A DNA stretch of 64,000 nt from Pseudomonadota bacterium (GTDB taxonomy: Bacteria; Pseudomonadota; Gammaproteobacteria; Steroidobacterales; Woeseiaceae). The stretch is taken from contig JAQCGO010000002.1 of assembly GCA_027618995.1 (NCBI GenBank), positions 1-64,000 of the forward strand, given 5' to 3'. This document shows positions 1 to 64,000 of the stretch, piece by piece (the first letter of the stretch is position 1; the number at the start of each line of letters is the position of its first letter). The position numbers and the translations under genes were made by a program. The notes under the pieces were generated by a model. That model saw only the letters and a program-made list of their open reading frames with translations. It did no database searches and was not told the DNA's origin.

Positions 1-23
1 GGCCCTGATTCTTCTGCACAAAA

Positions 24-60
24 AAATACCCGGGGCCCCTTACGGAACCCCGGTATTTTT
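24..60 (-). terminator. Rho-independent terminator downstream of tRNA-Val/tRNA-Asp
   Basis: An inverted repeat pairs AAAAATACC-GGGG with CCCCGGTATTTTT, with one bulged C and a short loop. Read on the minus strand it lies directly after the tRNA-Asp CCA end and finishes in a T-run, so it most likely ends the tRNA transcript. The flanking A/T runs would let it work in both directions. Confidence 0.75.
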
Positions 61-63
61 CGT

Positions 64-140
64 TGGCGGAGTGGACGGGACTCGAACCCGCGACCCCCGG
101 CGTGACAGGCCGGTATTCTAACCAGCTGAACTACCACTCC
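64..140 (-). tRNA. tRNA-Asp (GTC)
   Basis: The minus strand folds as a standard 77-nt tRNA. The acceptor stem is GGAGTGG/CCACTCC, the discriminator is G and the CCA end is encoded. The anticodon loop CTGTCAC gives GTC, and the T-arm GGTTCGAGTCC is canonical. It lies 6 bases after tRNA-Val in the same orientation, so the two are probably processed from one precursor ending at the terminator at 24-60. Confidence 0.95.
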
Positions 141-146
141 GAACTT

Positions 147-222
147 TGGTGGGTGCTGACGGGATCGAACCGCCGACCCTCGCCTTGTAAGGGCGACGCT
201 CTACCAGCTGAGCTAAGCACCC
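147..222 (-). tRNA. tRNA-Val (TAC)
   Basis: This is a 76-nt minus-strand tRNA with acceptor stem GGGTGCT/AGCACCC, discriminator A and encoded CCA. The anticodon loop CTTACAA gives TAC. The D-arm (TAGCTCAGCTGGTAGAGC) and T-arm (GGTTCGATCCC) are canonical. It precedes tRNA-Asp in the same transcript. Confidence 0.95.
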
Positions 223-318
223 AGAAAACTTTCGCAGGAGCAGCGTTAGCCGCATAAAACGAGGCCTGGAGGCCATCCTACAATCGGTTTGCTCGACCCC
301 CCCTGGGCGAGCGGCGCG

Positions 319-591
319 CTAGTTTACGGCATCCTTCAGGCCTTTGCCAGCCTTGAAACCAGGAACATTGCTCGCCTTAATTTTGATCGCTTCACCGGTT
401 CTCGGATTACGGCCCGTGCGTTCTGCACGTGCTTTTACACCGAAGGTACCGAAACCGATCAGCGAGCCCGAGCCGCCGTTTGCCAGCGTTCCCTGAATCA
501 CATTCAGCACTCCATCTACCGCTTTTGCAGCCTCGGAACGCGATAGTCCTGCCGCACTTGCAACTGCATCGACCAGTTCACCCTTATTCAT
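319..591 (-). CDS. hupB: DNA-binding protein HU (beta type)
   Basis: A 90-residue histone-like nucleoid protein of the usual family length. It starts MNKGELVDAVA and carries the signature GFGTFGVKARAERTGRNP (about residues 46-63), which forms the beta-arm that inserts into the DNA minor groove. HU works as a dimer that bends and compacts DNA. The gene lies downstream of lon on the same strand, the usual lon-hupB order in Gammaproteobacteria, but it has its own strong promoter in the 185-base gap (718-746). The start follows AAGGGTGAAATC, a reasonable ribosome-binding site. Confidence 0.96.
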   Translation of the reverse strand: MNKGELVDAVASAAGLSRSEAAKAVDGVLNVIQGTLANGGSGSLIGFGTFGVKARAERTGRNPRTGEAIKIKASNVPGFKAGKGLKDAVN

Positions 592-717
592 GATTTCACC
601 CTTGCAGATTGATTAAAGACATCGAAAGAAATTGATCAATCCAGCGAGCCCTCACCAGGAGTCACAATCCGCTGAATCACCGTTGGCAACTCCGTGCCAC
701 CGCCAATAGCTGCAATG

Positions 718-746
718 CTTATACCAACTGACCCAAACACCGTCAA
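718..746 (-). promoter_or_regulatory. Sigma-70-type promoter for hupB
   Basis: On the minus strand a -35 TTGACG (741-746) is separated by exactly 17 bases from a -10 TATAAG (718-723), in the gap between lon and hupB and about 125 bases before the HU start codon. The match and spacing are close to consensus. The long leader is notable, but I see no recognised riboswitch in it. Confidence 0.6.
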
Positions 747-776
747 ATTTCCTGTAACCACGCGGGTTGCAGCACT

Positions 777-3236
777 TTAGTGCGGGCGGACAATATCCTC
801 GGATTTCGTCTCTGATTCGGAGGATTTCGGCTCCACCTCGGTCGCTTCTTTCGCAGTCTCGGGCACCGGCATGTGAGCCAGTGCATGCTGCAACACCTGG
901 TCAATCCATTTCACTGGAACAATCGTCAGCTTGTCTTTGATGTTCTTCGGTATTTCGGCGAGATCCTTTTCGTTTTCCTCGGGGATCAGGACCGTGCCGA
1001 TACCGCCACGGTGGGCCGCCAGCAGCTTCTCCTTGAGGCCGCCAATCGGCAAGATCTCGCCTCGCAAGGTGATCTCGCCGGTCATGGCCACATTGCTCTT
1101 GACCGGCATGTTGGTCAATGCCGACACCAGCGCAGTGCACATGCCAACTCCCGCACTCGGTCCGTCTTTCGGAGTGGCACCTTCCGGCACGTGGATATGC
1201 ACGTCGAACTTCTGGTGGAAGTCTTCATCGATGCCGAGAACCTTGGCCCGGCTTCGCACTACGGTCATGGCTGCCTGGATCGATTCGGTCATGACCTCAC
1301 CCAGCTGACCCGTGAAATTGTGCTTGCCCTTACCGGGCACGATCGCGGCCTCGATCGTCAGCAGCTCACCGCCGGCCTCGGTCCAGGCCAGGCCCGTAAC
1401 CTGACCGACCTGGTCATTGCCCTCTGCCTTGCCGAACCGGAAGCGGCGCACGCCGAGGTATTTTTTCATGCTCTTCGTTGAGATCGTGACGCGCGTCGCG
1501 CGTGGTTTCAGCAACAGTGACTTCACGACCTTGCGGCAGATCTTCGAAATCTCGCGCTCCAGGTTGCGTACACCCGACTCACGCGTGTAATGCTGAATGA
1601 TGTCGAGGACGGCGCCTTCAGCAATCTTGAGTTCGTTTTCCTTGAGACCGTTTTCCTTCAGCTGCTTCGGAATCAGGTAGCGCATCGCGATATTGAGCTT
1701 TTCATCCTCGGTGTAGCCCGGGATGCGAATAACCTCCATGCGATCGAGCAGTGGCGGCGGAATATTGAGGCTGTTGGCGGTACACACAAACATCACGTCG
1801 GAGAGATCGAAATCGACCTCAAGGTAATGATCCTGGAAGGTCGAATTCTGTTCAGGATCGAGCACCTCAAGCAAAGCGGACGACGGATCGCCGCGGAAGT
1901 CCATCGCCATCTTGTCGACTTCATCGAGCAGAAACAGCGGATTGCGAACACCCGTCTTGCCGAGGTTCTGGATGATCTTGCCCGGCATGGAGCCGATGTA
2001 CGTACGACGATGGCCGCGGATCTCAGCCTCATCACGTACGCCGCCCAATGACATGCGTACGAACTTGCGATTGGTGGCACGCGCGATGCTCTGCCCCAGC
2101 GAGGTCTTGCCAACACCGGGCGGGCCAACGAGGCACAGGATCGGACCTTTCGGACGATCGACCCGTTGTTGCACGGCCAAATACTCGAGGATGCGCTCTT
2201 TGACTTTCTCGAGGCCGTAGTGATCCGCTTCGAGAACCTCCTCGGCGCGCGCCAAATCTTTGAGTATCTTGCTGCGTTTCTTCCACGGCGCTTTCAACAA
2301 CCAGTCGATGTAGTTGCGCACGACCGTCGCTTCAGCCGACATTGGCGACATCAACTTCAGCTTGTTGAGCTCCGACGTCGCTTTTTCCCTGGCCTCTTTC
2401 GACATGCCGGCCTTCGCGATCTTGTCTTCAAGATCAGCCATTTCATTCGGTGCATCGTCCATTTCACCGAGTTCTTTCTGAATCGCCTTCATCTGCTCGT
2501 TCAGGTAGTACTCGCGCTGGCTTTTTTCCATCTGTTGCTTGACGCGGCCGCGAATTCGCTTCTCGATGTGCAATACATCGATCTCTCCCTCGATGATGCC
2601 GAGGATGTGTTCCAGACGTGACTTGACGTCCTGGATCTCGAGAATGCGTTGTTTCTCTGACAGCTTGAGCGCCATGTGTGCCGCGACGGTATCCGCCAGC
2701 CGGCCCGGCTCATCGATACCTGACAGCGACGTCAGAATCTCGGGTGGCACTTTCTTGTTCAGTTTCACGTACTGTTCAAACTGCGCAATGACCGAACGCA
2801 CCAGAACGTCAATCTCGCGCTCGTCGACACGATCATCCTCACTGAGCACCGTAATCTCGGCCGAGAAATAGTCCGACACGTTGAAGCGGTCAATCAGGGC
2901 GCGCTCGGCGCCCTCGACCAGCACCTTGACGGTGCCATCCGGCAACTTGAGCAGCTGCAGAATCGTCGCTAAGGTGCCAACCTCATATAGATCAGAGGGT
3001 TGCGGGTCGTCAAGATCCGCCTTCTTCTGCGCAACCAGCAAAATGCGTTTGCCGGCGACCATGGCCTTGTCCAGCGCGATAATGGACTTGTCGCGTCCCA
3101 CAAACAGTGGGATGACCATGTGCGGATAGACAACGACATCACGCAACGGCAATACCGGTACACCGGACGCATCGCCCTTCGATTCACCTTCGCTAATCAG
3201 ATCGTGTTCAGTCACCTGGTCTAACCTCGTTTGCAT
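777..3236 (-). CDS. lon: ATP-dependent protease La (Lon)
   Basis: An 819-residue cytoplasmic AAA+ protease that degrades misfolded and regulatory proteins. Domains run in the normal order: LON substrate-binding domain ([15 protein letters not shown], about 27-220), coiled-coil segment, AAA+ domain with Walker [10 protein letters not shown] (about 370) and FLLDEVDKM Walker B, then the protease domain with the catalytic Ser in [11 protein letters not shown] and the Lys in [17 protein letters not shown]. The length fits the family (about 784-820). It has an acidic tail of about 30 residues beyond the usual end. It sits between clpX upstream and hupB downstream; a terminator separates it from clpX, so it probably has its own promoter. 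Confidence 0.98.
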
Positions 3237-3282
3237 GTGCTGTCAGCGGACATGCGTCCAATACCTGCCTTTTCAATCCAAT

Positions 3283-3321
3283 CAAAAAAGAGCTCAGGGC
3301 CTTTTCTCTCGAAAAGGCCCT
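3283..3321 (-). terminator. Rho-independent terminator after clpX
   Basis: A perfect 10-bp stem (AGGGCCTTTT at 3296-3305 paired with AAAAGGCCCT at 3312-3321) is followed on the minus strand by GAGCTCTTTTTTG. It lies 26 bases past the clpX stop codon and before lon, separating the clp operon from lon. Confidence 0.8.
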
Positions 3322-3346
3322 GCTCCCCATGTTCCGATCATTATTA

Positions 3347-4669
3347 TTACGCGCCGTCGGAGCCAGTTAGCCGCGGCCGCTGCACTCGTTCAGTGTTGGT
3401 CGCCGGCTTTTCATCCGACTCGTAAATTACATATGGCTGGGTCTCGCCGCTGACCACTGACTCATCGACGACGACCTTCTTGGCGTTAATCGACGATGGC
3501 AGGTCATACATGGTTTCCAGCAATATATTTTCCAGGATTGTGCGCAGACCACGGGCACCCGTCTTGCGCTCCATCGCGCGTGTCGCAACGGCTTTCAATG
3601 CCTCTTCACGGAATTCGAGATCCACGCCTTCCATCTCGAATAATTTGCGGTACTGCTTCGTCAGCGCATTTTTCGGTTCCAGCAGGATCTGAATCAGGGC
3701 CGACTCGTCCAATTCCTCAAGCGTCGCTAACACCGGAAGGCGGCCGACGAATTCGGGAATCAGACCAAAGCGAATCAGGTCCTCCGGCTCGACGTCATGC
3801 AGCAGCGCACCAACGCTTCGTTCATTTTCCTTCGTCTTGATGTCGGCCACGAAGCCAATGCCGCTTTTTGACGATCGATTCAGAATAATCTTGTCGAGGC
3901 CGCCAAACGCACCGCCACAAATGAACAGGATATTGCTCGTGTCGACCTGTAAAAATTCCTGCTGCGGATGCTTGCGCCCACCTTGCGGCGGAACGGACGC
4001 GATCGTGCCCTCGATCAGCTTCAACAAGGCCTGTTGCACGCCTTCGCCCGACACGTCGCGGGTAATTGAAGGGTTGTCCGATTTGCGCGAGATCTTGTCG
4101 ATTTCGTCAATATAGACGATGCCGGCCTGCGCCTTCTCGACGTCGTAATCGCATTTTTGCAGCAATTTCTGGATGATGTTTTCGACGTCCTCGCCGACAT
4201 AGCCCGCCTCTGTCAGGGTCGTCGCATCAGCGATCGTAAACGGCACATTGAGCAGTCGCGCCAGGGTCTCCGCCAGCAACGTCTTGCCGCAACCCGTCGG
4301 GCCTATGAGCAGGATATTGCTCTTGGCGAGCTCGACAGCATCTTTGCTGCGATCATCCTGGCGATTCTTCAGCCGTTTGTAATGGTTGTACACGGCCACT
4401 GCGAGTACTTTCTTGGCCCTTGACTGGCCAATGACGTACTCGTCGAGAATCGCCTTGATTTCCTTAGGCTTGGGCAGCTTGTCGTGCCCGCTTTCGCTCT
4501 TGTCCTCGAGCTCTTCGCGAATTATGTCATTGCACAGCTCGACGCATTCGTCGCAGATGAAGACCGATGGGCCCGCAATCAGTTTACGGACTTCGTGCTG
4601 GCTTTTGCCGCAAAAAGAGCAATAAAGGAGTTTTCCGTCCTCGTTCTTACCGCGGGAATCATCGCTCAT
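3347..4669 (-). CDS. clpX: ATP-dependent Clp protease ATP-binding subunit ClpX
   Basis: A 440-residue AAA+ unfoldase that recognises tagged substrates and feeds them to ClpP. The N-terminal zinc-binding domain has cysteines 17, 20, 39 and 42. The AAA+ module shows Walker A GPTGCGKT, pore loop GYVGEDVE and Walker [11 protein letters not shown]. Its length is close to the E. coli protein (424), with a slightly longer tail. clpP lies immediately upstream, but a 136-base gap with its own promoter-like sequence (4721-4749) suggests clpX can be transcribed alone. Confidence 0.98.
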
Positions 4670-4720
4670 AAGGAAATAGCCTCTGTGACAATAAAATCAG
4701 TCGCTTAGAGCGACCGAGAG

Positions 4721-4749
4721 TATATAACATGCAGCAATTCGGGGTGCAA
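4721..4749 (-). promoter_or_regulatory. Candidate promoter for clpX, with leader hairpin
   Basis: On the minus strand TTGCAC (4744-4749) and TATATA (4721-4726) are separated by 17 bases, about 50 bases before the clpX start codon. Just downstream in the leader (4700-4714) is a perfect 6-bp stem with a three-base loop, GTCGCTCTAAGCGAC. The hexamers are recognised by eye only. Confidence 0.5.
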
Positions 4750-4805
4750 AGGACCACGTCCCATAAGCGGCACACTTAACTCATAACTATTTGATTTTTA
4801 AGGGT

Positions 4806-5429
4806 TCAGACCTTAGTGCTATTGCCTATATCCTTGCGCTGGGCAAGGACCGTGTCGATGAGCCCGTATTCAACGGCTTCGTGTGCGCTCTTGAAATTGT
4901 CGCGCTCGAGGTCTTTTTCGATCTGCTCGACCGACTGACCCGTGTGTTTTGCCATGATGGCATTGAGCCGGGCCTTGAGTTCCATCGTTTCCTTGGCATG
5001 GATGCTGATATCGGTCGCCTGTCCCTGATAGCCGGCGCTCGGCTGATGCACCATGATCCGGGAATGCGGGAGCGCGAAGCGCTTGCCTTTCGTACCCCCC
5101 GCCAGCAGCAGTGCACCCATACTCGCCGCCTGTCCGCAGCAAATCGTACTGACATCGCAATTGATGAATTGCATCGTGTCATAGATCGACAGGCCGGCCG
5201 TCACCACGCCGCCTGGTGAGTTGATGTACAGGTGAATGTCCTTGTCAGCGTTTTCCGATTCCAGGAACAGAAGCTGCGCGACAATCAGGTTCGCCATCTG
5301 ATCTTCGACCGGCCCAACGATGAATACCAAACGATCCTTCAACAGCCGCGAGTAGATGTCGTAGGCGCGTTCGCCTCGAGCCGTTTGTTCGACGACCATT
5401 GGTACAAGATTCAGTGCCTGTGCGCTCAT
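4806..5429 (-). CDS. clpP: ATP-dependent Clp protease proteolytic subunit ClpP
   Basis: A 207-residue serine peptidase that forms the tetradecameric chamber used with ClpX or ClpA. The catalytic triad is Ser103 ([11 protein letters not shown]), His128 ([10 protein letters not shown]) and Asp177 (LERDNFKSA). The offset of about 6 residues from the mature E. coli numbering matches a short processed propeptide. The gene follows tig by 13 bases in the conserved tig-clpP-clpX order and is probably cotranscribed with tig. Confidence 0.98.
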
Positions 5430-5442
5430 ATCCAGTCCTGTC

Positions 5443-6738
5443 TTAATTTTGCGGTTTCATATAGTCGTTGAAGGCCACTTTCCTAGCCGTCACCTTGCCA
5501 TTGGCCATGAGCCAGTCTATCGCCTGTTGCTCCAGCACCATCGGCTCGATTTTCTCAACGATTTGCGGGTTACTCATGTACATATTGACCATGTCATCAG
5601 AACTCTCATAACCGGCACACATCTGCTCAACGCGAACACGAACCATAGCCGAATCCACAGTCAGACTTTGATCTGTGATCAACTGCCGGATTAACAAGCC
5701 CAGGCGCACACGTTTTTCAGCCATTTCGGCAAAATTCTCCAGCGCCGGCGCCTTGGCGGCATCCTCGACACCCAGGCGCTGCATTGCGTCGCGCTGCATC
5801 GCGTGCATTTCCTGATGTTTCAGGGTTTTCGGAATATCGATGTTGTTTGTTTCAAGCAAAGCGGCAATGACCTGGTCGCGAGTGTCCTGGCTTACTCTGG
5901 CATCCGCCTCGCGCCGCATGTTCTCTTTAACATCTTCAATAAACCTGTCGATGCCACCCTCTGCAATCCCAAACATCGCAGCAAATTCGTCGTCCACCGG
6001 TGGCAGAACCTGCTCTTCGACGCGATGCGTGACAACCGCAAAGTCGACTTTTTTCCCCTGCAGTTCTTCCGCCTGATAGTCCTTCGGGAACTTCACCTTG
6101 AACGATTTTTCGTCGCCGGCCTTGATGCCGAACAGCGCTTTCTCAAAGTCCTCCAGCATTTGTCCCTCGCCGAGCACGACAGCGATCTCACGGCCCTTGC
6201 CGCCAGCAATCGGTTCGCCTTTCAGAGTCCCGTCAAAATCGACTATCACCCGGTCGCCCTTGCTGCTGGCGCGTGCCACTTCCTTCCAGCTGGCTTTCTG
6301 GTGCTGCAGTTTTTCCAGCATCGAATTGAGATCTGGCTTGCCGATCGTGATCTCGGGCCTGGAAACCTTTATCTGATCCAGCTTTTTCAACGTGACTTCA
6401 GGCATGACCTCAAACGTCGCGACATAGACGAGTCCCTTACCGTCCTGGGTCTTTTGCGGTTCGATGTTCGGACCACCGGCTGGGTGCAGGTTTTCCCTGC
6501 GTACGGCTTCGGAATAACTCTTGCGCATCATGTCCGACAGCACTTCCTCACGGATCCGCTGGCCGTAGCGCTGCTTGACCACCTGCGGCGGGACTTTGCC
6601 GGGACGAAATCCCTTGATCTTTGCTGTCTTGCCAACGGACTTAAGTCGGGAATTAATTTCCTGATCGATAGGTGCAGCCGGCAGCTCAACGCGCATGCGT
6701 CGCTCCAGTTTACCGGTCGATTCAACACTCACCTGCAT
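5443..6738 (-). CDS. tig: Trigger factor (ribosome-associated chaperone)
   Basis: A 431-residue chaperone with peptidyl-prolyl isomerase activity that meets nascent chains at the ribosome exit. The ribosome-binding signature [17 protein letters not shown] is at about residues 43-59. The FKBP-like PPIase domain (about 155-240) includes [20 protein letters not shown], and the helical C-terminal arm completes the standard three-domain layout. The start follows AAGGAAGCAGG. tRNA-Leu lies 40 bases upstream on the same strand without a visible terminator, so tig may be expressed partly from the tRNA promoter. Confidence 0.97.
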
Positions 6739-6778
6739 TACCTGCTTCCTTTTCTATTCTTGAACTTATTCAGAGTTT

Positions 6779-6863
6779 TGGTGCGAAAGGAGAGACTCGA
6801 ACTCTCACGGGTTGTCCCACTGGCACCTAAAGCCAGCGCGTCTACCAATTTCGCCACTTTCGC
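6779..6863 (-). tRNA. tRNA-Leu (TAG)
   Basis: An 85-nt class II tRNA with acceptor stem GCGAAAG/CTTTCGC, discriminator A and encoded CCA. The anticodon loop TTTAGGT gives TAG, and a long variable arm follows, as expected for leucine. A tRNA-Leu upstream of tig is a common gammaproteobacterial arrangement. Confidence 0.94.
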
Positions 6864-6879
6864 GCGCCAGCCGGGTAGT

Positions 6880-7866
6880 CTAGTCGGTCGCAAGAATCTT
6901 GGCCATTAATTCCGGGTCAGCCGGCAGCAATCCCGAGGCTGGCAGCCGCTGCACAAGCTCGCGCCACAATGGCCACATGGCGAATGCTCTCGCGAATAAC
7001 GGCAAGGACTCGTCCACCCGCCCTGCGCCCGCGAGCGTTGCGGCATGCCAGAAAATCATCTCGTGGCTGTCCGGAACCATCGCCTCAGCCGCGCCATAGG
7101 CATCGACGGCCTCTTCGATCTGGTCGCGCATCATGAATTCATCGCCCGCGTTCATCAGATTGTAGGCGCGGGCCATGATCAACAGTCGGCGCAATTCGGG
7201 CAGCGGCGCGGCCAGGTCTTCGACCCGCAGGTCGATAATCCGTCCGCCCCAGGGCGGCAGCGACCGATCCCCGCTGACAACCAGCATCGCCGCGGACTGT
7301 TTGCCGCGTATGTCACCGCCCGCGCCTTCTGCGGCCTCAAGCGCGATCAGCAGGCGCTCCGCCAGATCGCCATCCGCCGACCGATAGGCAGCTGCCATGG
7401 CGGTGCAGACCGTGGATTTCCACATCAGGTTTGCCTGCACCGTGAACGACTCACCGGCAATATCGCAGTGCTCGTTGATCGCCATGTCGCCCGTATGATT
7501 CGCAATCACGCCGTTCGCATCGACCATTCCTACCTGGCGCACATCGGCATGCTCGTCGGCCGCGAGTAACGCCGTCAGTGCCTGGCTGGCATCCTTGCCG
7601 CTACGCATCAATTGCAGCCCAAGCGGGCCGTAGCTCGGATCGACAAACGACTGTGTTGCGACCGCGCCGATGCCGGGCTCGGCCCAAACCACCATCGATC
7701 CGACAGAAAACCAGTGCGACTGAACCGCGACGCCGATCTGCCCTGTCGCCGGGTCCCGCGCAACAATTGAATACGTGTTGACCGGGCGTAACGGCCGGCC
7801 CTCGGCCGCAACACAATGGCCGGACATCAGAACGGCCAATGCCATAAAATAGAACCTGCCTGACAT
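6880..7866 (-). CDS. DUF1028 family Ntn-hydrolase-like protein, exported
   Basis: A 328-residue protein that begins with a hydrophobic signal peptide (about residues 1-21, ending CVAAEG). The DUF1028 signature follows: NTYSIVARDPATGQIGVAVQ, then GIGAVATQSFVDPSYGPLGL. This family has an Ntn-hydrolase-type fold of unknown substrate. The C-terminal 100 residues are helical and TPR-like (MARAYNLMNAGDEFMMRDQ, PLFARAFAMWPL). It is transcribed divergently from the M28 peptidase locus with only 24 bases between the starts, so they may share a control region. The function is not known; a periplasmic location is inferred from the signal peptide. Confidence 0.85.
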   Translation of the reverse strand: MSGRFYFMALAVLMSGHCVAAEGRPLRPVNTYSIVARDPATGQIGVAVQSHWFSVGSMVVWAEPGIGAVATQSFVDPSYGPLGLQLMRSGKDASQALTALLAADEHADVRQVGMVDANGVIANHTGDMAINEHCDIAGESFTVQANLMWKSTVCTAMAAAYRSADGDLAERLLIALEAAEGAGGDIRGKQSAAMLVVSGDRSLPPWGGRIIDLRVEDLAAPLPELRRLLIMARAYNLMNAGDEFMMRDQIEEAVDAYGAAEAMVPDSHEMIFWHAATLAGAGRVDESLPLFARAFAMWPLWRELVQRLPASGLLPADPELMAKILATD

Positions 7867-7890
7867 ATCCGTACTCCTAGGGGAAGAATA

Positions 7891-8544
7891 ATGAAGCTAA
7901 CTATACTCCGATGCCTGATCGCGATGAGTGCACTGGGCCTGAACGCGCCCGGGCATGCAGACGATGAGGTAGAACGCCTGGTCGCGGCGATGCTCGGCGA
8001 CACACCGGTTATCGATGACCTGCACGAACTGACCGACACGATCGGCGCCCGGCCAACCGGCTCGGTCGCCAATCTAAGCGCAGTCGCGTGGGCCGCGCAG
8101 AAATTTCGGCAGGCCGAAGTGGCGGTGATGACCGAAGATTTTGCGATGCCTGCGATCTGGGAAGAGAATTTTGTGACCGCGACGATCGCTGGTGACTCGT
8201 CTTTCGGTGTTGGCGCTGTTGCAAAACCCTTTTCGGCTGCCGCGAACGCTCTCGAGGCACCGTTGCTGGATGCCGGTTTCGGCACCGCGGAAGAATTCGA
8301 GCGACTCGGTGACGCAGCATCAGGAGCATGGTTGCTGGTCGAGACACCGGTCCTCGACGATGTCGTCGGTCTGTCCGGACTGTTCAAAGAATATGCGGAT
8401 GCGGTCGCGATCGAAACACGCGCCGCCCTCGCCAATGTGGCGGGCGTTGTGTTCATGTCTTCGCGGCCGAAAAACCTGCTTTTTCGGCACAATGCAGGTG
8501 CGGGCAGTACGAACGAGCTGGTATTGCTCGTCCTCGAGCGGTAA
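7891..8544 (+). CDS. N-terminal fragment of M28 peptidase (signal peptide and PA-like region)
   Basis: A 217-residue open segment. It starts after AGGGGAAGAATA, a good ribosome-binding site, and has a signal peptide ending in GHADDEV (cleavage near residue 23). It contains the TIGARPTGS motif typical of the start of M28 peptidases, followed by the PA-like insertion (VVFMSSRPKNLLFR). It ends at the premature TAA and contains none of the zinc ligands. Confidence 0.7.
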   Translation: MKLTILRCLIAMSALGLNAPGHADDEVERLVAAMLGDTPVIDDLHELTDTIGARPTGSVANLSAVAWAAQKFRQAEVAVMTEDFAMPAIWEENFVTATIAGDSSFGVGAVAKPFSAAANALEAPLLDAGFGTAEEFERLGDAASGAWLLVETPVLDDVVGLSGLFKEYADAVAIETRAALANVAGVVFMSSRPKNLLFRHNAGAGSTNELVLLVLER

Positions 8545-8592
8545 CACGCGCAACGTGCGCTGCGTCTGTTACGTTCGGGCCAACGCCTCAAC

Positions 8593-9363
8593 ATGACAGC
8601 ATCCGTCGGCGCCGTAACACAGGCAGACTACACCGCCACGAATGTTATCGCAGAGATTCCGGGCCGATCGCGTCCGGAAGAAATCGTCCTGTTCGGTGCA
8701 CATCTCGACTCGCAGGACCTTGGGACGGGCGCACTCGACAATGGCGTCAATGTCGTGATGCTGATCAATATTGCACGACAAATCACGCGCCTTGGACTGC
8801 AGCCCGAGCGCACGATTCGATTCGCGTTGTGGAACGGTGAGGAACAGAACCTGGACGGCTCCTGGAAATACACGGAGCAACATGAAAGCGAACTGGACCA
8901 CCACATTGTGGCCGCCTCGTTTGATATAGGCAGTGGCCGCACGACCGGATTTTTTACCGGCGGTCGTCCGGACCTCGTACCCCTGGTCGACAGTTACCTC
9001 GCCCCTGTCGCCGGCCTCGGCCCGTTCCAACAGATCGATATTCCCCTGGTCGGTACGGACAACTTCGACTTCATGGTTGAGGGCGTGTCGAATTTGATCG
9101 CGATCCAGTCAGACGCCAACTATGCCTCGAACTACCATGCCGAGTCCGACACCTTCGACAAGGTTGACCAGCAGCAACTGCGATTGAACTCTGCGATCTC
9201 GGCGGTGGTTATCTGGGGATTCGCCAACGATTCTGCCCGGCTGCCACGCATGACACACGATGAAATCACCACACTGATCAACGCGACCGACCTGGAACAG
9301 CAGATGAAAAACATGGCTGTCTGGGATGGCTGGGCTAACGGCACGCGGGGAAAGCATGACTAG
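8593..9363 (+). CDS. C-terminal catalytic fragment of M28 peptidase
   Basis: A 256-residue open segment in the same frame as the fragment upstream. All expected M28 co-catalytic zinc ligands are present: His and Asp in AHLDS, Asp in GALDNG, the Glu pair in NGEEQ, Asp in FDIGSG and His in NYHAES. The ATG at 8593 has no obvious ribosome-binding site and lies inside a conserved linker, so independent translation is doubtful. If it is made it would stay in the cytoplasm. Confidence 0.65.
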   Translation: MTASVGAVTQADYTATNVIAEIPGRSRPEEIVLFGAHLDSQDLGTGALDNGVNVVMLINIARQITRLGLQPERTIRFALWNGEEQNLDGSWKYTEQHESELDHHIVAASFDIGSGRTTGFFTGGRPDLVPLVDSYLAPVAGLGPFQQIDIPLVGTDNFDFMVEGVSNLIAIQSDANYASNYHAESDTFDKVDQQQLRLNSAISAVVIWGFANDSARLPRMTHDEITTLINATDLEQQMKNMAVWDGWANGTRGKHD

Positions 9364-9453
9364 ATCGGTCTTATCGATGCCGCGTCTGTCCCCATCCAGC
9401 TACTCGTCGATGAGTACCCGAAAACAGGTCTGGCGGCGACACTTCCGGGGAAC

Positions 9454-9529
9454 TGGTGGGAGGCCAGGGAATCGAACCCTGAACCTGTGGATTAAGAGTC
9501 CATTGCTCTACCAATTGAGCTAGCCTCCC
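9454..9529 (-). tRNA. tRNA-Lys (CTT)
   Basis: A 76-nt minus-strand tRNA with acceptor stem GGGAGGC/GCCTCCC (one G-rich end pair), discriminator A and encoded CCA. The anticodon loop ACTCTTAAT gives CTT. The T-arm GGTTCGATTCC is canonical. It lies between the M28 locus and the DUF4440 gene, both on the other strand. Confidence 0.93.
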
Positions 9530-9593
9530 TCAGGACGGGCGATACTATCAGAACGGCGTCAGAACTCGCAAAGATCCTATGGAGATCCTGAAT

Positions 9594-10085
9594 ATGAAAA
9601 TGCAATTCACCATCAGCCTGCTGCTGCTGACGACAATGTCGCTGGCGTCGGATCTCGTGGACGAGGTTCGCTGCCGGGAAATCGGCTTCAGCCGCGCGGC
9701 CGAGTCGCGGGACGCTGAATTGTTCGCGACTTACATTGACCCGGACGCGCGCTTCATTGGCAACAGCGCGCTGCGGGGCCCTGTGGCGGTGGCCTCAGCC
9801 TGGGCAATGTTCTTCGCGGCCGATGGCCCAAGCATCAAGTGGCGACCACAATTTGTCGAAATCCTGGATGACGGCACGCTGGCTTTGACGCGCGGTCCAT
9901 ATCGTTTGGTCATGACAGACGAGCAAGGCGTAAAAACCGAACATTGGGGTACGTTCAATTCCGTGTGGCGAATTCAAGCGGATGGCAGCTGGAAAGTCGT
10001 TTTCGACGCAGGCAGCGACAGCGACGTGCCGCCCGCCGAGACGGTGCGCGCATTGCTCGAGCAGGGCGATGACTGCGACGCATGA
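9594..10085 (+). CDS. Exported DUF4440 / NTF2-like protein
   Basis: A protein of about 163 residues with a signal peptide (MKMQFTISLLLLTTMSLAS). The body matches the SnoaL/NTF2-like DUF4440 pattern: an early helix with FSRAAESRDAELFATYIDPDARF, then ILDDGTLALTRGPYRL and a closing WRIQADGSWKVVFDAGS strand. Such domains are small cone-shaped folds with varied or unknown ligands. I place the start at 9594 because GGAG lies nine bases upstream; an in-frame ATG at 9579 would overlap that site. It stands alone among tRNA genes transcribed the other way. Confidence 0.75.
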   Translation: MKMQFTISLLLLTTMSLASDLVDEVRCREIGFSRAAESRDAELFATYIDPDARFIGNSALRGPVAVASAWAMFFAADGPSIKWRPQFVEILDDGTLALTRGPYRLVMTDEQGVKTEHWGTFNSVWRIQADGSWKVVFDAGSDSDVPPAETVRALLEQGDDCDA

Positions 10086-10091
10086 AAAGGA

Positions 10092-10168
10092 TGGGGTGAG
10101 CGATGGGACTCGAACCCACGACGGCCGGGATCACAACCCGGGGCTCTACCAACTGAGCTACGCCCACC
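10092..10168 (-). tRNA. tRNA-His (GTG)
   Basis: The minus-strand tRNA has the histidine-specific extra G(-1) opposite discriminator C73, acceptor stem GTGGGCG/CGCTCAC, encoded CCA, and anticodon loop TTGTGAT giving GTG. The T-arm GGTTCGAGTCC is normal. It lies 36 bases downstream of tRNA-Arg and is probably cotranscribed with it. Confidence 0.94.
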
Positions 10169-10204
10169 ATTGAAAACACTTTCGACCCGGCTCGCCCCAG
10201 ATGC

Positions 10205-10281
10205 TGGCGCGCCCGGCAGGACTCGAACCTGCAACCGCCGGATTAGAAATCCGATGCTCTGTCCGGTTGAGCTACGGGCGC
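10205..10281 (-). tRNA. tRNA-Arg (TCT)
   Basis: A 77-nt tRNA with acceptor stem GCGCCCG/CGGGCGC, discriminator G and encoded CCA. The anticodon loop TTTCTAA gives TCT. The T-arm GGTTCGAGTCC is canonical. It precedes tRNA-His on the same strand. The Pro-(oxidase)-Arg-His order resembles a dispersed version of the Arg-His-Leu-Pro tRNA cluster of enterics. Confidence 0.94.
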
Positions 10282-10346
10282 AAACATCAAAGCCCTGTTG
10301 TGGCCGGGGTTTCAGGCGTGGATTCTGCGGCGTTTCGTCAACTGCG

Positions 10347-11729
10347 TCAACGGCTTGGCGGCGCCGGATCGATCACTTTGCCGGGATTGAGCAGATTCTT
10401 CGGATCAAGAAGTCGCTTCATACTGCGCATCAGTGCTATTTCGGCGCCTGATCGACTTTCCGACAGCCAGGCTTTTTTCTCGATGCCGATGCCGTGTTCC
10501 GCCGAAATCGAGCCCGACAGGCCCGCGAGACAGCCGTAAACGATCGCATCGCATTCATCATGTGCGGCGCCATCTCCGCAAGGCCTGACAAATATGTGCA
10601 GATTGCCATCCGCGATATGGCCGAATACGAGTCCAACAGCGGCCGCATTCCACGCTGCCAATTTCGCTCGCAGACGCTCGACGTAACTGCTCATGGCTCT
10701 GATCGGCAAACTGACATCGTATAAATAGGCCGGCAGCACCGGCTCGAAGTCCTCGCGCACGACCCACAATGCGGCACGCTCCGATTCAGACTTGGGCAGA
10801 ATCGCATCGATGATATCGCCGGATTCCAGGGCACGCTCCAGTATTGCCTCAAAGCGATCCGTGTCGGCATCCGGATCTGCGCCCTGCGCTTCGACCAGCA
10901 CATAGTAAGGATAGTCGGGCGCCATCGGAGCCGAGTGTCCTGCATCGCCGGTGACAGCAGAAAAATACTCGCCCCACATGACTTCGTACGCACTCAGGGT
11001 ACCGGCCAGATCGGATTGCATCGACTTCAGCATGCGCACAACGGCATCAAAGGATGTAGCTGCGAACAAAGCCGTCTGCCTGCTTTTTGCCAGGGGGAAA
11101 AGCCGGATGACTACTCGCGTCACGATGCCGAGCGTTCCTTCACTGCCGATGAACAATTGCTTCAGGTCGTAACCCGCATTGTTCTTCAACATCCGGTTCA
11201 TTGAGGAAATGATGGTGCCGTCCGCGAGTACGACCTCGAGGCCGAGAACGAGATTGCGCATCATGCCGTAACGCAACACGTTGATGCCGCCTGCGTTGGT
11301 TGCGACCGTGCCGCCGATCGTGCAGCTGCCGCGAGCACCGAGGTCGAGCGGCAACAGGAAACCGCGTTCTGCGAGCTGTTCCTGCACGACCTGCAACACC
11401 GCACCAGCCTGCACCACGGCCACGCCATCCATCTCATCCACGGATTCAAGCGCCTGCATCCGTTCGAGCGAGATAATGACATCGTCTTTTGATGAGACCG
11501 CGCCGGCCACGACGCCGGTGAGTCCGCCCTGTACGACAACACTCTGATCGTGCGCATGGCACAGGCGCAGGATGTCGCTCAGCTCCTGCGTGGAGCCTGG
11601 CCGAACCAGCGCTTTGGCCGCCGTCGGAGAAGGATCCCAGTAGGACGTCGCGCGGCTCGAAATATCGGCGCCCGTAACGACGCCACCGTCTTTGACGAGC
11701 TCTTTTAGCCGATCGACGATATTGGTCAA
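10347..11729 (-). CDS. FAD-linked 2-hydroxyacid dehydrogenase/oxidase (GlcD / D-LDH type)
   Basis: A 460-residue VAO-family flavoprotein. The N-terminal FAD-binding PCMH domain shows RPGSTQELSDILRLCH, VVQGGLTGVVAGA and the GARGSCTIGGTVATNAGG stretch. The C-terminal FAD-oxidase domain has GHIADGNLH and SISAEHGIG, whose histidines are typical of metal-assisted 2-hydroxyacid dehydrogenases (D-lactate, glycolate, D-2-hydroxyglutarate). The length fits the family. The substrate cannot be told from sequence alone. It sits between tRNA-Pro upstream and tRNA-Arg downstream, with no obvious pathway partner. Confidence 0.88.
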   Translation of the reverse strand: MTNIVDRLKELVKDGGVVTGADISSRATSYWDPSPTAAKALVRPGSTQELSDILRLCHAHDQSVVVQGGLTGVVAGAVSSKDDVIISLERMQALESVDEMDGVAVVQAGAVLQVVQEQLAERGFLLPLDLGARGSCTIGGTVATNAGGINVLRYGMMRNLVLGLEVVLADGTIISSMNRMLKNNAGYDLKQLFIGSEGTLGIVTRVVIRLFPLAKSRQTALFAATSFDAVVRMLKSMQSDLAGTLSAYEVMWGEYFSAVTGDAGHSAPMAPDYPYYVLVEAQGADPDADTDRFEAILERALESGDIIDAILPKSESERAALWVVREDFEPVLPAYLYDVSLPIRAMSSYVERLRAKLAAWNAAAVGLVFGHIADGNLHIFVRPCGDGAAHDECDAIVYGCLAGLSGSISAEHGIGIEKKAWLSESRSGAEIALMRSMKRLLDPKNLLNPGKVIDPAPPSR

Positions 11730-11756
11730 GAGAAGCTGGAATCCGTGCGTGAAAAT

Positions 11757-11833
11757 TGGTCGGGGCAGGGTGATTCGAACACCCGACCCTCTGCTCCCAA
11801 AGCAGATGCGCTACCAGGCTGCGCCATGCCCCG
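11757..11833 (-). tRNA. tRNA-Pro (TGG)
   Basis: A 77-nt minus-strand tRNA with acceptor stem CGGGGCA/TGCCCCG, discriminator A and encoded CCA. The anticodon loop TTTGGGA gives TGG. It lies just upstream of the FAD-oxidase gene, in the same orientation. Confidence 0.94.
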
Positions 11834-11928
11834 ACACCAGTGCTACTGGTCCTGCGAGTTCCGGGCCGGCCGGGTCCCGCGGGGGCACGATCATAAAGCC
11901 GGCACCCGGGGTAGTCAATTTAGGCGGG

Positions 11929-11988
11929 TCGCCGGCATGGCCGCCTCCCACAAGTCACGACCGGGTCGCCGGCATGGCCGGCTGCGGC
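11929..11988. repeat. REP-like palindromic doublet, copy A
   Basis: Two direct copies of a TCGCCGGCATGGCCG-type unit (11929-11951 and 11966-11988) are separated by 14 bases. Each unit is itself nearly palindromic around GCCGGCATGGCCGGC and can form a GC-rich hairpin. The same doublet occurs at 38845-38891 and 51486-51543. It lies between tRNA-Pro and the cyclophilin gene. Confidence 0.7.
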
Positions 11989-12009
11989 CGTTCTTGCTAT
12001 CGTGGCGGC

Positions 12010-12597
12010 ATGAAAAAATTGCTGCTCATACTGTTGCTGGCCGTGACGAGTGGCACCACGGTCACGGCGCAGGATGTACCAGCGCATCCCTACGTCGAAA
12101 TCGTAACGACCATGGGCACCATCATCCTCGAACTCGACGGCAAGCAGGCGCCGCTGACGGTCGGGCATTTTTTGCACCTGGTCGACGCCGGCTTCTACGA
12201 CGGCACTATTTTTCACCGGGTCATTCCGGGATTCATGGCACAGACCGGCGGCCACACACCTGACCTGAAGTTAAAAGAAGACTCACGCAGCATCCCGAAC
12301 GAGTCCGGTAACGGGCTGAGCAATGTGCACGGCACAGTCGCCATGGCACGTACCCGAGATCCACACTCGGCGAATTCTCAGTTTTTCGTCAATGTCGCCG
12401 ACAACACTCGACTCGACCCCGGCAAGCAGGCAGGCGGCGGCAGCTGGGGTTACACCGTATTTGGCAACGTCATACAAGGCATGGACGTCGTCGACCAGAT
12501 CGTCAACGTAGCGACCGGACCGCAAGGCAGCTTTGCGTCAGATGTGCCGGTCATCCCAATCGTGATCAAGAAAATGTCACGTTACACATTCGAGTAG
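12010..12597 (+). CDS. Peptidyl-prolyl cis-trans isomerase, cyclophilin type, exported
   Basis: A 195-residue cyclophilin that catalyses proline isomerisation in protein folding. A signal peptide (MKKLLLILLLAVTSGTTVTA) predicts a periplasmic location, as for PpiA. Cyclophilin motifs follow in order: VEIVTTMGTIILEL, FYDGTIFHRVIPGFMAQTG with the catalytic Arg, GTVAMAR, NSQFFVNVADN and GYTVFGNVIQGMDVVDQI. The start at 12010 was chosen because the signal peptide begins there; the longer frame upstream crosses the REP repeats and tRNA. The lpxH gene follows by 5 bases. Confidence 0.93.
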   Translation: MKKLLLILLLAVTSGTTVTAQDVPAHPYVEIVTTMGTIILELDGKQAPLTVGHFLHLVDAGFYDGTIFHRVIPGFMAQTGGHTPDLKLKEDSRSIPNESGNGLSNVHGTVAMARTRDPHSANSQFFVNVADNTRLDPGKQAGGGSWGYTVFGNVIQGMDVVDQIVNVATGPQGSFASDVPVIPIVIKKMSRYTFE

Positions 12598-12602
12598 CTG
12601 CA

Positions 12603-13328
12603 ATGAGCACATTGTTTATTTCTGATTTGCATCTGGAAGCCGAGCGCCCCGACATCGGCAACCAGTTTATCGAGTTTCTCAAGACTGAAGCGATGGAAGC
12701 AGACGATCTGTACATCCTCGGCGACCTGTTCGAAGCCTGGGTCGGTGATGATGATCCGAATACGCACTACGCGAAAATCAAAATGGCGATACGCAAAGTC
12801 GTCGATAAAGGTGTTCCCGTGTACTTCATGCACGGTAACCGCGATTTCATGATCGGACGGCGATTTACCAATGAGACCGGTGTCGTAATTCTGACAGACC
12901 CCTACCCCGTCGACATGTACGGGCAAAAAGCCCTGCTCAGCCACGGCGATGTCTTATGCACTGACGATGCTCAATATCAGCGGGTTCGTTTGATGACCCG
13001 CGACCCGGACTGGCAGGCGTCGATCCTAGCCAAACCCCTCAAGGAACGCCTGCGAATCGCGGAAGAGGCGCGCCGCCAAAGCCTTGAACGAACCTTGAAC
13101 ATGACCATGAATATCATGGACGTCAATCAGGATGCGGTCAGGCGCGTTATCACCGAGCATGGCGTTGATGTGCTTTTGCACGGCCATACGCACCGGCCCG
13201 GCATCCACAGCATCGATCTCGGCAACCGCAAGGCGCAGCGCATAGTGCTCGGTGACTGGTACCGGCAAGGCAGCGTGTTGCGTTGGGATTTGCGCGGCCC
13301 GAAGCTGCGCGAGATGCCGCGACCTTAG
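12603..13328 (+). CDS. lpxH: UDP-2,3-diacylglucosamine diphosphatase (lipid A synthesis)
   Basis: A 241-residue calcineurin-like phosphoesterase that splits UDP-2,3-diacylglucosamine to lipid X in the Raetz pathway at the inner membrane. All metal-ligand motifs are visible: SDLHLEAERP, GDLFEAWVGDD, HGNRDFMIG, LSHGDVLCTDD and LLHGHTHRPG. The length is typical for LpxH. The gene is paired with the upstream cyclophilin, a common gammaproteobacterial neighbour (the ppiB-lpxH arrangement). Confidence 0.96.
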   Translation: MSTLFISDLHLEAERPDIGNQFIEFLKTEAMEADDLYILGDLFEAWVGDDDPNTHYAKIKMAIRKVVDKGVPVYFMHGNRDFMIGRRFTNETGVVILTDPYPVDMYGQKALLSHGDVLCTDDAQYQRVRLMTRDPDWQASILAKPLKERLRIAEEARRQSLERTLNMTMNIMDVNQDAVRRVITEHGVDVLLHGHTHRPGIHSIDLGNRKAQRIVLGDWYRQGSVLRWDLRGPKLREMPRP

Positions 13329-13390
13329 CCCGGTGGCCCGGAGTGGAAGCGGAATTGCGGGTCCGGTTCTGTAATCAGTCGCGCCTCAAG

Positions 13391-13939
13391 TTATCGTAGT
13401 TCCTGCAGCCGCCGATCGATGTCTTCCGCGCTTGCGCCACTTTCACGATGGGCGAACGCAATATAGTGCTCGAAGTGACGCGCTTCAGATGCCAGGAGTC
13501 CGTTGTAAAACCTGCCGAGTTGGGGCGGTAACTTTGGTGCAAGTTGAGCAAATCGTTCGCAGGAGCGTGCCTCGATCAGCGCGCCGATCAACAGCAGGTC
13601 CAACAGCTTTTGCGGTTCATCCGGGCGTACTGCTTTGCGCAGTTCCCCGGCATAGCGCGACGCACTCAGCCGCTCGAAAGCCACGCCTCTGTCGAGCATG
13701 ATCGATCGCACTTGCTCGAAATGCCGTAATTCCTCGCGCGCCAGGCGGGACATGCGCTGCACGAACTGCGGACGATCCGGGTAGCGATACAGGAAGCCCA
13801 GCGCTGTTGACGCCGCCTTGAGCTCGCAGTTCGCATGATCCAGCAACAACTCCGGAATTCGTGTTTGCGCCACGCGAGTCCATGCCGCCGGGGTCGCAAC
13901 CGCAAGGAATTCCGCTATCGCAACGGGCACTAGAGCCAC
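13391..13939 (-). CDS. miaE: tRNA 2-methylthio-N6-isopentenyladenosine-37 hydroxylase MiaE
   Basis: A 182-residue carboxylate-bridged diiron enzyme that hydroxylates ms2i6A at position 37 of tRNAs. The ferritin-like helices carry ligand motifs LLLDHANCELKAAS, LAREELRHFEQV, GALIEARSCERF and SEARHFEHYI. Start is GTG at 13939, and the first codons overlap the last ones of the upstream kinase frame, showing tight translational linkage. The length matches the short form found in pseudomonads rather than the longer Salmonella form. Confidence 0.92.
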   Translation of the reverse strand: MALVPVAIAEFLAVATPAAWTRVAQTRIPELLLDHANCELKAASTALGFLYRYPDRPQFVQRMSRLAREELRHFEQVRSIMLDRGVAFERLSASRYAGELRKAVRPDEPQKLLDLLLIGALIEARSCERFAQLAPKLPPQLGRFYNGLLASEARHFEHYIAFAHRESGASAEDIDRRLQELR

Positions 13940-14616
13940 TCATCGACCTCTGTGGCGCTTTGCAGTCGATCCTCAGGTTGCTTCGCGAGCATCATATTCA
14001 GCAGCGCCTGGTACCTGGCAAAACGCGGCGGAAATAACGGCACCGGCGCCTTTGCATGCAGGTAAATAATGCCCATTGCCGATTCCGCCCGAAACGGCTT
14101 CGTGCCGGTCAGCATTTCGAAAAAAATAACCCCAAGACTATAGATGTCACTGCGCAGGTCGATCTCGTTGCCATGTCCCTGCTCAGGACTCATGTAATAG
14201 GGCGTACCGAAGATTTCTCCACTATCGGTGATCTCCATTTCGAGGCGCATGCGTTTTGCCAGCCCAAAATCGATGAGTGCCAGCGAATCGTCACGTCGCA
14301 GCATGATATTGCCCGGCTTCAGATCGCGGTGCAGTATGCCGACCGCGTACACGCGCGCCAGCGCACTCGAAATCTGCCGCAGGTAGCGCACGGCGTCAGG
14401 CTCATTGATGCCGCGACCTATGCGTTGCTTCATGTCTCCGGCGTCCAGGTATTCCATCGCAATATGCGCATGGTCATCACCGACACCGAGATCGTAAATC
14501 TTGACGATATTCGAGTGATCGATGCCGGCGATCAGCTCGTATTCCTGAAGAAAACGATCGAACGCCCCGATACTATCCGCGACGTCTGGTACCTGGCGCA
14601 GCACTTTCAAGATCAT
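13930..14616 (-). CDS. Ser/Thr protein kinase domain (C-terminal part of interrupted fusion)
   Basis: A 228-residue open segment from the first available ATG. It has the catalytic Lys at position 4 (MILKV), the HRDLKPGNIM catalytic loop (residues 96-105), IDFGLAK (DFG at 116-118) and MSPEQGHGNEIDLRSDIYSLG, so the catalytic residues of a Hanks-type kinase are intact. The glycine-rich loop lies upstream of this ATG, in codons that need translation through the TGA, and is degenerate (SASNHSSV instead of GxGxxG). The frame ends at the domain boundary and overlaps miaE. Confidence 0.7.
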   Translation of the reverse strand: MILKVLRQVPDVADSIGAFDRFLQEYELIAGIDHSNIVKIYDLGVGDDHAHIAMEYLDAGDMKQRIGRGINEPDAVRYLRQISSALARVYAVGILHRDLKPGNIMLRRDDSLALIDFGLAKRMRLEMEITDSGEIFGTPYYMSPEQGHGNEIDLRSDIYSLGVIFFEMLTGTKPFRAESAMGIIYLHAKAPVPLFPPRFARYQALLNMMLAKQPEDRLQSATEVDEWL

Positions 14617-14766
14617 TTCGCGTCCGTTCGATTCCTTTTCGGCCAGGTATACGGATGAATGATTCGACGCACTGAGCTTCTTGATGAAGCGGTAGCCACG
14701 AATAAGCGGATGAATCCCGGTGCGTTCATCACCGACGAACAGCGACCCGGTCGACGCTACCCGCTG

Positions 14767-15135
14767 TCACGAATTCAGGACATCAGTCAGACGAATGATC
14801 AATTGTTTGTGGCGCACATCATCGCGCAGGAAAAAGCCATCGGCGCCCAGTCGCGCAACCGTGACCTCTTCTTCCGCGGCGCCAAAATAGACGACGGCCA
14901 GGAATCCCTGCGTACGCAGGAATTGTTTCAGCACCTGCGTACCACCACGATCGCCGAGCTGGTTGCCGAGCAGGATCATGTCGTTTCCAGCGCCCGAAAA
15001 TTCAGTGGGCAGATGGCCGGCCACTGTTGGATCGAATTCCGCAATGATCGCATCCGGCCAGTGTACGGAAAGGTGGTGCGAAAGCAGTTTTCGAAAGTCC
15101 GATTGACCGTCGATGATCATGAACTTGATGGTCAT
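14767..15135 (-). CDS. Atypical (pseudo-)receiver domain protein
   Basis: A 122-residue CheY-like domain starting MTIKFMIIDGQSDFRKLL. The position of the phospho-acceptor Asp is Gly57 (MILLGNQLGD instead of the usual LLLDYxLG). The switch Lys is replaced by Arg (ADGFFLRDD). It therefore should not be phosphorylated in the usual way. It ends at the in-frame TGA that separates it from the kinase. It lies 26 bases downstream of purF, in the same orientation. Confidence 0.7.
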   Translation of the reverse strand: MTIKFMIIDGQSDFRKLLSHHLSVHWPDAIIAEFDPTVAGHLPTEFSGAGNDMILLGNQLGDRGGTQVLKQFLRTQGFLAVVYFGAAEEEVTVARLGADGFFLRDDVRHKQLIIRLTDVLNS

Positions 15136-15161
15136 CAGAAAGCGCCCAAAGCGGGCCGATA

Positions 15162-16700
15162 TTACATGCCGACGACCGCGCCCGGTCTGCCGTGCACCTC
15201 GTCGCCCGCGACAAAGCTTTGTCGCCTGGTCTCATGCGTCTGCTTGGCAATATCGTTGCGCCGCCGCTCCAACTCATGCAGATAGTCATCAGTGATGTCC
15301 CCGGTGACATATTCGCCGGAGAAGCAGGAAGTATCAAACTCCGTAATCGAAGAATTACCGTGTCGAACTGACCGGATCAGGCCATGCAGGTCCTGATAGA
15401 TCAGTCGATCCGCGCCGATCAACTGTTGCACTTCCTCCACGGTCCGACCGTTTGCGATCAGCTCGGATGCCGCGGGTATATCGATGCCGTACACATTAGG
15501 GTAGCGCACCGGCGGCGCCGCCGATGCGAAGTACACCTTGCGCGCACCTGCTTCACGCGCGAGTTTGATGATCTGCTGCGACGTCGTCCCGCGCACAATC
15601 GAGTCATCAATCAACAACACATTCTTGCCACGAAACTCAAGATCGATCGCGTTCAACTTGCGCCGCACCGATTGCATGCGCTCTTCCTGTCCCAGCATGA
15701 TGAAGGTACGACCAATGTAGCGATTCTTGATGAATCCTTCGCGATACTTTGCACCCAGGTGATAGGCAACCTGCACTGCAGCGGTGCGGCTGGTATCGGG
15801 AATCGGGATGATCACATCAATGTCATGATCCGGGAATTCGCGGACGATTTTTCCGGCCAGCTCTTCGCCCATGCGCAAGCGCGCCTTGTACACCGAAAGA
15901 TTGTCAATGATCGAGTCGGGCCGTGCGAAGTACACGAACTCAAAAATGCACGGCGTATGCCGCACTTCGCCCTCTGGCTTGCGGCTGTGCAGTATGCCGT
16001 CGGTCTCGACGAATACGGCCTCACCAGGCTGAACATCGCGCATGCGCTCGAACTGCAGGATATCGAGCGCCACGCTTTCCGACGCAACCATATAATCGTT
16101 GCCCGACTCATGCTCGCGTTTGCCGAGCACCAGTGGTCGAATGCCGTTCGGATCGCGAAACGCGACCAAGCCAACGCCGACAATCATCGCAACTACTGCA
16201 TAGCCGCCACGGCAACGTCGATGTACAGCATCGACCGCATCAAATATTTGTTCCGGAGTCGGTTTGCCATTGGCGCGAACCTGTAATTCGTGCGCAAACA
16301 CATTCAACAGTACTTCTGAATCGGAACCCGTATTGAGGTGGCGCCGATCCTCCTTGATAAGGAGTTCGGCGAGTTCATCGGAGTTGGTCAGGTTGCCGTT
16401 ATGGCCGAGCACGATGCCATACGGCGAATTGACGTAAAACGGTTGCGCCTCGGCGGCATGGGCACCTCCGGCTGTTGGGTAGCGGATATGACCGATGCCG
16501 ATATTGCCGGTCAACTTGTCCATGTGCCGTTGTTTAAAAACATCGCGCACGAGCCCGTTGCTCTTGCGTTGGCGCAAGCCATCCTTGCCCCAGGTGACGA
16601 TGCCGGCCGCATCCTGTCCACGATGCTGCATGACAGTGAGCGCGTCATATAGAGACTGGCCTACGCCGCGATGACTGACAATTCCTGCAATGCCGCACAT
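15162..16700 (-). CDS. purF: Amidophosphoribosyltransferase (purine synthesis, first step)
   Basis: A 512-residue enzyme that makes 5-phosphoribosylamine from PRPP and glutamine. The true start is the MCGIAGI methionine at 16700; removing it exposes the catalytic Cys of the N-terminal glutaminase domain. A longer upstream frame lies inside cvpA and is not used. The PRPP-binding site [17 protein letters not shown] is at about residues 362-378. The ATG overlaps the cvpA stop (ATGA), showing translational coupling in the classic cvpA-purF operon. Confidence 0.97.
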
Positions 16701-17221
16701 CAGTCTAACTCGATCGGCACGGATTTGGCCGGTGCGTCCGGAATGAGCATGTCGTATCCCTGCGGTGCCATAACCCTGATCCAGTCCGCAACAACCTCGA
16801 AATGCGGAATCGCTTTCGATGCCTCCCACCAGTGATCATTGTCGAAACCGGCGAACTGGCCGCCGAGAATAAACAATGCCACAAGCAGAACTCCGCGGGC
16901 GACGCCAAAAATGGCGCCGACCATGCGGTCTACACCACTCAGGACGGACAAGCGAACGAGTTTGGCAATACCCCAGCCGATCAGGCCACCCAGCGACAGG
17001 ATGACAACGAATACCAGCACACGTCCAAACCAGGCCTGCATTTCGACCGAGTTGATCCAGCTATCGGAAATGTCGCCGACTGCCGGCCCCAAATACAGCG
17101 CGGCCCAGATTGCGACCAATAACGCAGCGATGGAAATCGCTTCTTTGACGAAGCCGCGGAAGATCCCCACGACGACGGAAACGATCAGTGCGACGGCTAT
17201 TAGAATGTCAATAATCGGCAT
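16700..17221 (-). CDS. cvpA: CvpA family inner-membrane protein
   Basis: A 173-residue membrane protein with about four transmembrane segments: [20 protein letters not shown], a segment around [35 protein letters not shown] and [16 protein letters not shown]. The family is needed for colicin V production in E. coli and has a role in envelope stress and bile resistance; its mechanism is unclear. It overlaps purF by four bases, as in enterics. Confidence 0.93.
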
Positions 17222-17276
17222 CAGAGCTGTCGGTTAGTCTGCTATCGGGGGGCGAGTGGCTGAAGATTCTACCAGA

Positions 17277-17852
17277 TCAGGGATGTGGTACCACTTGTCC
17301 TTTGTGCCCCGCTTTGCGCAGGCGCTCGGCCATGGCCTCGGCGCTGTCGCGATCTTTCTGTGGTCCGATGCGCACGCGATATAATGGACCGGAATCCGCT
17401 GTCAGCTCGCTAAGAAAAGCGGCAAAGCCTTGCTTTCTAAGCTCCGCCGCCAGTTTGTCGGCATTTTCCTCGCTACCAAAGCTGCCCAGCTGCACAGCCC
17501 ACATGCCGGTCGTCGAGGCAAGCGGGCTGCCAGCATCTGCCGTTGGCGTCACAGCCGGCGTGGTTTTGGGTTCCGGCTGCGCCGATGCCGGCGCTTGCTG
17601 GACCGCGGCCTGCGGCGGTTGTTGCAGCGGCAGATTGCCGTTGCTGGCGGCGGCCGCCGGCACAGGCTCGGTGCGATCACGCTCCAGCACGATCGTCCGG
17701 TTCTCCTCACCCGCCTGGCCCGGCAACGGCACCTGTTCGCTCACGATCTCACCACTGTTCGTCGGCCCGTCAAGAAATATCGGTACGACGAGTACGAAAA
17801 ACAGGACGAGTACAATCGCCCCAATAATTCGTTCTTTCAATGCTCTATCCAT
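17277..17852 (-). CDS. SPOR-domain cell-division protein (DedD-like)
   Basis: A 191-residue protein with an N-terminal cytoplasmic stub, one transmembrane helix (IIGAIVLVLFFVLVVPIFL, about 9-27), a low-complexity Pro/Ala/Gln linker and a C-terminal SPOR domain (about 115-191: MWAVQLGSFGSEENADKLAA through VRIGPQKDRDSAEAMAERL). SPOR domains bind denuded septal peptidoglycan. The position between folC and cvpA is exactly that of dedD in E. coli, so orthology is likely although the linker is not conserved. Confidence 0.88.
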   Translation of the reverse strand: MDRALKERIIGAIVLVLFFVLVVPIFLDGPTNSGEIVSEQVPLPGQAGEENRTIVLERDRTEPVPAAAASNGNLPLQQPPQAAVQQAPASAQPEPKTTPAVTPTADAGSPLASTTGMWAVQLGSFGSEENADKLAAELRKQGFAAFLSELTADSGPLYRVRIGPQKDRDSAEAMAERLRKAGHKGQVVPHP

Positions 17853-17896
17853 ATGGTTGTCCCGGCAAGGCGAGTATAACGCATCTTGCAGCGCGC

Positions 17897-19162
17897 TCAG
17901 CAGCGCTGCCGGATCGCGTCCAGGGCCGCCCCAACGACGTAGAAAGAGCCGGTCACAAGTATGCGGTCGTCGGGGCCGGCCAGTTGCGTTGCGCGATTAA
18001 GCGCTGCGTCAAGCGTGGCGGCAACCAGGCAGGCCTGACCGGTCGCGTCTGTGACCTTGCGCGCCAGCTCCATGACCGGGACCGCACGCGGACTGCGCGC
18101 AGTCACCGCGATCCACTCATCGACAATCGCCGTGAACGGCGCGACGAAGCCCGCGACATCCTTGTCGTCGAGCATGCCAAGAATGACGATCGTGCGCCCG
18201 TGACATTCGCGTGTGGCGAGCGTTGCCGCAAGCGCCACCGCCGCCGCCGGATTATGCGCGACATCGAGAATCCACTTTTTGTCGATCTCCTGCATGCGCC
18301 CTGCAACGCGCAAACGAGACAACGCCATGTCGACAGTGGCCTTATCGAGCAATGCCTCGAAGCCCGCTGCTTCGAGTAATGCAAGCACACCGGCGGCGTT
18401 CTGTATCTGCATGGCGCCTGGCAGTGACGGCCGGCCGAGGTCATGCAGTTCGCATTCCGTCCCCCACCAGGTCCAGCCGCGCTCGTCCTCAGACCAATGA
18501 TAATCGCGCTGCGCCGCAAGCAATCGTGCGCCCAGCGCGCTCGCCGAAGTTACGATCGCCCGCGGTATGTCGGGCGCACCGAATACAACCGGTTTGTTCG
18601 CACGCATGATGCCGGCTTTCTCGGCAGCAATTGCTTCGATGGTGTCACCAAGCCACGCACAGTGATCAAGCGCGATGTTGGTAATCAGGCTCGCTGTTGG
18701 CGGCATTGCATTGACCGCATCAAGACGACCGCCCATGCCAACCTCAAGAACCGCTATTTCGACATCCTTTTGCGCAAATATCTGCATGGCCGCGAGTGTG
18801 CCGAATTCGAAATAGGTGAGCGGCAGGTCCGCGCGCAACGCTTCGATTGCGGTAAAGGCCGCAATGATCTCGGCATCGCTGGCGTCCACTCCGTCGACGC
18901 GAATGCGTTCGTTGTAGCGCTGCAAATGCGGTGATGTGTAGCAACCGACGCGACGACCCGTCTGGCGCAACAAGGCCTCGAGCATCGCGACGCTTGACCC
19001 CTTGCCATTGGTACCGGCAACGTGAAACAGGGTGCCCGGCATTTGCAACTGCAGGCGTTGCAACATGACCTCTACGCGCTCGAGGCCGAGTACAATTTCC
19101 TTCGGCGAAAAGGTTTCGAGTAGCGCCAACCACCTGTCCAGTGGCCAACCGTCGGTCTGCAT
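17897..19162 (-). CDS. folC: Bifunctional dihydrofolate synthase / folylpolyglutamate synthase
   Basis: A 421-residue Mur-ligase-like enzyme that adds glutamate to dihydropteroate and to reduced folates. The ATP-binding loop GTNGKGSSVAMLEALL is near residue 48, with MGGRLDAVNAMPP and NIALDHCAWLGDTIEAIA further on. The length is close to the E. coli enzyme (422). It starts two bases after the accD stop codon, in the conserved accD-folC-dedD-cvpA-purF run. Confidence 0.95.
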   Translation of the reverse strand: MQTDGWPLDRWLALLETFSPKEIVLGLERVEVMLQRLQLQMPGTLFHVAGTNGKGSSVAMLEALLRQTGRRVGCYTSPHLQRYNERIRVDGVDASDAEIIAAFTAIEALRADLPLTYFEFGTLAAMQIFAQKDVEIAVLEVGMGGRLDAVNAMPPTASLITNIALDHCAWLGDTIEAIAAEKAGIMRANKPVVFGAPDIPRAIVTSASALGARLLAAQRDYHWSEDERGWTWWGTECELHDLGRPSLPGAMQIQNAAGVLALLEAAGFEALLDKATVDMALSRLRVAGRMQEIDKKWILDVAHNPAAAVALAATLATRECHGRTIVILGMLDDKDVAGFVAPFTAIVDEWIAVTARSPRAVPVMELARKVTDATGQACLVAATLDAALNRATQLAGPDDRILVTGSFYVVGAALDAIRQRC

Positions 19163-19164
19163 GA

Positions 19165-20031
19165 CTACTTTCCGGCTGGGCTTGGCCGATGTTCGAGTTT
19201 GGCAAGCAGCTCGGCGATCTGATCACGCATCTGGCGGCGATCGATAATCATGTCGATGGCGCCATGATCGAGCAGGAATTCACTGCTCTGAAATCCCTCG
19301 GGCAGAGTTTGCCGAACGGTCTGCTCGATGACGCGCTGGCCGGCAAAACCAATCAGTGCTTTGGGCTCGGCGATGTTCACATCACCCAGCATTGCGAGGC
19401 TCGCTGACACTCCGCCCGTTGTCGGATCGGTCAATACCGAGATGTAGGGCACGCTCCTCGCACCGAGCCGCGCCAGCGCGGCCGATGTCTTTGCCATCTG
19501 CAGGAGCGAAAACAACGCCTCCTGCATGCGCGCGCCACCGCTGGCAGCAAACGAAATCAACGGCACCTTGTTCTCGGTTGCGTACTGTGCGGCGCGCGCA
19601 AATTTTTCGCCGACCACCGAGCCCATGGAACCACCCATGAAAGCGAATTCAAATGCGCAGACAACCACTGAGCGACCCTTGAGCTTGCCACTCACGGCAA
19701 TCAGAGCGTCTTTCTCGCCGGTCTGCTTCTGCGCCTGACTGATCCGATCACGATAGCGTTTGCTGTCGCGAAATTTCAGCGGATCCTCTGCCTCAAGGTG
19801 ACCTGCAATCTCCTCCTGAGAATCCGGATCCAGGAAAAAATCCAGGCGCTGACGTGCGCCGATGCGCAAGTGATGGTCGCACTTCGGACAAACCTGCAGA
19901 TTGCGCTCGAGTTCATTGCGATACAGCTGCGCATCACATTTCGGACACTTGATCCAGACCCCTTCAGGGACAGATCGCGTGCGATTTTCGGTGCTGATGC
20001 GCGACGGCATCACTTTTTCGAACCAGCTCAT
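19165..20031 (-). CDS. accD: Acetyl-CoA carboxylase carboxyltransferase subunit beta
   Basis: A 288-residue subunit of acetyl-CoA carboxylase, which transfers CO2 from carboxybiotin to acetyl-CoA in fatty-acid synthesis. The N-terminal zinc ribbon has four cysteines (CPKCDAQL and CPKCDHHL, about residues 29-51). The crotonase-like core contains [17 protein letters not shown] and [20 protein letters not shown]. The length is normal. It is downstream of truA, with a small palindromic repeat in the short gap. Confidence 0.97.
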
Positions 20032-20064
20032 GTAGGCAGTTTATCCAAATTTACAATGGTTCAC

Positions 20065-20095
20065 AGGGGTCAGACCCCTTTAGGGCTCTGACCCC
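20065..20095. repeat. GGGGTC-A-GACCCC palindromic element with second arm, copy A
   Basis: A 15-base palindrome (AGGGGTCAGACCCCT, 20065-20079) is followed by TCTGACCCC (20087-20095), which also pairs with GGGGTCAGA (20066-20074) to make a 9-bp hairpin. It spans the truA stop codon. Related palindromes lie at 30388-30400 and 51464-51480. Confidence 0.65.
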
Positions 20096-20847
20096 GAAGG
20101 TATTTGTAGCGTATCCGGATACTCAACATGCACAAGGGTCAGGCCATGTGGTGGCGCTGCCGGGCCGGCCCGGTTGCGGTCCCGACCTGCCAGGATCGAC
20201 CCCATCGAGCCGATCCGCGAATCTCCGGACCCAATCAGCATCAATGTACCGGTGATATTGCGCACCATGTGCTGCAAAAAAGCGTTCGCCGTTATCTGCA
20301 AAGTTATCCAGTCGCCATGCCGATCAATCGCAATCGAGCGGAGCTCGCGAACCGGTGTCGATGCCTGGCAACCGGCCGCCCGAAAAGCCGAAAAGTCATG
20401 GCTGCCAAGCAGATCCTGGGCGGCCTCGTGCATGCGCGCTGCATCCAGCGGCTGATACACCCACCAGGCGCGTTGTCGACTGAGCGCCGAGCGCACCATC
20501 TGGTTGAGAATAACGTAACGATAAGAGCGAGCCGTTGCCGAGTAGCGGGCATGGAACTCGTCGGATACCGGCCTGACCCAGGTCACCACGATATCGTCAG
20601 GGAGATTGGAATTCGCGCCCAGCAACCACCCGCGTTCGCTCCGCTCGCTCTGCGTGTCGAAATGCGCGGCCTGTCCGCTCGCATGCACGCCGGTATCCGT
20701 GCGGCCTGCGCAGCTTACTTCGATCGCTTCGTCGGCAACGGCAGTCAGGGCTGCCTCTACGTAAGCCTGAACACCCTCGCCTGTACGTTGCCGTTGCCAG
20801 CCATTGTACGCAGTGCCGTCGTACTCAATGCCTATAGCGATTCGCAA
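20080..20847 (-). CDS. truA: tRNA pseudouridine(38-40) synthase
   Basis: A 255-residue enzyme that isomerises uridines 38-40 in the anticodon arm. The catalytic Asp is in CAGRTDTGVHASGQAAHF (about residue 52). The family signature SAFRAAGCQASTPVRELRSI and the C-terminal FLQHMVRNITGTLMLIG are present. The last residues (SGSEP) are encoded by one arm of the palindromic repeat at 20065-20095, so the natural C-terminus seems to have been replaced or extended by the element. The position between fimV and accD matches other Gammaproteobacteria. Confidence 0.96.
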   Translation of the reverse strand: MRIAIGIEYDGTAYNGWQRQRTGEGVQAYVEAALTAVADEAIEVSCAGRTDTGVHASGQAAHFDTQSERSERGWLLGANSNLPDDIVVTWVRPVSDEFHARYSATARSYRYVILNQMVRSALSRQRAWWVYQPLDAARMHEAAQDLLGSHDFSAFRAAGCQASTPVRELRSIAIDRHGDWITLQITANAFLQHMVRNITGTLMLIGSGDSRIGSMGSILAGRDRNRAGPAAPPHGLTLVHVEYPDTLQIPSGSEP

Positions 20848-20858
20848 TCAAGCGCTGA

Positions 20859-22736
20859 TCAGGATGGAAGTGAATCCAGCAGCTGTTGTGCCTGTTGCCG
20901 TTGCGCCGCGTCACCTTCGTCGAGGACCTCTTCGAGGATGGAGCGGGCGCCCGACGGGTCGCCCATGTCAACATAGGCGCGCGCTAGGTCCAGCTTGGTA
21001 CCCACCTCGGTCATGGTCCGGGCATCGTGCAAATCGTCGCTCATTTCGCCCGGTTCCAGCACCAGGGTCGGCGACCAATCGTCATCGTCACCCTGCATTC
21101 GCGGGCGTCTCTGTTCGACGGTCGCGTCATCCCGCATTTGCTCGATCGTGTCGCCAATTTCGCTGACTTCCAGTGCGGCGGTCAGGTCATCGAGATCAAG
21201 GTCGAAATCCGTCGCAGCGATCGCTGGCATCTCGCCGGTTTCATCCAGGCTTGACGAGTCTTCGATTTTTGGTGCGCGCATGCTTTCCGTCGCGCTCAGG
21301 TCGCCCCGCTGCACATCATCGGCGTCCAGAGAACGCCAGGTGCTCAACTCGTCATCGTCACCGCTACCGCGGCGCATGAACCAGAACAACAATCCGCCGA
21401 CAACCACCAGCACGCCGGCGATCGGTATCCACCAACTACTCAGAACATCAAGAATCTGCTCGACCAGCCCCGGCTTGGACTGTCGCGCAGGCCGCACTAC
21501 CGGCTCGGGCTCCGGCGTCGTTTCGACGACCGTGTCGTCTGCATCGGGATCCGCGACAGGCTCGCCACTCGTTTCGTCGTCGGCGAACGGATCGTCCGAT
21601 TCGGGCTCGTAAACCTCAACGCGGATTTGCGCAAGCTCTGCGCGCAGAGCCGCCAATTCATTGTCACGTATTTCAATCAGCGAGCGCTGTACCGGAACGT
21701 CGGCATTCTCAAGTTCGAATATGCGGCGTTCGACTTCCTGCTCGCGGCTCAGCTCTTCGTCACCGACGGCATCGTCGTAAGCATCATCGGTCGCGGCGTC
21801 ACTCAGATAATCGTCGTCCGGCGGCACCAGCGTAAGCTCGTTTTGCGGTGTCGTATCGGCAACACTCGGTGCCGGCACCGGCTGGTAGCCCGGATTCCAG
21901 GCCGCATGCTGACGCTGCACCTCGTCCAGAGCATCATTCCGACCAATCTGATGGATCTCATCGGCGCTCGGGATGCGCAACGACGGGCCCGCGTGGAGAA
22001 TGTTGATGTTGCCGCCGAATGCCTCCGGGTTGGCCTTAAAGATGGCCAGCATTGTCTGATTCATGGTCAGGCGGCTGTCAGGGCGAGTCCGCGAGGCTAT
22101 GCCCCATAACGTCTCGCTGCGTGCAACCTGGTAACCATCGCCAGCCGCTGCATCGTAGGGTTGGTCATCCACAACCGGTGGTGGCGCCATTTGCACCGGG
22201 CTGGTGCGCGCGGGCTCCGGATCCGGCGCACGCACGGCGGCAGCTGCCGCCGGTTGCTCGATGCGCCCGCTGTCAGCCGGGGTGCTGCGTTTCGGTGCCG
22301 TTACTGCCGGCGTCGATGACGCTGCGGCAGCCAGCACAAAGGTTGGCGGGTCGAGCAGCAAGGTATATTCGCGCAGCAATCGGCCACGCGCCCAGCTCGC
22401 TTCCACCAGGAATGTGACGAACGGCTCGGTGACCGGGTTGACCGACCGAATCTCGACAACATTTCCATCCGCGCGACCACTGTGACGAATCTGAAACTGG
22501 ATATTTTGCAGGTAAACCGGGCGATCCAGACCATAACGATCAAACGTTTCGGCCGACGCCATATCAATGCGCAGACCTGCCAGCTCCTCCGTTGTGGCGG
22601 AAAGCAACTCGATCTCGGCGCGCAACGGTTCGTTGAGGGCCGAGTCCAGCTTGATTTCTCCCAGCCCCAAGGCCCATAACTTGCTGGAGAGCAAGACGAA
22701 GAGCGCAAGCGAGATTCGAGAGAGTCGTCGCGACAT
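20859..22736 (-). CDS. fimV: FimV-like polar hub protein
   Basis: A protein of about 625 residues. Start at 22736 (MSRRLSRISLALFVLL) is preferred because GGAG lies 12 bases upstream and a signal peptide begins there; a longer frame opens at 22817. Domains: FimV N-terminal region (GLGEIKLDSALNEPL, about 24-140), a LysM-type peptidoglycan-binding stretch (YQVARSETLWGIASRTRPDS), an acidic region with a coiled-coil segment, one transmembrane helix (WWIPIAGVLVVVGGLLFWFM), a long acidic cytoplasmic part, and the TPR-like C-terminal FimV domain (KLDLARAYVDMGDPSGARSIL). In Pseudomonas it organises type IV pili and the pole. It is shorter than most FimV proteins, mainly in the acidic part. Confidence 0.88.
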   Translation of the reverse strand: MSRRLSRISLALFVLLSSKLWALGLGEIKLDSALNEPLRAEIELLSATTEELAGLRIDMASAETFDRYGLDRPVYLQNIQFQIRHSGRADGNVVEIRSVNPVTEPFVTFLVEASWARGRLLREYTLLLDPPTFVLAAAASSTPAVTAPKRSTPADSGRIEQPAAAAAVRAPDPEPARTSPVQMAPPPVVDDQPYDAAAGDGYQVARSETLWGIASRTRPDSRLTMNQTMLAIFKANPEAFGGNINILHAGPSLRIPSADEIHQIGRNDALDEVQRQHAAWNPGYQPVPAPSVADTTPQNELTLVPPDDDYLSDAATDDAYDDAVGDEELSREQEVERRIFELENADVPVQRSLIEIRDNELAALRAELAQIRVEVYEPESDDPFADDETSGEPVADPDADDTVVETTPEPEPVVRPARQSKPGLVEQILDVLSSWWIPIAGVLVVVGGLLFWFMRRGSGDDDELSTWRSLDADDVQRGDLSATESMRAPKIEDSSSLDETGEMPAIAATDFDLDLDDLTAALEVSEIGDTIEQMRDDATVEQRRPRMQGDDDDWSPTLVLEPGEMSDDLHDARTMTEVGTKLDLARAYVDMGDPSGARSILEEVLDEGDAAQRQQAQQLLDSLPS

Positions 22737-22835
22737 AGTGTTTTTCTCCAGCTCGCCAAGAGCCCCGTTTCGACGCCGGCGTGGGGCCATCAGATGGCAG
22801 GTATTCCGGTTTAACATATGTTCACGAAATATATC

Positions 22836-23858
22836 TTATAAATGGATTTTCGCCAATATTTCAGCAATTTGGACGCTATTTAGAGCCGCGCCCTTACGTA
22901 TGTTGTCGGAGACCACCCAGAGATTGATTCCGCGTGGATGAGAAACATCTTCACGCACTCGACCCACATATACCGCGTCGGTGCCCGAGCTGTCCGTGAC
23001 GGCTGTCGGATATTGGCCTGTCGCGACACCATCGATCAACGTCACGCCGGGAGCAGCAGCAAGCAATTCACAGGCACGCGCCGCTGACAGCTTCTCCCTG
23101 GTCTCAATGTGCACCGCTTCCGAGTGGCCGTAAAAAACCGGAACCCGTACCGCAGTCGGATTAATCTGTATAGCGTCGTCGCCCAGAATCTTCCGCGTCT
23201 CCCACACCATCTTCATTTCTTCCTTGGTGTAACGATTGTCCAGAAATACATCAATGTGCGGCACGACGTTGAACGCAATCTGCTTGCGCCCCCCTTCGAT
23301 TTCGAGCGGCATGCCGTTCAGCATCGCTGCGGATTGGCGTGCCAGCTCTTCAATGGCGCTGCGGCCCGCGCCTGATACGGACTGATAGGTTGCGACATTG
23401 ATGCGCTCAATACCGACCGCGTCGTAAATCGGCTTGAGCGCAACCACGAGCTGTATCGTCGAGCAATTCGGATTCGCAATGATGCCGTGGTTCGTATACG
23501 CGGCAATCTCCTGCGCGTTCACTTCGGGCACGACCAATGGAATTGTATCGTCATAGCGAAACTGCGACGTGTTATCGATAACCACACAACCGGCCGCTGC
23601 CGCTATCGGTGCATATTTCGCAGACACTGACGCACCAGCCGAAAACAGCCCGATCTGCACCGTCGAGAAGTCGAATTCCGCCAGGTCGCTGACATCGAGG
23701 TCGCGATTGCCGAACTTGACGGTCTTGCCGACAGAACGCTCGCTGGCCAGTGCATGCACCTTGCCGACCGGGAATTTTCGCTTCGCGAGTATGTCCAGCA
23801 TGACTTCGCCAACAGCACCCGTCGCGCCGACTACGGCGACATCGTATTTTTCAGGCAT
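22836..23858 (-). CDS. asd: Aspartate-semialdehyde dehydrogenase
   Basis: A 340-residue NADPH-dependent enzyme that reduces aspartyl phosphate to the semialdehyde, the branch point to lysine, methionine, threonine and diaminopimelate. An N-terminal Rossmann loop (VVGATGAVGEVMLDIL) is present. The catalytic Cys is in IANPNCSTIQLVVAL and the downstream signature reads YQSVSGAGRSAIEEL. It lies upstream of fimV in the conserved asd-fimV-truA order. The stop is 99 bases before the fimV start. Confidence 0.96.
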   Translation of the reverse strand: MPEKYDVAVVGATGAVGEVMLDILAKRKFPVGKVHALASERSVGKTVKFGNRDLDVSDLAEFDFSTVQIGLFSAGASVSAKYAPIAAAAGCVVIDNTSQFRYDDTIPLVVPEVNAQEIAAYTNHGIIANPNCSTIQLVVALKPIYDAVGIERINVATYQSVSGAGRSAIEELARQSAAMLNGMPLEIEGGRKQIAFNVVPHIDVFLDNRYTKEEMKMVWETRKILGDDAIQINPTAVRVPVFYGHSEAVHIETREKLSAARACELLAAAPGVTLIDGVATGQYPTAVTDSSGTDAVYVGRVREDVSHPRGINLWVVSDNIRKGAALNSVQIAEILAKIHL

Positions 23859-23861
23859 TGC

Positions 23862-24956
23862 TTATTTGCTTCCTACGATCGGAGTATTCGATTTCACGTC
23901 GGCGTTCTGGGCGCGGTGACGCAGGTAATGGTCCATCAGCACGAGCGCGACCATAGCCTCGGCAATGGGAGTTGCGCGCAGCCCGACGCAGGGATCGTGT
24001 CGCCCGTGGGTGACGATCTCGGTCGCGGCCCCGGACTTGTCGATGGTCTTGCCGGGAACAGCGATACTCGAGGTTGGCTTCAGCGCAATGCTTGCAAGCA
24101 GATCCTGACCCGACGAAATTCCACCGAGCGTGCCGCCCGCATCGTTCTTGCTGAAGCCCTCTGCGCTGATCTCATCACGGTGTTGGCTGCCGCGCTGTGT
24201 TACCGCTCGAAACCCGGCGCCGAGCTCTACGCCCTTGACCGCGTTAATGCTCATGAGGCCATGCGCAATTGCGGCTTCCAGCTTGTCAAACACCGGCTCA
24301 CCCAGCCCCGGCGGAATATTGCTCGCCAGCACGCTGATTTTGGCGCCAATGGAATCACCGTCGGCACGCAACGCATCCATAAAGGCCTCGAGCTCGACAA
24401 TACGTGTCGGATCGGCGCAGAAAAAAGCGTTGTCGTTGACCGCCGCCAGGTCAACCATGTCGAGTTCGATCGGCCCGAGCTGTGACAGGTAACCATGAAC
24501 CTCGACGCCGAGCCGCGTTAGCAGATACTTGCGTGCGATCGCGCCGGCCGCCACGCGCATGGCGGTTTCCCGCGCCGATGACCGGCCACCGCCGCGATAA
24601 TCACGAATACCGTATTTTTGCTGGTAGGTGTAGTCGGCATGGCCCGGGCGAAACTTGTCTTTGATATCCCCGTAGTCGGTCGACCGTTGATCCTTGTTCT
24701 CGATCAGCAGGCCGATCGGGGTACCCGTCGTCAGCCCCTCAAACACGCCCGACAATATCTGCACCTGATCCGGCTCATCGCGTTGCGTGGTGTGCCGTGA
24801 CCGGCCGGGGCGGCGCCGATCAAGGTCGGTCTGAATATCCGCCTCGGTCAGCGGCATCCCGGGCGGACAGCCGTCAACGATACAGCCGAGCGCACGCCCA
24901 TGGCTCTCACCGAAGCTGGTAACGACAAACAAACGACCAAAACTATTGCCCGACAC
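23862..24956 (-). CDS. aroC: Chorismate synthase
   Basis: A 364-residue enzyme that converts EPSP to chorismate, the last shikimate step, using reduced FMN. Signatures in order: [19 protein letters not shown], the [17 protein letters not shown] region, [19 protein letters not shown] and [17 protein letters not shown]. The length is normal. It starts inside the last codons of prmB (14-base overlap) and is three bases upstream of asd. Confidence 0.97.
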
Positions 24957-25851
24957 CCTGGATACCCGTCAATTCTTCTTTCGTCAGCAGAAACACGCCC
25001 GAGCCCCCATGCTCGAACTCCAGCCAGGTAAATGCAACACCCGGATAACGCCGTTCGAGCGCGTCCTGGCTATTACCGACTTCGCAAACCAGGACACCAC
25101 CGTCATGCAGAAAGCGCGAGGCATGATGCAGGATCACGTTGACTGAATCCAGACCGTCGTTGCCGGCCGCCAGTCCGAGCTCCGGTTCATGCTGAAACTC
25201 ATCCGGTCGAGTTTGCATATCGGCACGATCAACATAGGGCGGGTTGCTGACGATCAGGTCATAGCGACACCCTTCGAGAGCCGCAAAGAAATCGGATTGC
25301 AGCAGGCGGACGCGGTCCCCCAGCGCGTGGCGCTGCACGTTGATCGCCGTAACCTCAAGCGCAGCAGCCGAAATATCGATGGCATCCACTTGCGCCCCGG
25401 GCAAGGCACGGGCTATCGCTATCGCAATACAGCCGCTGCCGGTACCGAGATCGGCCACACTGCGCACGGCATCTGCCGCGAGCCACGGCGAAAATCGCGC
25501 CGCGATCAGTTCAGCAATCGGCGAGCGCGGCACCAGCACTCGTTCATCGACGTAGAATTCAAGTCCCGCGAACCAGGCCTGATGCAGTAGATAGGCGAGC
25601 GGCACGCGTTCCTCAATACGACGCGCGGCGAGCGCCTCAATGCCGGCGAGGCGGTCCGGCGCCACGATTTGTCGATAGGCTGTCGCGGCATCAGCATGCG
25701 GCAGGCCGAGCTCGGCAAACACGAGCCACGCGGCTTCATCGAACGCGTTGTCCGTTCCGTGTCCAAAGCACAGACCGGCCGCCGCGAAGCGCTCGCCGAG
25801 CTGATCGATCAGGCGATCGACGGTCAGAGCATGATGGCTTTGGTTCTTCAT
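24943..25851 (-). CDS. prmB: Ribosomal protein L3 N5-glutamine methyltransferase
   Basis: A 302-residue SAM-dependent methyltransferase that methylates a glutamine of ribosomal protein L3. The Rossmann SAM site is [20 protein letters not shown] (about 131-150). The Gln-binding NPPY motif is in [15 protein letters not shown]. PrmB is separated from PrmC by gene order: prmB-aroC adjacency is typical of Gammaproteobacteria. It is divergent from the Sco1 gene, with a 27-base gap between the assigned starts. Confidence 0.93.
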
Positions 25852-25878
25852 ATATAAGGATTGTGTATCATCCGCGGA

Positions 25879-26493
25879 ATGGACTCGAGAAAATATTTCA
25901 TCATCGCGACGTCAATTGCCGCCATCGCGACGGGCAGCTGGCTGTCGTGGCAGGTCCTGCAAACACCGCAAAAGCTGCAAACAGCGACGTTGTTGCCGGC
26001 GCCGGCGGAGTTGGCAGAATTTTCGCTCATCGACCAGCACGGCAGTGTGTTTTCCCGTGACAGTTTCAAGGGCGAATGGAACCTCCTGTTTTTTGGATTT
26101 ACGCACTGCCCTGACGTCTGTCCGCTGACCCTGCAGGTCCTTGCCGAGGCGCGCCAAAAAATGCAGGCGGACGGTCTGGACCGGCTACCGCGCATTGTCC
26201 TGATCAGCGTCGATCCTGAGCGCGACTCGCCCGAGGCCATGGGCCACTATGTCAGCCATTTCGGTGATGGCACGTTCGGTGTGACCGGCGACCTGGCAGA
26301 GCTGCGCAAGCTCACGTCCAGACTCGGCATCTATTTCGAAAAATCTGGCATCGATGGCGACAACTACTCGGTCGATCATTCGGCCGTGGTCATTGTGATT
26401 GACCCGGATGGTCGGTTTGCCGCCCTGTTCGGCGCCCCGCATCATGCCGAAAATTTCGCGCATGATTTGCCAATACTGATGTCGAGGCCCTGA
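25879..26493 (+). CDS. SCO1/SenC family copper metallochaperone
   Basis: About 204 residues with an N-terminal membrane anchor ([21 protein letters not shown]) and a thioredoxin-like domain outside. The copper site CxxxC is in [10 protein letters not shown] and the His ligand in VDHSAVVIV. These proteins deliver copper to the CuA centre of cytochrome c oxidase or act as thiol-disulfide partners. The start at 25879 (MDSRKYF) is chosen over an upstream TTG at 25861. It is three bases upstream of a PCuAC gene, another copper chaperone, so the pair is likely a copper-delivery operon. Confidence 0.9.
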
Positions 26494-26495
26494 CG

Positions 26496-26903
26496 TTGCG
26501 ATTCCGGCCATTGCTGTTCTGCATTTGCCTGGTCGGGTGCACGGTCGATCAGCCACCTTTGCTCGTCGAAGACGTGGTGCTCACGCGGCCGATACCCGGC
26601 GTTGCGATGGGTGCCGGCTATTTCACATTGCGCAACACCAGCAATCAGTCAATCCGCATCGACCGGATCAGCAGCCCGGACCTTGCCGCTGTCGCCATGC
26701 ATGAGTCAGTCCTGGAAGATGGCATCGCCCGGATGTACGAGTTGCAGGAAATCATGCTGCTGCCGCGCTCGGCGGTCGTGTTCGAGACTGGCGGCAAACA
26801 CCTGATGATGCGCTATCTGGAAACAACGCCCGATATTGTGACTTTGCAATTCTTCGCTGGCCCGGCAATGCTGCTGTCTGTTCAAGCTAACACCAGAGAA
26901 TAG
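26496..26903 (+). CDS. Periplasmic copper chaperone PCuAC, lipoprotein
   Basis: A 135-residue protein starting with TTG. A lipoprotein signal (LLFCICLVGCT) has a lipobox ending at the Cys. The PCuAC domain shows the copper-binding pattern H-M: AMHESVLEDGIARM, then GKHLMMRYL. It should hold Cu(I) in the periplasm and pass it to cytochrome oxidase with the Sco1 protein encoded just upstream. It is shorter than many homologues (about 150) but has the full motif. Its stop lies 6 bases before psd. Confidence 0.88.
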   Translation: MRFRPLLFCICLVGCTVDQPPLLVEDVVLTRPIPGVAMGAGYFTLRNTSNQSIRIDRISSPDLAAVAMHESVLEDGIARMYELQEIMLLPRSAVVFETGGKHLMMRYLETTPDIVTLQFFAGPAMLLSVQANTRE

Positions 26904-26909
26904 CAAGAC

Positions 26910-27779
26910 ATGCTCGCGCGTCTGTTTGCCTTTGTTCAGTTCCTGCTGCCGAAATACTGGCTGACCAGTGCCGTCTACCGGATTGCACGGATTCGGCACG
27001 TCGCTTTCAAGAACTTCCTCATCACCCGATTCGTGCGGCTGTTCAAGGTCGCAACGGACGAGATCAAGCTCGCGTTGCCGAACGATTTCGCCACGTTCAA
27101 TGACTTTTTTATCCGCGAACTTCGAAACGGCGCACGACCGATCGATTCCTCGCCGGAAGCGCTCGTGTCACCGGTCGACGGCACCATCAGCCAGGCCGGT
27201 CGATTACACGGCAGTGCCTTGTTGCAGGCCAAGGGAATCGACTATTCCCTGGACGAGTTGTTCGGCAACAACATTGATGACGCGCGCGTATTCGCGGATG
27301 GCTGCTTCGCGACCATTTACCTCGCGCCCTACAACTATCACCGCGTGCACGCGCCGCTGGCTGGTGAACTGGTCTCGGCGAGCTATGTACCCGGGGATCT
27401 GTTCAGCGTCAACGTTGCCACCGCGACGCATATTCGCGGACTCTTTCGTCGCAACGAGCGGCTGATCCTGAATTTCCGCACCGACCGCGGTCCGATATCG
27501 CTGATCTTCGTCGGCGCACTCAATGTCGGCAGCATCAGCACTCCCTGGACCGGCGAGTTGCGACCGCGTCATGCGGGCGGCATTGAATCGATCGACCTCG
27601 GCGCCGAACAGATCTTTGTCGCCAAAGGCGATTTACTCGGCTGGTTCAATATGGGCTCGACGGTCATCCTGCTGCTTCCCGGCGAGCTTTGCGAGTGGCG
27701 TGAACCGCTGACCGCGGGCGTAACTGTGCGCATGGGCGAAACAATCGGCACGCTCCTGCACCCGCCGACCGGCGTCTAG
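26910..27779 (+). CDS. psd: Phosphatidylserine decarboxylase proenzyme
   Basis: A 289-residue inner-membrane enzyme that makes phosphatidylethanolamine. The self-cleavage site NMGSTVILLLP (Ser becomes the pyruvoyl group) is at about residue 250. The conserved PYNYHRVHAPL stretch is at about 142-152, and the catalytic His/Asp region VSPVDGTISQAG at about 88. The length matches the gammaproteobacterial proenzyme. It is directly followed by epmA (one base between the stop and the next ATG), an order also seen near psd in E. coli (psd and epmA are close there). Confidence 0.96.
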   Translation: MLARLFAFVQFLLPKYWLTSAVYRIARIRHVAFKNFLITRFVRLFKVATDEIKLALPNDFATFNDFFIRELRNGARPIDSSPEALVSPVDGTISQAGRLHGSALLQAKGIDYSLDELFGNNIDDARVFADGCFATIYLAPYNYHRVHAPLAGELVSASYVPGDLFSVNVATATHIRGLFRRNERLILNFRTDRGPISLIFVGALNVGSISTPWTGELRPRHAGGIESIDLGAEQIFVAKGDLLGWFNMGSTVILLLPGELCEWREPLTAGVTVRMGETIGTLLHPPTGV

Positions 27780-27780
27780 C

Positions 27781-28749
27781 ATGCCGAGCTGGCGCCCTAC
27801 TTCGCCTGTCGCTGTCGCGCGCCGCCGCGCCGCCATGCTCGAGCGTGCGCGCGCCTACTTCGCGGCCCGCGACGTGCTGGCCGTGGACACACCTGCACTG
27901 AGCGCGTGGACCTGCACCGATCCGAATATCGACAGCATTACAGCCCAACGAACGCCAACCTCGATCGACTACCTGCAAACATCACCTGAATCCGCCATGA
28001 AATGCCTGCTGGCCGCTGGCTATCCCGATATTTATTCCGTCAGTCGAGTGTTCCGCGCGGGTGAACAGGGCTCGCGCCACCTGGCCGAATTTACCTTGCT
28101 CGAATGGTATCGCCTGGATTTTGATCTGACGGCCATGGTCGCCGACACGATCGCGTTGATTGCGCATTGCCTGATGCAGCCGGAGCTCGAACAACAGGCG
28201 GACGTTCTGGACTATGCGGACGTTTTTCTCGAGCATGCGGGCGTGAACGTGTTCACTGCGAGCGTCGATGATCTGGCGTCAGCATCGCAGGCCGATGATT
28301 CGCTGCGCGCAGCACTGGGTCCGGATCGCGATGCGTGGCTCGATCTGCTGGTCACCTCACACATTGCGCCGGCTTTTGCGCCGGATCGCCTGACGGTGCT
28401 GCGTCATTACCCGCGCAGTCAGGCCGCCCTGGCGCGCCCCTGCCCTGCGGATACGCGTGTCGCGGACCGCTTCGAGGTGTTTCGCGGCACGCTCGAGCTG
28501 GCCAATGGTTATGTGGAGCTGGCCGATGCCAACGAGCAATGCACGCGCTTTGCGGCCGACAATGAACGGCGACAGCAGGCCGGCAAATCGGTCGTGCCCG
28601 GCGACCCTTTGCTGCTTGCGGCGCTGGACAGCGGTCTGCCGGCCTGCGCCGGCGTAGCAGTCGGTTTTGAACGCCTGCAAATGATCTTCGAACAGGTCGA
28701 TGACATTGCTAAAGTCGTGACCTTTGCCGCCAGGAACTCAGATGCCTGA
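27781..28749 (+). CDS. epmA: Elongation factor P--(R)-beta-lysine ligase
   Basis: A 322-residue paralogue of class II lysyl-tRNA synthetase that lacks the anticodon-binding domain and attaches beta-lysine to EF-P. Class II motifs are visible: YLQTSPESAMKCLLAAGYPDIYSVSRVFR split over motif 2 (FRAGEQGSRHLAEFTLLEWYR) and motif 3 (GVAVGFERLQMIFE). The length fits EpmA (about 325). It is cotranscribed with psd and msrC, and its substrate EF-P is encoded convergently 460 bases downstream, with Lys34 in the right context. No epmB is visible in this window. Confidence 0.93.
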   Translation: MPSWRPTSPVAVARRRAAMLERARAYFAARDVLAVDTPALSAWTCTDPNIDSITAQRTPTSIDYLQTSPESAMKCLLAAGYPDIYSVSRVFRAGEQGSRHLAEFTLLEWYRLDFDLTAMVADTIALIAHCLMQPELEQQADVLDYADVFLEHAGVNVFTASVDDLASASQADDSLRAALGPDRDAWLDLLVTSHIAPAFAPDRLTVLRHYPRSQAALARPCPADTRVADRFEVFRGTLELANGYVELADANEQCTRFAADNERRQQAGKSVVPGDPLLLAALDSGLPACAGVAVGFERLQMIFEQVDDIAKVVTFAARNSDA

Positions 28750-29215
28750 GACCGACTACACGATGCTGCGCGCACAGATGCTTGCGCTGTTGGCTAACGA
28801 ACCCGACGCGCTGGCTAATGCCAGCAATTTCGTTGCGCTGTTATTCCAGGCGCTGGAGGACATCAACTGGCTGGGTCTTTATGTATTGCGCGGCGATGAT
28901 TTGGTACTGGGTCCGTTCCATGGATTGCCGGCCTGCGTGCGCATTCCGCTCGGCAAAGGCGTCTGCGGAGCAGCCGCGGCCAGTCGCGCGACGCTACGCA
29001 TCGACGACGTGCACGAATTTCCCGGTCATATCGTTTGTGATGCGGCGTCGCGATCCGAGCTCGTCGTGCCATTGCTGGTCAGCGACAAACTGATTGGCGT
29101 GCTCGATATCGATAGTCCGTCGGTCGGTCGCTTCAGCGCCGCGGATCAGGCGGGGGTAGAAATGATCTGCGCAGCCTATTGTGAACTGCAGGGCGCGAGA
29201 CCCGGCTTTATCTGA
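28742..29215 (+). CDS. msrC: Free methionine-(R)-sulfoxide reductase (GAF domain)
   Basis: A 157-residue GAF-fold enzyme that reduces free Met-R-sulfoxide with thioredoxin. The three redox cysteines are conserved: [20 protein letters not shown] and GHIVCDAAS, and the ending of the domain reads [17 protein letters not shown]. Start at 28742 overlaps the epmA stop by 8 bases; a longer frame opening at 28724 is unlikely. It converges with efp, with the two stops overlapping by about 8 bases. Confidence 0.92.
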
Positions 29216-29774
29216 CGCGCGACACGTACTCGCGTATGCGGGTATCCACCTTGACCACATCGCCCCGGTCAATAAACAGCGGTACGCGCACGACGGCCCC
29301 GGTCGTCAGCTTCGCCGGCTTGCCGCCGCCACTGGCCGTGTCTCCCTTGACGCCCGGATCGGTTTCGAAGACCTCGAGCTCGACGAAATTCGGCGGCACC
29401 ACAACCAGCGGTGAGTTGTTCCAGAGCGTGACCTGGCAAATATCACCGTCACTAATCCAGTCGGTTGCATCGCTGACCGCTTTCTCGTCGGCCGCGTATT
29501 GCTCAAAGGTCTCCGGCACCATGAAATGCCAGAACTGACCATCGCTATAAAGATATTGCATATCGGTGTCCATCACGTCAGCTGCTTCGACGTTCTCACC
29601 CGATTTGAAAGTCTTGTCGATGGTCTTGCCGGTCTTCAGATTGCGCAGGCGTACACGGCTGAATGCCTGGCCCTTGCCAGGTTTGACAAACTCGTTATCG
29701 ACAATCACGCAGGGATCATTGTCCAAGATGATCTTGAGCCCTGAGCGAAACTCGCTGGTGTTTAAACTGGCCAT
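29208..29774 (-). CDS. efp: Translation elongation factor P
   Basis: A 188-residue three-domain factor that relieves ribosome stalling at polyproline. The modification loop reads [10 protein letters not shown] with Lys34, the residue beta-lysylated by EpmA. The C-terminal signature [16 protein letters not shown] is intact. The true start is 29774 ([12 protein letters not shown]), not the longer frame that runs to 29891. Having Lys34 in a PGKGQ context agrees with the beta-lysine pathway and with epmA on the opposite strand nearby. Confidence 0.97.
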
Positions 29775-29779
29775 ATTTA

Positions 29780-30385
29780 TTGCTCGTATCCCGGTTGCGG
29801 CGGCGCCTATCATACCCGAGCCGCAAGACGGCACCAGCCCCCGTCCAATCCCCGCAAAAAGCCCCCCAATCCGGCCGGAAAGTAGAGTCAATCCTCGAAA
29901 GTGAAGTGCTGCCGGACGTCAATGACATCGATGACGATTACGACATGTCAGTTATTGTCGACGCCACCAAGATGCCCGTGCCGGAAGACATCACGCAGAA
30001 AGACCTAGCAGCCACTCCCATGGATACCAGCGACGAGACGCTGATTACAGGCGATTACACCGTGAGCCATGAGGTTGATTACACGGTTCTGGAGCAGGAC
30101 TACGAAGATGAGTTCACGGCGACCCAGGCGCTGAACATCGAGATCGTCCGCGCCACCACGGAGCTCGCTGCACGCATGGATGACGAGTATGGCTATGACG
30201 AGAACACATCCGAAATGTCCATGGCCTCGGTAACGGCACTCAATATTACCGCGCAGCTGCCAGCGAACAACGACGACGACATCAGCGACCTGGATGACAC
30301 CGGCATCAATGAAGCCGTCACCGTGGACATGAGTATCGACGACGTCACGGTGGAAATGCCGCTTAAGAAAGGCAAGTCCGCCTAA
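29780..30385 (+). CDS. Highly acidic protein of unknown function, possibly 5'-truncated
   Basis: An open frame of up to 201 codons from a TTG at 29780. The first about 35 residues are basic and look different from the rest; from about 29890 on the product is strongly acidic ([56 protein letters not shown]) with regular Met/Thr/Asp spacing. No signal peptide or transmembrane helix is visible. The start cannot be fixed: the frame opens against the efp start region, and no clear ribosome-binding site precedes TTG or the ATG at 29945. It could be the tail of a longer membrane-anchored protein that lost its 5' end. I do not recognise a named family with certainty. Confidence 0.55.
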
Positions 30386-30387
30386 AG

Positions 30388-30400
30388 AGGGTCAGACCCT
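30388..30400. repeat. GGGTC-A-GACCC palindromic element, copy B
   Basis: A 13-base palindrome (AGGGTCAGACCCT) lies three bases after the acidic gene and four bases before the parC stop, in a convergent gene junction. It is a shorter version of the element at 20065-20095 and 51464-51480. Confidence 0.55.
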
Positions 30401-30404
30401 TGCA

Positions 30405-32657
30405 TTATTCGGCGCTTACACCCAGCAGTCGATCCACATTGCGCCAGCCGCGTGGCAGAAGGCTGCCGCGCAGGGCTCGTTCGCCATAGTAAGCGTCCGT
30501 GTCGTTCCACTTGATCGTCATCATGCGCTCGCCACAATGCACCTGCAGATTGCCATCCTCCGCAACGACGGCAGCGGCGATCATTCGCTCTTCACCGGCG
30601 GCGTATTTCTTACCGGGAATATTGATGAGTTTGTTGCCCTTGCCTTTCGCAAGTTCGGGCAGCTCGTCCATTTCAAACAACAGCAATCGACCGATCGAGC
30701 TGACCGCCGCGATCAGGCATTCCGCGCTCGCCGGAACCGGCGCCGGAACTACGGCCCGGCCGCCCGCCGGGATGCGCAGGATCGCTTTCCCCGCTTTGTT
30801 GCGCGTCACCAGGTCGCCGAGCGTGGTGATGAAGCCATAACCGGCATCACTGGCCAGCAAATATTTCTGCTCCGCCTCACCGATCATCGCACCGCAGAAC
30901 TCAGCACCGTCAGGCGAATTGAAATGACTCGACAATGGCTCGCCCTGCCCCCTGGCCGAAGCGAGGGTACCGGCCAGGACGCTGTAGACGCGGCCCGTGC
31001 TGTCGATAAACATGGCGAGCTGATTGCTGCGCCCGCACGCAGCCGCGAGATAGCCATCGCCCGCCTTATAACTGAGCGCGAGCACATCGACCTCGTGCCC
31101 TTTCGCCGCACGGACAAAGCCGCGCTGCGACAGGATGACTGTGACCGGCTCACTCGAAACCAGTTGCGACTCGTCCAGTGCCTGCGCGGCCTCACGTTCC
31201 ACGATGACGGTCCGGCGAGCGTCACTATAGGCTTCGGCATCCTCCAGGATTTCGTCCTTGATCAGATTCTTGAGGCGCGCCGCGCTTTTCAGGGTCTGGT
31301 TGAGGCTATCCTGTTCGGCGCTGAGCTCATCCTGTTCGCCCCGGATCTTCATCTCCTCCAGCTTGGCCAGGTTGCGCAGCCGCAGATTCAGAATTGCCTC
31401 AGCCTGAATATCGCTGAGTTTGAAGCGACGCATCAGGACTGGTTTCGGTTCGTCCTCGTTGCGAATAATCCTGATCACCTCGTCGATACTCAGGTAGGCG
31501 ATCAGCAGGCCGTCGAGGATGTGCAGGCGTTCGCTGACGATTTGCAGGCGATGCCTGAGTCGACGTTTGACCGTGTCAGTGCGAAAACTGAGCCATTCGC
31601 TGAGAAGGCTGAGCAGGTTGAACGCCTGTGGCCGACCATCCAGGCCTATGACATTCATATTGACGCGAACGGTGCGCTCCAGTGACGTGGTCGAAAACAG
31701 GTGCGACATCAGCTCGTCCGTGTCGACCCGATTTGATTTCGGGCTGATAACGAGTCGCGTCGGATCCTCATGATCGGACTCGTCGCGCAGATCCTCGACC
31801 TGCGACAACTTCTTATTGCGCATCTGGGTGGCGATCTGTTCCAGTATCTTGCCGCCCGATATCTGGTACGGCAACGCAGTAATGATGATGTCGCCATCTT
31901 CGACCTTGTATGAGGCACGCAGGCGCAGAGTGCCGCTGCCGCTCGCGTAGATCTGCTTGATGTCCTCGCGCGGCGACACGAGCTCACCGCCGGTCGGATA
32001 GTCGGGCCCCTTGATGTGTTTCATCAGGGCCACAAGCGTTGCGGAAGGATTGTCGATCAGGTGAATCAACGCGCTCGCGACCTCTTTGAGGTTGTGCGGC
32101 GGTACATCGGTCGACAGCCCGACCGCGATACCGGTCGTCCCGTTGAGCAACAGATTGGGCAGGCGTGCCGGCAACACCACGGGCTCGTTCATCGTGCCAT
32201 CGAAATTCGGCACCCAGTCGACGGTGCCGTGCGCCAGTTCCTGCAGCAGGCTCTTTGCATACGCCTTGAGCCGCGATTCCGTATAACGCATCGCAGCGAA
32301 GGACTTCGGGTCGTCCGTCGAACCCCAGTTGCCCTGACCGTCAACGATCGGGTAGCGATAGGAAAAGTCCTGCGCCATCAACACCATGGCTTCATAACAG
32401 GCCGAATCACCGTGCGGATGAAACTTGCCGATGACATCACCGACTGTACGCGCGGACTTCTTCGGCTTCTGCCCGGCCGACAGGCCAAGCTCGCTCATCG
32501 CGTAAATGATTCGACGTTGTACCGGCTTCAGGCCATCGCCGATCTGCGGCAGCGCGCGATCGAGGATGACGTACATCGAATAGTCGAGATACGCCTTTTC
32601 GGTGTAGTCCCGGAGTGACTGCTGTTCCACGCCCTCGAGATTCAGACTGTTTTGCAT
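30405..32657 (-). CDS. parC: DNA topoisomerase IV subunit A
   Basis: A 750-residue type IIA topoisomerase subunit that decatenates daughter chromosomes. The N-terminal breakage-reunion domain has the active-site Tyr in [13 protein letters not shown] (about 121), and the quinolone-determining region contains [14 protein letters not shown] with Ser and Glu, the wild-type susceptible residues. A C-terminal beta-pinwheel domain follows. The length matches E. coli ParC (752). It lies three bases downstream of parE. Confidence 0.97.
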
Positions 32658-32660
32658 GCT

Positions 32661-34547
<1,887 letters not shown>

Positions 34548-34617
34548 TTATCAGATTTTCAGAGGTTGCCCGGAAACACGGCGGGATTCTAGCTCGATTG
34601 CCCGAGCCATGCACTGC

Positions 34618-35217
34618 TTAGTCGAGGTCGGCGAGCAGGGATGTGCGAATGTTCGCGGCGACCGGGGAAATTTCGGCGCGGTAATTGGGATGATCAATAC
34701 CCGCCGCGAGCGCTGCGCCACTTTTTAACGCGGCAACGTGCTCTGAACTGAGTTCAAAGCGCAGGAAGTGAACGGCCGATGTTTTCGTCGCATCGGATCG
34801 ATCCATGTCCTCATCGGCGATGGCCATGCAGCGCGGCAATTCGCCGATCTGCAGGTAGACGCAATCCTCGATACCAACCAGCTCTGCGAGCATGACGCGT
34901 CGTTCCTCCGCCTCGGGAAACTCGATCATGAATGTCGCCTTCCAGTTGCTGCCGTCCGGAATCAGCGGGTTGTAAGCTGCCAGCTCTTCGTTAATGGCCG
35001 CGGCCTCGAAAATCCGTTCAATGCGCAGCATCTCCTGGACCTGGTATTGCATCGTCAGCCGATCTTCAAAATACAACGCCGCGTTTGTGCCCAGATCCAG
35101 TCGACGATTGCGCTTGTGGTCCAGCACGGTATCGCGAAAGGCCGCACGCTTTTCGGCGTACTGTTCGAGACTAAACAGATCCTGGCGGGTCAGTTTCTGC
35201 ACGAGCCTAGATGCCAT
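34618..35217 (-). CDS. DUF3501 family protein
   Basis: A 199-residue cytoplasmic protein beginning MASRLVQKLTRQDLFSLEQY. The family motif EDRLTMQYQVQEMLRIERI (about 53-71) and LRFELSSEHVAALKSG near the end are typical. The function is unknown. Its start overlaps the stop of the upstream Fe-S protein by 11 bases; a longer frame to 35376 lies inside that gene and is rejected. DUF3501 proteins are repeatedly found with this Fe-S protein and a rubrerythrin, which suggests a shared oxidative-stress or redox task. Confidence 0.85.
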   Translation of the reverse strand: MASRLVQKLTRQDLFSLEQYAEKRAAFRDTVLDHKRNRRLDLGTNAALYFEDRLTMQYQVQEMLRIERIFEAAAINEELAAYNPLIPDGSNWKATFMIEFPEAEERRVMLAELVGIEDCVYLQIGELPRCMAIADEDMDRSDATKTSAVHFLRFELSSEHVAALKSGAALAAGIDHPNYRAEISPVAANIRTSLLADLD

Positions 35218-36541
35218 AGGCCTGCCGCAGCAGGCCCATCGGGTGTTCGCCGGTCTGTCCATCGAGCCCCTGCGCGATCTGCTCGGCGGCCATCGGGCAG
35301 TCGCTGATGAAATGATCGGCCTTACTCTCAGTGACCTTGTTGACCACCGGGCGCGCGATCTTTCTCGCGATGGCATGAAATTCTTTCTTCACCGCATAGG
35401 TGCCGTCATGGCCCGAACAACGCTCAATGGCTTGCACCGTCGTATCCGGCACGAGCTGCAAGGTGTCGCGCGTTTTCAAGCCAATATTCTGTACCCGCAG
35501 ATGACAAGGCACCTGGTATGCGACCTTGCCCAGTGAACGTGCGAAGTCAGTCCGCAACCGGCCATCCTTGTGTCGCAGCATCAGGTACTCGAACGGGTCA
35601 TACATGGCATCGCGCACTTTGAGCACAGCCAGGTCATGCGGAAACATCAGCGGCAATTCCTGCTTGAACATGAGCGTACAGGATGGAATCGGTGTCACGA
35701 TGTCCCAGCCCCGATCCACCCAGTCTGCGAGGATCGGAATATTAATTTCCTTCGCCTTCGCGACTGCCGCGAGATCGCCGAGCTCGAGCTTCGGCATACC
35801 ACAGCAAACTTCCTTTTCGGCCAGGGCGACCGGTATGCCATTGTGCTCATACACGGCCACGAGATCTTCATTCATGGATGGCAGATTGCGATTGCCATAG
35901 CAGGTGACATACAACAATACCTTGCCTCGCGTATTAGCCGTCGGCGTGGCCGCCCGGTCATCGGCATTGCGGCGCGTCCGCAGGCGTTTCCGCGCGGTGT
36001 TCGAGTGGTATTCCGGAATCAGCGCATCGGGATGCACGCCGAGTGTACTCTCGAGTATCTTTCGACCAACGCTGCTCCGGTTACTCGCATTTACAACCTG
36101 CACAACGACCGGGATACCGGCGAGTTTGCCGACCGTATCGGTTGAGCTCAGCACGCGATCACGCAGTGACGCTCCCTGCTTCTTAAAGCGCGCCGCCTTG
36201 GCGCGCAACATCAGGTGCGGAAAGTCGACATTCCATTCATGCGGCGGCACGTAAGGGCATTTGGACATGTAACACATGTCGCACAGATAACAGTTGTCGA
36301 CTACGTTCCAGTAAACGGGTTTCGGTACCGTATCTACTTCCATGCTGTCCGATGCGTCGATCGCATCGAACAGCGTTGGAAACGAATTGCACAGATTGAA
36401 GCAGCGGCGGCAGCCGTGGCAGATATCGAAGACGCGCTCGAGTTCCTCAAATAATTGAGGCTCGTCATAAAATGCGTCGCTTTGCCAGTCGAGAGCATGG
36501 CGAGTGGGAGCCTCAAGGCTCCCCTCCCGTTTGTCGGGCAT
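35207..36541 (-). CDS. Heterodisulfide-reductase-related Fe-S oxidoreductase (GlpC-like)
   Basis: A 444-residue protein. Two CxxCxxC..C clusters (CHGCRRCFNLCNSFP and CYLCDMCYMSKCPYVP) indicate two [4Fe-4S] centres. The C-terminal half has cysteine-rich CCG-type modules (VCCGMPKLELGDL, YQVPCHLRVQN, ERCSGHDGTYAVKKE) as in GlpC and HdrB. It should carry electrons in the cytoplasm or at the membrane face; the substrate is unknown. It is the middle gene of the rubrerythrin / Fe-S protein / DUF3501 operon, starting one base before the rubrerythrin stop region and overlapping DUF3501. Confidence 0.87.
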   Translation of the reverse strand: MPDKREGSLEAPTRHALDWQSDAFYDEPQLFEELERVFDICHGCRRCFNLCNSFPTLFDAIDASDSMEVDTVPKPVYWNVVDNCYLCDMCYMSKCPYVPPHEWNVDFPHLMLRAKAARFKKQGASLRDRVLSSTDTVGKLAGIPVVVQVVNASNRSSVGRKILESTLGVHPDALIPEYHSNTARKRLRTRRNADDRAATPTANTRGKVLLYVTCYGNRNLPSMNEDLVAVYEHNGIPVALAEKEVCCGMPKLELGDLAAVAKAKEINIPILADWVDRGWDIVTPIPSCTLMFKQELPLMFPHDLAVLKVRDAMYDPFEYLMLRHKDGRLRTDFARSLGKVAYQVPCHLRVQNIGLKTRDTLQLVPDTTVQAIERCSGHDGTYAVKKEFHAIARKIARPVVNKVTESKADHFISDCPMAAEQIAQGLDGQTGEHPMGLLRQAYGI

Positions 36542-36542
36542 G

Positions 36543-36962
36543 CTACTTGTCTAGTGCGTCGAGGGCTTTCTGAAAGCGGTTGGCGTGCGAACGCTCGGCT
36601 TTTGCGAGGGTTTCGAACCAATCTGCGATTTCGCCAAATTTCTCGGCGCGTGCCGTCTTTGCCATGCCCGGGTACATATCGGTGTACTCATGCGTTTCAC
36701 CGGCAATCGCGGCGGCCAGGTTATCGGCGGTAGGGCCGATCGGCAGACCGGTAGCCGGATCACCGGTGGCTTCAAGATATTCCAGATGCCCATGGGCGTG
36801 TCCGGTCTCACCCTCGGCGGTCGAACGAAACACGGCGGCAACGTCGTTGTAACCTTCAACGTCGGCTTTCGCGGCAAAGTACAAATAACGGCGATTGGCT
36901 TGCGACTCGCCTGCAAATGCGTCCTTCAGATTTCCTTCGGTCTTGCTGCCCTTCAGTGCCAT
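36543..36962 (-). CDS. Rubrerythrin-type diiron protein without rubredoxin domain
   Basis: A 139-residue ferritin-like protein. The diiron ligand motifs are visible: AGESQANRRYLYF, AEGETGHAHGHLEYL, GETHEYTDMYPGMAKTA and KAERSHANRFQKAL. Classical rubrerythrins (about 190 residues) end with a rubredoxin-like Fe(SCys)4 domain; this one lacks it, so it probably takes electrons from another protein, perhaps the Fe-S protein next door. It is a likely peroxide-reducing enzyme. It is the first gene of the operon; a perfect inverted repeat lies 33 bases upstream of the ATG. Confidence 0.88.
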   Translation of the reverse strand: MALKGSKTEGNLKDAFAGESQANRRYLYFAAKADVEGYNDVAAVFRSTAEGETGHAHGHLEYLEATGDPATGLPIGPTADNLAAAIAGETHEYTDMYPGMAKTARAEKFGEIADWFETLAKAERSHANRFQKALDALDK

Positions 36963-36994
36963 ATCCAGTCCTCTTCAGTGAGAATCGAAATAAA

Positions 36995-37009
36995 TTAGAC
37001 CAAGTCTAA
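36995..37009 (-). promoter_or_regulatory. Putative operator palindrome upstream of the rubrerythrin operon
   Basis: On the minus strand TTAGACTTGGTCTAA is a perfect 6-3-6 inverted repeat within an AT-rich stretch, 33 bases before the rubrerythrin start. Its size and position suit a dimeric redox or iron regulator of the Rrf2 or Fur type, but I cannot name the protein. Confidence 0.4.
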
Positions 37010-37129
37010 GATGCTCGAAACTTTATCTGCTTGCACTATACAAGTCAATGCAGCCGGCCGTCAGCCCTGCCTGCGCCACGGCAACTAGTGCTTCCTGACT
37101 GCAACGAATTGAGTAAACTGTGCCGCGCT

Positions 37130-37369
37130 ATGACCGCTAAAAAATCCTTGAATCTCGAAAAATCACTGGCCGACCTTGAATCGCTGGTCGACGAACTCGA
37201 ATCCGGCGACCTGCCGCTCGAAAAAGCCATGCAAAAATTTGAGGACGGCATCAAGCTGACGCGCCAATGTCAGGCTGCACTCAAAGAGGCCGAGCAAAAG
37301 GTTTTGATTCTCATGCAGTCGGCCGGTGGCGAGGAATTGCTCGAATCGTTTGATCCGGAAGACAATTAA
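37130..37369 (+). CDS. xseB: Exodeoxyribonuclease VII small subunit
   Basis: A 79-residue helical protein that with XseA forms exonuclease VII. It shows the family pattern NLEKSLADLESLVDELESGD followed by LPLEKAMQKFEDGIKLTRQC. The start at 37130 (MTAKKSLN) gives the standard length of about 80; the frame extends upstream to 37031 without coding character. In many Gammaproteobacteria xseB is followed by ispA and dxs. Here it is followed by a terminator and a convergent amidohydrolase, so that cluster is not kept. Confidence 0.93.
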   Translation: MTAKKSLNLEKSLADLESLVDELESGDLPLEKAMQKFEDGIKLTRQCQAALKEAEQKVLILMQSAGGEELLESFDPEDN

Positions 37370-37394
37370 CGGTCGGTAGTCAGCAGTCCGGTAA

Positions 37395-37443
37395 TTTTTC
37401 GCCGCAATGGCTCGCTGCGCTGCGCTTTATTTGCGGCGAAAAA
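37395..37443. terminator. Bidirectional hairpin terminator between xseB and the amidohydrolase
   Basis: TTTTTCGCCGCAA (37395-37407) and TTGCGGCGAAAAA (37431-37443) form a perfect 13-bp stem with a 23-base loop, ending in T-runs on either strand. It sits between two convergent genes and would serve both. Confidence 0.75.
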
Positions 37444-37479
37444 CAACCCTCCTGCTGACCTCCAGCTTCTGACGATTTA

Positions 37480-38796
37480 TCAGTCACCCATCAATTCGAG
37501 CAATGCCACGACTGAGGATTCGACGCCGAGTCGCACTGATGGCTCGGGTGCGATTTTGAATAACGGCGAGTGATGACTCGCGATCGCAGGGCCGCCAGCT
37601 TGCGCGGCCGCAAGATCGGCCGCCGGCGTGCCGCCAACCGACCAGTAGATTGCGGCCTTGGTCGGCGCCACCATGAAGCGTGAAAAATCCTCGCCAGCCA
37701 TGCCCGGACCAATCACCGCCGTGATCGCCTGCTCACCAAACGCATCGATCCAGGCCGCCCGTACGCGCTCGCCGAGGCGCATGTCATTGACGACGGGCGG
37801 CGTCGTTTCGCTTGCGATAATTACTTCGGGCAACCTGTCCTCAGGCAAGCCTGCTGCTCTGCCAATATTGACCGCAATTCGCTCGATGCCATCGAGCAGG
37901 TATTGGCGAACTTCGGGATTGACATTACGTACCGTGAGTTGCAGGTGAGCCGAGTCGGAAATAATGTTGTGCTTGGTACCCGCATGAAAAGAACCGACCG
38001 TGACTACGGCCGGTTCGCGCGGTGGAATTTCACGCGACACGAGCGTCTGCAGCGCCAGAACGATCTGTGCGCCAATCACGATCGGGTCTTTGGTGGTATG
38101 CGGGGAGGCGCCATGGCCGCCAATACCGTGCACAATAATGTCGACCGAATCGACGCCGGCATAAGGCGCGCCAACGAGATTGATCTTGCCGGTCTCTCCA
38201 CCGCTCTCGACGTGAAATGCAAGCGCGTAGTCAGGCGCACCGAAGCGCTCCCAGATATTGTCGTCGAGCATCATCCTGGCACCCAAACTTCGCTCTTCCG
38301 CTGGTTGCACAACCAGCATCAGCGTGCCGCTCCAGTCCTCTTTGCGCGCAACCATCTGCCGCGCCGTACCGACCAGACTCGTAATGTGTACGTCATGTCC
38401 GCAGGCATGCATTACGTAAACCGTATTGCCTGTAATCGGGTCGGTCTGCTGCGCGCGCGATAAATTGGGCAGGCCGGATTTTTCCTCCACCGGCAGCCCA
38501 TCCATGTCAGCGCGCATCATGACCAATGGGCCCGCACCGTTTTCAAGTATGCCGACCACTCCCGTCCCGCCCACGCCTTCGGTGACCACGAACCCGGCGG
38601 CCCGTAGCTCGGCGGCCATGCGCTTCGCGGTCTCGGTCTCAAGCAGGGACAATTCCGGATTGCGATGAAAGTGATCCCAGAGCACCGCGAGGTGATCGTC
38701 GTAGTCCTGCTTGACGCTGGCAGCGAGATCATCGGCTGATGCCGGCGCGGTCAGAATCAGGCACGCGCTGACGAGCGCGGGGAAAAATCTGTTCAT
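37480..38796 (-). CDS. Exported M20D-family amidohydrolase (hippurate-hydrolase-like)
   Basis: A 438-residue metal-dependent amidohydrolase with an N-terminal signal peptide (RFFPALVSACLILTAPASA). M20D metal-site motifs are present: MRADMDGLPVEE, MHACGHDVHITSLVGTARQM, QPAEERSLGARMML, and the dimerisation-domain stretch HGIGGHGASPHTTKDP. The substrate may be an N-acyl or N-aminoacyl amino acid; this cannot be settled from sequence. Periplasmic location is inferred. It follows the interrupted kinase locus on the same strand, with a REP-like doublet in the gap, and converges on xseB. Confidence 0.88.
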   Translation of the reverse strand: MNRFFPALVSACLILTAPASADDLAASVKQDYDDHLAVLWDHFHRNPELSLLETETAKRMAAELRAAGFVVTEGVGGTGVVGILENGAGPLVMMRADMDGLPVEEKSGLPNLSRAQQTDPITGNTVYVMHACGHDVHITSLVGTARQMVARKEDWSGTLMLVVQPAEERSLGARMMLDDNIWERFGAPDYALAFHVESGGETGKINLVGAPYAGVDSVDIIVHGIGGHGASPHTTKDPIVIGAQIVLALQTLVSREIPPREPAVVTVGSFHAGTKHNIISDSAHLQLTVRNVNPEVRQYLLDGIERIAVNIGRAAGLPEDRLPEVIIASETTPPVVNDMRLGERVRAAWIDAFGEQAITAVIGPGMAGEDFSRFMVAPTKAAIYWSVGGTPAADLAAAQAGGPAIASHHSPLFKIAPEPSVRLGVESSVVALLELMGD

Positions 38797-38844
38797 GGTG
38801 GCCCTCTGGGTTGAAATTCAGGGCCTAGTGTATCTCAGGACGGA

Positions 38845-38891
38845 TCGCCCGCATGGCGGCCTCCCACGGAACCGGCATGGCCGGCTCCCAC
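38845..38891. repeat. REP-like palindromic doublet, copy B
   Basis: Two direct units, TCGCCCGCATGGCGGCCTCCC (38845-38865, followed by AC) and ACCGGCATGGCCGGCTCCC (38871-38889), each contain a GC-rich palindrome around GCATGGC. The pair lies between the kinase locus and the amidohydrolase and matches copies at 11929-11988 and 51486-51543 in orientation and spacing. Confidence 0.7.
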
Positions 38892-38901
38892 CAAAAAGCG
38901 A

Positions 38902-39288
38902 TCAGGTGGCGCCTTGCAGGCGCTTGATCAGCGAGCGCAGGAAAACCTTGTTGAAGCGCAGCTGGCACGACGAGGAAACCTGCTCCATCAGGGTCGAACT
39001 GACACGCAGGATCGTGACCGCGCCGTCCGCCTGGATGGAGGCCTGGCGTTTGGCACCACGCACATAGCTGGTTTCACCGAAACAGTCGCCGTTCGATAGC
39101 GTGCCCAGATTCTTGCCATTCGCCTGCACACGCACACTGCCAGTGACAATGATGTAGAAACGATCATCGATCTCGCCTTCACGAACGATGTCTTCGTTGT
39201 CTTTGTACTCATGCCAGTCGGATGCGCGCAGCACTTCCCAGATTTCTGCGTGTGAGAATTCGTGGAAGAAGGTCAGCTTGCGCAGCAC
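38902..39288 (-). CDS. Cyclic nucleotide-binding domain fragment (C-terminal part of interrupted kinase)
   Basis: A 128-residue open segment, GTG at 39288, in the same frame as the kinase. It is a Crp-type cNMP-binding domain: FSHAEIWEVLRASDWHEY, VREGEIDDRFYIIVTGSVRV, LSNGDCFGETSYVRGAKRQ (phosphate-binding cassette region) and VTILRVSSTLMEQ. No ribosome-binding site is visible at the GTG, which lies inside the domain's first helix. Confidence 0.65.
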   Translation of the reverse strand: MLRKLTFFHEFSHAEIWEVLRASDWHEYKDNEDIVREGEIDDRFYIIVTGSVRVQANGKNLGTLSNGDCFGETSYVRGAKRQASIQADGAVTILRVSSTLMEQVSSSCQLRFNKVFLRSLIKRLQGAT

Positions 39289-39489
39289 ATCGAAGTGTTC
39301 CTAGTTATCGAGGCTGTCGTACTTGGTGCGCAGGTCCTTGTAGACCCGCGTCAGTTCCGCCACCATTGATGCGCCACTGGCGATGCGCTTGTCCGGATCC
39401 TTGAGCATTGTCGTCACAACGACGTTCTCCAGTGCTTCGGGCAGATCATCGCGATAGGTGTGTATCGGCGGCGGCGTCGCATAAACGAT

Positions 39490-40194
39490 CTAGTGCAGCA
39501 GCTTGGACAGGTTATCGGCGCGGAACGGCCGGAACCCGGTCAACAGTTCGTACATGACAGCGCCCAGCGAATACAGGTCGGAACGATTGGTCAGCTCTTC
39601 CGACTGTACCTGCTCGGGCGACATGTAGCTCGGCGAACCGGCTATGCCCTCGATGCGCGATACTTCGGAGCCGGTAACGATGGCAATACCAAAGTCAATG
39701 ATACGAACATCGTTGTCGATCGTGAGCATGACGTTGGATGGCTTGATATCGCGATGGATGACACCGCGACCGTGTGCATAGTGCAGTGCCTTGGCACATT
39801 TGTAGATGATCTCTACGACATCGTCGATGCGCAGCAGGTTGTCGGGCCGGCAATAGGCCGCGAGCGTGCGGGCGCCCTGAATATGCTCGGTAACAACGTA
39901 GTACTTGCCGTCTTCCTCGCCGGCATCGTAGATCGGCATGATGTTCGGATGCTGCAGCATGCCAACCATATGCGCTTCGTTGAAAAACATCTTGCGTGAG
40001 ACTTTGGCGCGATCCGCGTCCGAATCCTCTTCGATGTTGTAGACCTTGATGGCGACATCGCGACGATAGTACGGATCGTGTGAGAGGTAGACATCACCCG
40101 TACTACCCTTGCCAATTTTGTTGATAATGACGTACTTGCCAATCTTGGCCGGTACGAGACTCTGGCGTTTGATTTCTGCAGCGGGGCTGGCCAT
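39490..40194 (-). CDS. Ser/Thr protein kinase fragment (N-terminal part of interrupted gene)
   Basis: A 234-residue open segment. The kinase motifs are canonical: glycine loop IGKGSTGDVYL (residues 27-37), catalytic Lys50 (VAIKVY), HRDIKPSNVM (147-156), IDFGIAI (DFG 167-169) and MSPEQVQSEELTNRSDLYSLG. It ends at the first TAG in the C-lobe (LTGFRPFRADNLSKLLH), missing the final helices that normally stabilise the fold. The start is 12 bases downstream of the pgpA stop codon. Confidence 0.75.
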   Translation of the reverse strand: MASPAAEIKRQSLVPAKIGKYVIINKIGKGSTGDVYLSHDPYYRRDVAIKVYNIEEDSDADRAKVSRKMFFNEAHMVGMLQHPNIMPIYDAGEEDGKYYVVTEHIQGARTLAAYCRPDNLLRIDDVVEIIYKCAKALHYAHGRGVIHRDIKPSNVMLTIDNDVRIIDFGIAIVTGSEVSRIEGIAGSPSYMSPEQVQSEELTNRSDLYSLGAVMYELLTGFRPFRADNLSKLLH

Positions 40195-40206
40195 TTTCTC
40201 TCACGT

Positions 40207-40698
40207 TCAGGTCATGAGCCACCTGTACGACACCAGCAAAATCGCGGCATACAGGGCGGCTACGAGGTCATCCAGCATAATTCCCAGCCCTCCGCCCATT
40301 CTGTGATCCAGGTCCCGAATCGGCCAGGGTTTGACGATGTCAAACAGCCGAAACAATACGAAAGCCGCGATCCATGCGCTGATCGTTGCGGGCACCACCA
40401 ATAACGTGAAGTACATCGCAGCAATCTCATCCCAGACGATGCCGCCCGGATCGTGCTGCCCGAGGCGTCGCGAACTGTTGCCACAGATCCAGATGCCCGC
40501 GACAAACATCGCCACCCCGAGCGCAATTTGCACCGCGAGACCCAGCTCCAGCGCCAGCCATGCCAACAACACGCCGAGCAGCGTGCCCGCGGTGCCGGGC
40601 GCCACAGGTACCAGTCCGAGGCCAAGGCCGAATGCGAGCAGGTGCACCGGGTCCGTGAAAACGGTGCGCGCACTGATTTTTTTTGCACCGGTGGTCAT
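40207..40698 (-). CDS. pgpA: Phosphatidylglycerophosphatase A
   Basis: A 163-residue inner-membrane phosphatase that makes phosphatidylglycerol. Motifs include LAFGLGLGLVPVAPGTAGTL near residue 17, GGIVWDEIAAMYFTLLVVP, FRLFDIVKPWPI and HRMGGGLGIMLDDLVAALYA, with four hydrophobic segments. It overlaps thiL by four bases (ATGA), as in the E. coli thiL-pgpA pair. Confidence 0.93.
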   Translation of the reverse strand: MTTGAKKISARTVFTDPVHLLAFGLGLGLVPVAPGTAGTLLGVLLAWLALELGLAVQIALGVAMFVAGIWICGNSSRRLGQHDPGGIVWDEIAAMYFTLLVVPATISAWIAAFVLFRLFDIVKPWPIRDLDHRMGGGLGIMLDDLVAALYAAILLVSYRWLMT

Positions 40699-41618
40699 TG
40701 GAAATGACGGTAACCGCTGTCCGAAAACGGCACAAGCTCGCCCTCTAGCCGACAGACCAGCTGGCCGCTATTGGTGACCTCACCGATGCGGGTGACGGCA
40801 AGGCCATCAGCTTGCGGCGGCGGCATGGCCGACGTGAAACAAAGTTCATAGTCATCGCCACCCGCCAGTGCAAATTGCCGGCATGCATCGTGGTCGAAAC
40901 GGCCGCGCAAGGCGCGCGAGATCGGCAATTGCTCGAGCTCAATGACACCGCCGACACCGCTGGCTTCCAACAGCTTGGCAAGATCCGCAAACAGGCCATC
41001 GGAGAGATCGATGGCCGCCGTGGCAACGCCGAGCAATGACTGGCCGTACGCGACGCGTGCGTTCGGTCGAAGGAATCGAGCCGAGAGAAAGTTGTCGGGC
41101 GTGCCGCTGGACACGAGCTCGAGGCCCGCAGCCGCATCGCCGACACTGCCCGTGACATAGATGTCATCACCGACCTTCGCTCCGGAGCGGAGCAGCGCCT
41201 TGCCACTCGGTACATCCCCGGTAATCTGCACGCTGATCACGAGTGTCTTGCCGTAAGTCGTATCGCCACCGACGAGACTCACGGCGTGTTCGCCAGCAGC
41301 TGCATGCAAACCCTCCGCGAAACGCTCAAGCCAGTTTTCGACGGCGGCCGGCAGAGTCAGCGCCAGCGTCATCCAGCGCGGCCGCCCGCCCATCGCTGCG
41401 ATATCGGAAAGATTGACGGCGACCGCCCGGTAAGCAATATCAAACGGGTCAATGCCAGCGGGGAAATGCACACCCGCAACCAGCGTATCGATGACAACAA
41501 CGAGTTCCCGGCCCGGCTCCGGTTGCAGCACAGCGCCGTCATCGCCGATGCCCGTGGTAACGCCGGGGGCATTACCGGGTCGCGCGAAGTACCGCCGAAT
41601 CAGTGCAAACTCATCCAC
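40695..41618 (-). CDS. thiL: Thiamine-monophosphate kinase
   Basis: A 307-residue AIR-synthase-like kinase that phosphorylates thiamine monophosphate to the active diphosphate. Motifs: TTGIGDDGAVLQPEPG, the metal-binding VVVIDTLVAGVHFP, LVGGDTTYGKTLVISVQ and AIDLSDGLFADLAKLLE. The GTG at 41618 is chosen because VDEFALIRRYF aligns with the usual N-terminus and it overlaps the nusB stop by 8 bases; a frame open further upstream lies inside nusB. The order nusB-thiL-pgpA is conserved. Confidence 0.93.
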   Translation of the reverse strand: MDEFALIRRYFARPGNAPGVTTGIGDDGAVLQPEPGRELVVVIDTLVAGVHFPAGIDPFDIAYRAVAVNLSDIAAMGGRPRWMTLALTLPAAVENWLERFAEGLHAAAGEHAVSLVGGDTTYGKTLVISVQITGDVPSGKALLRSGAKVGDDIYVTGSVGDAAAGLELVSSGTPDNFLSARFLRPNARVAYGQSLLGVATAAIDLSDGLFADLAKLLEASGVGGVIELEQLPISRALRGRFDHDACRQFALAGGDDYELCFTSAMPPPQADGLAVTRIGEVTNSGQLVCRLEGELVPFSDSGYRHFQ

Positions 41619-42060
41619 GGCCTTGCGCTTGAAATTCGTCACCGCGCAGGGACTTCGCGGCGAGGTCGAGACACGCATTGATGTACTTGTGGCCGTCAAT
41701 CGCACCGAACCGCTTCGCCAGATTGACGCCCTCGTTGATCACGACGCGAAATGGCACATCCGGTCGCGACTGCAATTCGAAAACACCGATCAGCAGGATT
41801 GCCATTTCCACGGGATCGAGTTGCTCTATGGGCCTGTCGACCAGTGGTTTGATGGCCTGCTCGATATCGTTCTGGGTAGCGCAAATTGCAGCGAGGGCCG
41901 CATCGAAGAAATTCTGGTCAATGCGCTTGTAAGCCGTTTGCTCGCGAAACTGGCGTAACAATTCGGCACTGTCGTGGCCAGCGATCTGCTTTTGATACAG
42001 CGCCTGCACCAGGAGTTCGCGAGCGCGCGTACGCGCGCCCGTGGTGGCCATTTTACTCAT
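41611..42060 (-). CDS. nusB: Transcription antitermination factor NusB
   Basis: A 149-residue all-helical RNA-binding protein that joins NusE/S10 at boxA of rRNA operons. It begins ARTRARELLVQALYQKQIAG and contains IDQNFFDAALAAI and RVVINEGVNLAKRFGAIDGH near the end, which are family marks. The length is typical. It lies 31 bases downstream of ribH and overlaps thiL. Confidence 0.95.
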   Translation of the reverse strand: MSKMATTGARTRARELLVQALYQKQIAGHDSAELLRQFREQTAYKRIDQNFFDAALAAICATQNDIEQAIKPLVDRPIEQLDPVEMAILLIGVFELQSRPDVPFRVVINEGVNLAKRFGAIDGHKYINACLDLAAKSLRGDEFQAQGRG

Positions 42061-42091
42061 GCTGTTCCATGCCGGATTCCAGGCAACGTCG

Positions 42092-42565
42092 CTAGTCGAT
42101 GCGACGCAGCAGATTGACCATCTCGATAACGGCTAGAGTTGCCTCTTCGCCCTTGTTGCCGGCTTTCGTGCCGGCACGCTCAATAGCCTGTTCAATCGTA
42201 TCCACAGTCAGTACGCCGAACCCGATCGGGATACCGTGTTTTTGCGCTGCCGCTGAAAGCCCGCGCATGCACTCGCCGGCAACATAGTCGAAGTGCGGCG
42301 TCGCACCGCGAATTACCGCACCGAGGGCGATGATCCCGTTACAGCGCCGGCTTGCCGCGAGCTTTTCGACGGCGAGTGGCACTTCGTACGCGCCGGGAAC
42401 ACGAATGATTTCGATATCGGCATCCACTGCACCATGCTTGTGCAGGCACCGCACCGCGGCACCAAGCAGCGAATCGACAATAAAGTCATTGAACCGCGAC
42501 GCAACGATGCCGAAATGTGCATCGCGAACGACGAGGTCGCCTTCGGTCGTCTTGATCTTGTCCAT
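42092..42565 (-). CDS. ribH: 6,7-dimethyl-8-ribityllumazine synthase
   Basis: A 157-residue lumazine synthase that condenses a pyrimidine with 3,4-dihydroxybutanone phosphate, the penultimate step of riboflavin synthesis. Motifs: FGIVASRFNDFIVDSLL, VPGAYEVPLAVEKLA, GAVIRGATPHFDYVAGECMRG with the catalytic His, and FGVLTVDTIEQAIERAGTKAGNKG. It overlaps the ribBA stop by one base. Confidence 0.96.
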   Translation of the reverse strand: MDKIKTTEGDLVVRDAHFGIVASRFNDFIVDSLLGAAVRCLHKHGAVDADIEIIRVPGAYEVPLAVEKLAASRRCNGIIALGAVIRGATPHFDYVAGECMRGLSAAAQKHGIPIGFGVLTVDTIEQAIERAGTKAGNKGEEATLAVIEMVNLLRRID

Positions 42566-43710
42566 TAGTCCTCGACGTATCCAGTAATCTCAAGATCGAA
42601 TCCCGAGATCGCATGCATTTGCTTAGGTGCTGATAATACACGGATTCTTGACAGGCCGAGGTTGCGAAGAATCTGGGCGCCGACACCGTAGGTGCGAAAC
42701 CCACCGTCGCTATTACGCCGCGTCGTCAGTTCGTCCTTGTCCTGGCCGAGAGCATCGACAGCATCCATGAAATCACGCGATGACTCCTGTTCGCGTAGCA
42801 ATACAACCACGCCCACTTCTTCGCGGGCGATTCGTGCGATTGCGGCATCCAATGGCCAGCCTAGGCTGCGACTCTTCACACCAACGACATCACCAAGGGT
42901 GTCCTGCATGTGCACGCGCACCAGCGGGTTGTCGTCCTTGCTGAGATCGCCCTTCACCAGCGCGACATGAACGGCACGATTGACGCGGTCATCGAAGCAA
43001 ATCATCGTGAACTCGCCATATTCAGTCTGCACCTGCTTTTCGGCGATGCGTTCGACGTTGTGTTCCTTGTCCAGCCGATAGCGAATCAGGTCGGCGATCG
43101 TGCCGATGCGAATCTTGTGCGCGCGAGCGAATCGCTCGAGGTCGGGCCGACGCGCCATGCTGCCGTCTTCATTGAGAATTTCGACAATCACGGCCGCGGG
43201 TTCGAGCCCGGCCAGCCGCGCCAGGTCGCAGCCCGCCTCCGTATGCCCGGCTCGCGCCAGCACACCACCCGGTTGCGCCATCACGGGAAAAATGTGCCCT
43301 GGCTGACTCAGGTCTTCGGGTCTCGCGCCTGCGGCTACGGCCACGAGCACGGTGCGCGCGCGATCGTGTGCGGATATGCCGGTGGTAATACCCTCCGCTG
43401 CTTCAATCGAGATTGTGAAATTGGTTGACTGGTGCTGGTCCGTCTCCTTGACCATCAGCGGCAGGCGCAGCTGCGCGCAGCGCTCGCGCGACAGCGTCAG
43501 GCATATCAGGCCACGACCATAGGTCGCCATGTAATTAATGTCTTCCGGGCGCACCTTCGTGGCCGCCATCAGCAGGTCGCCCTCGTTCTCGCGGTTCTCG
43601 TCATCGACCATGATGACCATCCTGCCCTCGCAAATGTCGGCAATAATATCCTCGATCCTGCTGAATGAGTTTCCCAGCGCGCTCGGGTGTATTGTTGTGT
43701 TGTCAGACAT
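42565..43710 (-). CDS. ribB: 3,4-dihydroxy-2-butanone 4-phosphate synthase with degenerate GTP cyclohydrolase II domain (RibBX type)
   Basis: About 381 residues. The RibB half is complete (MVIMVDDENRENEGDLLMAA, FTISIEAAEGITTGISAHDR, GHIFPVMAQPGGVLARAGHTEAG). The RibA half (about 210-380) has lost the zinc-binding cysteines that GTP cyclohydrolase II needs: the equivalent region reads VRVHMQDTLGDVVGVKSRS with no CxxxxxxxxCxC. A separate ribA must therefore exist elsewhere. Start at the second ATG (43710) has GAAGG nine bases upstream; an ATG at 43716 is also in frame. The start overlaps the ribE stop. Confidence 0.9.
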   Translation of the reverse strand: MSDNTTIHPSALGNSFSRIEDIIADICEGRMVIMVDDENRENEGDLLMAATKVRPEDINYMATYGRGLICLTLSRERCAQLRLPLMVKETDQHQSTNFTISIEAAEGITTGISAHDRARTVLVAVAAGARPEDLSQPGHIFPVMAQPGGVLARAGHTEAGCDLARLAGLEPAAVIVEILNEDGSMARRPDLERFARAHKIRIGTIADLIRYRLDKEHNVERIAEKQVQTEYGEFTMICFDDRVNRAVHVALVKGDLSKDDNPLVRVHMQDTLGDVVGVKSRSLGWPLDAAIARIAREEVGVVVLLREQESSRDFMDAVDALGQDKDELTTRRNSDGGFRTYGVGAQILRNLGLSRIRVLSAPKQMHAISGFDLEITGYVED

Positions 43711-44341
43711 AACCATTCGCCTTCAAGAATTCCATGGACAATCCGCCTTCATCTTTCAGCAGCAGGCGCTCGATATAACGTGCCAGCAAATCTACTTCGA
43801 TATTGACGAGTGTGCCCACTGAGTAACTACCAATTATCGTAGTCTCGGCCGTATGTGGGATGATATTCAAGTCGATTGTGTTTGCGGATACTGCATTGAT
43901 GGTAAGACTGACACCATCCACACACACCGAGCCCTTCCGCGCAACATAACGCGCAAAATCCGGCGCGATTTCGACGCGTAATCGTATGGAGCGCGCATCC
44001 TTGCTGAGCGCGGTCACTTTCCCCAGGCAATCGACATGGCCGCTCACCAGGTGTCCGCCGAGGCGATCAGCGAGGCTCAATGACGGCTCGAGATTGACCT
44101 TCGAGCCGACGGCCAGCCCACCGAGCGAAGTCACGGCCAGTGTCTCGGTCGATACATCGGTATCAAATCCATCGGCACGCAACGCCGTCGCCGTCAGGCA
44201 CGCGCCATTCACCGCGATGCTCTCGCCGACGGTGTAGGAGGAAAATGGCAAGCCCGTGCAACGCACGGTCAGGCGCACGTCGCCGGCAATTCGTTCGATC
44301 GCCGTGATGTTGCCGACTGCCTGCACGATGCCGGTAAACAT
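43703..44341 (-). CDS. ribE: Riboflavin synthase alpha subunit
   Basis: A 212-residue enzyme that dismutates two lumazines to riboflavin. It starts MFTGIVQAVGNI and has two lumazine-binding repeats, the first with VNGACLTATAL and GGHLVSGHVDCLGKV, the second with VDGVSLTINAV and NIIPHTAETT. The start at 44341 is the family N-terminus; the longer frame to 44668 is antisense shadow of ribD sequence in another frame. It follows ribD by four bases and overlaps ribB. Confidence 0.96.
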   Translation of the reverse strand: MFTGIVQAVGNITAIERIAGDVRLTVRCTGLPFSSYTVGESIAVNGACLTATALRADGFDTDVSTETLAVTSLGGLAVGSKVNLEPSLSLADRLGGHLVSGHVDCLGKVTALSKDARSIRLRVEIAPDFARYVARKGSVCVDGVSLTINAVSANTIDLNIIPHTAETTIIGSYSVGTLVNIEVDLLARYIERLLLKDEGGLSMEFLKANGYV

Positions 44342-44345
44342 GGGT

Positions 44346-45446
44346 CTAGTTAGCCGGCAGCGCAGTGATGCGCAGGTCGTCGCCAAGCTCGGTCCGGTCG
44401 ACGATACGCAGGGCCTGCCGATCCACGAGCTGCGACCAGCCTGGCGTTTTGAACATGCCCAGGGTCTCGCTGCCCATGAAGTGCGGCGCCTGATAGATAA
44501 TGAATTCATCCACGAGGCCCTGCGCCAGCATTTGACCGGCGAGTGCAGGCCCGGCCTCGACCAGCAGGTCATTGATTTCACGCTTCCCAAGATCTCTGAG
44601 CACTGCCGCAAGATCGACGAGACCGTGTGCTCCCGCCACGCAGATGACCTCAGCGCCGGCCACCTCAAGCGCGGCGGCGCGGCGCCTATCCGAACAGTAA
44701 AGCAGCGTTTTACCGGGCAATCCCAGCATTTCTGCCGTCAATGGCATACGCAATTCACTGTCGAGGACGACCCTCAGCGGTTGTCTTCCGTGCCGGTTCA
44801 GGGTGGCATCGCGTACCGTCAATGCAGGGTTGTCAGCCAGCACTGTACCGATGCCGGTCATCACCGCACCCGAGCTGGCGCGCAGGCGCTGAACATCGTC
44901 CCGGGCTTGTTCGCCCGTGATCCAGTGACTTTGCCCGTCGCTCATCGCAATGGCTCCGTCCAGGCTGCAGGCGATTTTGAGTCGAACGCGCGGTCGGCCA
45001 CGCAGGATACGGCTCAGGAATCCGGCCAACAGCTGGTCGACCTGGTCGCTGAGCAAACCGCTGCGCACCGTGATGCCGGCATCGTTCAGTGCCTGCATTC
45101 CCTTGCCGTCGACTTTCGGGTTGGGGTCGCCACGCGCAATGATGACCTCACGAATCCCGGCCGCGATGAGCGCATCGCTGCAAGGTGGCGTACGGCCATG
45201 ATGCGAACAGGGCTCGAGCGTGACGAACGCCGTCGCGCCACGGGCATTGTCGCCAGCCGCCTCAAGCGCCCTGATTTCGGCGTGCGCCTCGCCGGCGACC
45301 TCGTGCCAGCCTTCGCCGACAACGGCACCGTTTTTCACCAGCACACAACCCACCATGGGATTGGGGTGCGCGCTGAACAGGCCGTTTTTCGCGAGGTCCG
45401 CGGCTCGCTGCATGAATGCGCTTTCGCTGTTAGTGAACTCAGGCAT
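44346..45446 (-). CDS. ribD: Bifunctional pyrimidine deaminase / reductase RibD
   Basis: A 366-residue two-domain enzyme. The N-terminal deaminase has the zinc site HAEIRALEAAG and TLEPCSHHGRTPPCSDALI. The C-terminal NADPH-dependent reductase contains PRVRLKIACSLDGAIAM, DNPALTVRD and LLVEAGPALAGQML. Both riboflavin steps 2 and 3 are thus covered. The length is normal. It begins 6 bases after nrdR, the usual order. Confidence 0.96.
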   Translation of the reverse strand: MPEFTNSESAFMQRAADLAKNGLFSAHPNPMVGCVLVKNGAVVGEGWHEVAGEAHAEIRALEAAGDNARGATAFVTLEPCSHHGRTPPCSDALIAAGIREVIIARGDPNPKVDGKGMQALNDAGITVRSGLLSDQVDQLLAGFLSRILRGRPRVRLKIACSLDGAIAMSDGQSHWITGEQARDDVQRLRASSGAVMTGIGTVLADNPALTVRDATLNRHGRQPLRVVLDSELRMPLTAEMLGLPGKTLLYCSDRRRAAALEVAGAEVICVAGAHGLVDLAAVLRDLGKREINDLLVEAGPALAGQMLAQGLVDEFIIYQAPHFMGSETLGMFKTPGWSQLVDRQALRIVDRTELGDDLRITALPAN

Positions 45447-45452
45447 CAGTGC

Positions 45453-45968
45453 CTACTTTTTCTTGCCAAACAACTCGGGCAACAGTGACATCTGCTCGCG
45501 ACTCGCCGCCGTTTCCGAAATACGCTGCAAACGTTTTATTTCTTCTTCAAATTCCGTGACGTCCTGAAACCGCCGGTAGACCGACGCAAAACGGACGTAG
45601 GCAATTTCATCCAGCGCACGCAATTCTTCCATGACCAGGTCGCCAACGAGACGCGACGGCACTTCACGCTCGCCCATCGTGCGCAGGCGGTGGATCAACC
45701 GTGCGACAGCTTCTTCCAGTTCATCGCTTGGCACCGGTCGTTTTTCCAGCGCCCGCATCATGCTGTTGCGAAGTTTGTTTTCGTCAAACGGCTGACGTGT
45801 GCTGTCGTTCTTGACCAGCTTTGGCATCACCAGTTCGGCCGACTCGAAGGTCGTGAAACGTTCATTGCAATCCAGGCATTGCCTGCGACGACGGATCTGC
45901 ATGCCATCACCCGCCAGGCGCGAGTCAATAACCTTGGTCTCTTCGTGACTGCAGAACGGACAGTGCAT
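45453..45968 (-). CDS. nrdR: Transcriptional repressor NrdR
   Basis: A 171-residue repressor of ribonucleotide reductase genes. The N-terminal zinc ribbon has cysteines in [12 protein letters not shown] and [16 protein letters not shown]. The ATP-cone domain (about 48-138) begins [19 protein letters not shown] and binds ATP/dATP. The length is slightly longer than E. coli NrdR (149) because of an extended tail. It lies 12 bases downstream of glyA. Confidence 0.96.
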
Positions 45969-45980
45969 GAGAAATAGGAA

Positions 45981-47234
45981 TCAAACGTAGACGGGAAAGC
46001 GCTTGCACAGGGCGAGCACCTGGCCGCGAACACGCTTATTGGTCTCTTCGTTATCGAGATCGTCGAGTATATCGGCTATCCAACCGCTTAGCTCCCGCAC
46101 TTCGTCAGCGCCAAAACCGCGGGTCGTTATTGCGGGCGTGCCCAGGCGCAGGCCACTGGTTACAAACGGCGACTGCGGATCGTTGGGCACTGCATTCTTG
46201 TTCACCGTGATGTTGGCCCTGCCCAGAGCGGCATCGGCATCCTTGCCCGTAATGCCCTTGTCGATCAGGCTGACCAGCATCAGGTGGTTATCGGTTCCAC
46301 CCGAGACGATCGGGTATCCGCGATCGACAAGTACCGCGGCCATGACCTTCGCGTTGCTGCAGACCTGCGCCTGGTAGTCCTTGAACGCAGGCGACATCGC
46401 TTCCTTGAGCGCGACGGCCTTCGCGGCGATGACATGCATCAGCGGTCCGCCCTGCGTACCGGGGAAGACCAGCGAGTTGAACTTTTTGGTCAGTTCGTCG
46501 TTCTTGCGTGCCAGGATCATGCCGCCACGCGGACCGCGCAAGGTCTTGTGCGTGGTGGTAGTAACGACGTCGGCCACCGCGATCGGATTCGGGTAGTGGC
46601 CGGTTGCCACCAACCCGGCGACGTGCGCCATGTCCACCATCAGGTATGCGCCGACACTGTCGGCTATCTGTCGAAATCGCTGCCAGTCGACCACCCGCGA
46701 GTAGGCCGAGAACCCCGCAACGATCATGCGCGGCTTATGCTCGGTGGCGAGCTGCTGCACCTGGTCGTAATCGATCTCGCCCGTCGCGGCCACCAGCCCG
46801 TATTGATAAGCGTTGTACAACTTGCCGGAAAAATTGACCTTGCTGCCGTGGGTCAGATGCCCTCCCTCGGCCAGGCTCATGCCCAGTACCGTATCGCCGG
46901 CCTCGAGCAGCGCCATGTAAACCGCCGCATTGGCCTGTGAGCCCGAGTGCGGCTGCACGTTCGCATAGTCCGCACCGAACAGCTTTTTCGCGCGCTCGAT
47001 CGCCAGGCTCTCAACGTCATCGACGAACTCACAGCCACCGTAATAGCGCTTGCCCGGATAGCCCTCGGCGTACTTGTTGGTTAATACCGAGCCCTGTGCG
47101 GCCAGAACCCGCGGACTGGCGTAGTTCTCGGACGCGATCAGCTCAATGTGCTCTTCCTGGCGTCGATTTTCGTTGGCTATGGCTTTTGCTACCTCAGGAT
47201 CGAAGGCGGCAAGGGTCGTATTTGTGTCAAACAT
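45981..47234 (-). CDS. glyA: Serine hydroxymethyltransferase
   Basis: A 417-residue PLP enzyme that interconverts serine and glycine with tetrahydrofolate. The PLP Lys is in [16 protein letters not shown] (about 229). [39 protein letters not shown] and [14 protein letters not shown] are family marks. Start at 47234 (MFDTNTTL) follows GGAG at 12 bases and gives the usual length; a frame seven codons longer begins at 47255. It heads the glyA-nrdR-rib run. Confidence 0.97.
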
Positions 47235-47282
47235 CAGGGGGGAGGCTCCGGGCAAGGCGTTGCAAGGACGCGATGTTACTGC

Positions 47283-48233
47283 CTAGCCGGCCGCGACGAA
47301 AGACTGAACGACACGTGTCCAGGCGCGCGCCAGGTTCTGCCGGTTGTAACCGCCGCCGCCGGCAGCGACGATCCGGCCAGCGCAATGCCGGTCGGCAATG
47401 CGACACAGCGCGGCCGCGGCATTGGCATGCGCCTGTTCCGTATAACAAAGGTGCGTGATCGGGTCGCCCTCGAGGCTGTCCGCACCGCACTGAAAAATAA
47501 TGAATTCCGGCGCTGCGTGCTCGAGATAGCTCTCAACACGCGCCCACTCACGGTCGAAATCCGCATCTTTCGCGCCGGGTGCGATCGGAATATTGAGCTT
47601 GGTGCCGCGCGCCCTGCCGGTGCCGGTCTCCTCGGCAGCGCCCGTGCCCGGATACAGAAAGCGGCCGTCCTCGTGGATATCGGCGAACAGCAGGTCAGGA
47701 TCGTCTTCAAAGCCATAAAACACGCCATCACCGTGGTGCGCGTCAATATCGACGTAGGCGATCCGCCGGAGGCCGTGGTTCCTGCGCAGATATTCGACCG
47801 CCACACCGCAATCATTGAATACACAAAACCCGGCAGCCTTATCACGTGCCGCGTGGTGCAAACCTGCGATGGGCACGAAGGCGCGTTTGCAGTCACCGTG
47901 CATCACGGCATCAACCGCCGCGAGCGTGGTGCCCACAACGTCGCAGGCGGCCTCAAATATGCCGGCGACCGCCGGCGTGTCGCCGTCATCGAGGTAGCCC
48001 CGTCCCTCGGCTGATTTCAGCGACACCAGGTTGATGTAGTCCGCAGTGTGAAACAACAGCAGCTCATCGACACCGGCGCGATGCGGCCGGCCGTAGCTGA
48101 TGGCATCGCCCAGTCCTGCAGCGGCGAGCTCGTTCTGGAAGACGTCGTGCCGGTCAAGGCCGAACGGGTGTTTGTCACCAAACCCGTAATTGGCCAGCGC
48201 ACTTCCCTTGTAGACCAGGACCGAATCGCTCAT
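47283..48233 (-). CDS. Histone deacetylase / AcuC-APAH superfamily protein
   Basis: A 316-residue zinc-dependent deacetylase-like protein. The active-site features are present: the HH dyad in AGLHHAARDKAAGFC, zinc ligands in YVDIDAHHGDGVFY and the later Asp in FQCGADSLEGDP, and the GGGGYNRQNLARAWT tail. Bacterial members act on acetylpolyamines, acetoin-linked acetyl-CoA synthetase or unknown acetylated proteins; the substrate here is unknown. It is divergent from ettA. Confidence 0.88.
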   Translation of the reverse strand: MSDSVLVYKGSALANYGFGDKHPFGLDRHDVFQNELAAAGLGDAISYGRPHRAGVDELLLFHTADYINLVSLKSAEGRGYLDDGDTPAVAGIFEAACDVVGTTLAAVDAVMHGDCKRAFVPIAGLHHAARDKAAGFCVFNDCGVAVEYLRRNHGLRRIAYVDIDAHHGDGVFYGFEDDPDLLFADIHEDGRFLYPGTGAAEETGTGRARGTKLNIPIAPGAKDADFDREWARVESYLEHAAPEFIIFQCGADSLEGDPITHLCYTEQAHANAAAALCRIADRHCAGRIVAAGGGGYNRQNLARAWTRVVQSFVAAG

Positions 48234-48310
48234 GCCTTGCGACTTCTTGTTGTTTGCTATCGCCGCAGCATACCGGATAATGCGCCCTGCATAACTACCA
48301 GCGGACTGTA

Positions 48311-49984
48311 ATGGCGCAATACATTTACACCATGAATCGCGTGGCCAAGGTTGTCCCGCCGAAGCGGTTCATAATTAAGAATATTTCCCTGTCATTTTTC
48401 CCCGGCGCCAAAATTGGCGTGCTCGGGCTCAATGGCTCCGGCAAGTCCACCGTACTCCGCATCATGGCGGGACTTGACACCGAGTTCGAGGGCGAAGCGC
48501 GGCCGCAGCCCGGCATCAATATCGGCTTTTTGCCGCAGGAACCGGAGCTCGACGCGAGCAAGGACGTGCGCGGCAATGTCGAGGAAGGCGTCGCAGCCAC
48601 CAAGGCGCTGCTGACCCGCTTCGATGAGATCGCGATGCAGTTCGCGGAGCCGATGAGCGACGATGAGATGAATGCCCTGCTTGAAGAACAGGGCAAGTTG
48701 CAGGATGCGATTGAGACGGCCGGCGCATGGGAACTGGACCGCAAGCTCGAAATCGCCGCCGACGCGCTGCGCCTGCCACCCTGGGATGCGGACGTTACGA
48801 AAATTTCTGGCGGTGAAAGACGCCGCGTTGCTTTATGCCGCCTGCTGCTGTCGCAGCCGGACATGCTGTTGCTGGACGAGCCGACCAACCATCTCGATGC
48901 CGAATCGGTAGCGTGGCTTGAGCGTTTTCTCGCTGAATACCCGAGTACAGTCATTGCGGTGACCCACGATCGCTACTTCCTCGACAATGTAGCGGGCTGG
49001 ATACTCGAACTCGACCGCGGCCAGGGTATTCCCTGGGAGGGCAACTACTCCTCGTGGCTCGAGCAGAAGAGCAACCGCCTCGCGAATGAAGAGGCCGGTG
49101 AGAAAGCTCGCCAGAAAGCCATGCAGACGGAGCTCGAGTGGGTGCGCTCGAACCCGAAAGGCCGCCAGGCCAAGTCCAAGGCACGCTTGCGTCAGTTCGA
49201 GGAAATCTCATCGATCAATTACCAGAAGCGCAACGAAACCAATGAAATTTACATTCCGCCCGGGCCGCGCCTCGGCGACATCGTCATCGAAGTTACCGGC
49301 CTGAAAAAGGGCTTTGGCGACAAGTTGCTGATCGACGATCTGAGTTTTCAGTTGCCTGCGGGCGGCATAGTGGGTGTCATTGGTCCGAACGGCGCCGGCA
49401 AGACCACTCTGTTTCGCATGATTACGGGCAGCGAGAAGCCTGATGCCGGCACAATCCGCCTCGGCGATACCGTGCAGGTTTCGAGCGTTGACCAGTCACG
49501 CGACAGCCTCGATGACAACAAGACCGTATGGGAAGAAGTCTCGGACGGATTGGACCTGATCAAGGTCGGCAACTACGAGACACCGTCACGGCAGTATGTC
49601 GGACGATTCAATTTTCGTGGCGCCGATCAGCAGAAGAAGATCGGTATCCTGTCGGGCGGCGAACGCAACCGCGTACACCTTGCCAAGACGCTGAAGTCCG
49701 GTGGCAACCTGCTGTTGCTCGACGAGCCAACCAATGACCTCGACGTCGAAACTTTGCGTGCGCTCGAAGAGGCGCTGCTGGAGTTTCCGGGCTCTGCGGT
49801 GGTGATCTCTCACGATCGCTGGTTTCTGGATCGTATCTGCACACATATCCTGGCATTCGAGGGTGACTCGGTAGTGACCTGGTTTGCCGGCAACTACGCC
49901 GACTACGAAGCGGACAAAAAACGCCGTCTGGGTGATGACGCGGATAACCCGCATCGCATCAAGTACAAACGCCTCGAGGGTTAG
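48311..49984 (+). CDS. ettA: Energy-dependent translational throttle protein EttA
   Basis: A 557-residue ABC-F ATPase that binds the ribosomal E site and restrains elongation when ATP is low. Two ABC domains have Walker A GLNGSGKST and GPNGAGKTT, signatures SGGERRRVALCRLLL and SGGERNRVHLAKTL, and LLLDEPTNHLDAESV and LLLDEPTNDLDVETL. The P-site interaction linker lies between them (about 245-315). There are no transmembrane segments. It starts VPPKRFIIKNISLSFFPGAKIG as in the E. coli protein (555). Confidence 0.96.
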   Translation: MAQYIYTMNRVAKVVPPKRFIIKNISLSFFPGAKIGVLGLNGSGKSTVLRIMAGLDTEFEGEARPQPGINIGFLPQEPELDASKDVRGNVEEGVAATKALLTRFDEIAMQFAEPMSDDEMNALLEEQGKLQDAIETAGAWELDRKLEIAADALRLPPWDADVTKISGGERRRVALCRLLLSQPDMLLLDEPTNHLDAESVAWLERFLAEYPSTVIAVTHDRYFLDNVAGWILELDRGQGIPWEGNYSSWLEQKSNRLANEEAGEKARQKAMQTELEWVRSNPKGRQAKSKARLRQFEEISSINYQKRNETNEIYIPPGPRLGDIVIEVTGLKKGFGDKLLIDDLSFQLPAGGIVGVIGPNGAGKTTLFRMITGSEKPDAGTIRLGDTVQVSSVDQSRDSLDDNKTVWEEVSDGLDLIKVGNYETPSRQYVGRFNFRGADQQKKIGILSGGERNRVHLAKTLKSGGNLLLLDEPTNDLDVETLRALEEALLEFPGSAVVISHDRWFLDRICTHILAFEGDSVVTWFAGNYADYEADKKRRLGDDADNPHRIKYKRLEG

Positions 49985-49992
49985 GAGCAACA

Positions 49993-50469
49993 ATGAATCT
50001 GTTGATCGCCAGCGCAGTTTGCGCACTAATCGCCTTGCTGTTCCTGCGTGCGATGCTGCGTCAGTTGCGGCGCGGGCGCGTGTTGCGGGCGAGCGGTTCG
50101 GCGGCTTTCTGCGCGGCGACCGCGGCGCTCGGCACGGCCGGGGTAATGATGTTCATCAGTTACCTCGGCTATCAGCGCCTGACGGCTGAGCAACTGGTTG
50201 CCGTTATCGAGTTCTCGAAATCCGTACCCGAGGAGTACACCGCACGCCTCATGATCGACGGCGAACTCGATCGTCTGTTGCCACTGCGGGGCGATGAGTG
50301 GCAACTCGATGCGCGCATGCTGACGTGGAAACCGCCGGCCACCATTCTCGGTCTGGAACCCGTTTACCAGCTGGAACGATTGAGCGGGCGTTATACCTCG
50401 GTAGACCGCGAACGCAGCGAGCCACGCACCGTCCATTCCCTGGCCGAAGAACGGCCGCTCGATCTCTGA
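49993..50469 (+). CDS. N-terminal fragment of the interrupted membrane protein
   Basis: A 158-residue open segment with two hydrophobic helices (LLIASAVCALIALLFLRAM and a second around ATAALGTAGVMMFISYLGY), then a soluble region with GDEWQLDARMLTWKPPATI and RLSGRYTSVDRERSEPRTV. It ends RPLDL followed by TGA. The sequence resembles small proteins annotated as efflux-pump-like, without evidence for transport. Confidence 0.65.
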   Translation: MNLLIASAVCALIALLFLRAMLRQLRRGRVLRASGSAAFCAATAALGTAGVMMFISYLGYQRLTAEQLVAVIEFSKSVPEEYTARLMIDGELDRLLPLRGDEWQLDARMLTWKPPATILGLEPVYQLERLSGRYTSVDRERSEPRTVHSLAEERPLDL

Positions 50470-50646
50470 AGCCTGGCGCGAAACTTTCCAAAGTTTACGC
50501 CCGGCATGGATGCCTATTACGGCACGGCAACCTACCTGCCGCTCGCGGATGGAGCACGGTTTCGAATCACGCTCAGTCGCGATGCCCTGATCGCACGACC
50601 TGTGAATGACCCTGCACGGGAAGCCATCGGCGACTGGGGCCAGTAA
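49993..50646 (+). pseudogene. Small membrane protein of unknown function interrupted by an in-frame TGA
   Basis: The 218-codon frame from 49993 to 50646 has TGA at 50467-50469 (codon 159) and continues without shift as SLARNFPKFTPGMDAYYGTA and TYLPLADGARF to a TAA. Homologues I know of this family read LDLWALARR at this point, so the TGA stands where a Trp (TGG) is expected; TGG to TGA is a single G-to-A change. The N-terminal two transmembrane segments and the first half of the soluble domain are upstream of the stop, the conserved YYGTATYLPLADGA motif downstream. It begins 8 bases after ettA. Confidence 0.75.
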
Positions 50647-50762
50647 CAGGAATGATTTCGGGATTATGTTAACGACTTGATGTGGCCGCCTCTGCTTGGT
50701 GCATACTCAGCTAGCTGCTTGATTTAACTGATAGATTTAGCAACCAACAATTACGAGCGACT

Positions 50763-51455
50763 ATGACATACGTGCTGGACAGGGATCAGGGGCTCCTGGC
50801 CGAAGGCGACGAGCAGATCGGACTCGAATGTCCTTACTGCGGTGTGTATGCGCATATGAGCGCGCAGTCCGTGCCAGACGTCAGTGACCTGCTCCAGGCC
50901 CAGCCGAAACACGTCGGCTTGGTTTTTCAATGCGACGCCTGCAAGGCACCCGTATTTTTGCGCTTTGCGGTGCGCGGTTATTCGGCCAACCAGGTTGAGT
51001 TGAATCGCAATTTCGTTGAGCTCGAACGGCCGAAAGAGCGCTTCTCATTTTCCTATCTGCCCAAGCACGTCGAGGTGCTGTTTCGCGAAGCGCTCGCCTG
51101 CTACTCCAGTAACAGCTTCAACGCGTTCGCTTCAATGTGTCGGCGCTCGGCCATCAGTGCCTTTGCGGCGCTGGGTGAAGGCGGCAAATTGAACGCGTTT
51201 GACGAGGTGATGACGGCGCAGGAAATTGCCGGTATCGACGACGATACCTTCGCTCCGATCAAGGCGGTGTTGTTTGACGCCGGCGATGAGGAAGACCTGC
51301 CACTGCTCGATCGCGCACAGGCCGGCATTTTGCTCGAGGTAATGAAGGACATGTTCTACCAGTGCTTCGTGCGACGCGGCAAACTGACGCGCGCGATCAA
51401 GGTGCGTCGATTCTTCGTCGAAGAAAGCCGGGGCGATCTGGCGTCTTCCGCCTGA
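50763..51455 (+). CDS. DUF4145-domain protein with zinc-ribbon-like N-terminus
   Basis: A 230-residue soluble protein. The N-terminal part has paired cysteines (LECPYCGVYAHM and FQCDACKAPVFL) spaced like a zinc ribbon. The C-terminal half is the DUF4145 helical region (EVLFREALACYSSNSFNAF, SMCRRSAISAFAALG). DUF4145 domains also occur in restriction and toxin proteins, but none of those partners is here. No signal peptide. It stands alone on the plus strand, with the two repeat elements at 51464-51543 behind it. Confidence 0.78.
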   Translation: MTYVLDRDQGLLAEGDEQIGLECPYCGVYAHMSAQSVPDVSDLLQAQPKHVGLVFQCDACKAPVFLRFAVRGYSANQVELNRNFVELERPKERFSFSYLPKHVEVLFREALACYSSNSFNAFASMCRRSAISAFAALGEGGKLNAFDEVMTAQEIAGIDDDTFAPIKAVLFDAGDEEDLPLLDRAQAGILLEVMKDMFYQCFVRRGKLTRAIKVRRFFVEESRGDLASSA

Positions 51456-51463
51456 ACTCAATA

Positions 51464-51480
51464 AAGGGTCGGACCCTTTC
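51464..51480. repeat. AAAGGGTC-G-GACCCTTT palindromic element, copy C
   Basis: A perfect 8-1-8 palindrome lies 8 bases after the stop of the DUF4145 gene, in a convergent junction with purL. It extends the element at 20065-20095 and 30388-30400 with A/T flanks and could act as a weak bidirectional terminator. Confidence 0.6.
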
Positions 51481-51485
51481 CCTAG

Positions 51486-51543
51486 TCGCCCGCATGACGG
51501 CCTCCCACGATCGAGACTTATCGGCCGCATGGCGGCCTATCAC
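51486..51543. repeat. REP-like palindromic doublet, copy C
   Basis: Two direct units (51486-51508 and 51521-51543) of the form TCGCCCGCATGACGG and TCGGCCGCATGGCGG lie directly beside the palindrome at 51464-51480, and end three bases before the purL stop. They match the doublets at 11929-11988 and 38845-38891. Confidence 0.7.
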
Positions 51544-51545
51544 AC

Positions 51546-54500
51546 TTAACCGATGGCGACGCGCACATTGCGGAACATGCGGAGCCACGGGCCATCCTCG
51601 CCCCAGCCCGCAGGATGCCAGGAATTCTGGATCGTACGCGCGACACGCTCCGGATGCGGCATGATGATCGTGACACGCCCATCCTCGTTCGACAACGCAC
51701 AGATGCCATCGCGCGAACCATTCGGGTTCGCCGGATAATTGTCCGCGACGTTGCCATAGTTATCGACGTAACGAGCGGCGATGAGATGCGACGCCGCGTA
51801 ACGATCCGATTCGTCGTCAAAAACGACACGCCCTTCGCCGTGCGACGTTGCGATCGGCAGAATCGAACCGGCCATCCCGTCGAGAAAAATTGACGGACTC
51901 TGCAGAATCTCTACAAGACTCAGGCGAGCTTCAAATTGCTCCGACTTATTACGGCGGAATCGTGGCCAGTGGCTTGCTCCCGGAATCAACTCGCGGATCT
52001 GCGCCAGCATCTGACAACCATTGCAGACGCCGAGTGCAAACGTGTCGCCGCGAGAGAAGAACTCGGCGAACTGATCACGCATCTGGTTCTGATACAGAAT
52101 GGACTTAGCCCAGCCGCCACCGGCACCTAACACGTCGCCAAACGAAAACCCGCCGCACGCGACCGCGCCATGGTAGTTCGCCAGATTATCGCGGCCCTGC
52201 AGCAAATCGCTCATGTGTACGTCGACGGCGGTAAATCCGGCGCGCATGAACGCGGCGGCCATTTCGTACTGACTGTTTACGCCTTGCTCGCGCAGAATGG
52301 CAACGCGTGGTCCGCAGCTTGCGCGATACGGTCGCGCAATGTCTCCAGCCACGTCAAAGGTCAGTGCTGCGTGCAGACCCGGATCTTGATCATCGAGGAT
52401 GCGCTCGAACTCCTGCCGTGCGGTAACCGGATTGTCACGCAATGCCTGAATCCGTGAACTGGTCGCCGACCACTGCCGTTGCATCTGCGCACGGCCCATC
52501 TGCAGCACGATGTCATTGTCGCGGCGCACGGTCAGCGTCTGCCGCAAATTGTCGACGCGCCCGATCGCGGTAGCGCTGGCGCCCGTGCGATCGAGCACCA
52601 TCTGCACCTGCGCCAGCTTGGTCTTTTCCACCTGGATCACGGCACCGGCTTCCTCACTGAAGAGTTGGCTCAATAGTTGCTGATCGGAACCACCCAGCTG
52701 CACATCAATGCCAAGGCGACTCGCAAACATCATTTCCGCCAGAGTTGCGAGCAAGCCGCCGTCGCTTCGATCGTGATACGCGAGCAGCATGCCGCGATCA
52801 CCTAATTCCTGGATGGCGGCGAAAAATTTCTTCAGCAATGCCGACTCATCAAGATCCGGTGTGTCTCCCCCGAAGCGCTGGTATACCTGCGCGAGGCAGG
52901 AGCCGCCCATTCGATTCCTGCCCTGACCAAGGTCCAGCAACAGCAGATAACTCGGGGCGTCCACCCGCTGTAGTTCCGGAGTCAGGTGCTTGCGCACGTC
53001 ACTGACCGGGGCGAAGGCCGTCACAACGAGCGATACCGGCGCGACTACCGCATAGTCGTGCTCACCCTCACTCCATCGCGCCTGCAGTGACAGCGAGTCC
53101 TTGCCAACCGGAATCGCCACGCCGAGCGCACGGCAAAACTCATCGCCGACGGCCTTGACCGTGTCGAACAGGCGTGCGTCTTCACCAGGATGGCCCGCGG
53201 CCGCCATCCAGTTGGCCGACAGCCGGATCTTGCCAATATTGGCAATCGGTGCTGCCGCAATATTCGTAATCGCCTCGGTGACGGCCATGCGGCCCGATGC
53301 GGGCGCATTCAGGATCGCCAGCGGCGATCGCTCACCCATCGCCATCGCCTCGCCGGTATAGCCCGTGTAGCCGGTCGCAGTGATCGCGACATCACTGACC
53401 GGCACCTGCCACGGGCCGACCATCTGGTCGCGCACGCTCAGACCGCCAATCGTGCGATCACCGATATGGATAAGGAAGGATTTGTCAGCGACCGCAGGAA
53501 AGCACAAGACCCGCTGCACGGCCTCCTGAAGTTCAATGCCCGACAAGTCGAGTCTTTCGGCAGGTCGCGGCTCACGCTGCACATCGCGCGTCATCTTCGG
53601 CGGGTTGCCGAGCAACATAGACATCGGCATCGATATCGGCTGATTGTCGAAGTCGCGATCATTTACAACCAGGGTCTGGTCATCCGTTAGCGTACCGATG
53701 ACTGACACGGGGCAGCGCTCGCGCGCGCAAATCTCCTGGAACGCAGCAATCTGATCGTCTGCGATGACCAGCACATAGCGCTCCTGTGCTTCATTGCACC
53801 AGATACCCATCGGTGACATGCCTGGCTCGGCATTCGCAATTTCCCGCAATTCGATCTGTGCACCGTGCTTGCTGTGATCCACGGCTTCCGGCACCGCATT
53901 CGACAGGCCACCGGCGCCAACGTCGTGAATGAGGAGGATCGGGTTCAGCGCCCCCTTCTGCCAGCAACGGTCGATGACTTCCTGCGCCCGACGCTGCATT
54001 TCCGGATTGCCGCGTTGCACCGAGGCAAAATCCAGGTCCTCGCTGCTGCTGCCGCTGCCAAGGCTGGACGCGGCACCGCCACCCAGACCGATCAGCATGG
54101 CCGGTCCGCCGATGACCACGAGCCTGGCACCCACCGGGACATCAATCTTGCGTGCGTGCTCGGCACGTACGTTGCCGACACCGCCCGCGATCATGATCGG
54201 CTTGTGGTAACCACGAATCTCGTTGTCCGGCAAGCCCGGCACACGACTCTCAAACGTCCGGAAATAACCCAGCAGGTTCGGCCTGCCGAATTCATTATTG
54301 AATGCCGCTCCACCCAGCGGACCCTCGATCATGATGGACAGCGGCGACGCCATGCGATCGGGGTGCGGAAAATCGATTTCCCACGGCTGCTCGAACCCGG
54401 GAATGCGCAAGTGCGAAACCGTGAATCCGGTGAGCCCGGCCTTGGGCTTGGCGCCAAGACCGGTCGCCCCTTCGTCGCGAATTTCGCCGCCTGATCCGGT

Positions 54501-55427
54501 CGCTGCTCCGGGGAACGGCGATATCGCGGTCGGATGGTTGTGCGTTTCCACTTTCATCAGGATCTGCACGGGTTCTTCAGAATAGTGATACTCGCGATCG
54601 CCATCGGCTGGCATCAGGCGCGCGGCCTGCGCGCCTTCGATGACGGCTGCATTGTCCGAGTACGCGGATATGACACCCTCCGGGTTGGCCTCGGTGGTCG
54701 ATCGAATCATGCCAAACAGACGTTCTTTTTGCGGCGCACCATCAATAACCCAGTCCGCATTGAATATCTTGTGCCGGCAGTGCTCCGAATTCGCCTGCGC
54801 GAACATCATCAACTCGGCGTCGGTCGGATCGCGCTCGAGCCTGCCGTAGCTTTCAACGAGATAGTCGATTTCCTGCTCGGCGAGCGCCAGGCCAAGATCC
54901 GTATTGGCCCTGAGCAGTGCTTGCTTGCCCCCTTTCGACAGCGCGATCGTTGCCACTGGCGTGGCTTCATGGGTGGCAAACAATGCGGCCGCGTCTTCGC
55001 CATCCAGAAATACGGCCTCGGTCATGCGGTCATGCAGCCACGCCCCCAGCGAACTGATGTCCACTGCAGTGACCGCCGTTTTGAATTGCAGTCCGTAACA
55101 AATGCCGCGTTCGACGCGGATGACTGAATGCAGCTTGCAGGCATGCGCGATATCGGTCGCCTTGCTCGACCACGGAGAAATCGTGCCTGGCCGTGGCAAT
55201 ACGTAGACCGTGGTCGCACCCTTGCCAAGATTGCCAACCTGATCGCCCGACAACAGCAGCGCATTGAGACGTTGCCTGTGGTCCGCGGTGAGATCAGATT
55301 GCAGCGCAACAAAATAGCAATAGCGTGCGGCCACTGATTGAACGCGCGGCTCTGCCTGTTGCAAAGTCTCAAGTAGTTTCGCGAGTCGAAAATCTGACAG
55401 CGCGGGCTGGCCGGCCAGCTCAAGCAT
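51546..55427 (-). CDS. purL: Phosphoribosylformylglycinamidine synthase
   Basis: A 1293-residue large-type FGAM synthase for purine step 4. It has the FGAR-AT linker and two AIRS-like halves (EVETHNHP-type motif [29 protein letters not shown]) and a C-terminal class I glutaminase domain with the nucleophile Cys in [15 protein letters not shown] and the His/Glu pair in MPHPERVAR. The length matches E. coli PurL (1295). Its ATG overlaps the upstream DUF1820 stop by one base (TAATG), so the two are coupled. It converges with the DUF4145 gene across two repeat elements. Confidence 0.97.
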
Positions 55428-55756
55428 TAAGAGTTACTGTCTCGCGGCGTGTAAATCGGTACAGGAAACTGGGCAACGTTGCCCTCGAGTTTGGAAATCT
55501 TGCTGGCACCCTGCTTGTCGACGACGTCGATCCGAAGAACAGAATGCATGGGCAGATAGGTGCGCTTGACGTGGGCAAACTCGGATTTGATCTTTTCTTC
55601 GGAGGGATCGACCACGACGGTCGTTCGCTCGCCGAACACGAACTGTTCCACCGAAACGAAACCGAACAAGTCGCCATGGCTGACTTCACGGGCATAGATC
55701 TCGTAGACCTGTCCCTGGCTCATGAACACAACCCGGTAAAGATTTTGCTTGGTCAT
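55427..55756 (-). CDS. DUF1820 family protein
   Basis: A 109-residue soluble protein beginning [20 protein letters not shown], with [20 protein letters not shown] and [17 protein letters not shown], the DUF1820 pattern. Its function is unknown. I use the ATG at 55756 because GAGG lies 9 bases upstream; a GTG three codons earlier is in frame. It is directly upstream of purL and translationally coupled to it; in other Gammaproteobacteria this small gene is often near purL or murein genes. Confidence 0.85.
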
Positions 55757-55945
55757 AAAGCCCACCTCAAAGACCGCGTAGTCTAACTAAAACCATGAAA
55801 GTTGGCCCGGGAATCGCAAAGCGTGGGTACTAATCCATATATGGGTTTTTTTCTCATATTTAGAATTTTTGGTGATCTGGCGACTGCTGATTATGTGAAC
55901 TAGGCCGCAGCGTAAGGCCTTGTTTCTCTGCAACATTCGTCTGCA

Positions 55946-57130
55946 ATGGCACTACAACTCGAAATCGTCAGCGAACACCGCGGCATTGTCGGCGACGACG
56001 CCGTGCGCGTCTTTCACGACAAGGGCGGCACGATCGGCCGATCGCTGCAGAACGACTGGATCCTGCCAGATCCGGACCGATTCATTTCCGGCCGCCATGC
56101 CACTATCGATTTCAAGGGCGGTGCCTACTACCTCGCCGATACCAGTTCCAACGGTGTCTATATCAATGGTGATTGTGAACCATTGGGCAAGGGCAATCCA
56201 CGCCGCCTGTTCAACGGTGATGTCATTCGTCTCGGTGACTTCGTTATCAATGTCGCGGTCGACGAAGGCGAGAGCCTGGTGATACCGCTTGACGAAGATG
56301 CACTCACCGGCGACGCCGCATTCCAGTCGGCATTGTTTGGCGGCCAGACGCAGACCGATGTGGCCCAAACGGCACAGAACGACTCGCGACCGGCAAAACC
56401 GCGCGCTCCTGCTCCATTGGCGGCGAGCGACCTTGCCACGCGCGAGCTGCTTGACTCCTTCCTCGCGGGGCTTGGAATTGATCGGACTGAACTGCACCCT
56501 TCCGTGGATATGGGCGAAGTCATGCGCAATGCCGATGAGGTGTTGCGCGAGTATGTTGAAGGCACAACCCAGCTATTGGCGAGCCGCGCGAATTTGAAGA
56601 ACGCGTTTCGCCTCGACCAGACGACCGTACTGCCGCGGCACAACAACCCGCTGAAGTTGTCGGCGAACACCAGGGACTCAATCAAACAATTGCTGGTCGG
56701 AAAAGAGGGCGAATATCTCGGCCCACGCGATTCTGTCCGTGAGGTTTGCTCTGACCTGCTGTTTCACCAGGATGCGTTCCTCGATGCCATGAACAATGCG
56801 TTCCTCGAATTCTCCGATCGCTTCGACCCGGAGGAGTTACAGGTCGTGTTTGACCGTACACTTGGCACCGGCTTGCTGGCGAAACTCACCAATAAGTACA
56901 AGTACTGGGGATTGTATGGCGACCTGTACCCTATCCTGACCGAAGAAGGCGGTGGCCGCTTCCCGCAGATGTATGCCGAGGAATTTGTCCGCGCCTACGA
57001 ACGACAGATCGCCGAGTTCAAACGCCTCGGTGGCGCTGACGAACATCTCAAGGCGACAGTGTTACTCGACAAAGGCCACTACCGTCCCATGCCCGGAACG
57101 GTGGACGACGAGGTCGTCGAGGCCGACTGA
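55946..57130 (+). CDS. FHA-domain protein of the type VI secretion TagH/ImpI type, orphan
   Basis: A 394-residue protein. The N-terminal FHA phosphothreonine-binding domain (about 25-100) shows GTIGRSLQNDWILPDPDRFISGRHA split around the conserved GR, SGRHATI and SSNGVYIN residues. The C-terminal region (about 165-345) has the T6SS ImpI/TagH layout, with ELLDSFLAGLGIDR, HNNPLKLSANTRDSI, LFHQDAFLDAMNNAF and EEFVRAYERQI. In T6SS loci it is a target of the PpkA kinase. No other T6SS gene is in this window. A palindrome CCATATATGG (55835-55844) lies upstream. Confidence 0.82.
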   Translation: MALQLEIVSEHRGIVGDDAVRVFHDKGGTIGRSLQNDWILPDPDRFISGRHATIDFKGGAYYLADTSSNGVYINGDCEPLGKGNPRRLFNGDVIRLGDFVINVAVDEGESLVIPLDEDALTGDAAFQSALFGGQTQTDVAQTAQNDSRPAKPRAPAPLAASDLATRELLDSFLAGLGIDRTELHPSVDMGEVMRNADEVLREYVEGTTQLLASRANLKNAFRLDQTTVLPRHNNPLKLSANTRDSIKQLLVGKEGEYLGPRDSVREVCSDLLFHQDAFLDAMNNAFLEFSDRFDPEELQVVFDRTLGTGLLAKLTNKYKYWGLYGDLYPILTEEGGGRFPQMYAEEFVRAYERQIAEFKRLGGADEHLKATVLLDKGHYRPMPGTVDDEVVEAD

Positions 57131-57174
57131 AGATCCGCGGGATGAACGCGAATCGAAGGAAACCCCATCGCGTC

Positions 57175-58704
57175 CTAGTTCAACCGAAACCACGCAGCCT
57201 TGGTATTCATATAGCTGAGCAAGCTCTCGAAGCACTTGTCTTTGGCGTTACCCGACTGCTTGTAACCGCCAAACGGCTGAGTCATGTCACCTTCTTCAAA
57301 AGCGTTGACAAGAAAGGTCCCACACTCGATCTCGCGCACGTAGCGCATGGCTCTTCGATAGTTGTCCGTCCAGACACTACCTTGTAATCCGTAGACCGAG
57401 TTGTTCGCCACTTCGATGGCCTCGTCGTCGCTCTCGACTTTGATGACCGATACCACGGGTCCAAATACCTCGTTCTGCGCTACATAGTCGTTGCTCTTCA
57501 CGCCGGTAATCATGGTCGGGATGACATACGCGCCTTTTTCGAGACCGTTCGCAGGTGCTGCACCGCCAAACAGTATTCTTCCGCCTTCCGATTTGGCCTT
57601 GTCGATCATGCCGAGGACGCGAGCCTGGGACTGGTGATCCACCAGCGGTCCAAGATTGACGGCCGGGTCCAGCGGGTCGCCGCAAATATAGGCGTCTTTA
57701 CCTTTTTCTATAAACTTCGCAACGAACTCGTCGTAAATCTTTGCATGTACGATCAATCTTGATCCCGCAGAACAAACCTCGCCCATGTTGAAAAAGATGC
57801 CATTGATTGCGGTTGTCACCGCCCTATCCAGCAACTCACCTTCGAGGTCTTCACAGAACACCTGCGGTCCCTTGCCGCCACACTCCAGCGACACCTTCTT
57901 CATGTTTGATTCACCCGAGTAGGCATGTATCAATTTGCCGACTTCCGTCGAGCCGGTGAAACTGATCTTCGATACGTCCATATGTCGGGCCAGCGCCTGC
58001 CCCGCTTGTTCGCCAAGTCCGTTGATCACTTGCAATGCACCAGGTGGACCACCCGCTTCGACAAACAGTGCGGCGACTCGATAACAACTCAGTGGTGATT
58101 GTTCCGCCGGTTTCAAAATCGTGGAGTTACCGGCCGCAAGAGACGGTACGATTTTCCACAGCGCCATCAGTAACGGGTAGTTCCAGGGCGAGATGCAGCC
58201 AACCACTCCGATCGGCTCGCGCAGTACCGTGCTCATCACGTCGTATTCCGTTGCCGTAACGCTGCCAGTAACTTTGTCGATGCATTCGGCGAAGTACTCG
58301 ACCGTGTTTATGCACATCGGAATGTCCGCTTTCAGCATGTCCGAGATTGGCTTGCCCATATCGATCGTGTCCATCAGGGCCAGTTCGGCGGCGTTCTCGC
58401 CAATCAAGCCCGCCCATTTGTACATAACAGCCATACGATTCCTGGGCGCCATGCGAGACCATTCGCCGGATTTAAAGCTTCGTTTCGCAATTTCGACCGC
58501 CTTGTCGATATCGGCTTTCTTGCCCGCGGCGCATTTGTTGATGACGCTGCCATCCACCGGACAGATGTTGTCAAAGGTTCCGCCATCGATGGCGTCTACA
58601 AATTGGCCACCAATGAACAATCGTGTCTCGGCGCTTTGCTTCAATTTGGCGGCCATCTCACGCCACTCGGCGTGGCTCAGTTCAGCGGCCTTCTCGAGAT
58701 TCAT
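57175..58704 (-). CDS. NAD(P)-dependent aldehyde dehydrogenase
   Basis: A 509-residue ALDH-superfamily enzyme that oxidises an aldehyde to the acid. The coenzyme site ISPWNYPLLMALWKIVPSLA, the FTGSTEVG loop, the catalytic Glu in VSLECGGKGPQVF and the catalytic Cys in NMGEVCSAGSRLI are intact. It resembles the PuuC/DhaS and betaine-aldehyde group; the substrate is not fixed. It lies 32 bases downstream of the trimethylamine-dehydrogenase-type gene, so it probably oxidises the aldehyde released from the amine. Confidence 0.92.
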   Translation of the reverse strand: MNLEKAAELSHAEWREMAAKLKQSAETRLFIGGQFVDAIDGGTFDNICPVDGSVINKCAAGKKADIDKAVEIAKRSFKSGEWSRMAPRNRMAVMYKWAGLIGENAAELALMDTIDMGKPISDMLKADIPMCINTVEYFAECIDKVTGSVTATEYDVMSTVLREPIGVVGCISPWNYPLLMALWKIVPSLAAGNSTILKPAEQSPLSCYRVAALFVEAGGPPGALQVINGLGEQAGQALARHMDVSKISFTGSTEVGKLIHAYSGESNMKKVSLECGGKGPQVFCEDLEGELLDRAVTTAINGIFFNMGEVCSAGSRLIVHAKIYDEFVAKFIEKGKDAYICGDPLDPAVNLGPLVDHQSQARVLGMIDKAKSEGGRILFGGAAPANGLEKGAYVIPTMITGVKSNDYVAQNEVFGPVVSVIKVESDDEAIEVANNSVYGLQGSVWTDNYRRAMRYVREIECGTFLVNAFEEGDMTQPFGGYKQSGNAKDKCFESLLSYMNTKAAWFRLN

Positions 58705-58736
58705 GTTATTGCTCCGTCCTGAATTTGTGCATCATT

Positions 58737-60797
58737 TTATGGCCTGACAAGTATGCGATCTACCTTGGCCAGAATGTCTGCGTCTGTCTTATGATCCAGC
58801 TCTCTTGCGTACTTATGACCTGCATAGACGGCGGCGGCAATGATTGCCGGCGCGTCCGCGTCGCCGATACACTTGACTATCTTCGGCGCGCCCTCCGCTC
58901 CATTCGCGACGGCCGCTACCAGTTCGTGGTAGAGCTTGTCCCTTGGTGTACGCGCGGTCACGAGGACAATGTTGTCGCCGGGAATCGTTTGTCGTGACGC
59001 CGTGTAAACACAAGCCAATGTCGCCGCGCTGCCGTCAAAGCTGATCAATTCCTGGTTCAGAATGATTTGCACGCCGACGTCTGCGAGACGCCTGTGAACC
59101 CGCTTCTGTTCTGCATTGAATGTGCTCCAGAATGAGACTATCGAAGCGGGTGTCACATAGACAACCTCGTTGCCATTGTCGCGAAGTTTCTCGGCCATCA
59201 GGCTGCCCATATAAAAGCGGTCGTCATCAAAGACGATGACCGATCCGTCCGGCATTCTGCCCGCCATAATGTCGTCGGGCGTAAATGTTTTCGCAGCAGG
59301 CGGCAGCGGATCCATTGACACAAAGTTGTGCCCGAACCCGTCGCGACGCCAGTCTGATCCGGTCGCGACGGCAACGTGGCCCGCTCCGACTTCCAGCACT
59401 TCGGCAAGGCCCATCTCGCTCTCGCGATAAATCTGGACATGCGGCATCTTGTTGAGCTGACCCAGACGGTAATCGCGAACACGCGCCCATTCGGACAGAC
59501 CGGGCAGCTGTGACTCACGGGTGACCCGGCCACCCAGTTCGCGAGTCGCCTCCGCAAGAATTACATCGTAGCCACGCTGACCGAGTGCCCGAGCAGCTTC
59601 GAGCCCGGCTGGCCCTGCACCGATAATCAGCACGAGCTCGTCGGAACCCCTCGCCGCAATGTTCTCCGGGTGCCAGCCACGGCGCCATTCCTCACCCATC
59701 GTCGGATTCTGCGTGCAACGAATCGGGTGGTGACGACTGTCCCCAGTGTAGCAAATGTTGCAACCGATACATTCGCGAATATCTTCCAGCCGGTTCTCTT
59801 CAATTTTCTTCGGCAGAAATGGATCGGCAATCGATGGTCTGGCTGCACCAATGAAATCGACAATGCCGCGCTTTACCTGGCTGACCATGCTGTCCGGGGA
59901 TGTAAAGCGTCCGACTGACACTACCGGTTTCGTCGTCTTCGACTTAACCGTGGCGACGTAATGCTCGAGCGAGCCTTGCTTAACAAATCGCGACACGCCC
60001 ATTTCGTACGAATAGTCGTCAATGTTGATGTCCCAGAGATCAGGCAATTCCGCCAGGGCCTCGAACATTTCCATGCGGTCTGCATGCACGGGCGTTCCAT
60101 CCGCTCCGCCACCGTCGTCCACCGAATAACGAACCGCCACAGCGCAGGTGTCGCCGACTGCTTCCTTGGTCTCCTCGATAATTTCGCGAATCAATCGCAT
60201 TCGATTGTCCTGGCTTCCGCCGTATTCGTCGCTACGCGTATTCAGGGTTGGATTCAGGAAGTTCCCAAGCAGGTAGTGGTGTGTTGCGTAAACGTAGACG
60301 ATATCAAAGCCCGCTTGCTTCGCACGTAGCGCGGCATCGCGATGCCAGCGTCGGACGTCCTTGATATCGGCCTTGGTCATGGCACGCGACTGGTAGGGAT
60401 CAGCATTCCAGTTCGGCATGGAAACAACATCCATCGAAACTTCGCGAGTCAGAAGGTTGGCCGAGCGACTACCTCCAAGCCAAAGCTCGATTCCGGCGAG
60501 GCTGCCATGCTCATGGACTTGGTCGGTCATCAGACGATGCGCTTGAATATCTTCGTCATCCCACAATGTGTGGGTAGGAAACGGAATATCGTCCGTACTT
60601 GGGTGGACAGAGCAGTACTCGGTACAGACAACCCCCCAGCCACCCTCGGCCTTGGCCGCCCGCACGCCTGCGACCATGTTGGGCCGCAACCACCCCATTC
60701 CCGTGCAATGCGGAACCTGGTAGAAACGGTTTTTTGCCGTAACCGGCCCGATGCTGACGGGTTCAAACAGAATCTGGTAGCGTGGATCGCAACTCAT
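58737..60797 (-). CDS. Trimethylamine/dimethylamine dehydrogenase-family flavoprotein
   Basis: A 686-residue iron-sulfur flavoprotein. The N-terminal TIM-barrel FMN domain has NRFYQVPHC, FDIVYVYATHHYLL with the Tyr-x-x-His pair seen at 169/172 in trimethylamine dehydrogenase, LPDLWDINI (Trp264 equivalent) and ARPSIADPFLPKKIEE. The [4Fe-4S] ligands are in CIGCNICYTGD and the later RCTQNP. The C-terminal ADP-binding domains have LIIGAGPAGLEAARALG and DADAPAIIAAAVYAGH. Possible substrates are di- or trimethylamine, histamine or a related amine. GGAG lies 5 bases before the start. Electrons would leave via an ETF-type acceptor, which is not in the window. Confidence 0.9.
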   Translation of the reverse strand: MSCDPRYQILFEPVSIGPVTAKNRFYQVPHCTGMGWLRPNMVAGVRAAKAEGGWGVVCTEYCSVHPSTDDIPFPTHTLWDDEDIQAHRLMTDQVHEHGSLAGIELWLGGSRSANLLTREVSMDVVSMPNWNADPYQSRAMTKADIKDVRRWHRDAALRAKQAGFDIVYVYATHHYLLGNFLNPTLNTRSDEYGGSQDNRMRLIREIIEETKEAVGDTCAVAVRYSVDDGGGADGTPVHADRMEMFEALAELPDLWDINIDDYSYEMGVSRFVKQGSLEHYVATVKSKTTKPVVSVGRFTSPDSMVSQVKRGIVDFIGAARPSIADPFLPKKIEENRLEDIRECIGCNICYTGDSRHHPIRCTQNPTMGEEWRRGWHPENIAARGSDELVLIIGAGPAGLEAARALGQRGYDVILAEATRELGGRVTRESQLPGLSEWARVRDYRLGQLNKMPHVQIYRESEMGLAEVLEVGAGHVAVATGSDWRRDGFGHNFVSMDPLPPAAKTFTPDDIMAGRMPDGSVIVFDDDRFYMGSLMAEKLRDNGNEVVYVTPASIVSFWSTFNAEQKRVHRRLADVGVQIILNQELISFDGSAATLACVYTASRQTIPGDNIVLVTARTPRDKLYHELVAAVANGAEGAPKIVKCIGDADAPAIIAAAVYAGHKYARELDHKTDADILAKVDRILVRP

Positions 60798-60918
60798 ATA
60801 AGCTCCAAAGGAATTGGCAAGTTAATTCGCGGGCACGGGCAGGTGTGCATGCATCATCGAATCATACTGATGCATCTCGGATACCGGAATCCTTGCGTGA
60901 GGTGAATGTCTTGCTGGT

Positions 60919-61140
60919 TTACTTCTGCACTCGCCTGGCAAGATACGAATAAATGCCGAACGACAGCGCCATTCCAGCCACCAATATCGCCACCGATATC
61001 TTGCCCCGGTGCGGAGTTTCGCTGGTCCAGGTGCCGCTGGAGTCCAGCCAGTAGAAAATGTATATTGAGAGCACCCACGGCGTCACAGAAATGGCGATCT
61101 GCAGCACCTTTAGCGTTTCTGTTCTGATCGAGTTCGGCAT
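60919..61140 (-). CDS. Small membrane protein of unknown function
   Basis: A 73-residue protein from the ATG at 61140 (MPNSIRTETLKVLQ) with two hydrophobic helices (IAISVTPWVLSIYIFYWL and VAILVAGMALSFGIYSYLA) separated by a polar loop (DSSGTWTSETPHRGK). A longer frame to 61215 is unlikely. It lies 121 bases upstream of the TMADH-type gene on the same strand and divergent from the ferric-reductase-like gene, with 56 bases between starts. It could be part of the amine operon, but nothing in the sequence proves it. Confidence 0.65.
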   Translation of the reverse strand: MPNSIRTETLKVLQIAISVTPWVLSIYIFYWLDSSGTWTSETPHRGKISVAILVAGMALSFGIYSYLARRVQK

Positions 61141-61196
61141 GGTCAGAGAGTAGCATTTGCTTTTCCCAGCGTGAAGTATGCGAGAATAGGAAAACA

Positions 61197-62120
61197 ATGG
61201 ACGCTGACCTGACAATGGTACTGCAGCACAAAGCCATTAACCGATGGCGCCTGTTCTGGCTGATCGCCATTCCAATGTCCATTGTCATGGTTGTCGAGAC
61301 ATTCAGTGTCGACCTGACTGTCGCGCCCGGTGTGACAGCCATGATTGCATTCTCCGTGCGCTGGGCAGTGCCGTTCATATTTTTGGTGGTCGCCACATCG
61401 GCGCTTCAGGTGTTGTTTCCCGGGCCGTTTCCCGCGTGGTTACTGCGTAACCGCAAATACATTGGTCTGTGCTTCGCGGTTGCGATGGCGTGGCAGGGCT
61501 TGTTCATCTTCCTGATGTCGAACTTCCACCGCGAATTTTACTTTGACGAGATCTATTTGCTGCGCGATGAACTGGAAGGCAGCACGGGCTATATCTTCCT
61601 GGCAGCCATGGTTGTCACGTCGTTTCAGTTCGGTCGAAAATCCCTGAGTCCGAAACAGTGGAAACTGCTGCACACGAGTGGCCTCTATTTCCTGTGGGCT
61701 TATCCCTTTAGCGTCTACTGGTTCGATCTTTTCTACTACGACAATCCACAACCGATTGACTATGTCTTCTACTGGAGCGGTTTTATTGCGTTTGCGCTGC
61801 GAATTGCGGCCTGGGGCAAGAAACGTCAGCATGCGGCGAAGAAGATCGCCCTGGAGTACAACACGCCGCTCGTGTTCAGGGTCTCCGGTGCCGCCATCAT
61901 CGTGTTCGGTCTGCTGCTGTCGGCGACCGGTCTGCAATGGCAAGACCTGGCGACCCAATTCGTGACCGGTCCCGCGTGGTCTGCAAATCTTTCGTTGTGG
62001 CTGCCGTTTTGGCCGTTCGAACCCTTCTGGTCACTGTTTTTCATCGGAGCCGGCACAATGCTGGTGACAAAAACCAGAACCCAGGTTGAACAGGAAGGAC
62101 TACGCTCGCCAGCGACCTGA
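61197..62120 (+). CDS. Polytopic membrane protein resembling ferric-reductase-like domain
   Basis: A 307-residue protein with about seven transmembrane helices (LFWLIAIPMSIVMVVETF, AVPFIFLVVATSALQVLF, IGLCFAVAMAWQGLFIFLM, a stretch near SGLYFLWAYPFSVYWFD, VFYWSGFIAFALRIAAW, VSGAAIIVFGLLLSATGL and a last one around PFWSLFFIGAGTMLV). The core (ARNRKYIGL-like RNRKYIGLCFA, then KQWKLLHTSGLYFLW) resembles the YedZ/ferric reductase fold, but most heme-ligand histidines are replaced (Trp, Tyr); one His remains in LLHTSG. AGGA six bases upstream supports the start. The function is unknown. Confidence 0.6.
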   Translation: MDADLTMVLQHKAINRWRLFWLIAIPMSIVMVVETFSVDLTVAPGVTAMIAFSVRWAVPFIFLVVATSALQVLFPGPFPAWLLRNRKYIGLCFAVAMAWQGLFIFLMSNFHREFYFDEIYLLRDELEGSTGYIFLAAMVVTSFQFGRKSLSPKQWKLLHTSGLYFLWAYPFSVYWFDLFYYDNPQPIDYVFYWSGFIAFALRIAAWGKKRQHAAKKIALEYNTPLVFRVSGAAIIVFGLLLSATGLQWQDLATQFVTGPAWSANLSLWLPFWPFEPFWSLFFIGAGTMLVTKTRTQVEQEGLRSPAT

Positions 62121-62139
62121 TGTAGCGAAACGCGCTTTC

Positions 62140-64000
<1,861 letters not shown>

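Follow-up and report, generated by a model that had tools for sequence, protein, structure and literature searches.

In the draft genome of an uncultured, Woeseiaceae-like marine-sediment bacterium, genes that related genomes mostly keep open are interrupted by in-frame nonsense codons far more often than by frameshifts. We analysed a stretch of 64,000 nucleotides of this genome (hereafter the window), and extended the counts to 141,336 bp of the genome for which at least two relatives provide coverage; 14 in-frame stops and 2 frameshifts were found there, in 12 genes. An earlier note on this DNA had proposed a genome-wide comparison of stops with frameshifts; over the covered part, stops are in excess. 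Our leading interpretation, to which we assign close to an even chance, is that probably dispensable genes of this lineage have acquired a load of mutations that are very young and mostly nonsense. If the stops are real, they offer a snapshot of gene loss just after its onset, with constraint not visibly relaxed and none seen in nine relatives; if they are artefacts, anyone inferring from the genome which genes are present would be misled (into concluding, say, that ClpB and two kinases are lacking), and comparing in-frame stop numbers with those of relatives becomes an inexpensive way to check the quality of draft genomes.

Stops and frameshifts in the covered genome

We searched 59 other genomes of the order, of which 36 belong to the same genus, for homologues, and counted a stop or frameshift only where at least two compared relatives keep the gene open at that place. 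The gene set used for the counts is that of the codon model; a first BLAST search with all open reading frames of at least 80 aa was swamped by shadow frames. A scan for stops based on coding potential only was dropped as a count, because it gave equally many candidates in the relatives as here (182 in 1,871,698 bp and 41 in 461,629 bp, respectively).

With these rules there are about 100 in-frame stops for every Mb covered, while nine relatives yield one stop call and no frameshifts in 1,090,504 bp. That call (G060 L339:14287), the only two-source stop among the relatives, lies ahead of the aligned purL start and is counted as an artefact; with it excluded, the probability at equal rates that all 14 stops fall in this genome is about 7e-14. 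The two-source rule also left out 8 single-source stop calls in the relatives, 5 of which stem from two over-extended open reading frames of genome G011, and 9 single-source frameshift calls. In the genome under study the stop L088:2537, backed by the sister genome alone, was kept outside the 14. The absence of frameshifts pointed out in the earlier note holds for the window, in which none was found, but not for the genome, which has two elsewhere, one of them about 420 bp past the window edge.

Interrupted genes in the window

All five of the stops first reported in the window are present (at 8542 and 50467 on the plus strand, and at 14767, 39490 and 39301 on the minus strand); the frames continue coding past each of them, and relatives mostly keep the genes open. 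Five is nevertheless not the full count, as a sixth stop, in a gene of the MiaE family, had been missed. The genes interrupted by these six stops are:

7891..9363, plus strand: M28-family peptidase gene; in-frame TAA at 8542-8544, codon 218 of 490
13331..13939, minus strand: MiaE-family (tRNA hydroxylase) gene; in-frame TAA at 13391-13393
13933..15135, minus strand: fusion of a receiver-like domain and a Ser/Thr kinase (REC-STK); in-frame TGA at 14767-14769
38903..40194, minus strand: fusion of a Ser/Thr kinase and a cyclic-nucleotide-binding domain (STK-cNMP); in-frame TAG at 39490-39492 and TAG at 39301-39303
49993..50643, plus strand: 217-codon gene of unknown family, behind ettA; in-frame TGA at 50467-50469

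In the M28 gene PF04389 is matched in the second piece, after the TAA. Orthologues at 70% or more occur in five same-genus genomes and are all stop-free, one of the five being cut short where its contig ends; dN/dS against the sister is 0.086. The codon at 8542-8544 is Glu in all five relatives compared, and the stop therefore requires a transversion. Thus the proposal that every change was of the C:G-to-T:A type fails at this site; it stands for the other four of the original five stops, each of which, like the sixth, differs from the sister's codon by a single transition, and it fails again outside the window, where some stops also require transversions. The TAA of the MiaE-family gene removes about 21 conserved C-terminal residues; in a relative's copy the match to PF06175 runs almost to the end.

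The REC-STK gene matches PF00069 (2.7e-45) and, weakly, a receiver profile (16 bits, below the cut-off). Of the 36 same-genus genomes, 28 have it at full length without a stop, and 4 more have a partial, stop-free copy. The first ATG of its kinase piece is at 14616, past the place where we presume the Gly-rich loop to lie. In the STK-cNMP gene the kinase match of the first piece stops at profile position 202 of 263, PF00027 is matched in the last piece, and both TAG codons stand at residues that are identical in the seven relatives compared. Among the 36 same-genus genomes this gene is full length and stop-free in 25, partial in 4 and without a close match in 6; the remaining one, G033, also has it interrupted, and there is a stop in the STK-cNMP match of G059, a genome of another family. 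For the 217-codon gene behind ettA, which is stop-free in 22 of the 36, no Pfam match was found.

Age of the stops and selection

The interrupted genes are under the same constraint as the intact ones, from which it follows that the stops are young: in the 8 of 12 interrupted genes with a usable comparison to the sister (G060) the median dN/dS is 0.082, against 0.075 in 71 intact genes (Mann-Whitney P 0.87), and the values are 0.017 for the STK-cNMP gene, with its two stops, and 0.029 for a gene with three. No relative compared at these places has the stop alleles. The suggestion of very recent mutation, one of several offered in the earlier note, is thereby supported. Coding density ranges from 0.80 to 0.96 (mean 0.91) in the 21 pieces examined.

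According to the reading that we prefer, each stop would end translation and leave a truncated, probably dead product. The sampled clone would then lack STK-cNMP and REC-STK signalling, the M28 peptidase, ClpB, PilS, GlgX, a CitE/HpcH-type lyase and other functions, and the alleles would be either transient variants that the population will purge, or the beginnings of gene loss in a lineage with a small genome.

Real mutations or assembly error

The strongest competitor, which we consider a serious possibility while holding it to be less than probable, is that thin coverage, reads of poor quality or a mixture of strains, the last also raised in the earlier note, introduced wrong bases, of which the stops are only the visible part, the genes of the cells themselves being whole. 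From the stop density this would imply roughly 0.2-0.3% wrong bases. In Cooley and Wright 2024 (PMC11017572), low-quality reads increase internal stops and not frameshifts, and internal-stop counts follow assembly error. The pseudogenes borne of assembly that are described there resemble ours in that internal stops far exceed frameshifts, in one assembly (here, one of ten compared), while the genes are otherwise normal and, in our case, as constrained as intact ones. A slight surplus of missense relative to synonymous changes on this branch is a further point for wrong bases. Real decay usually yields frameshifts in numbers as large as those of stops or larger; the 14:2 ratio has P 0.002 if frameshifts make up half of the events, and P 0.20 if they make up a quarter.

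Random errors, however, should strike essential genes as well. None of the 14 stops falls in the 29 genes that we counted as essential, which account for 12,322 of the 47,112 covered codons (26%), with P 0.014 by stops and 0.036 by genes, or 0.005 and 0.015 when 4 auxotrophy genes are added to the set. One of the interrupted genes is DegS/HtrA-like, with a match below the NCBIfam cut-offs for DegS; degS is essential in E. coli, and counting this gene among the essential ones leaves a weaker avoidance, with P 0.03-0.16. Nor should random errors cluster in genes, as the stops do (4 same-gene pairs among 11, P 0.029).

Random errors should also produce several-fold more radical missense at invariant columns than is seen, where 14 single-step changes accompany 6 stops on this branch, against 6 such changes in the sister. 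These are too few for random unselected substitutions, with P 0.017-0.34 if all 14 are counted and P 0.002-0.09 if only the excess over the sister is counted; a variant of the test that includes all 14 stops gives P 0.016-0.63 and 0.0008-0.17, respectively. Against the preferred reading, radical changes of all kinds show no difference between the two branches (21/223 vs 16/232, Fisher 0.39).

Missense changes overall are 843 on this branch and 870 on the sister's, against 308 and 379 synonymous changes: this mild missense excess is in the direction expected from either random error or unpurged load. A first test, in which missense here equalled that of the sister, had appeared to reject random error strongly. 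It is undercut by the synonymous relative-rate test, which finds fewer changes on this branch (213:281 and 308:379), and because of this it loses most of its strength, so that we rely on the radical-change test only.

Partial avoidance of essential genes, clustering within genes and scarcity of radical missense set our case apart from the assembly-borne pseudogenes cited above. Each of these features is modest in its support for real mutations over random assembly error, and each argument depends on the error spectrum that is assumed.

Readthrough, erosion and mutators

It is very unlikely that the cell reads through the in-frame stops sufficiently for the genes to work at a reduced level, as the earlier note had entertained. 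Purifying selection is unrelaxed even in the genes with two and three stops, as such tolerance would have it, but the decoding apparatus gives no positive sign of it. The anticodons of all 42 tRNA genes found are ordinary, none being CTA, TTA or TCA, in a draft genome from which a tRNA may be missing; RF1 and RF2 are neither lost nor shortened, and carry motifs that, judged by eye, we take to be canonical. Back-up stops in tandem are no more frequent here (0.088) than in relatives (0.049-0.129), and inspection by eye revealed no shared motif or context at the stops. All three stop codons occur, each aligned with several residues, so that no stop consistently stands for one residue. Moreover, 14 stops in about 47,000 codons would be far too few for long-standing neutrality. 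We judge it equally unlikely that tolerance of stops arose recently in the lineage through a change outside anticodons and release factors, or through loosened accuracy of tRNAs or ribosomes; in that event nonsense would accumulate near-neutrally while missense in the same genes stayed selected against. Belinky et al. 2021 (PMC7918605) provide a precedent: they describe bacterial genes that have dN/dS under 1 despite single in-frame stops, and these stops under purifying selection last only about as long as polymorphisms within populations; unlike the shared stops on which that work concentrated, ours are unshared and concentrated in one genome of the genus.

Old pseudogenes, or a genome-wide erosion already well under way, are very unlikely. 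The draft genome, in 76 contigs, is 2.54 Mb, smaller than that of the sister (about 3.3 Mb, in an assembly that may be incomplete), and GlgX has one frameshift and one stop, but constraint is unrelaxed in the eight testable genes and coding density is high. Sodalis-type symbionts, an example of early genome erosion, reportedly also have many young interrupted genes and a genome smaller than that of the sister; high coding density and few frameshifts distinguish the present case. A history of mutator activity or cytosine deamination, for which the transitions at five of the six window stops speak, is the least likely of all, given the transversions at 8542 and at several stops outside the window, the few frameshifts, a full-length MutS (853 aa; match to TIGR01070 over 1-839 of 840), fourfold sites at which G:C>A:T transitions are not raised (0.37 on this branch, 0.45 on the sister's), and synonymous changes that are fewer, not more.

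The two kinases of the window had also suggested the loss of a phospho-signalling network. The 12 interrupted genes are functionally mixed, with 3 protein kinases among them, and do not show such a loss. The FHA protein of the window matches the TagH family.

Interrupted genes in the window

All five in-frame stops of the earlier note are present in place, where they cut four genes, and a sixth removes about 21 conserved C-terminal residues from a MiaE-family gene:

7891-9363: M28-family peptidase gene, one stop
13391-13393: stop in the MiaE-family gene
13933-15135: REC-STK gene (receiver-like and Ser/Thr kinase fusion; receiver match weak, 16 bits, below the Pfam cut-off), one stop
38903-40194: STK-cNMP gene (Ser/Thr kinase and cyclic-nucleotide-binding fusion), two stops
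49993-50643: 217-codon gene behind ettA, family not assigned, one stop

The five had all been ascribed to C:G-to-T:A transitions, which fails for the stop at 8542, as the residue found in five relatives requires a transversion; beyond the window some stops require transversions or two changes.

Beyond this genome, the homologue search took in 59 genomes of the order, of which 36 belong to the same genus. In these 36 the STK-cNMP gene is full length without a stop in 25, interrupted in one (G033:C17:41640-42891), partial in 4 and without a close match in 6; the match in G059, from another family, contains a stop. The REC-STK gene is full length and stop-free in 28 of the 36 and partial but stop-free in 4 more, the 49993-50643 gene is stop-free in 22, and so are all five same-genus M28 orthologues. 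The closest relative found among the 80 retained (all titled as MAGs, many of them Woeseiaceae) is isolate 4_1_May_SF_Bin74 (G060, hereafter the sister), with about 83% DNA identity across 6.7 kb at the kinase locus, where its kinase gene is uninterrupted.

Extent in the genome

The draft genome spans 76 contigs and 2,538,047 bases, with completeness at 97.4% and contamination at 0.13%. We sampled 20 further stretches of it (397,629 bases, picked by contig convenience rather than at random) and stretches of nine relatives, calling genes with a codon model and counting an interruption only if orthologues of at least two other genomes show it with conserved flanks. Such coverage extends to 141,336 of 461,629 bases, window included, with 12 of the 20 outside stretches lacking it. 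These covered bases hold 14 in-frame stops and 2 frameshifts; frameshifts, of which the earlier note had none across its loci, are few in the genome but present. The relatives yield a single stop call and no frameshifts in 1,090,504 covered bases; that call falls before the point where the purL alignment begins and is an artefact of how gene starts were placed. At equal rates, all 14 stops would fall in this genome with P ~7e-14. Outside the window, with genes named from the relatives' copies, the interruptions are:

L087:121-1632, contig C74: ClpB, three in-frame stops
L077:420 (about 64,420 on C63, the window's contig, some 420 bp past the window): CitE/HpcH-type lyase, frameshift, open in relatives
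GlgX: stop and frameshift
DegS/HtrA-like protease (match below NCBIfam cut-offs): interrupted
PilS-type sensor kinase: interrupted
2',3'-cyclic phosphodiesterase: interrupted
DUF2062 protein: interrupted

One further interruption, in a BNR/sortilin-like gene, is supported by the sister alone. On C63 (199 kb, the window being its first 64 kb) the gene order common to relatives across the window ends at about 65.5 kb, and the next 120 kb had few matches among the relatives' stretches fetched to that point.

Nonsense alleles of recent origin and in-frame stops in genes under purifying selection both belong to known kinds; what is unusual is how dense the stops are and that they are confined to one of the ten genomes compared. 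No title or abstract among the matches listed concerns pseudogenes in Woeseiaceae, and a term search of a Woeseiales paper (PMC7082342) gives no mention of them.

Mutation or assembly error

Weighing the evidence on both sides, we put real young mutations at close to an even chance; assembly artefact is a serious contender, though a less probable one. The excess of stops over frameshifts (14 vs 2) favours error: according to Cooley and Wright (PMC11017572), low-quality reads raise mainly internal stops, and internal-stop counts follow assembly error. Against it, the 29 genes we take to be essential from E. coli (12,322 of 47,112 covered codons at whole gene lengths, a lower bound since 20 of ~87 covered genes outside the window were annotated) contain none of the 14 stops (P 0.014 by stops, 0.036 by genes). 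Adding four auxotrophy genes gives P 0.005 and 0.015, respectively; degS is essential in E. coli, and counting the DegS/HtrA-like gene as essential gives 0.03-0.16. The stops also cluster in genes (P 0.029). Moreover, the 14,001 columns invariant in at least three outgroups carry 14 single-step radical missense changes alongside 6 stops (sister, 6 and 0). Random substitution would give ~3 to 8 radical changes for each stop, more than observed (P 0.017 to 0.34 for all 14, 0.002 to 0.09 for the excess over the sister); when radical changes are counted regardless of step number, this genome and the sister do not differ (21 vs 16, Fisher 0.39). Relative to synonymous changes (308 vs 379 in the sister), missense changes (843 vs 870) are in slight excess here, which random error and unpurged load would both give.

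Median dN/dS to the sister is 0.082 for interrupted genes (8 of the 12) and 0.075 for 71 intact genes (Mann-Whitney P 0.87; dS ~1). It is 0.017 for the STK-cNMP gene despite two stops, and 0.029 for ClpB despite three.

Decoding, mutation spectrum and signalling

On readthrough, the anticodons of all 42 tRNA genes found are ordinary, with no suppressor among them, and RF1 and RF2 are full length, their GGQ and specificity motifs presumably canonical. All three stop codons occur among the interruptions, each aligned against several residues, and 8.8% of genes have a back-up stop in the next three codons (4.9-12.9% in relatives). A young load without special decoding fits the pattern described by Belinky et al. 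(PMC7918605), in which in-frame stops of bacterial genes that are under purifying selection are mostly short-lived, like polymorphisms. A mutator or deamination history, also proposed, finds no support in MutS or in the fourfold sites: MutS is full length and the G:C>A:T transition share at fourfold sites is 0.37, vs 0.45 in the sister.

Nor do the present data show the suggested loss of a phospho-signalling network. The FHA gene (55946-57130) matches TagH, a type VI secretion-associated protein, and no further type VI genes were named among the window proteins scanned. Kinases make up 3 of the 12 interrupted genes (two Ser/Thr kinases and one sensor histidine kinase), and two of the genome's six kinase matches above the Pfam cut-off lie in interrupted genes. 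Same-genus genomes range from ~1.5 to 5.1 Mb, and in each of the two smallest (G003, G010) the kinase query has just 2 matches, all weak.
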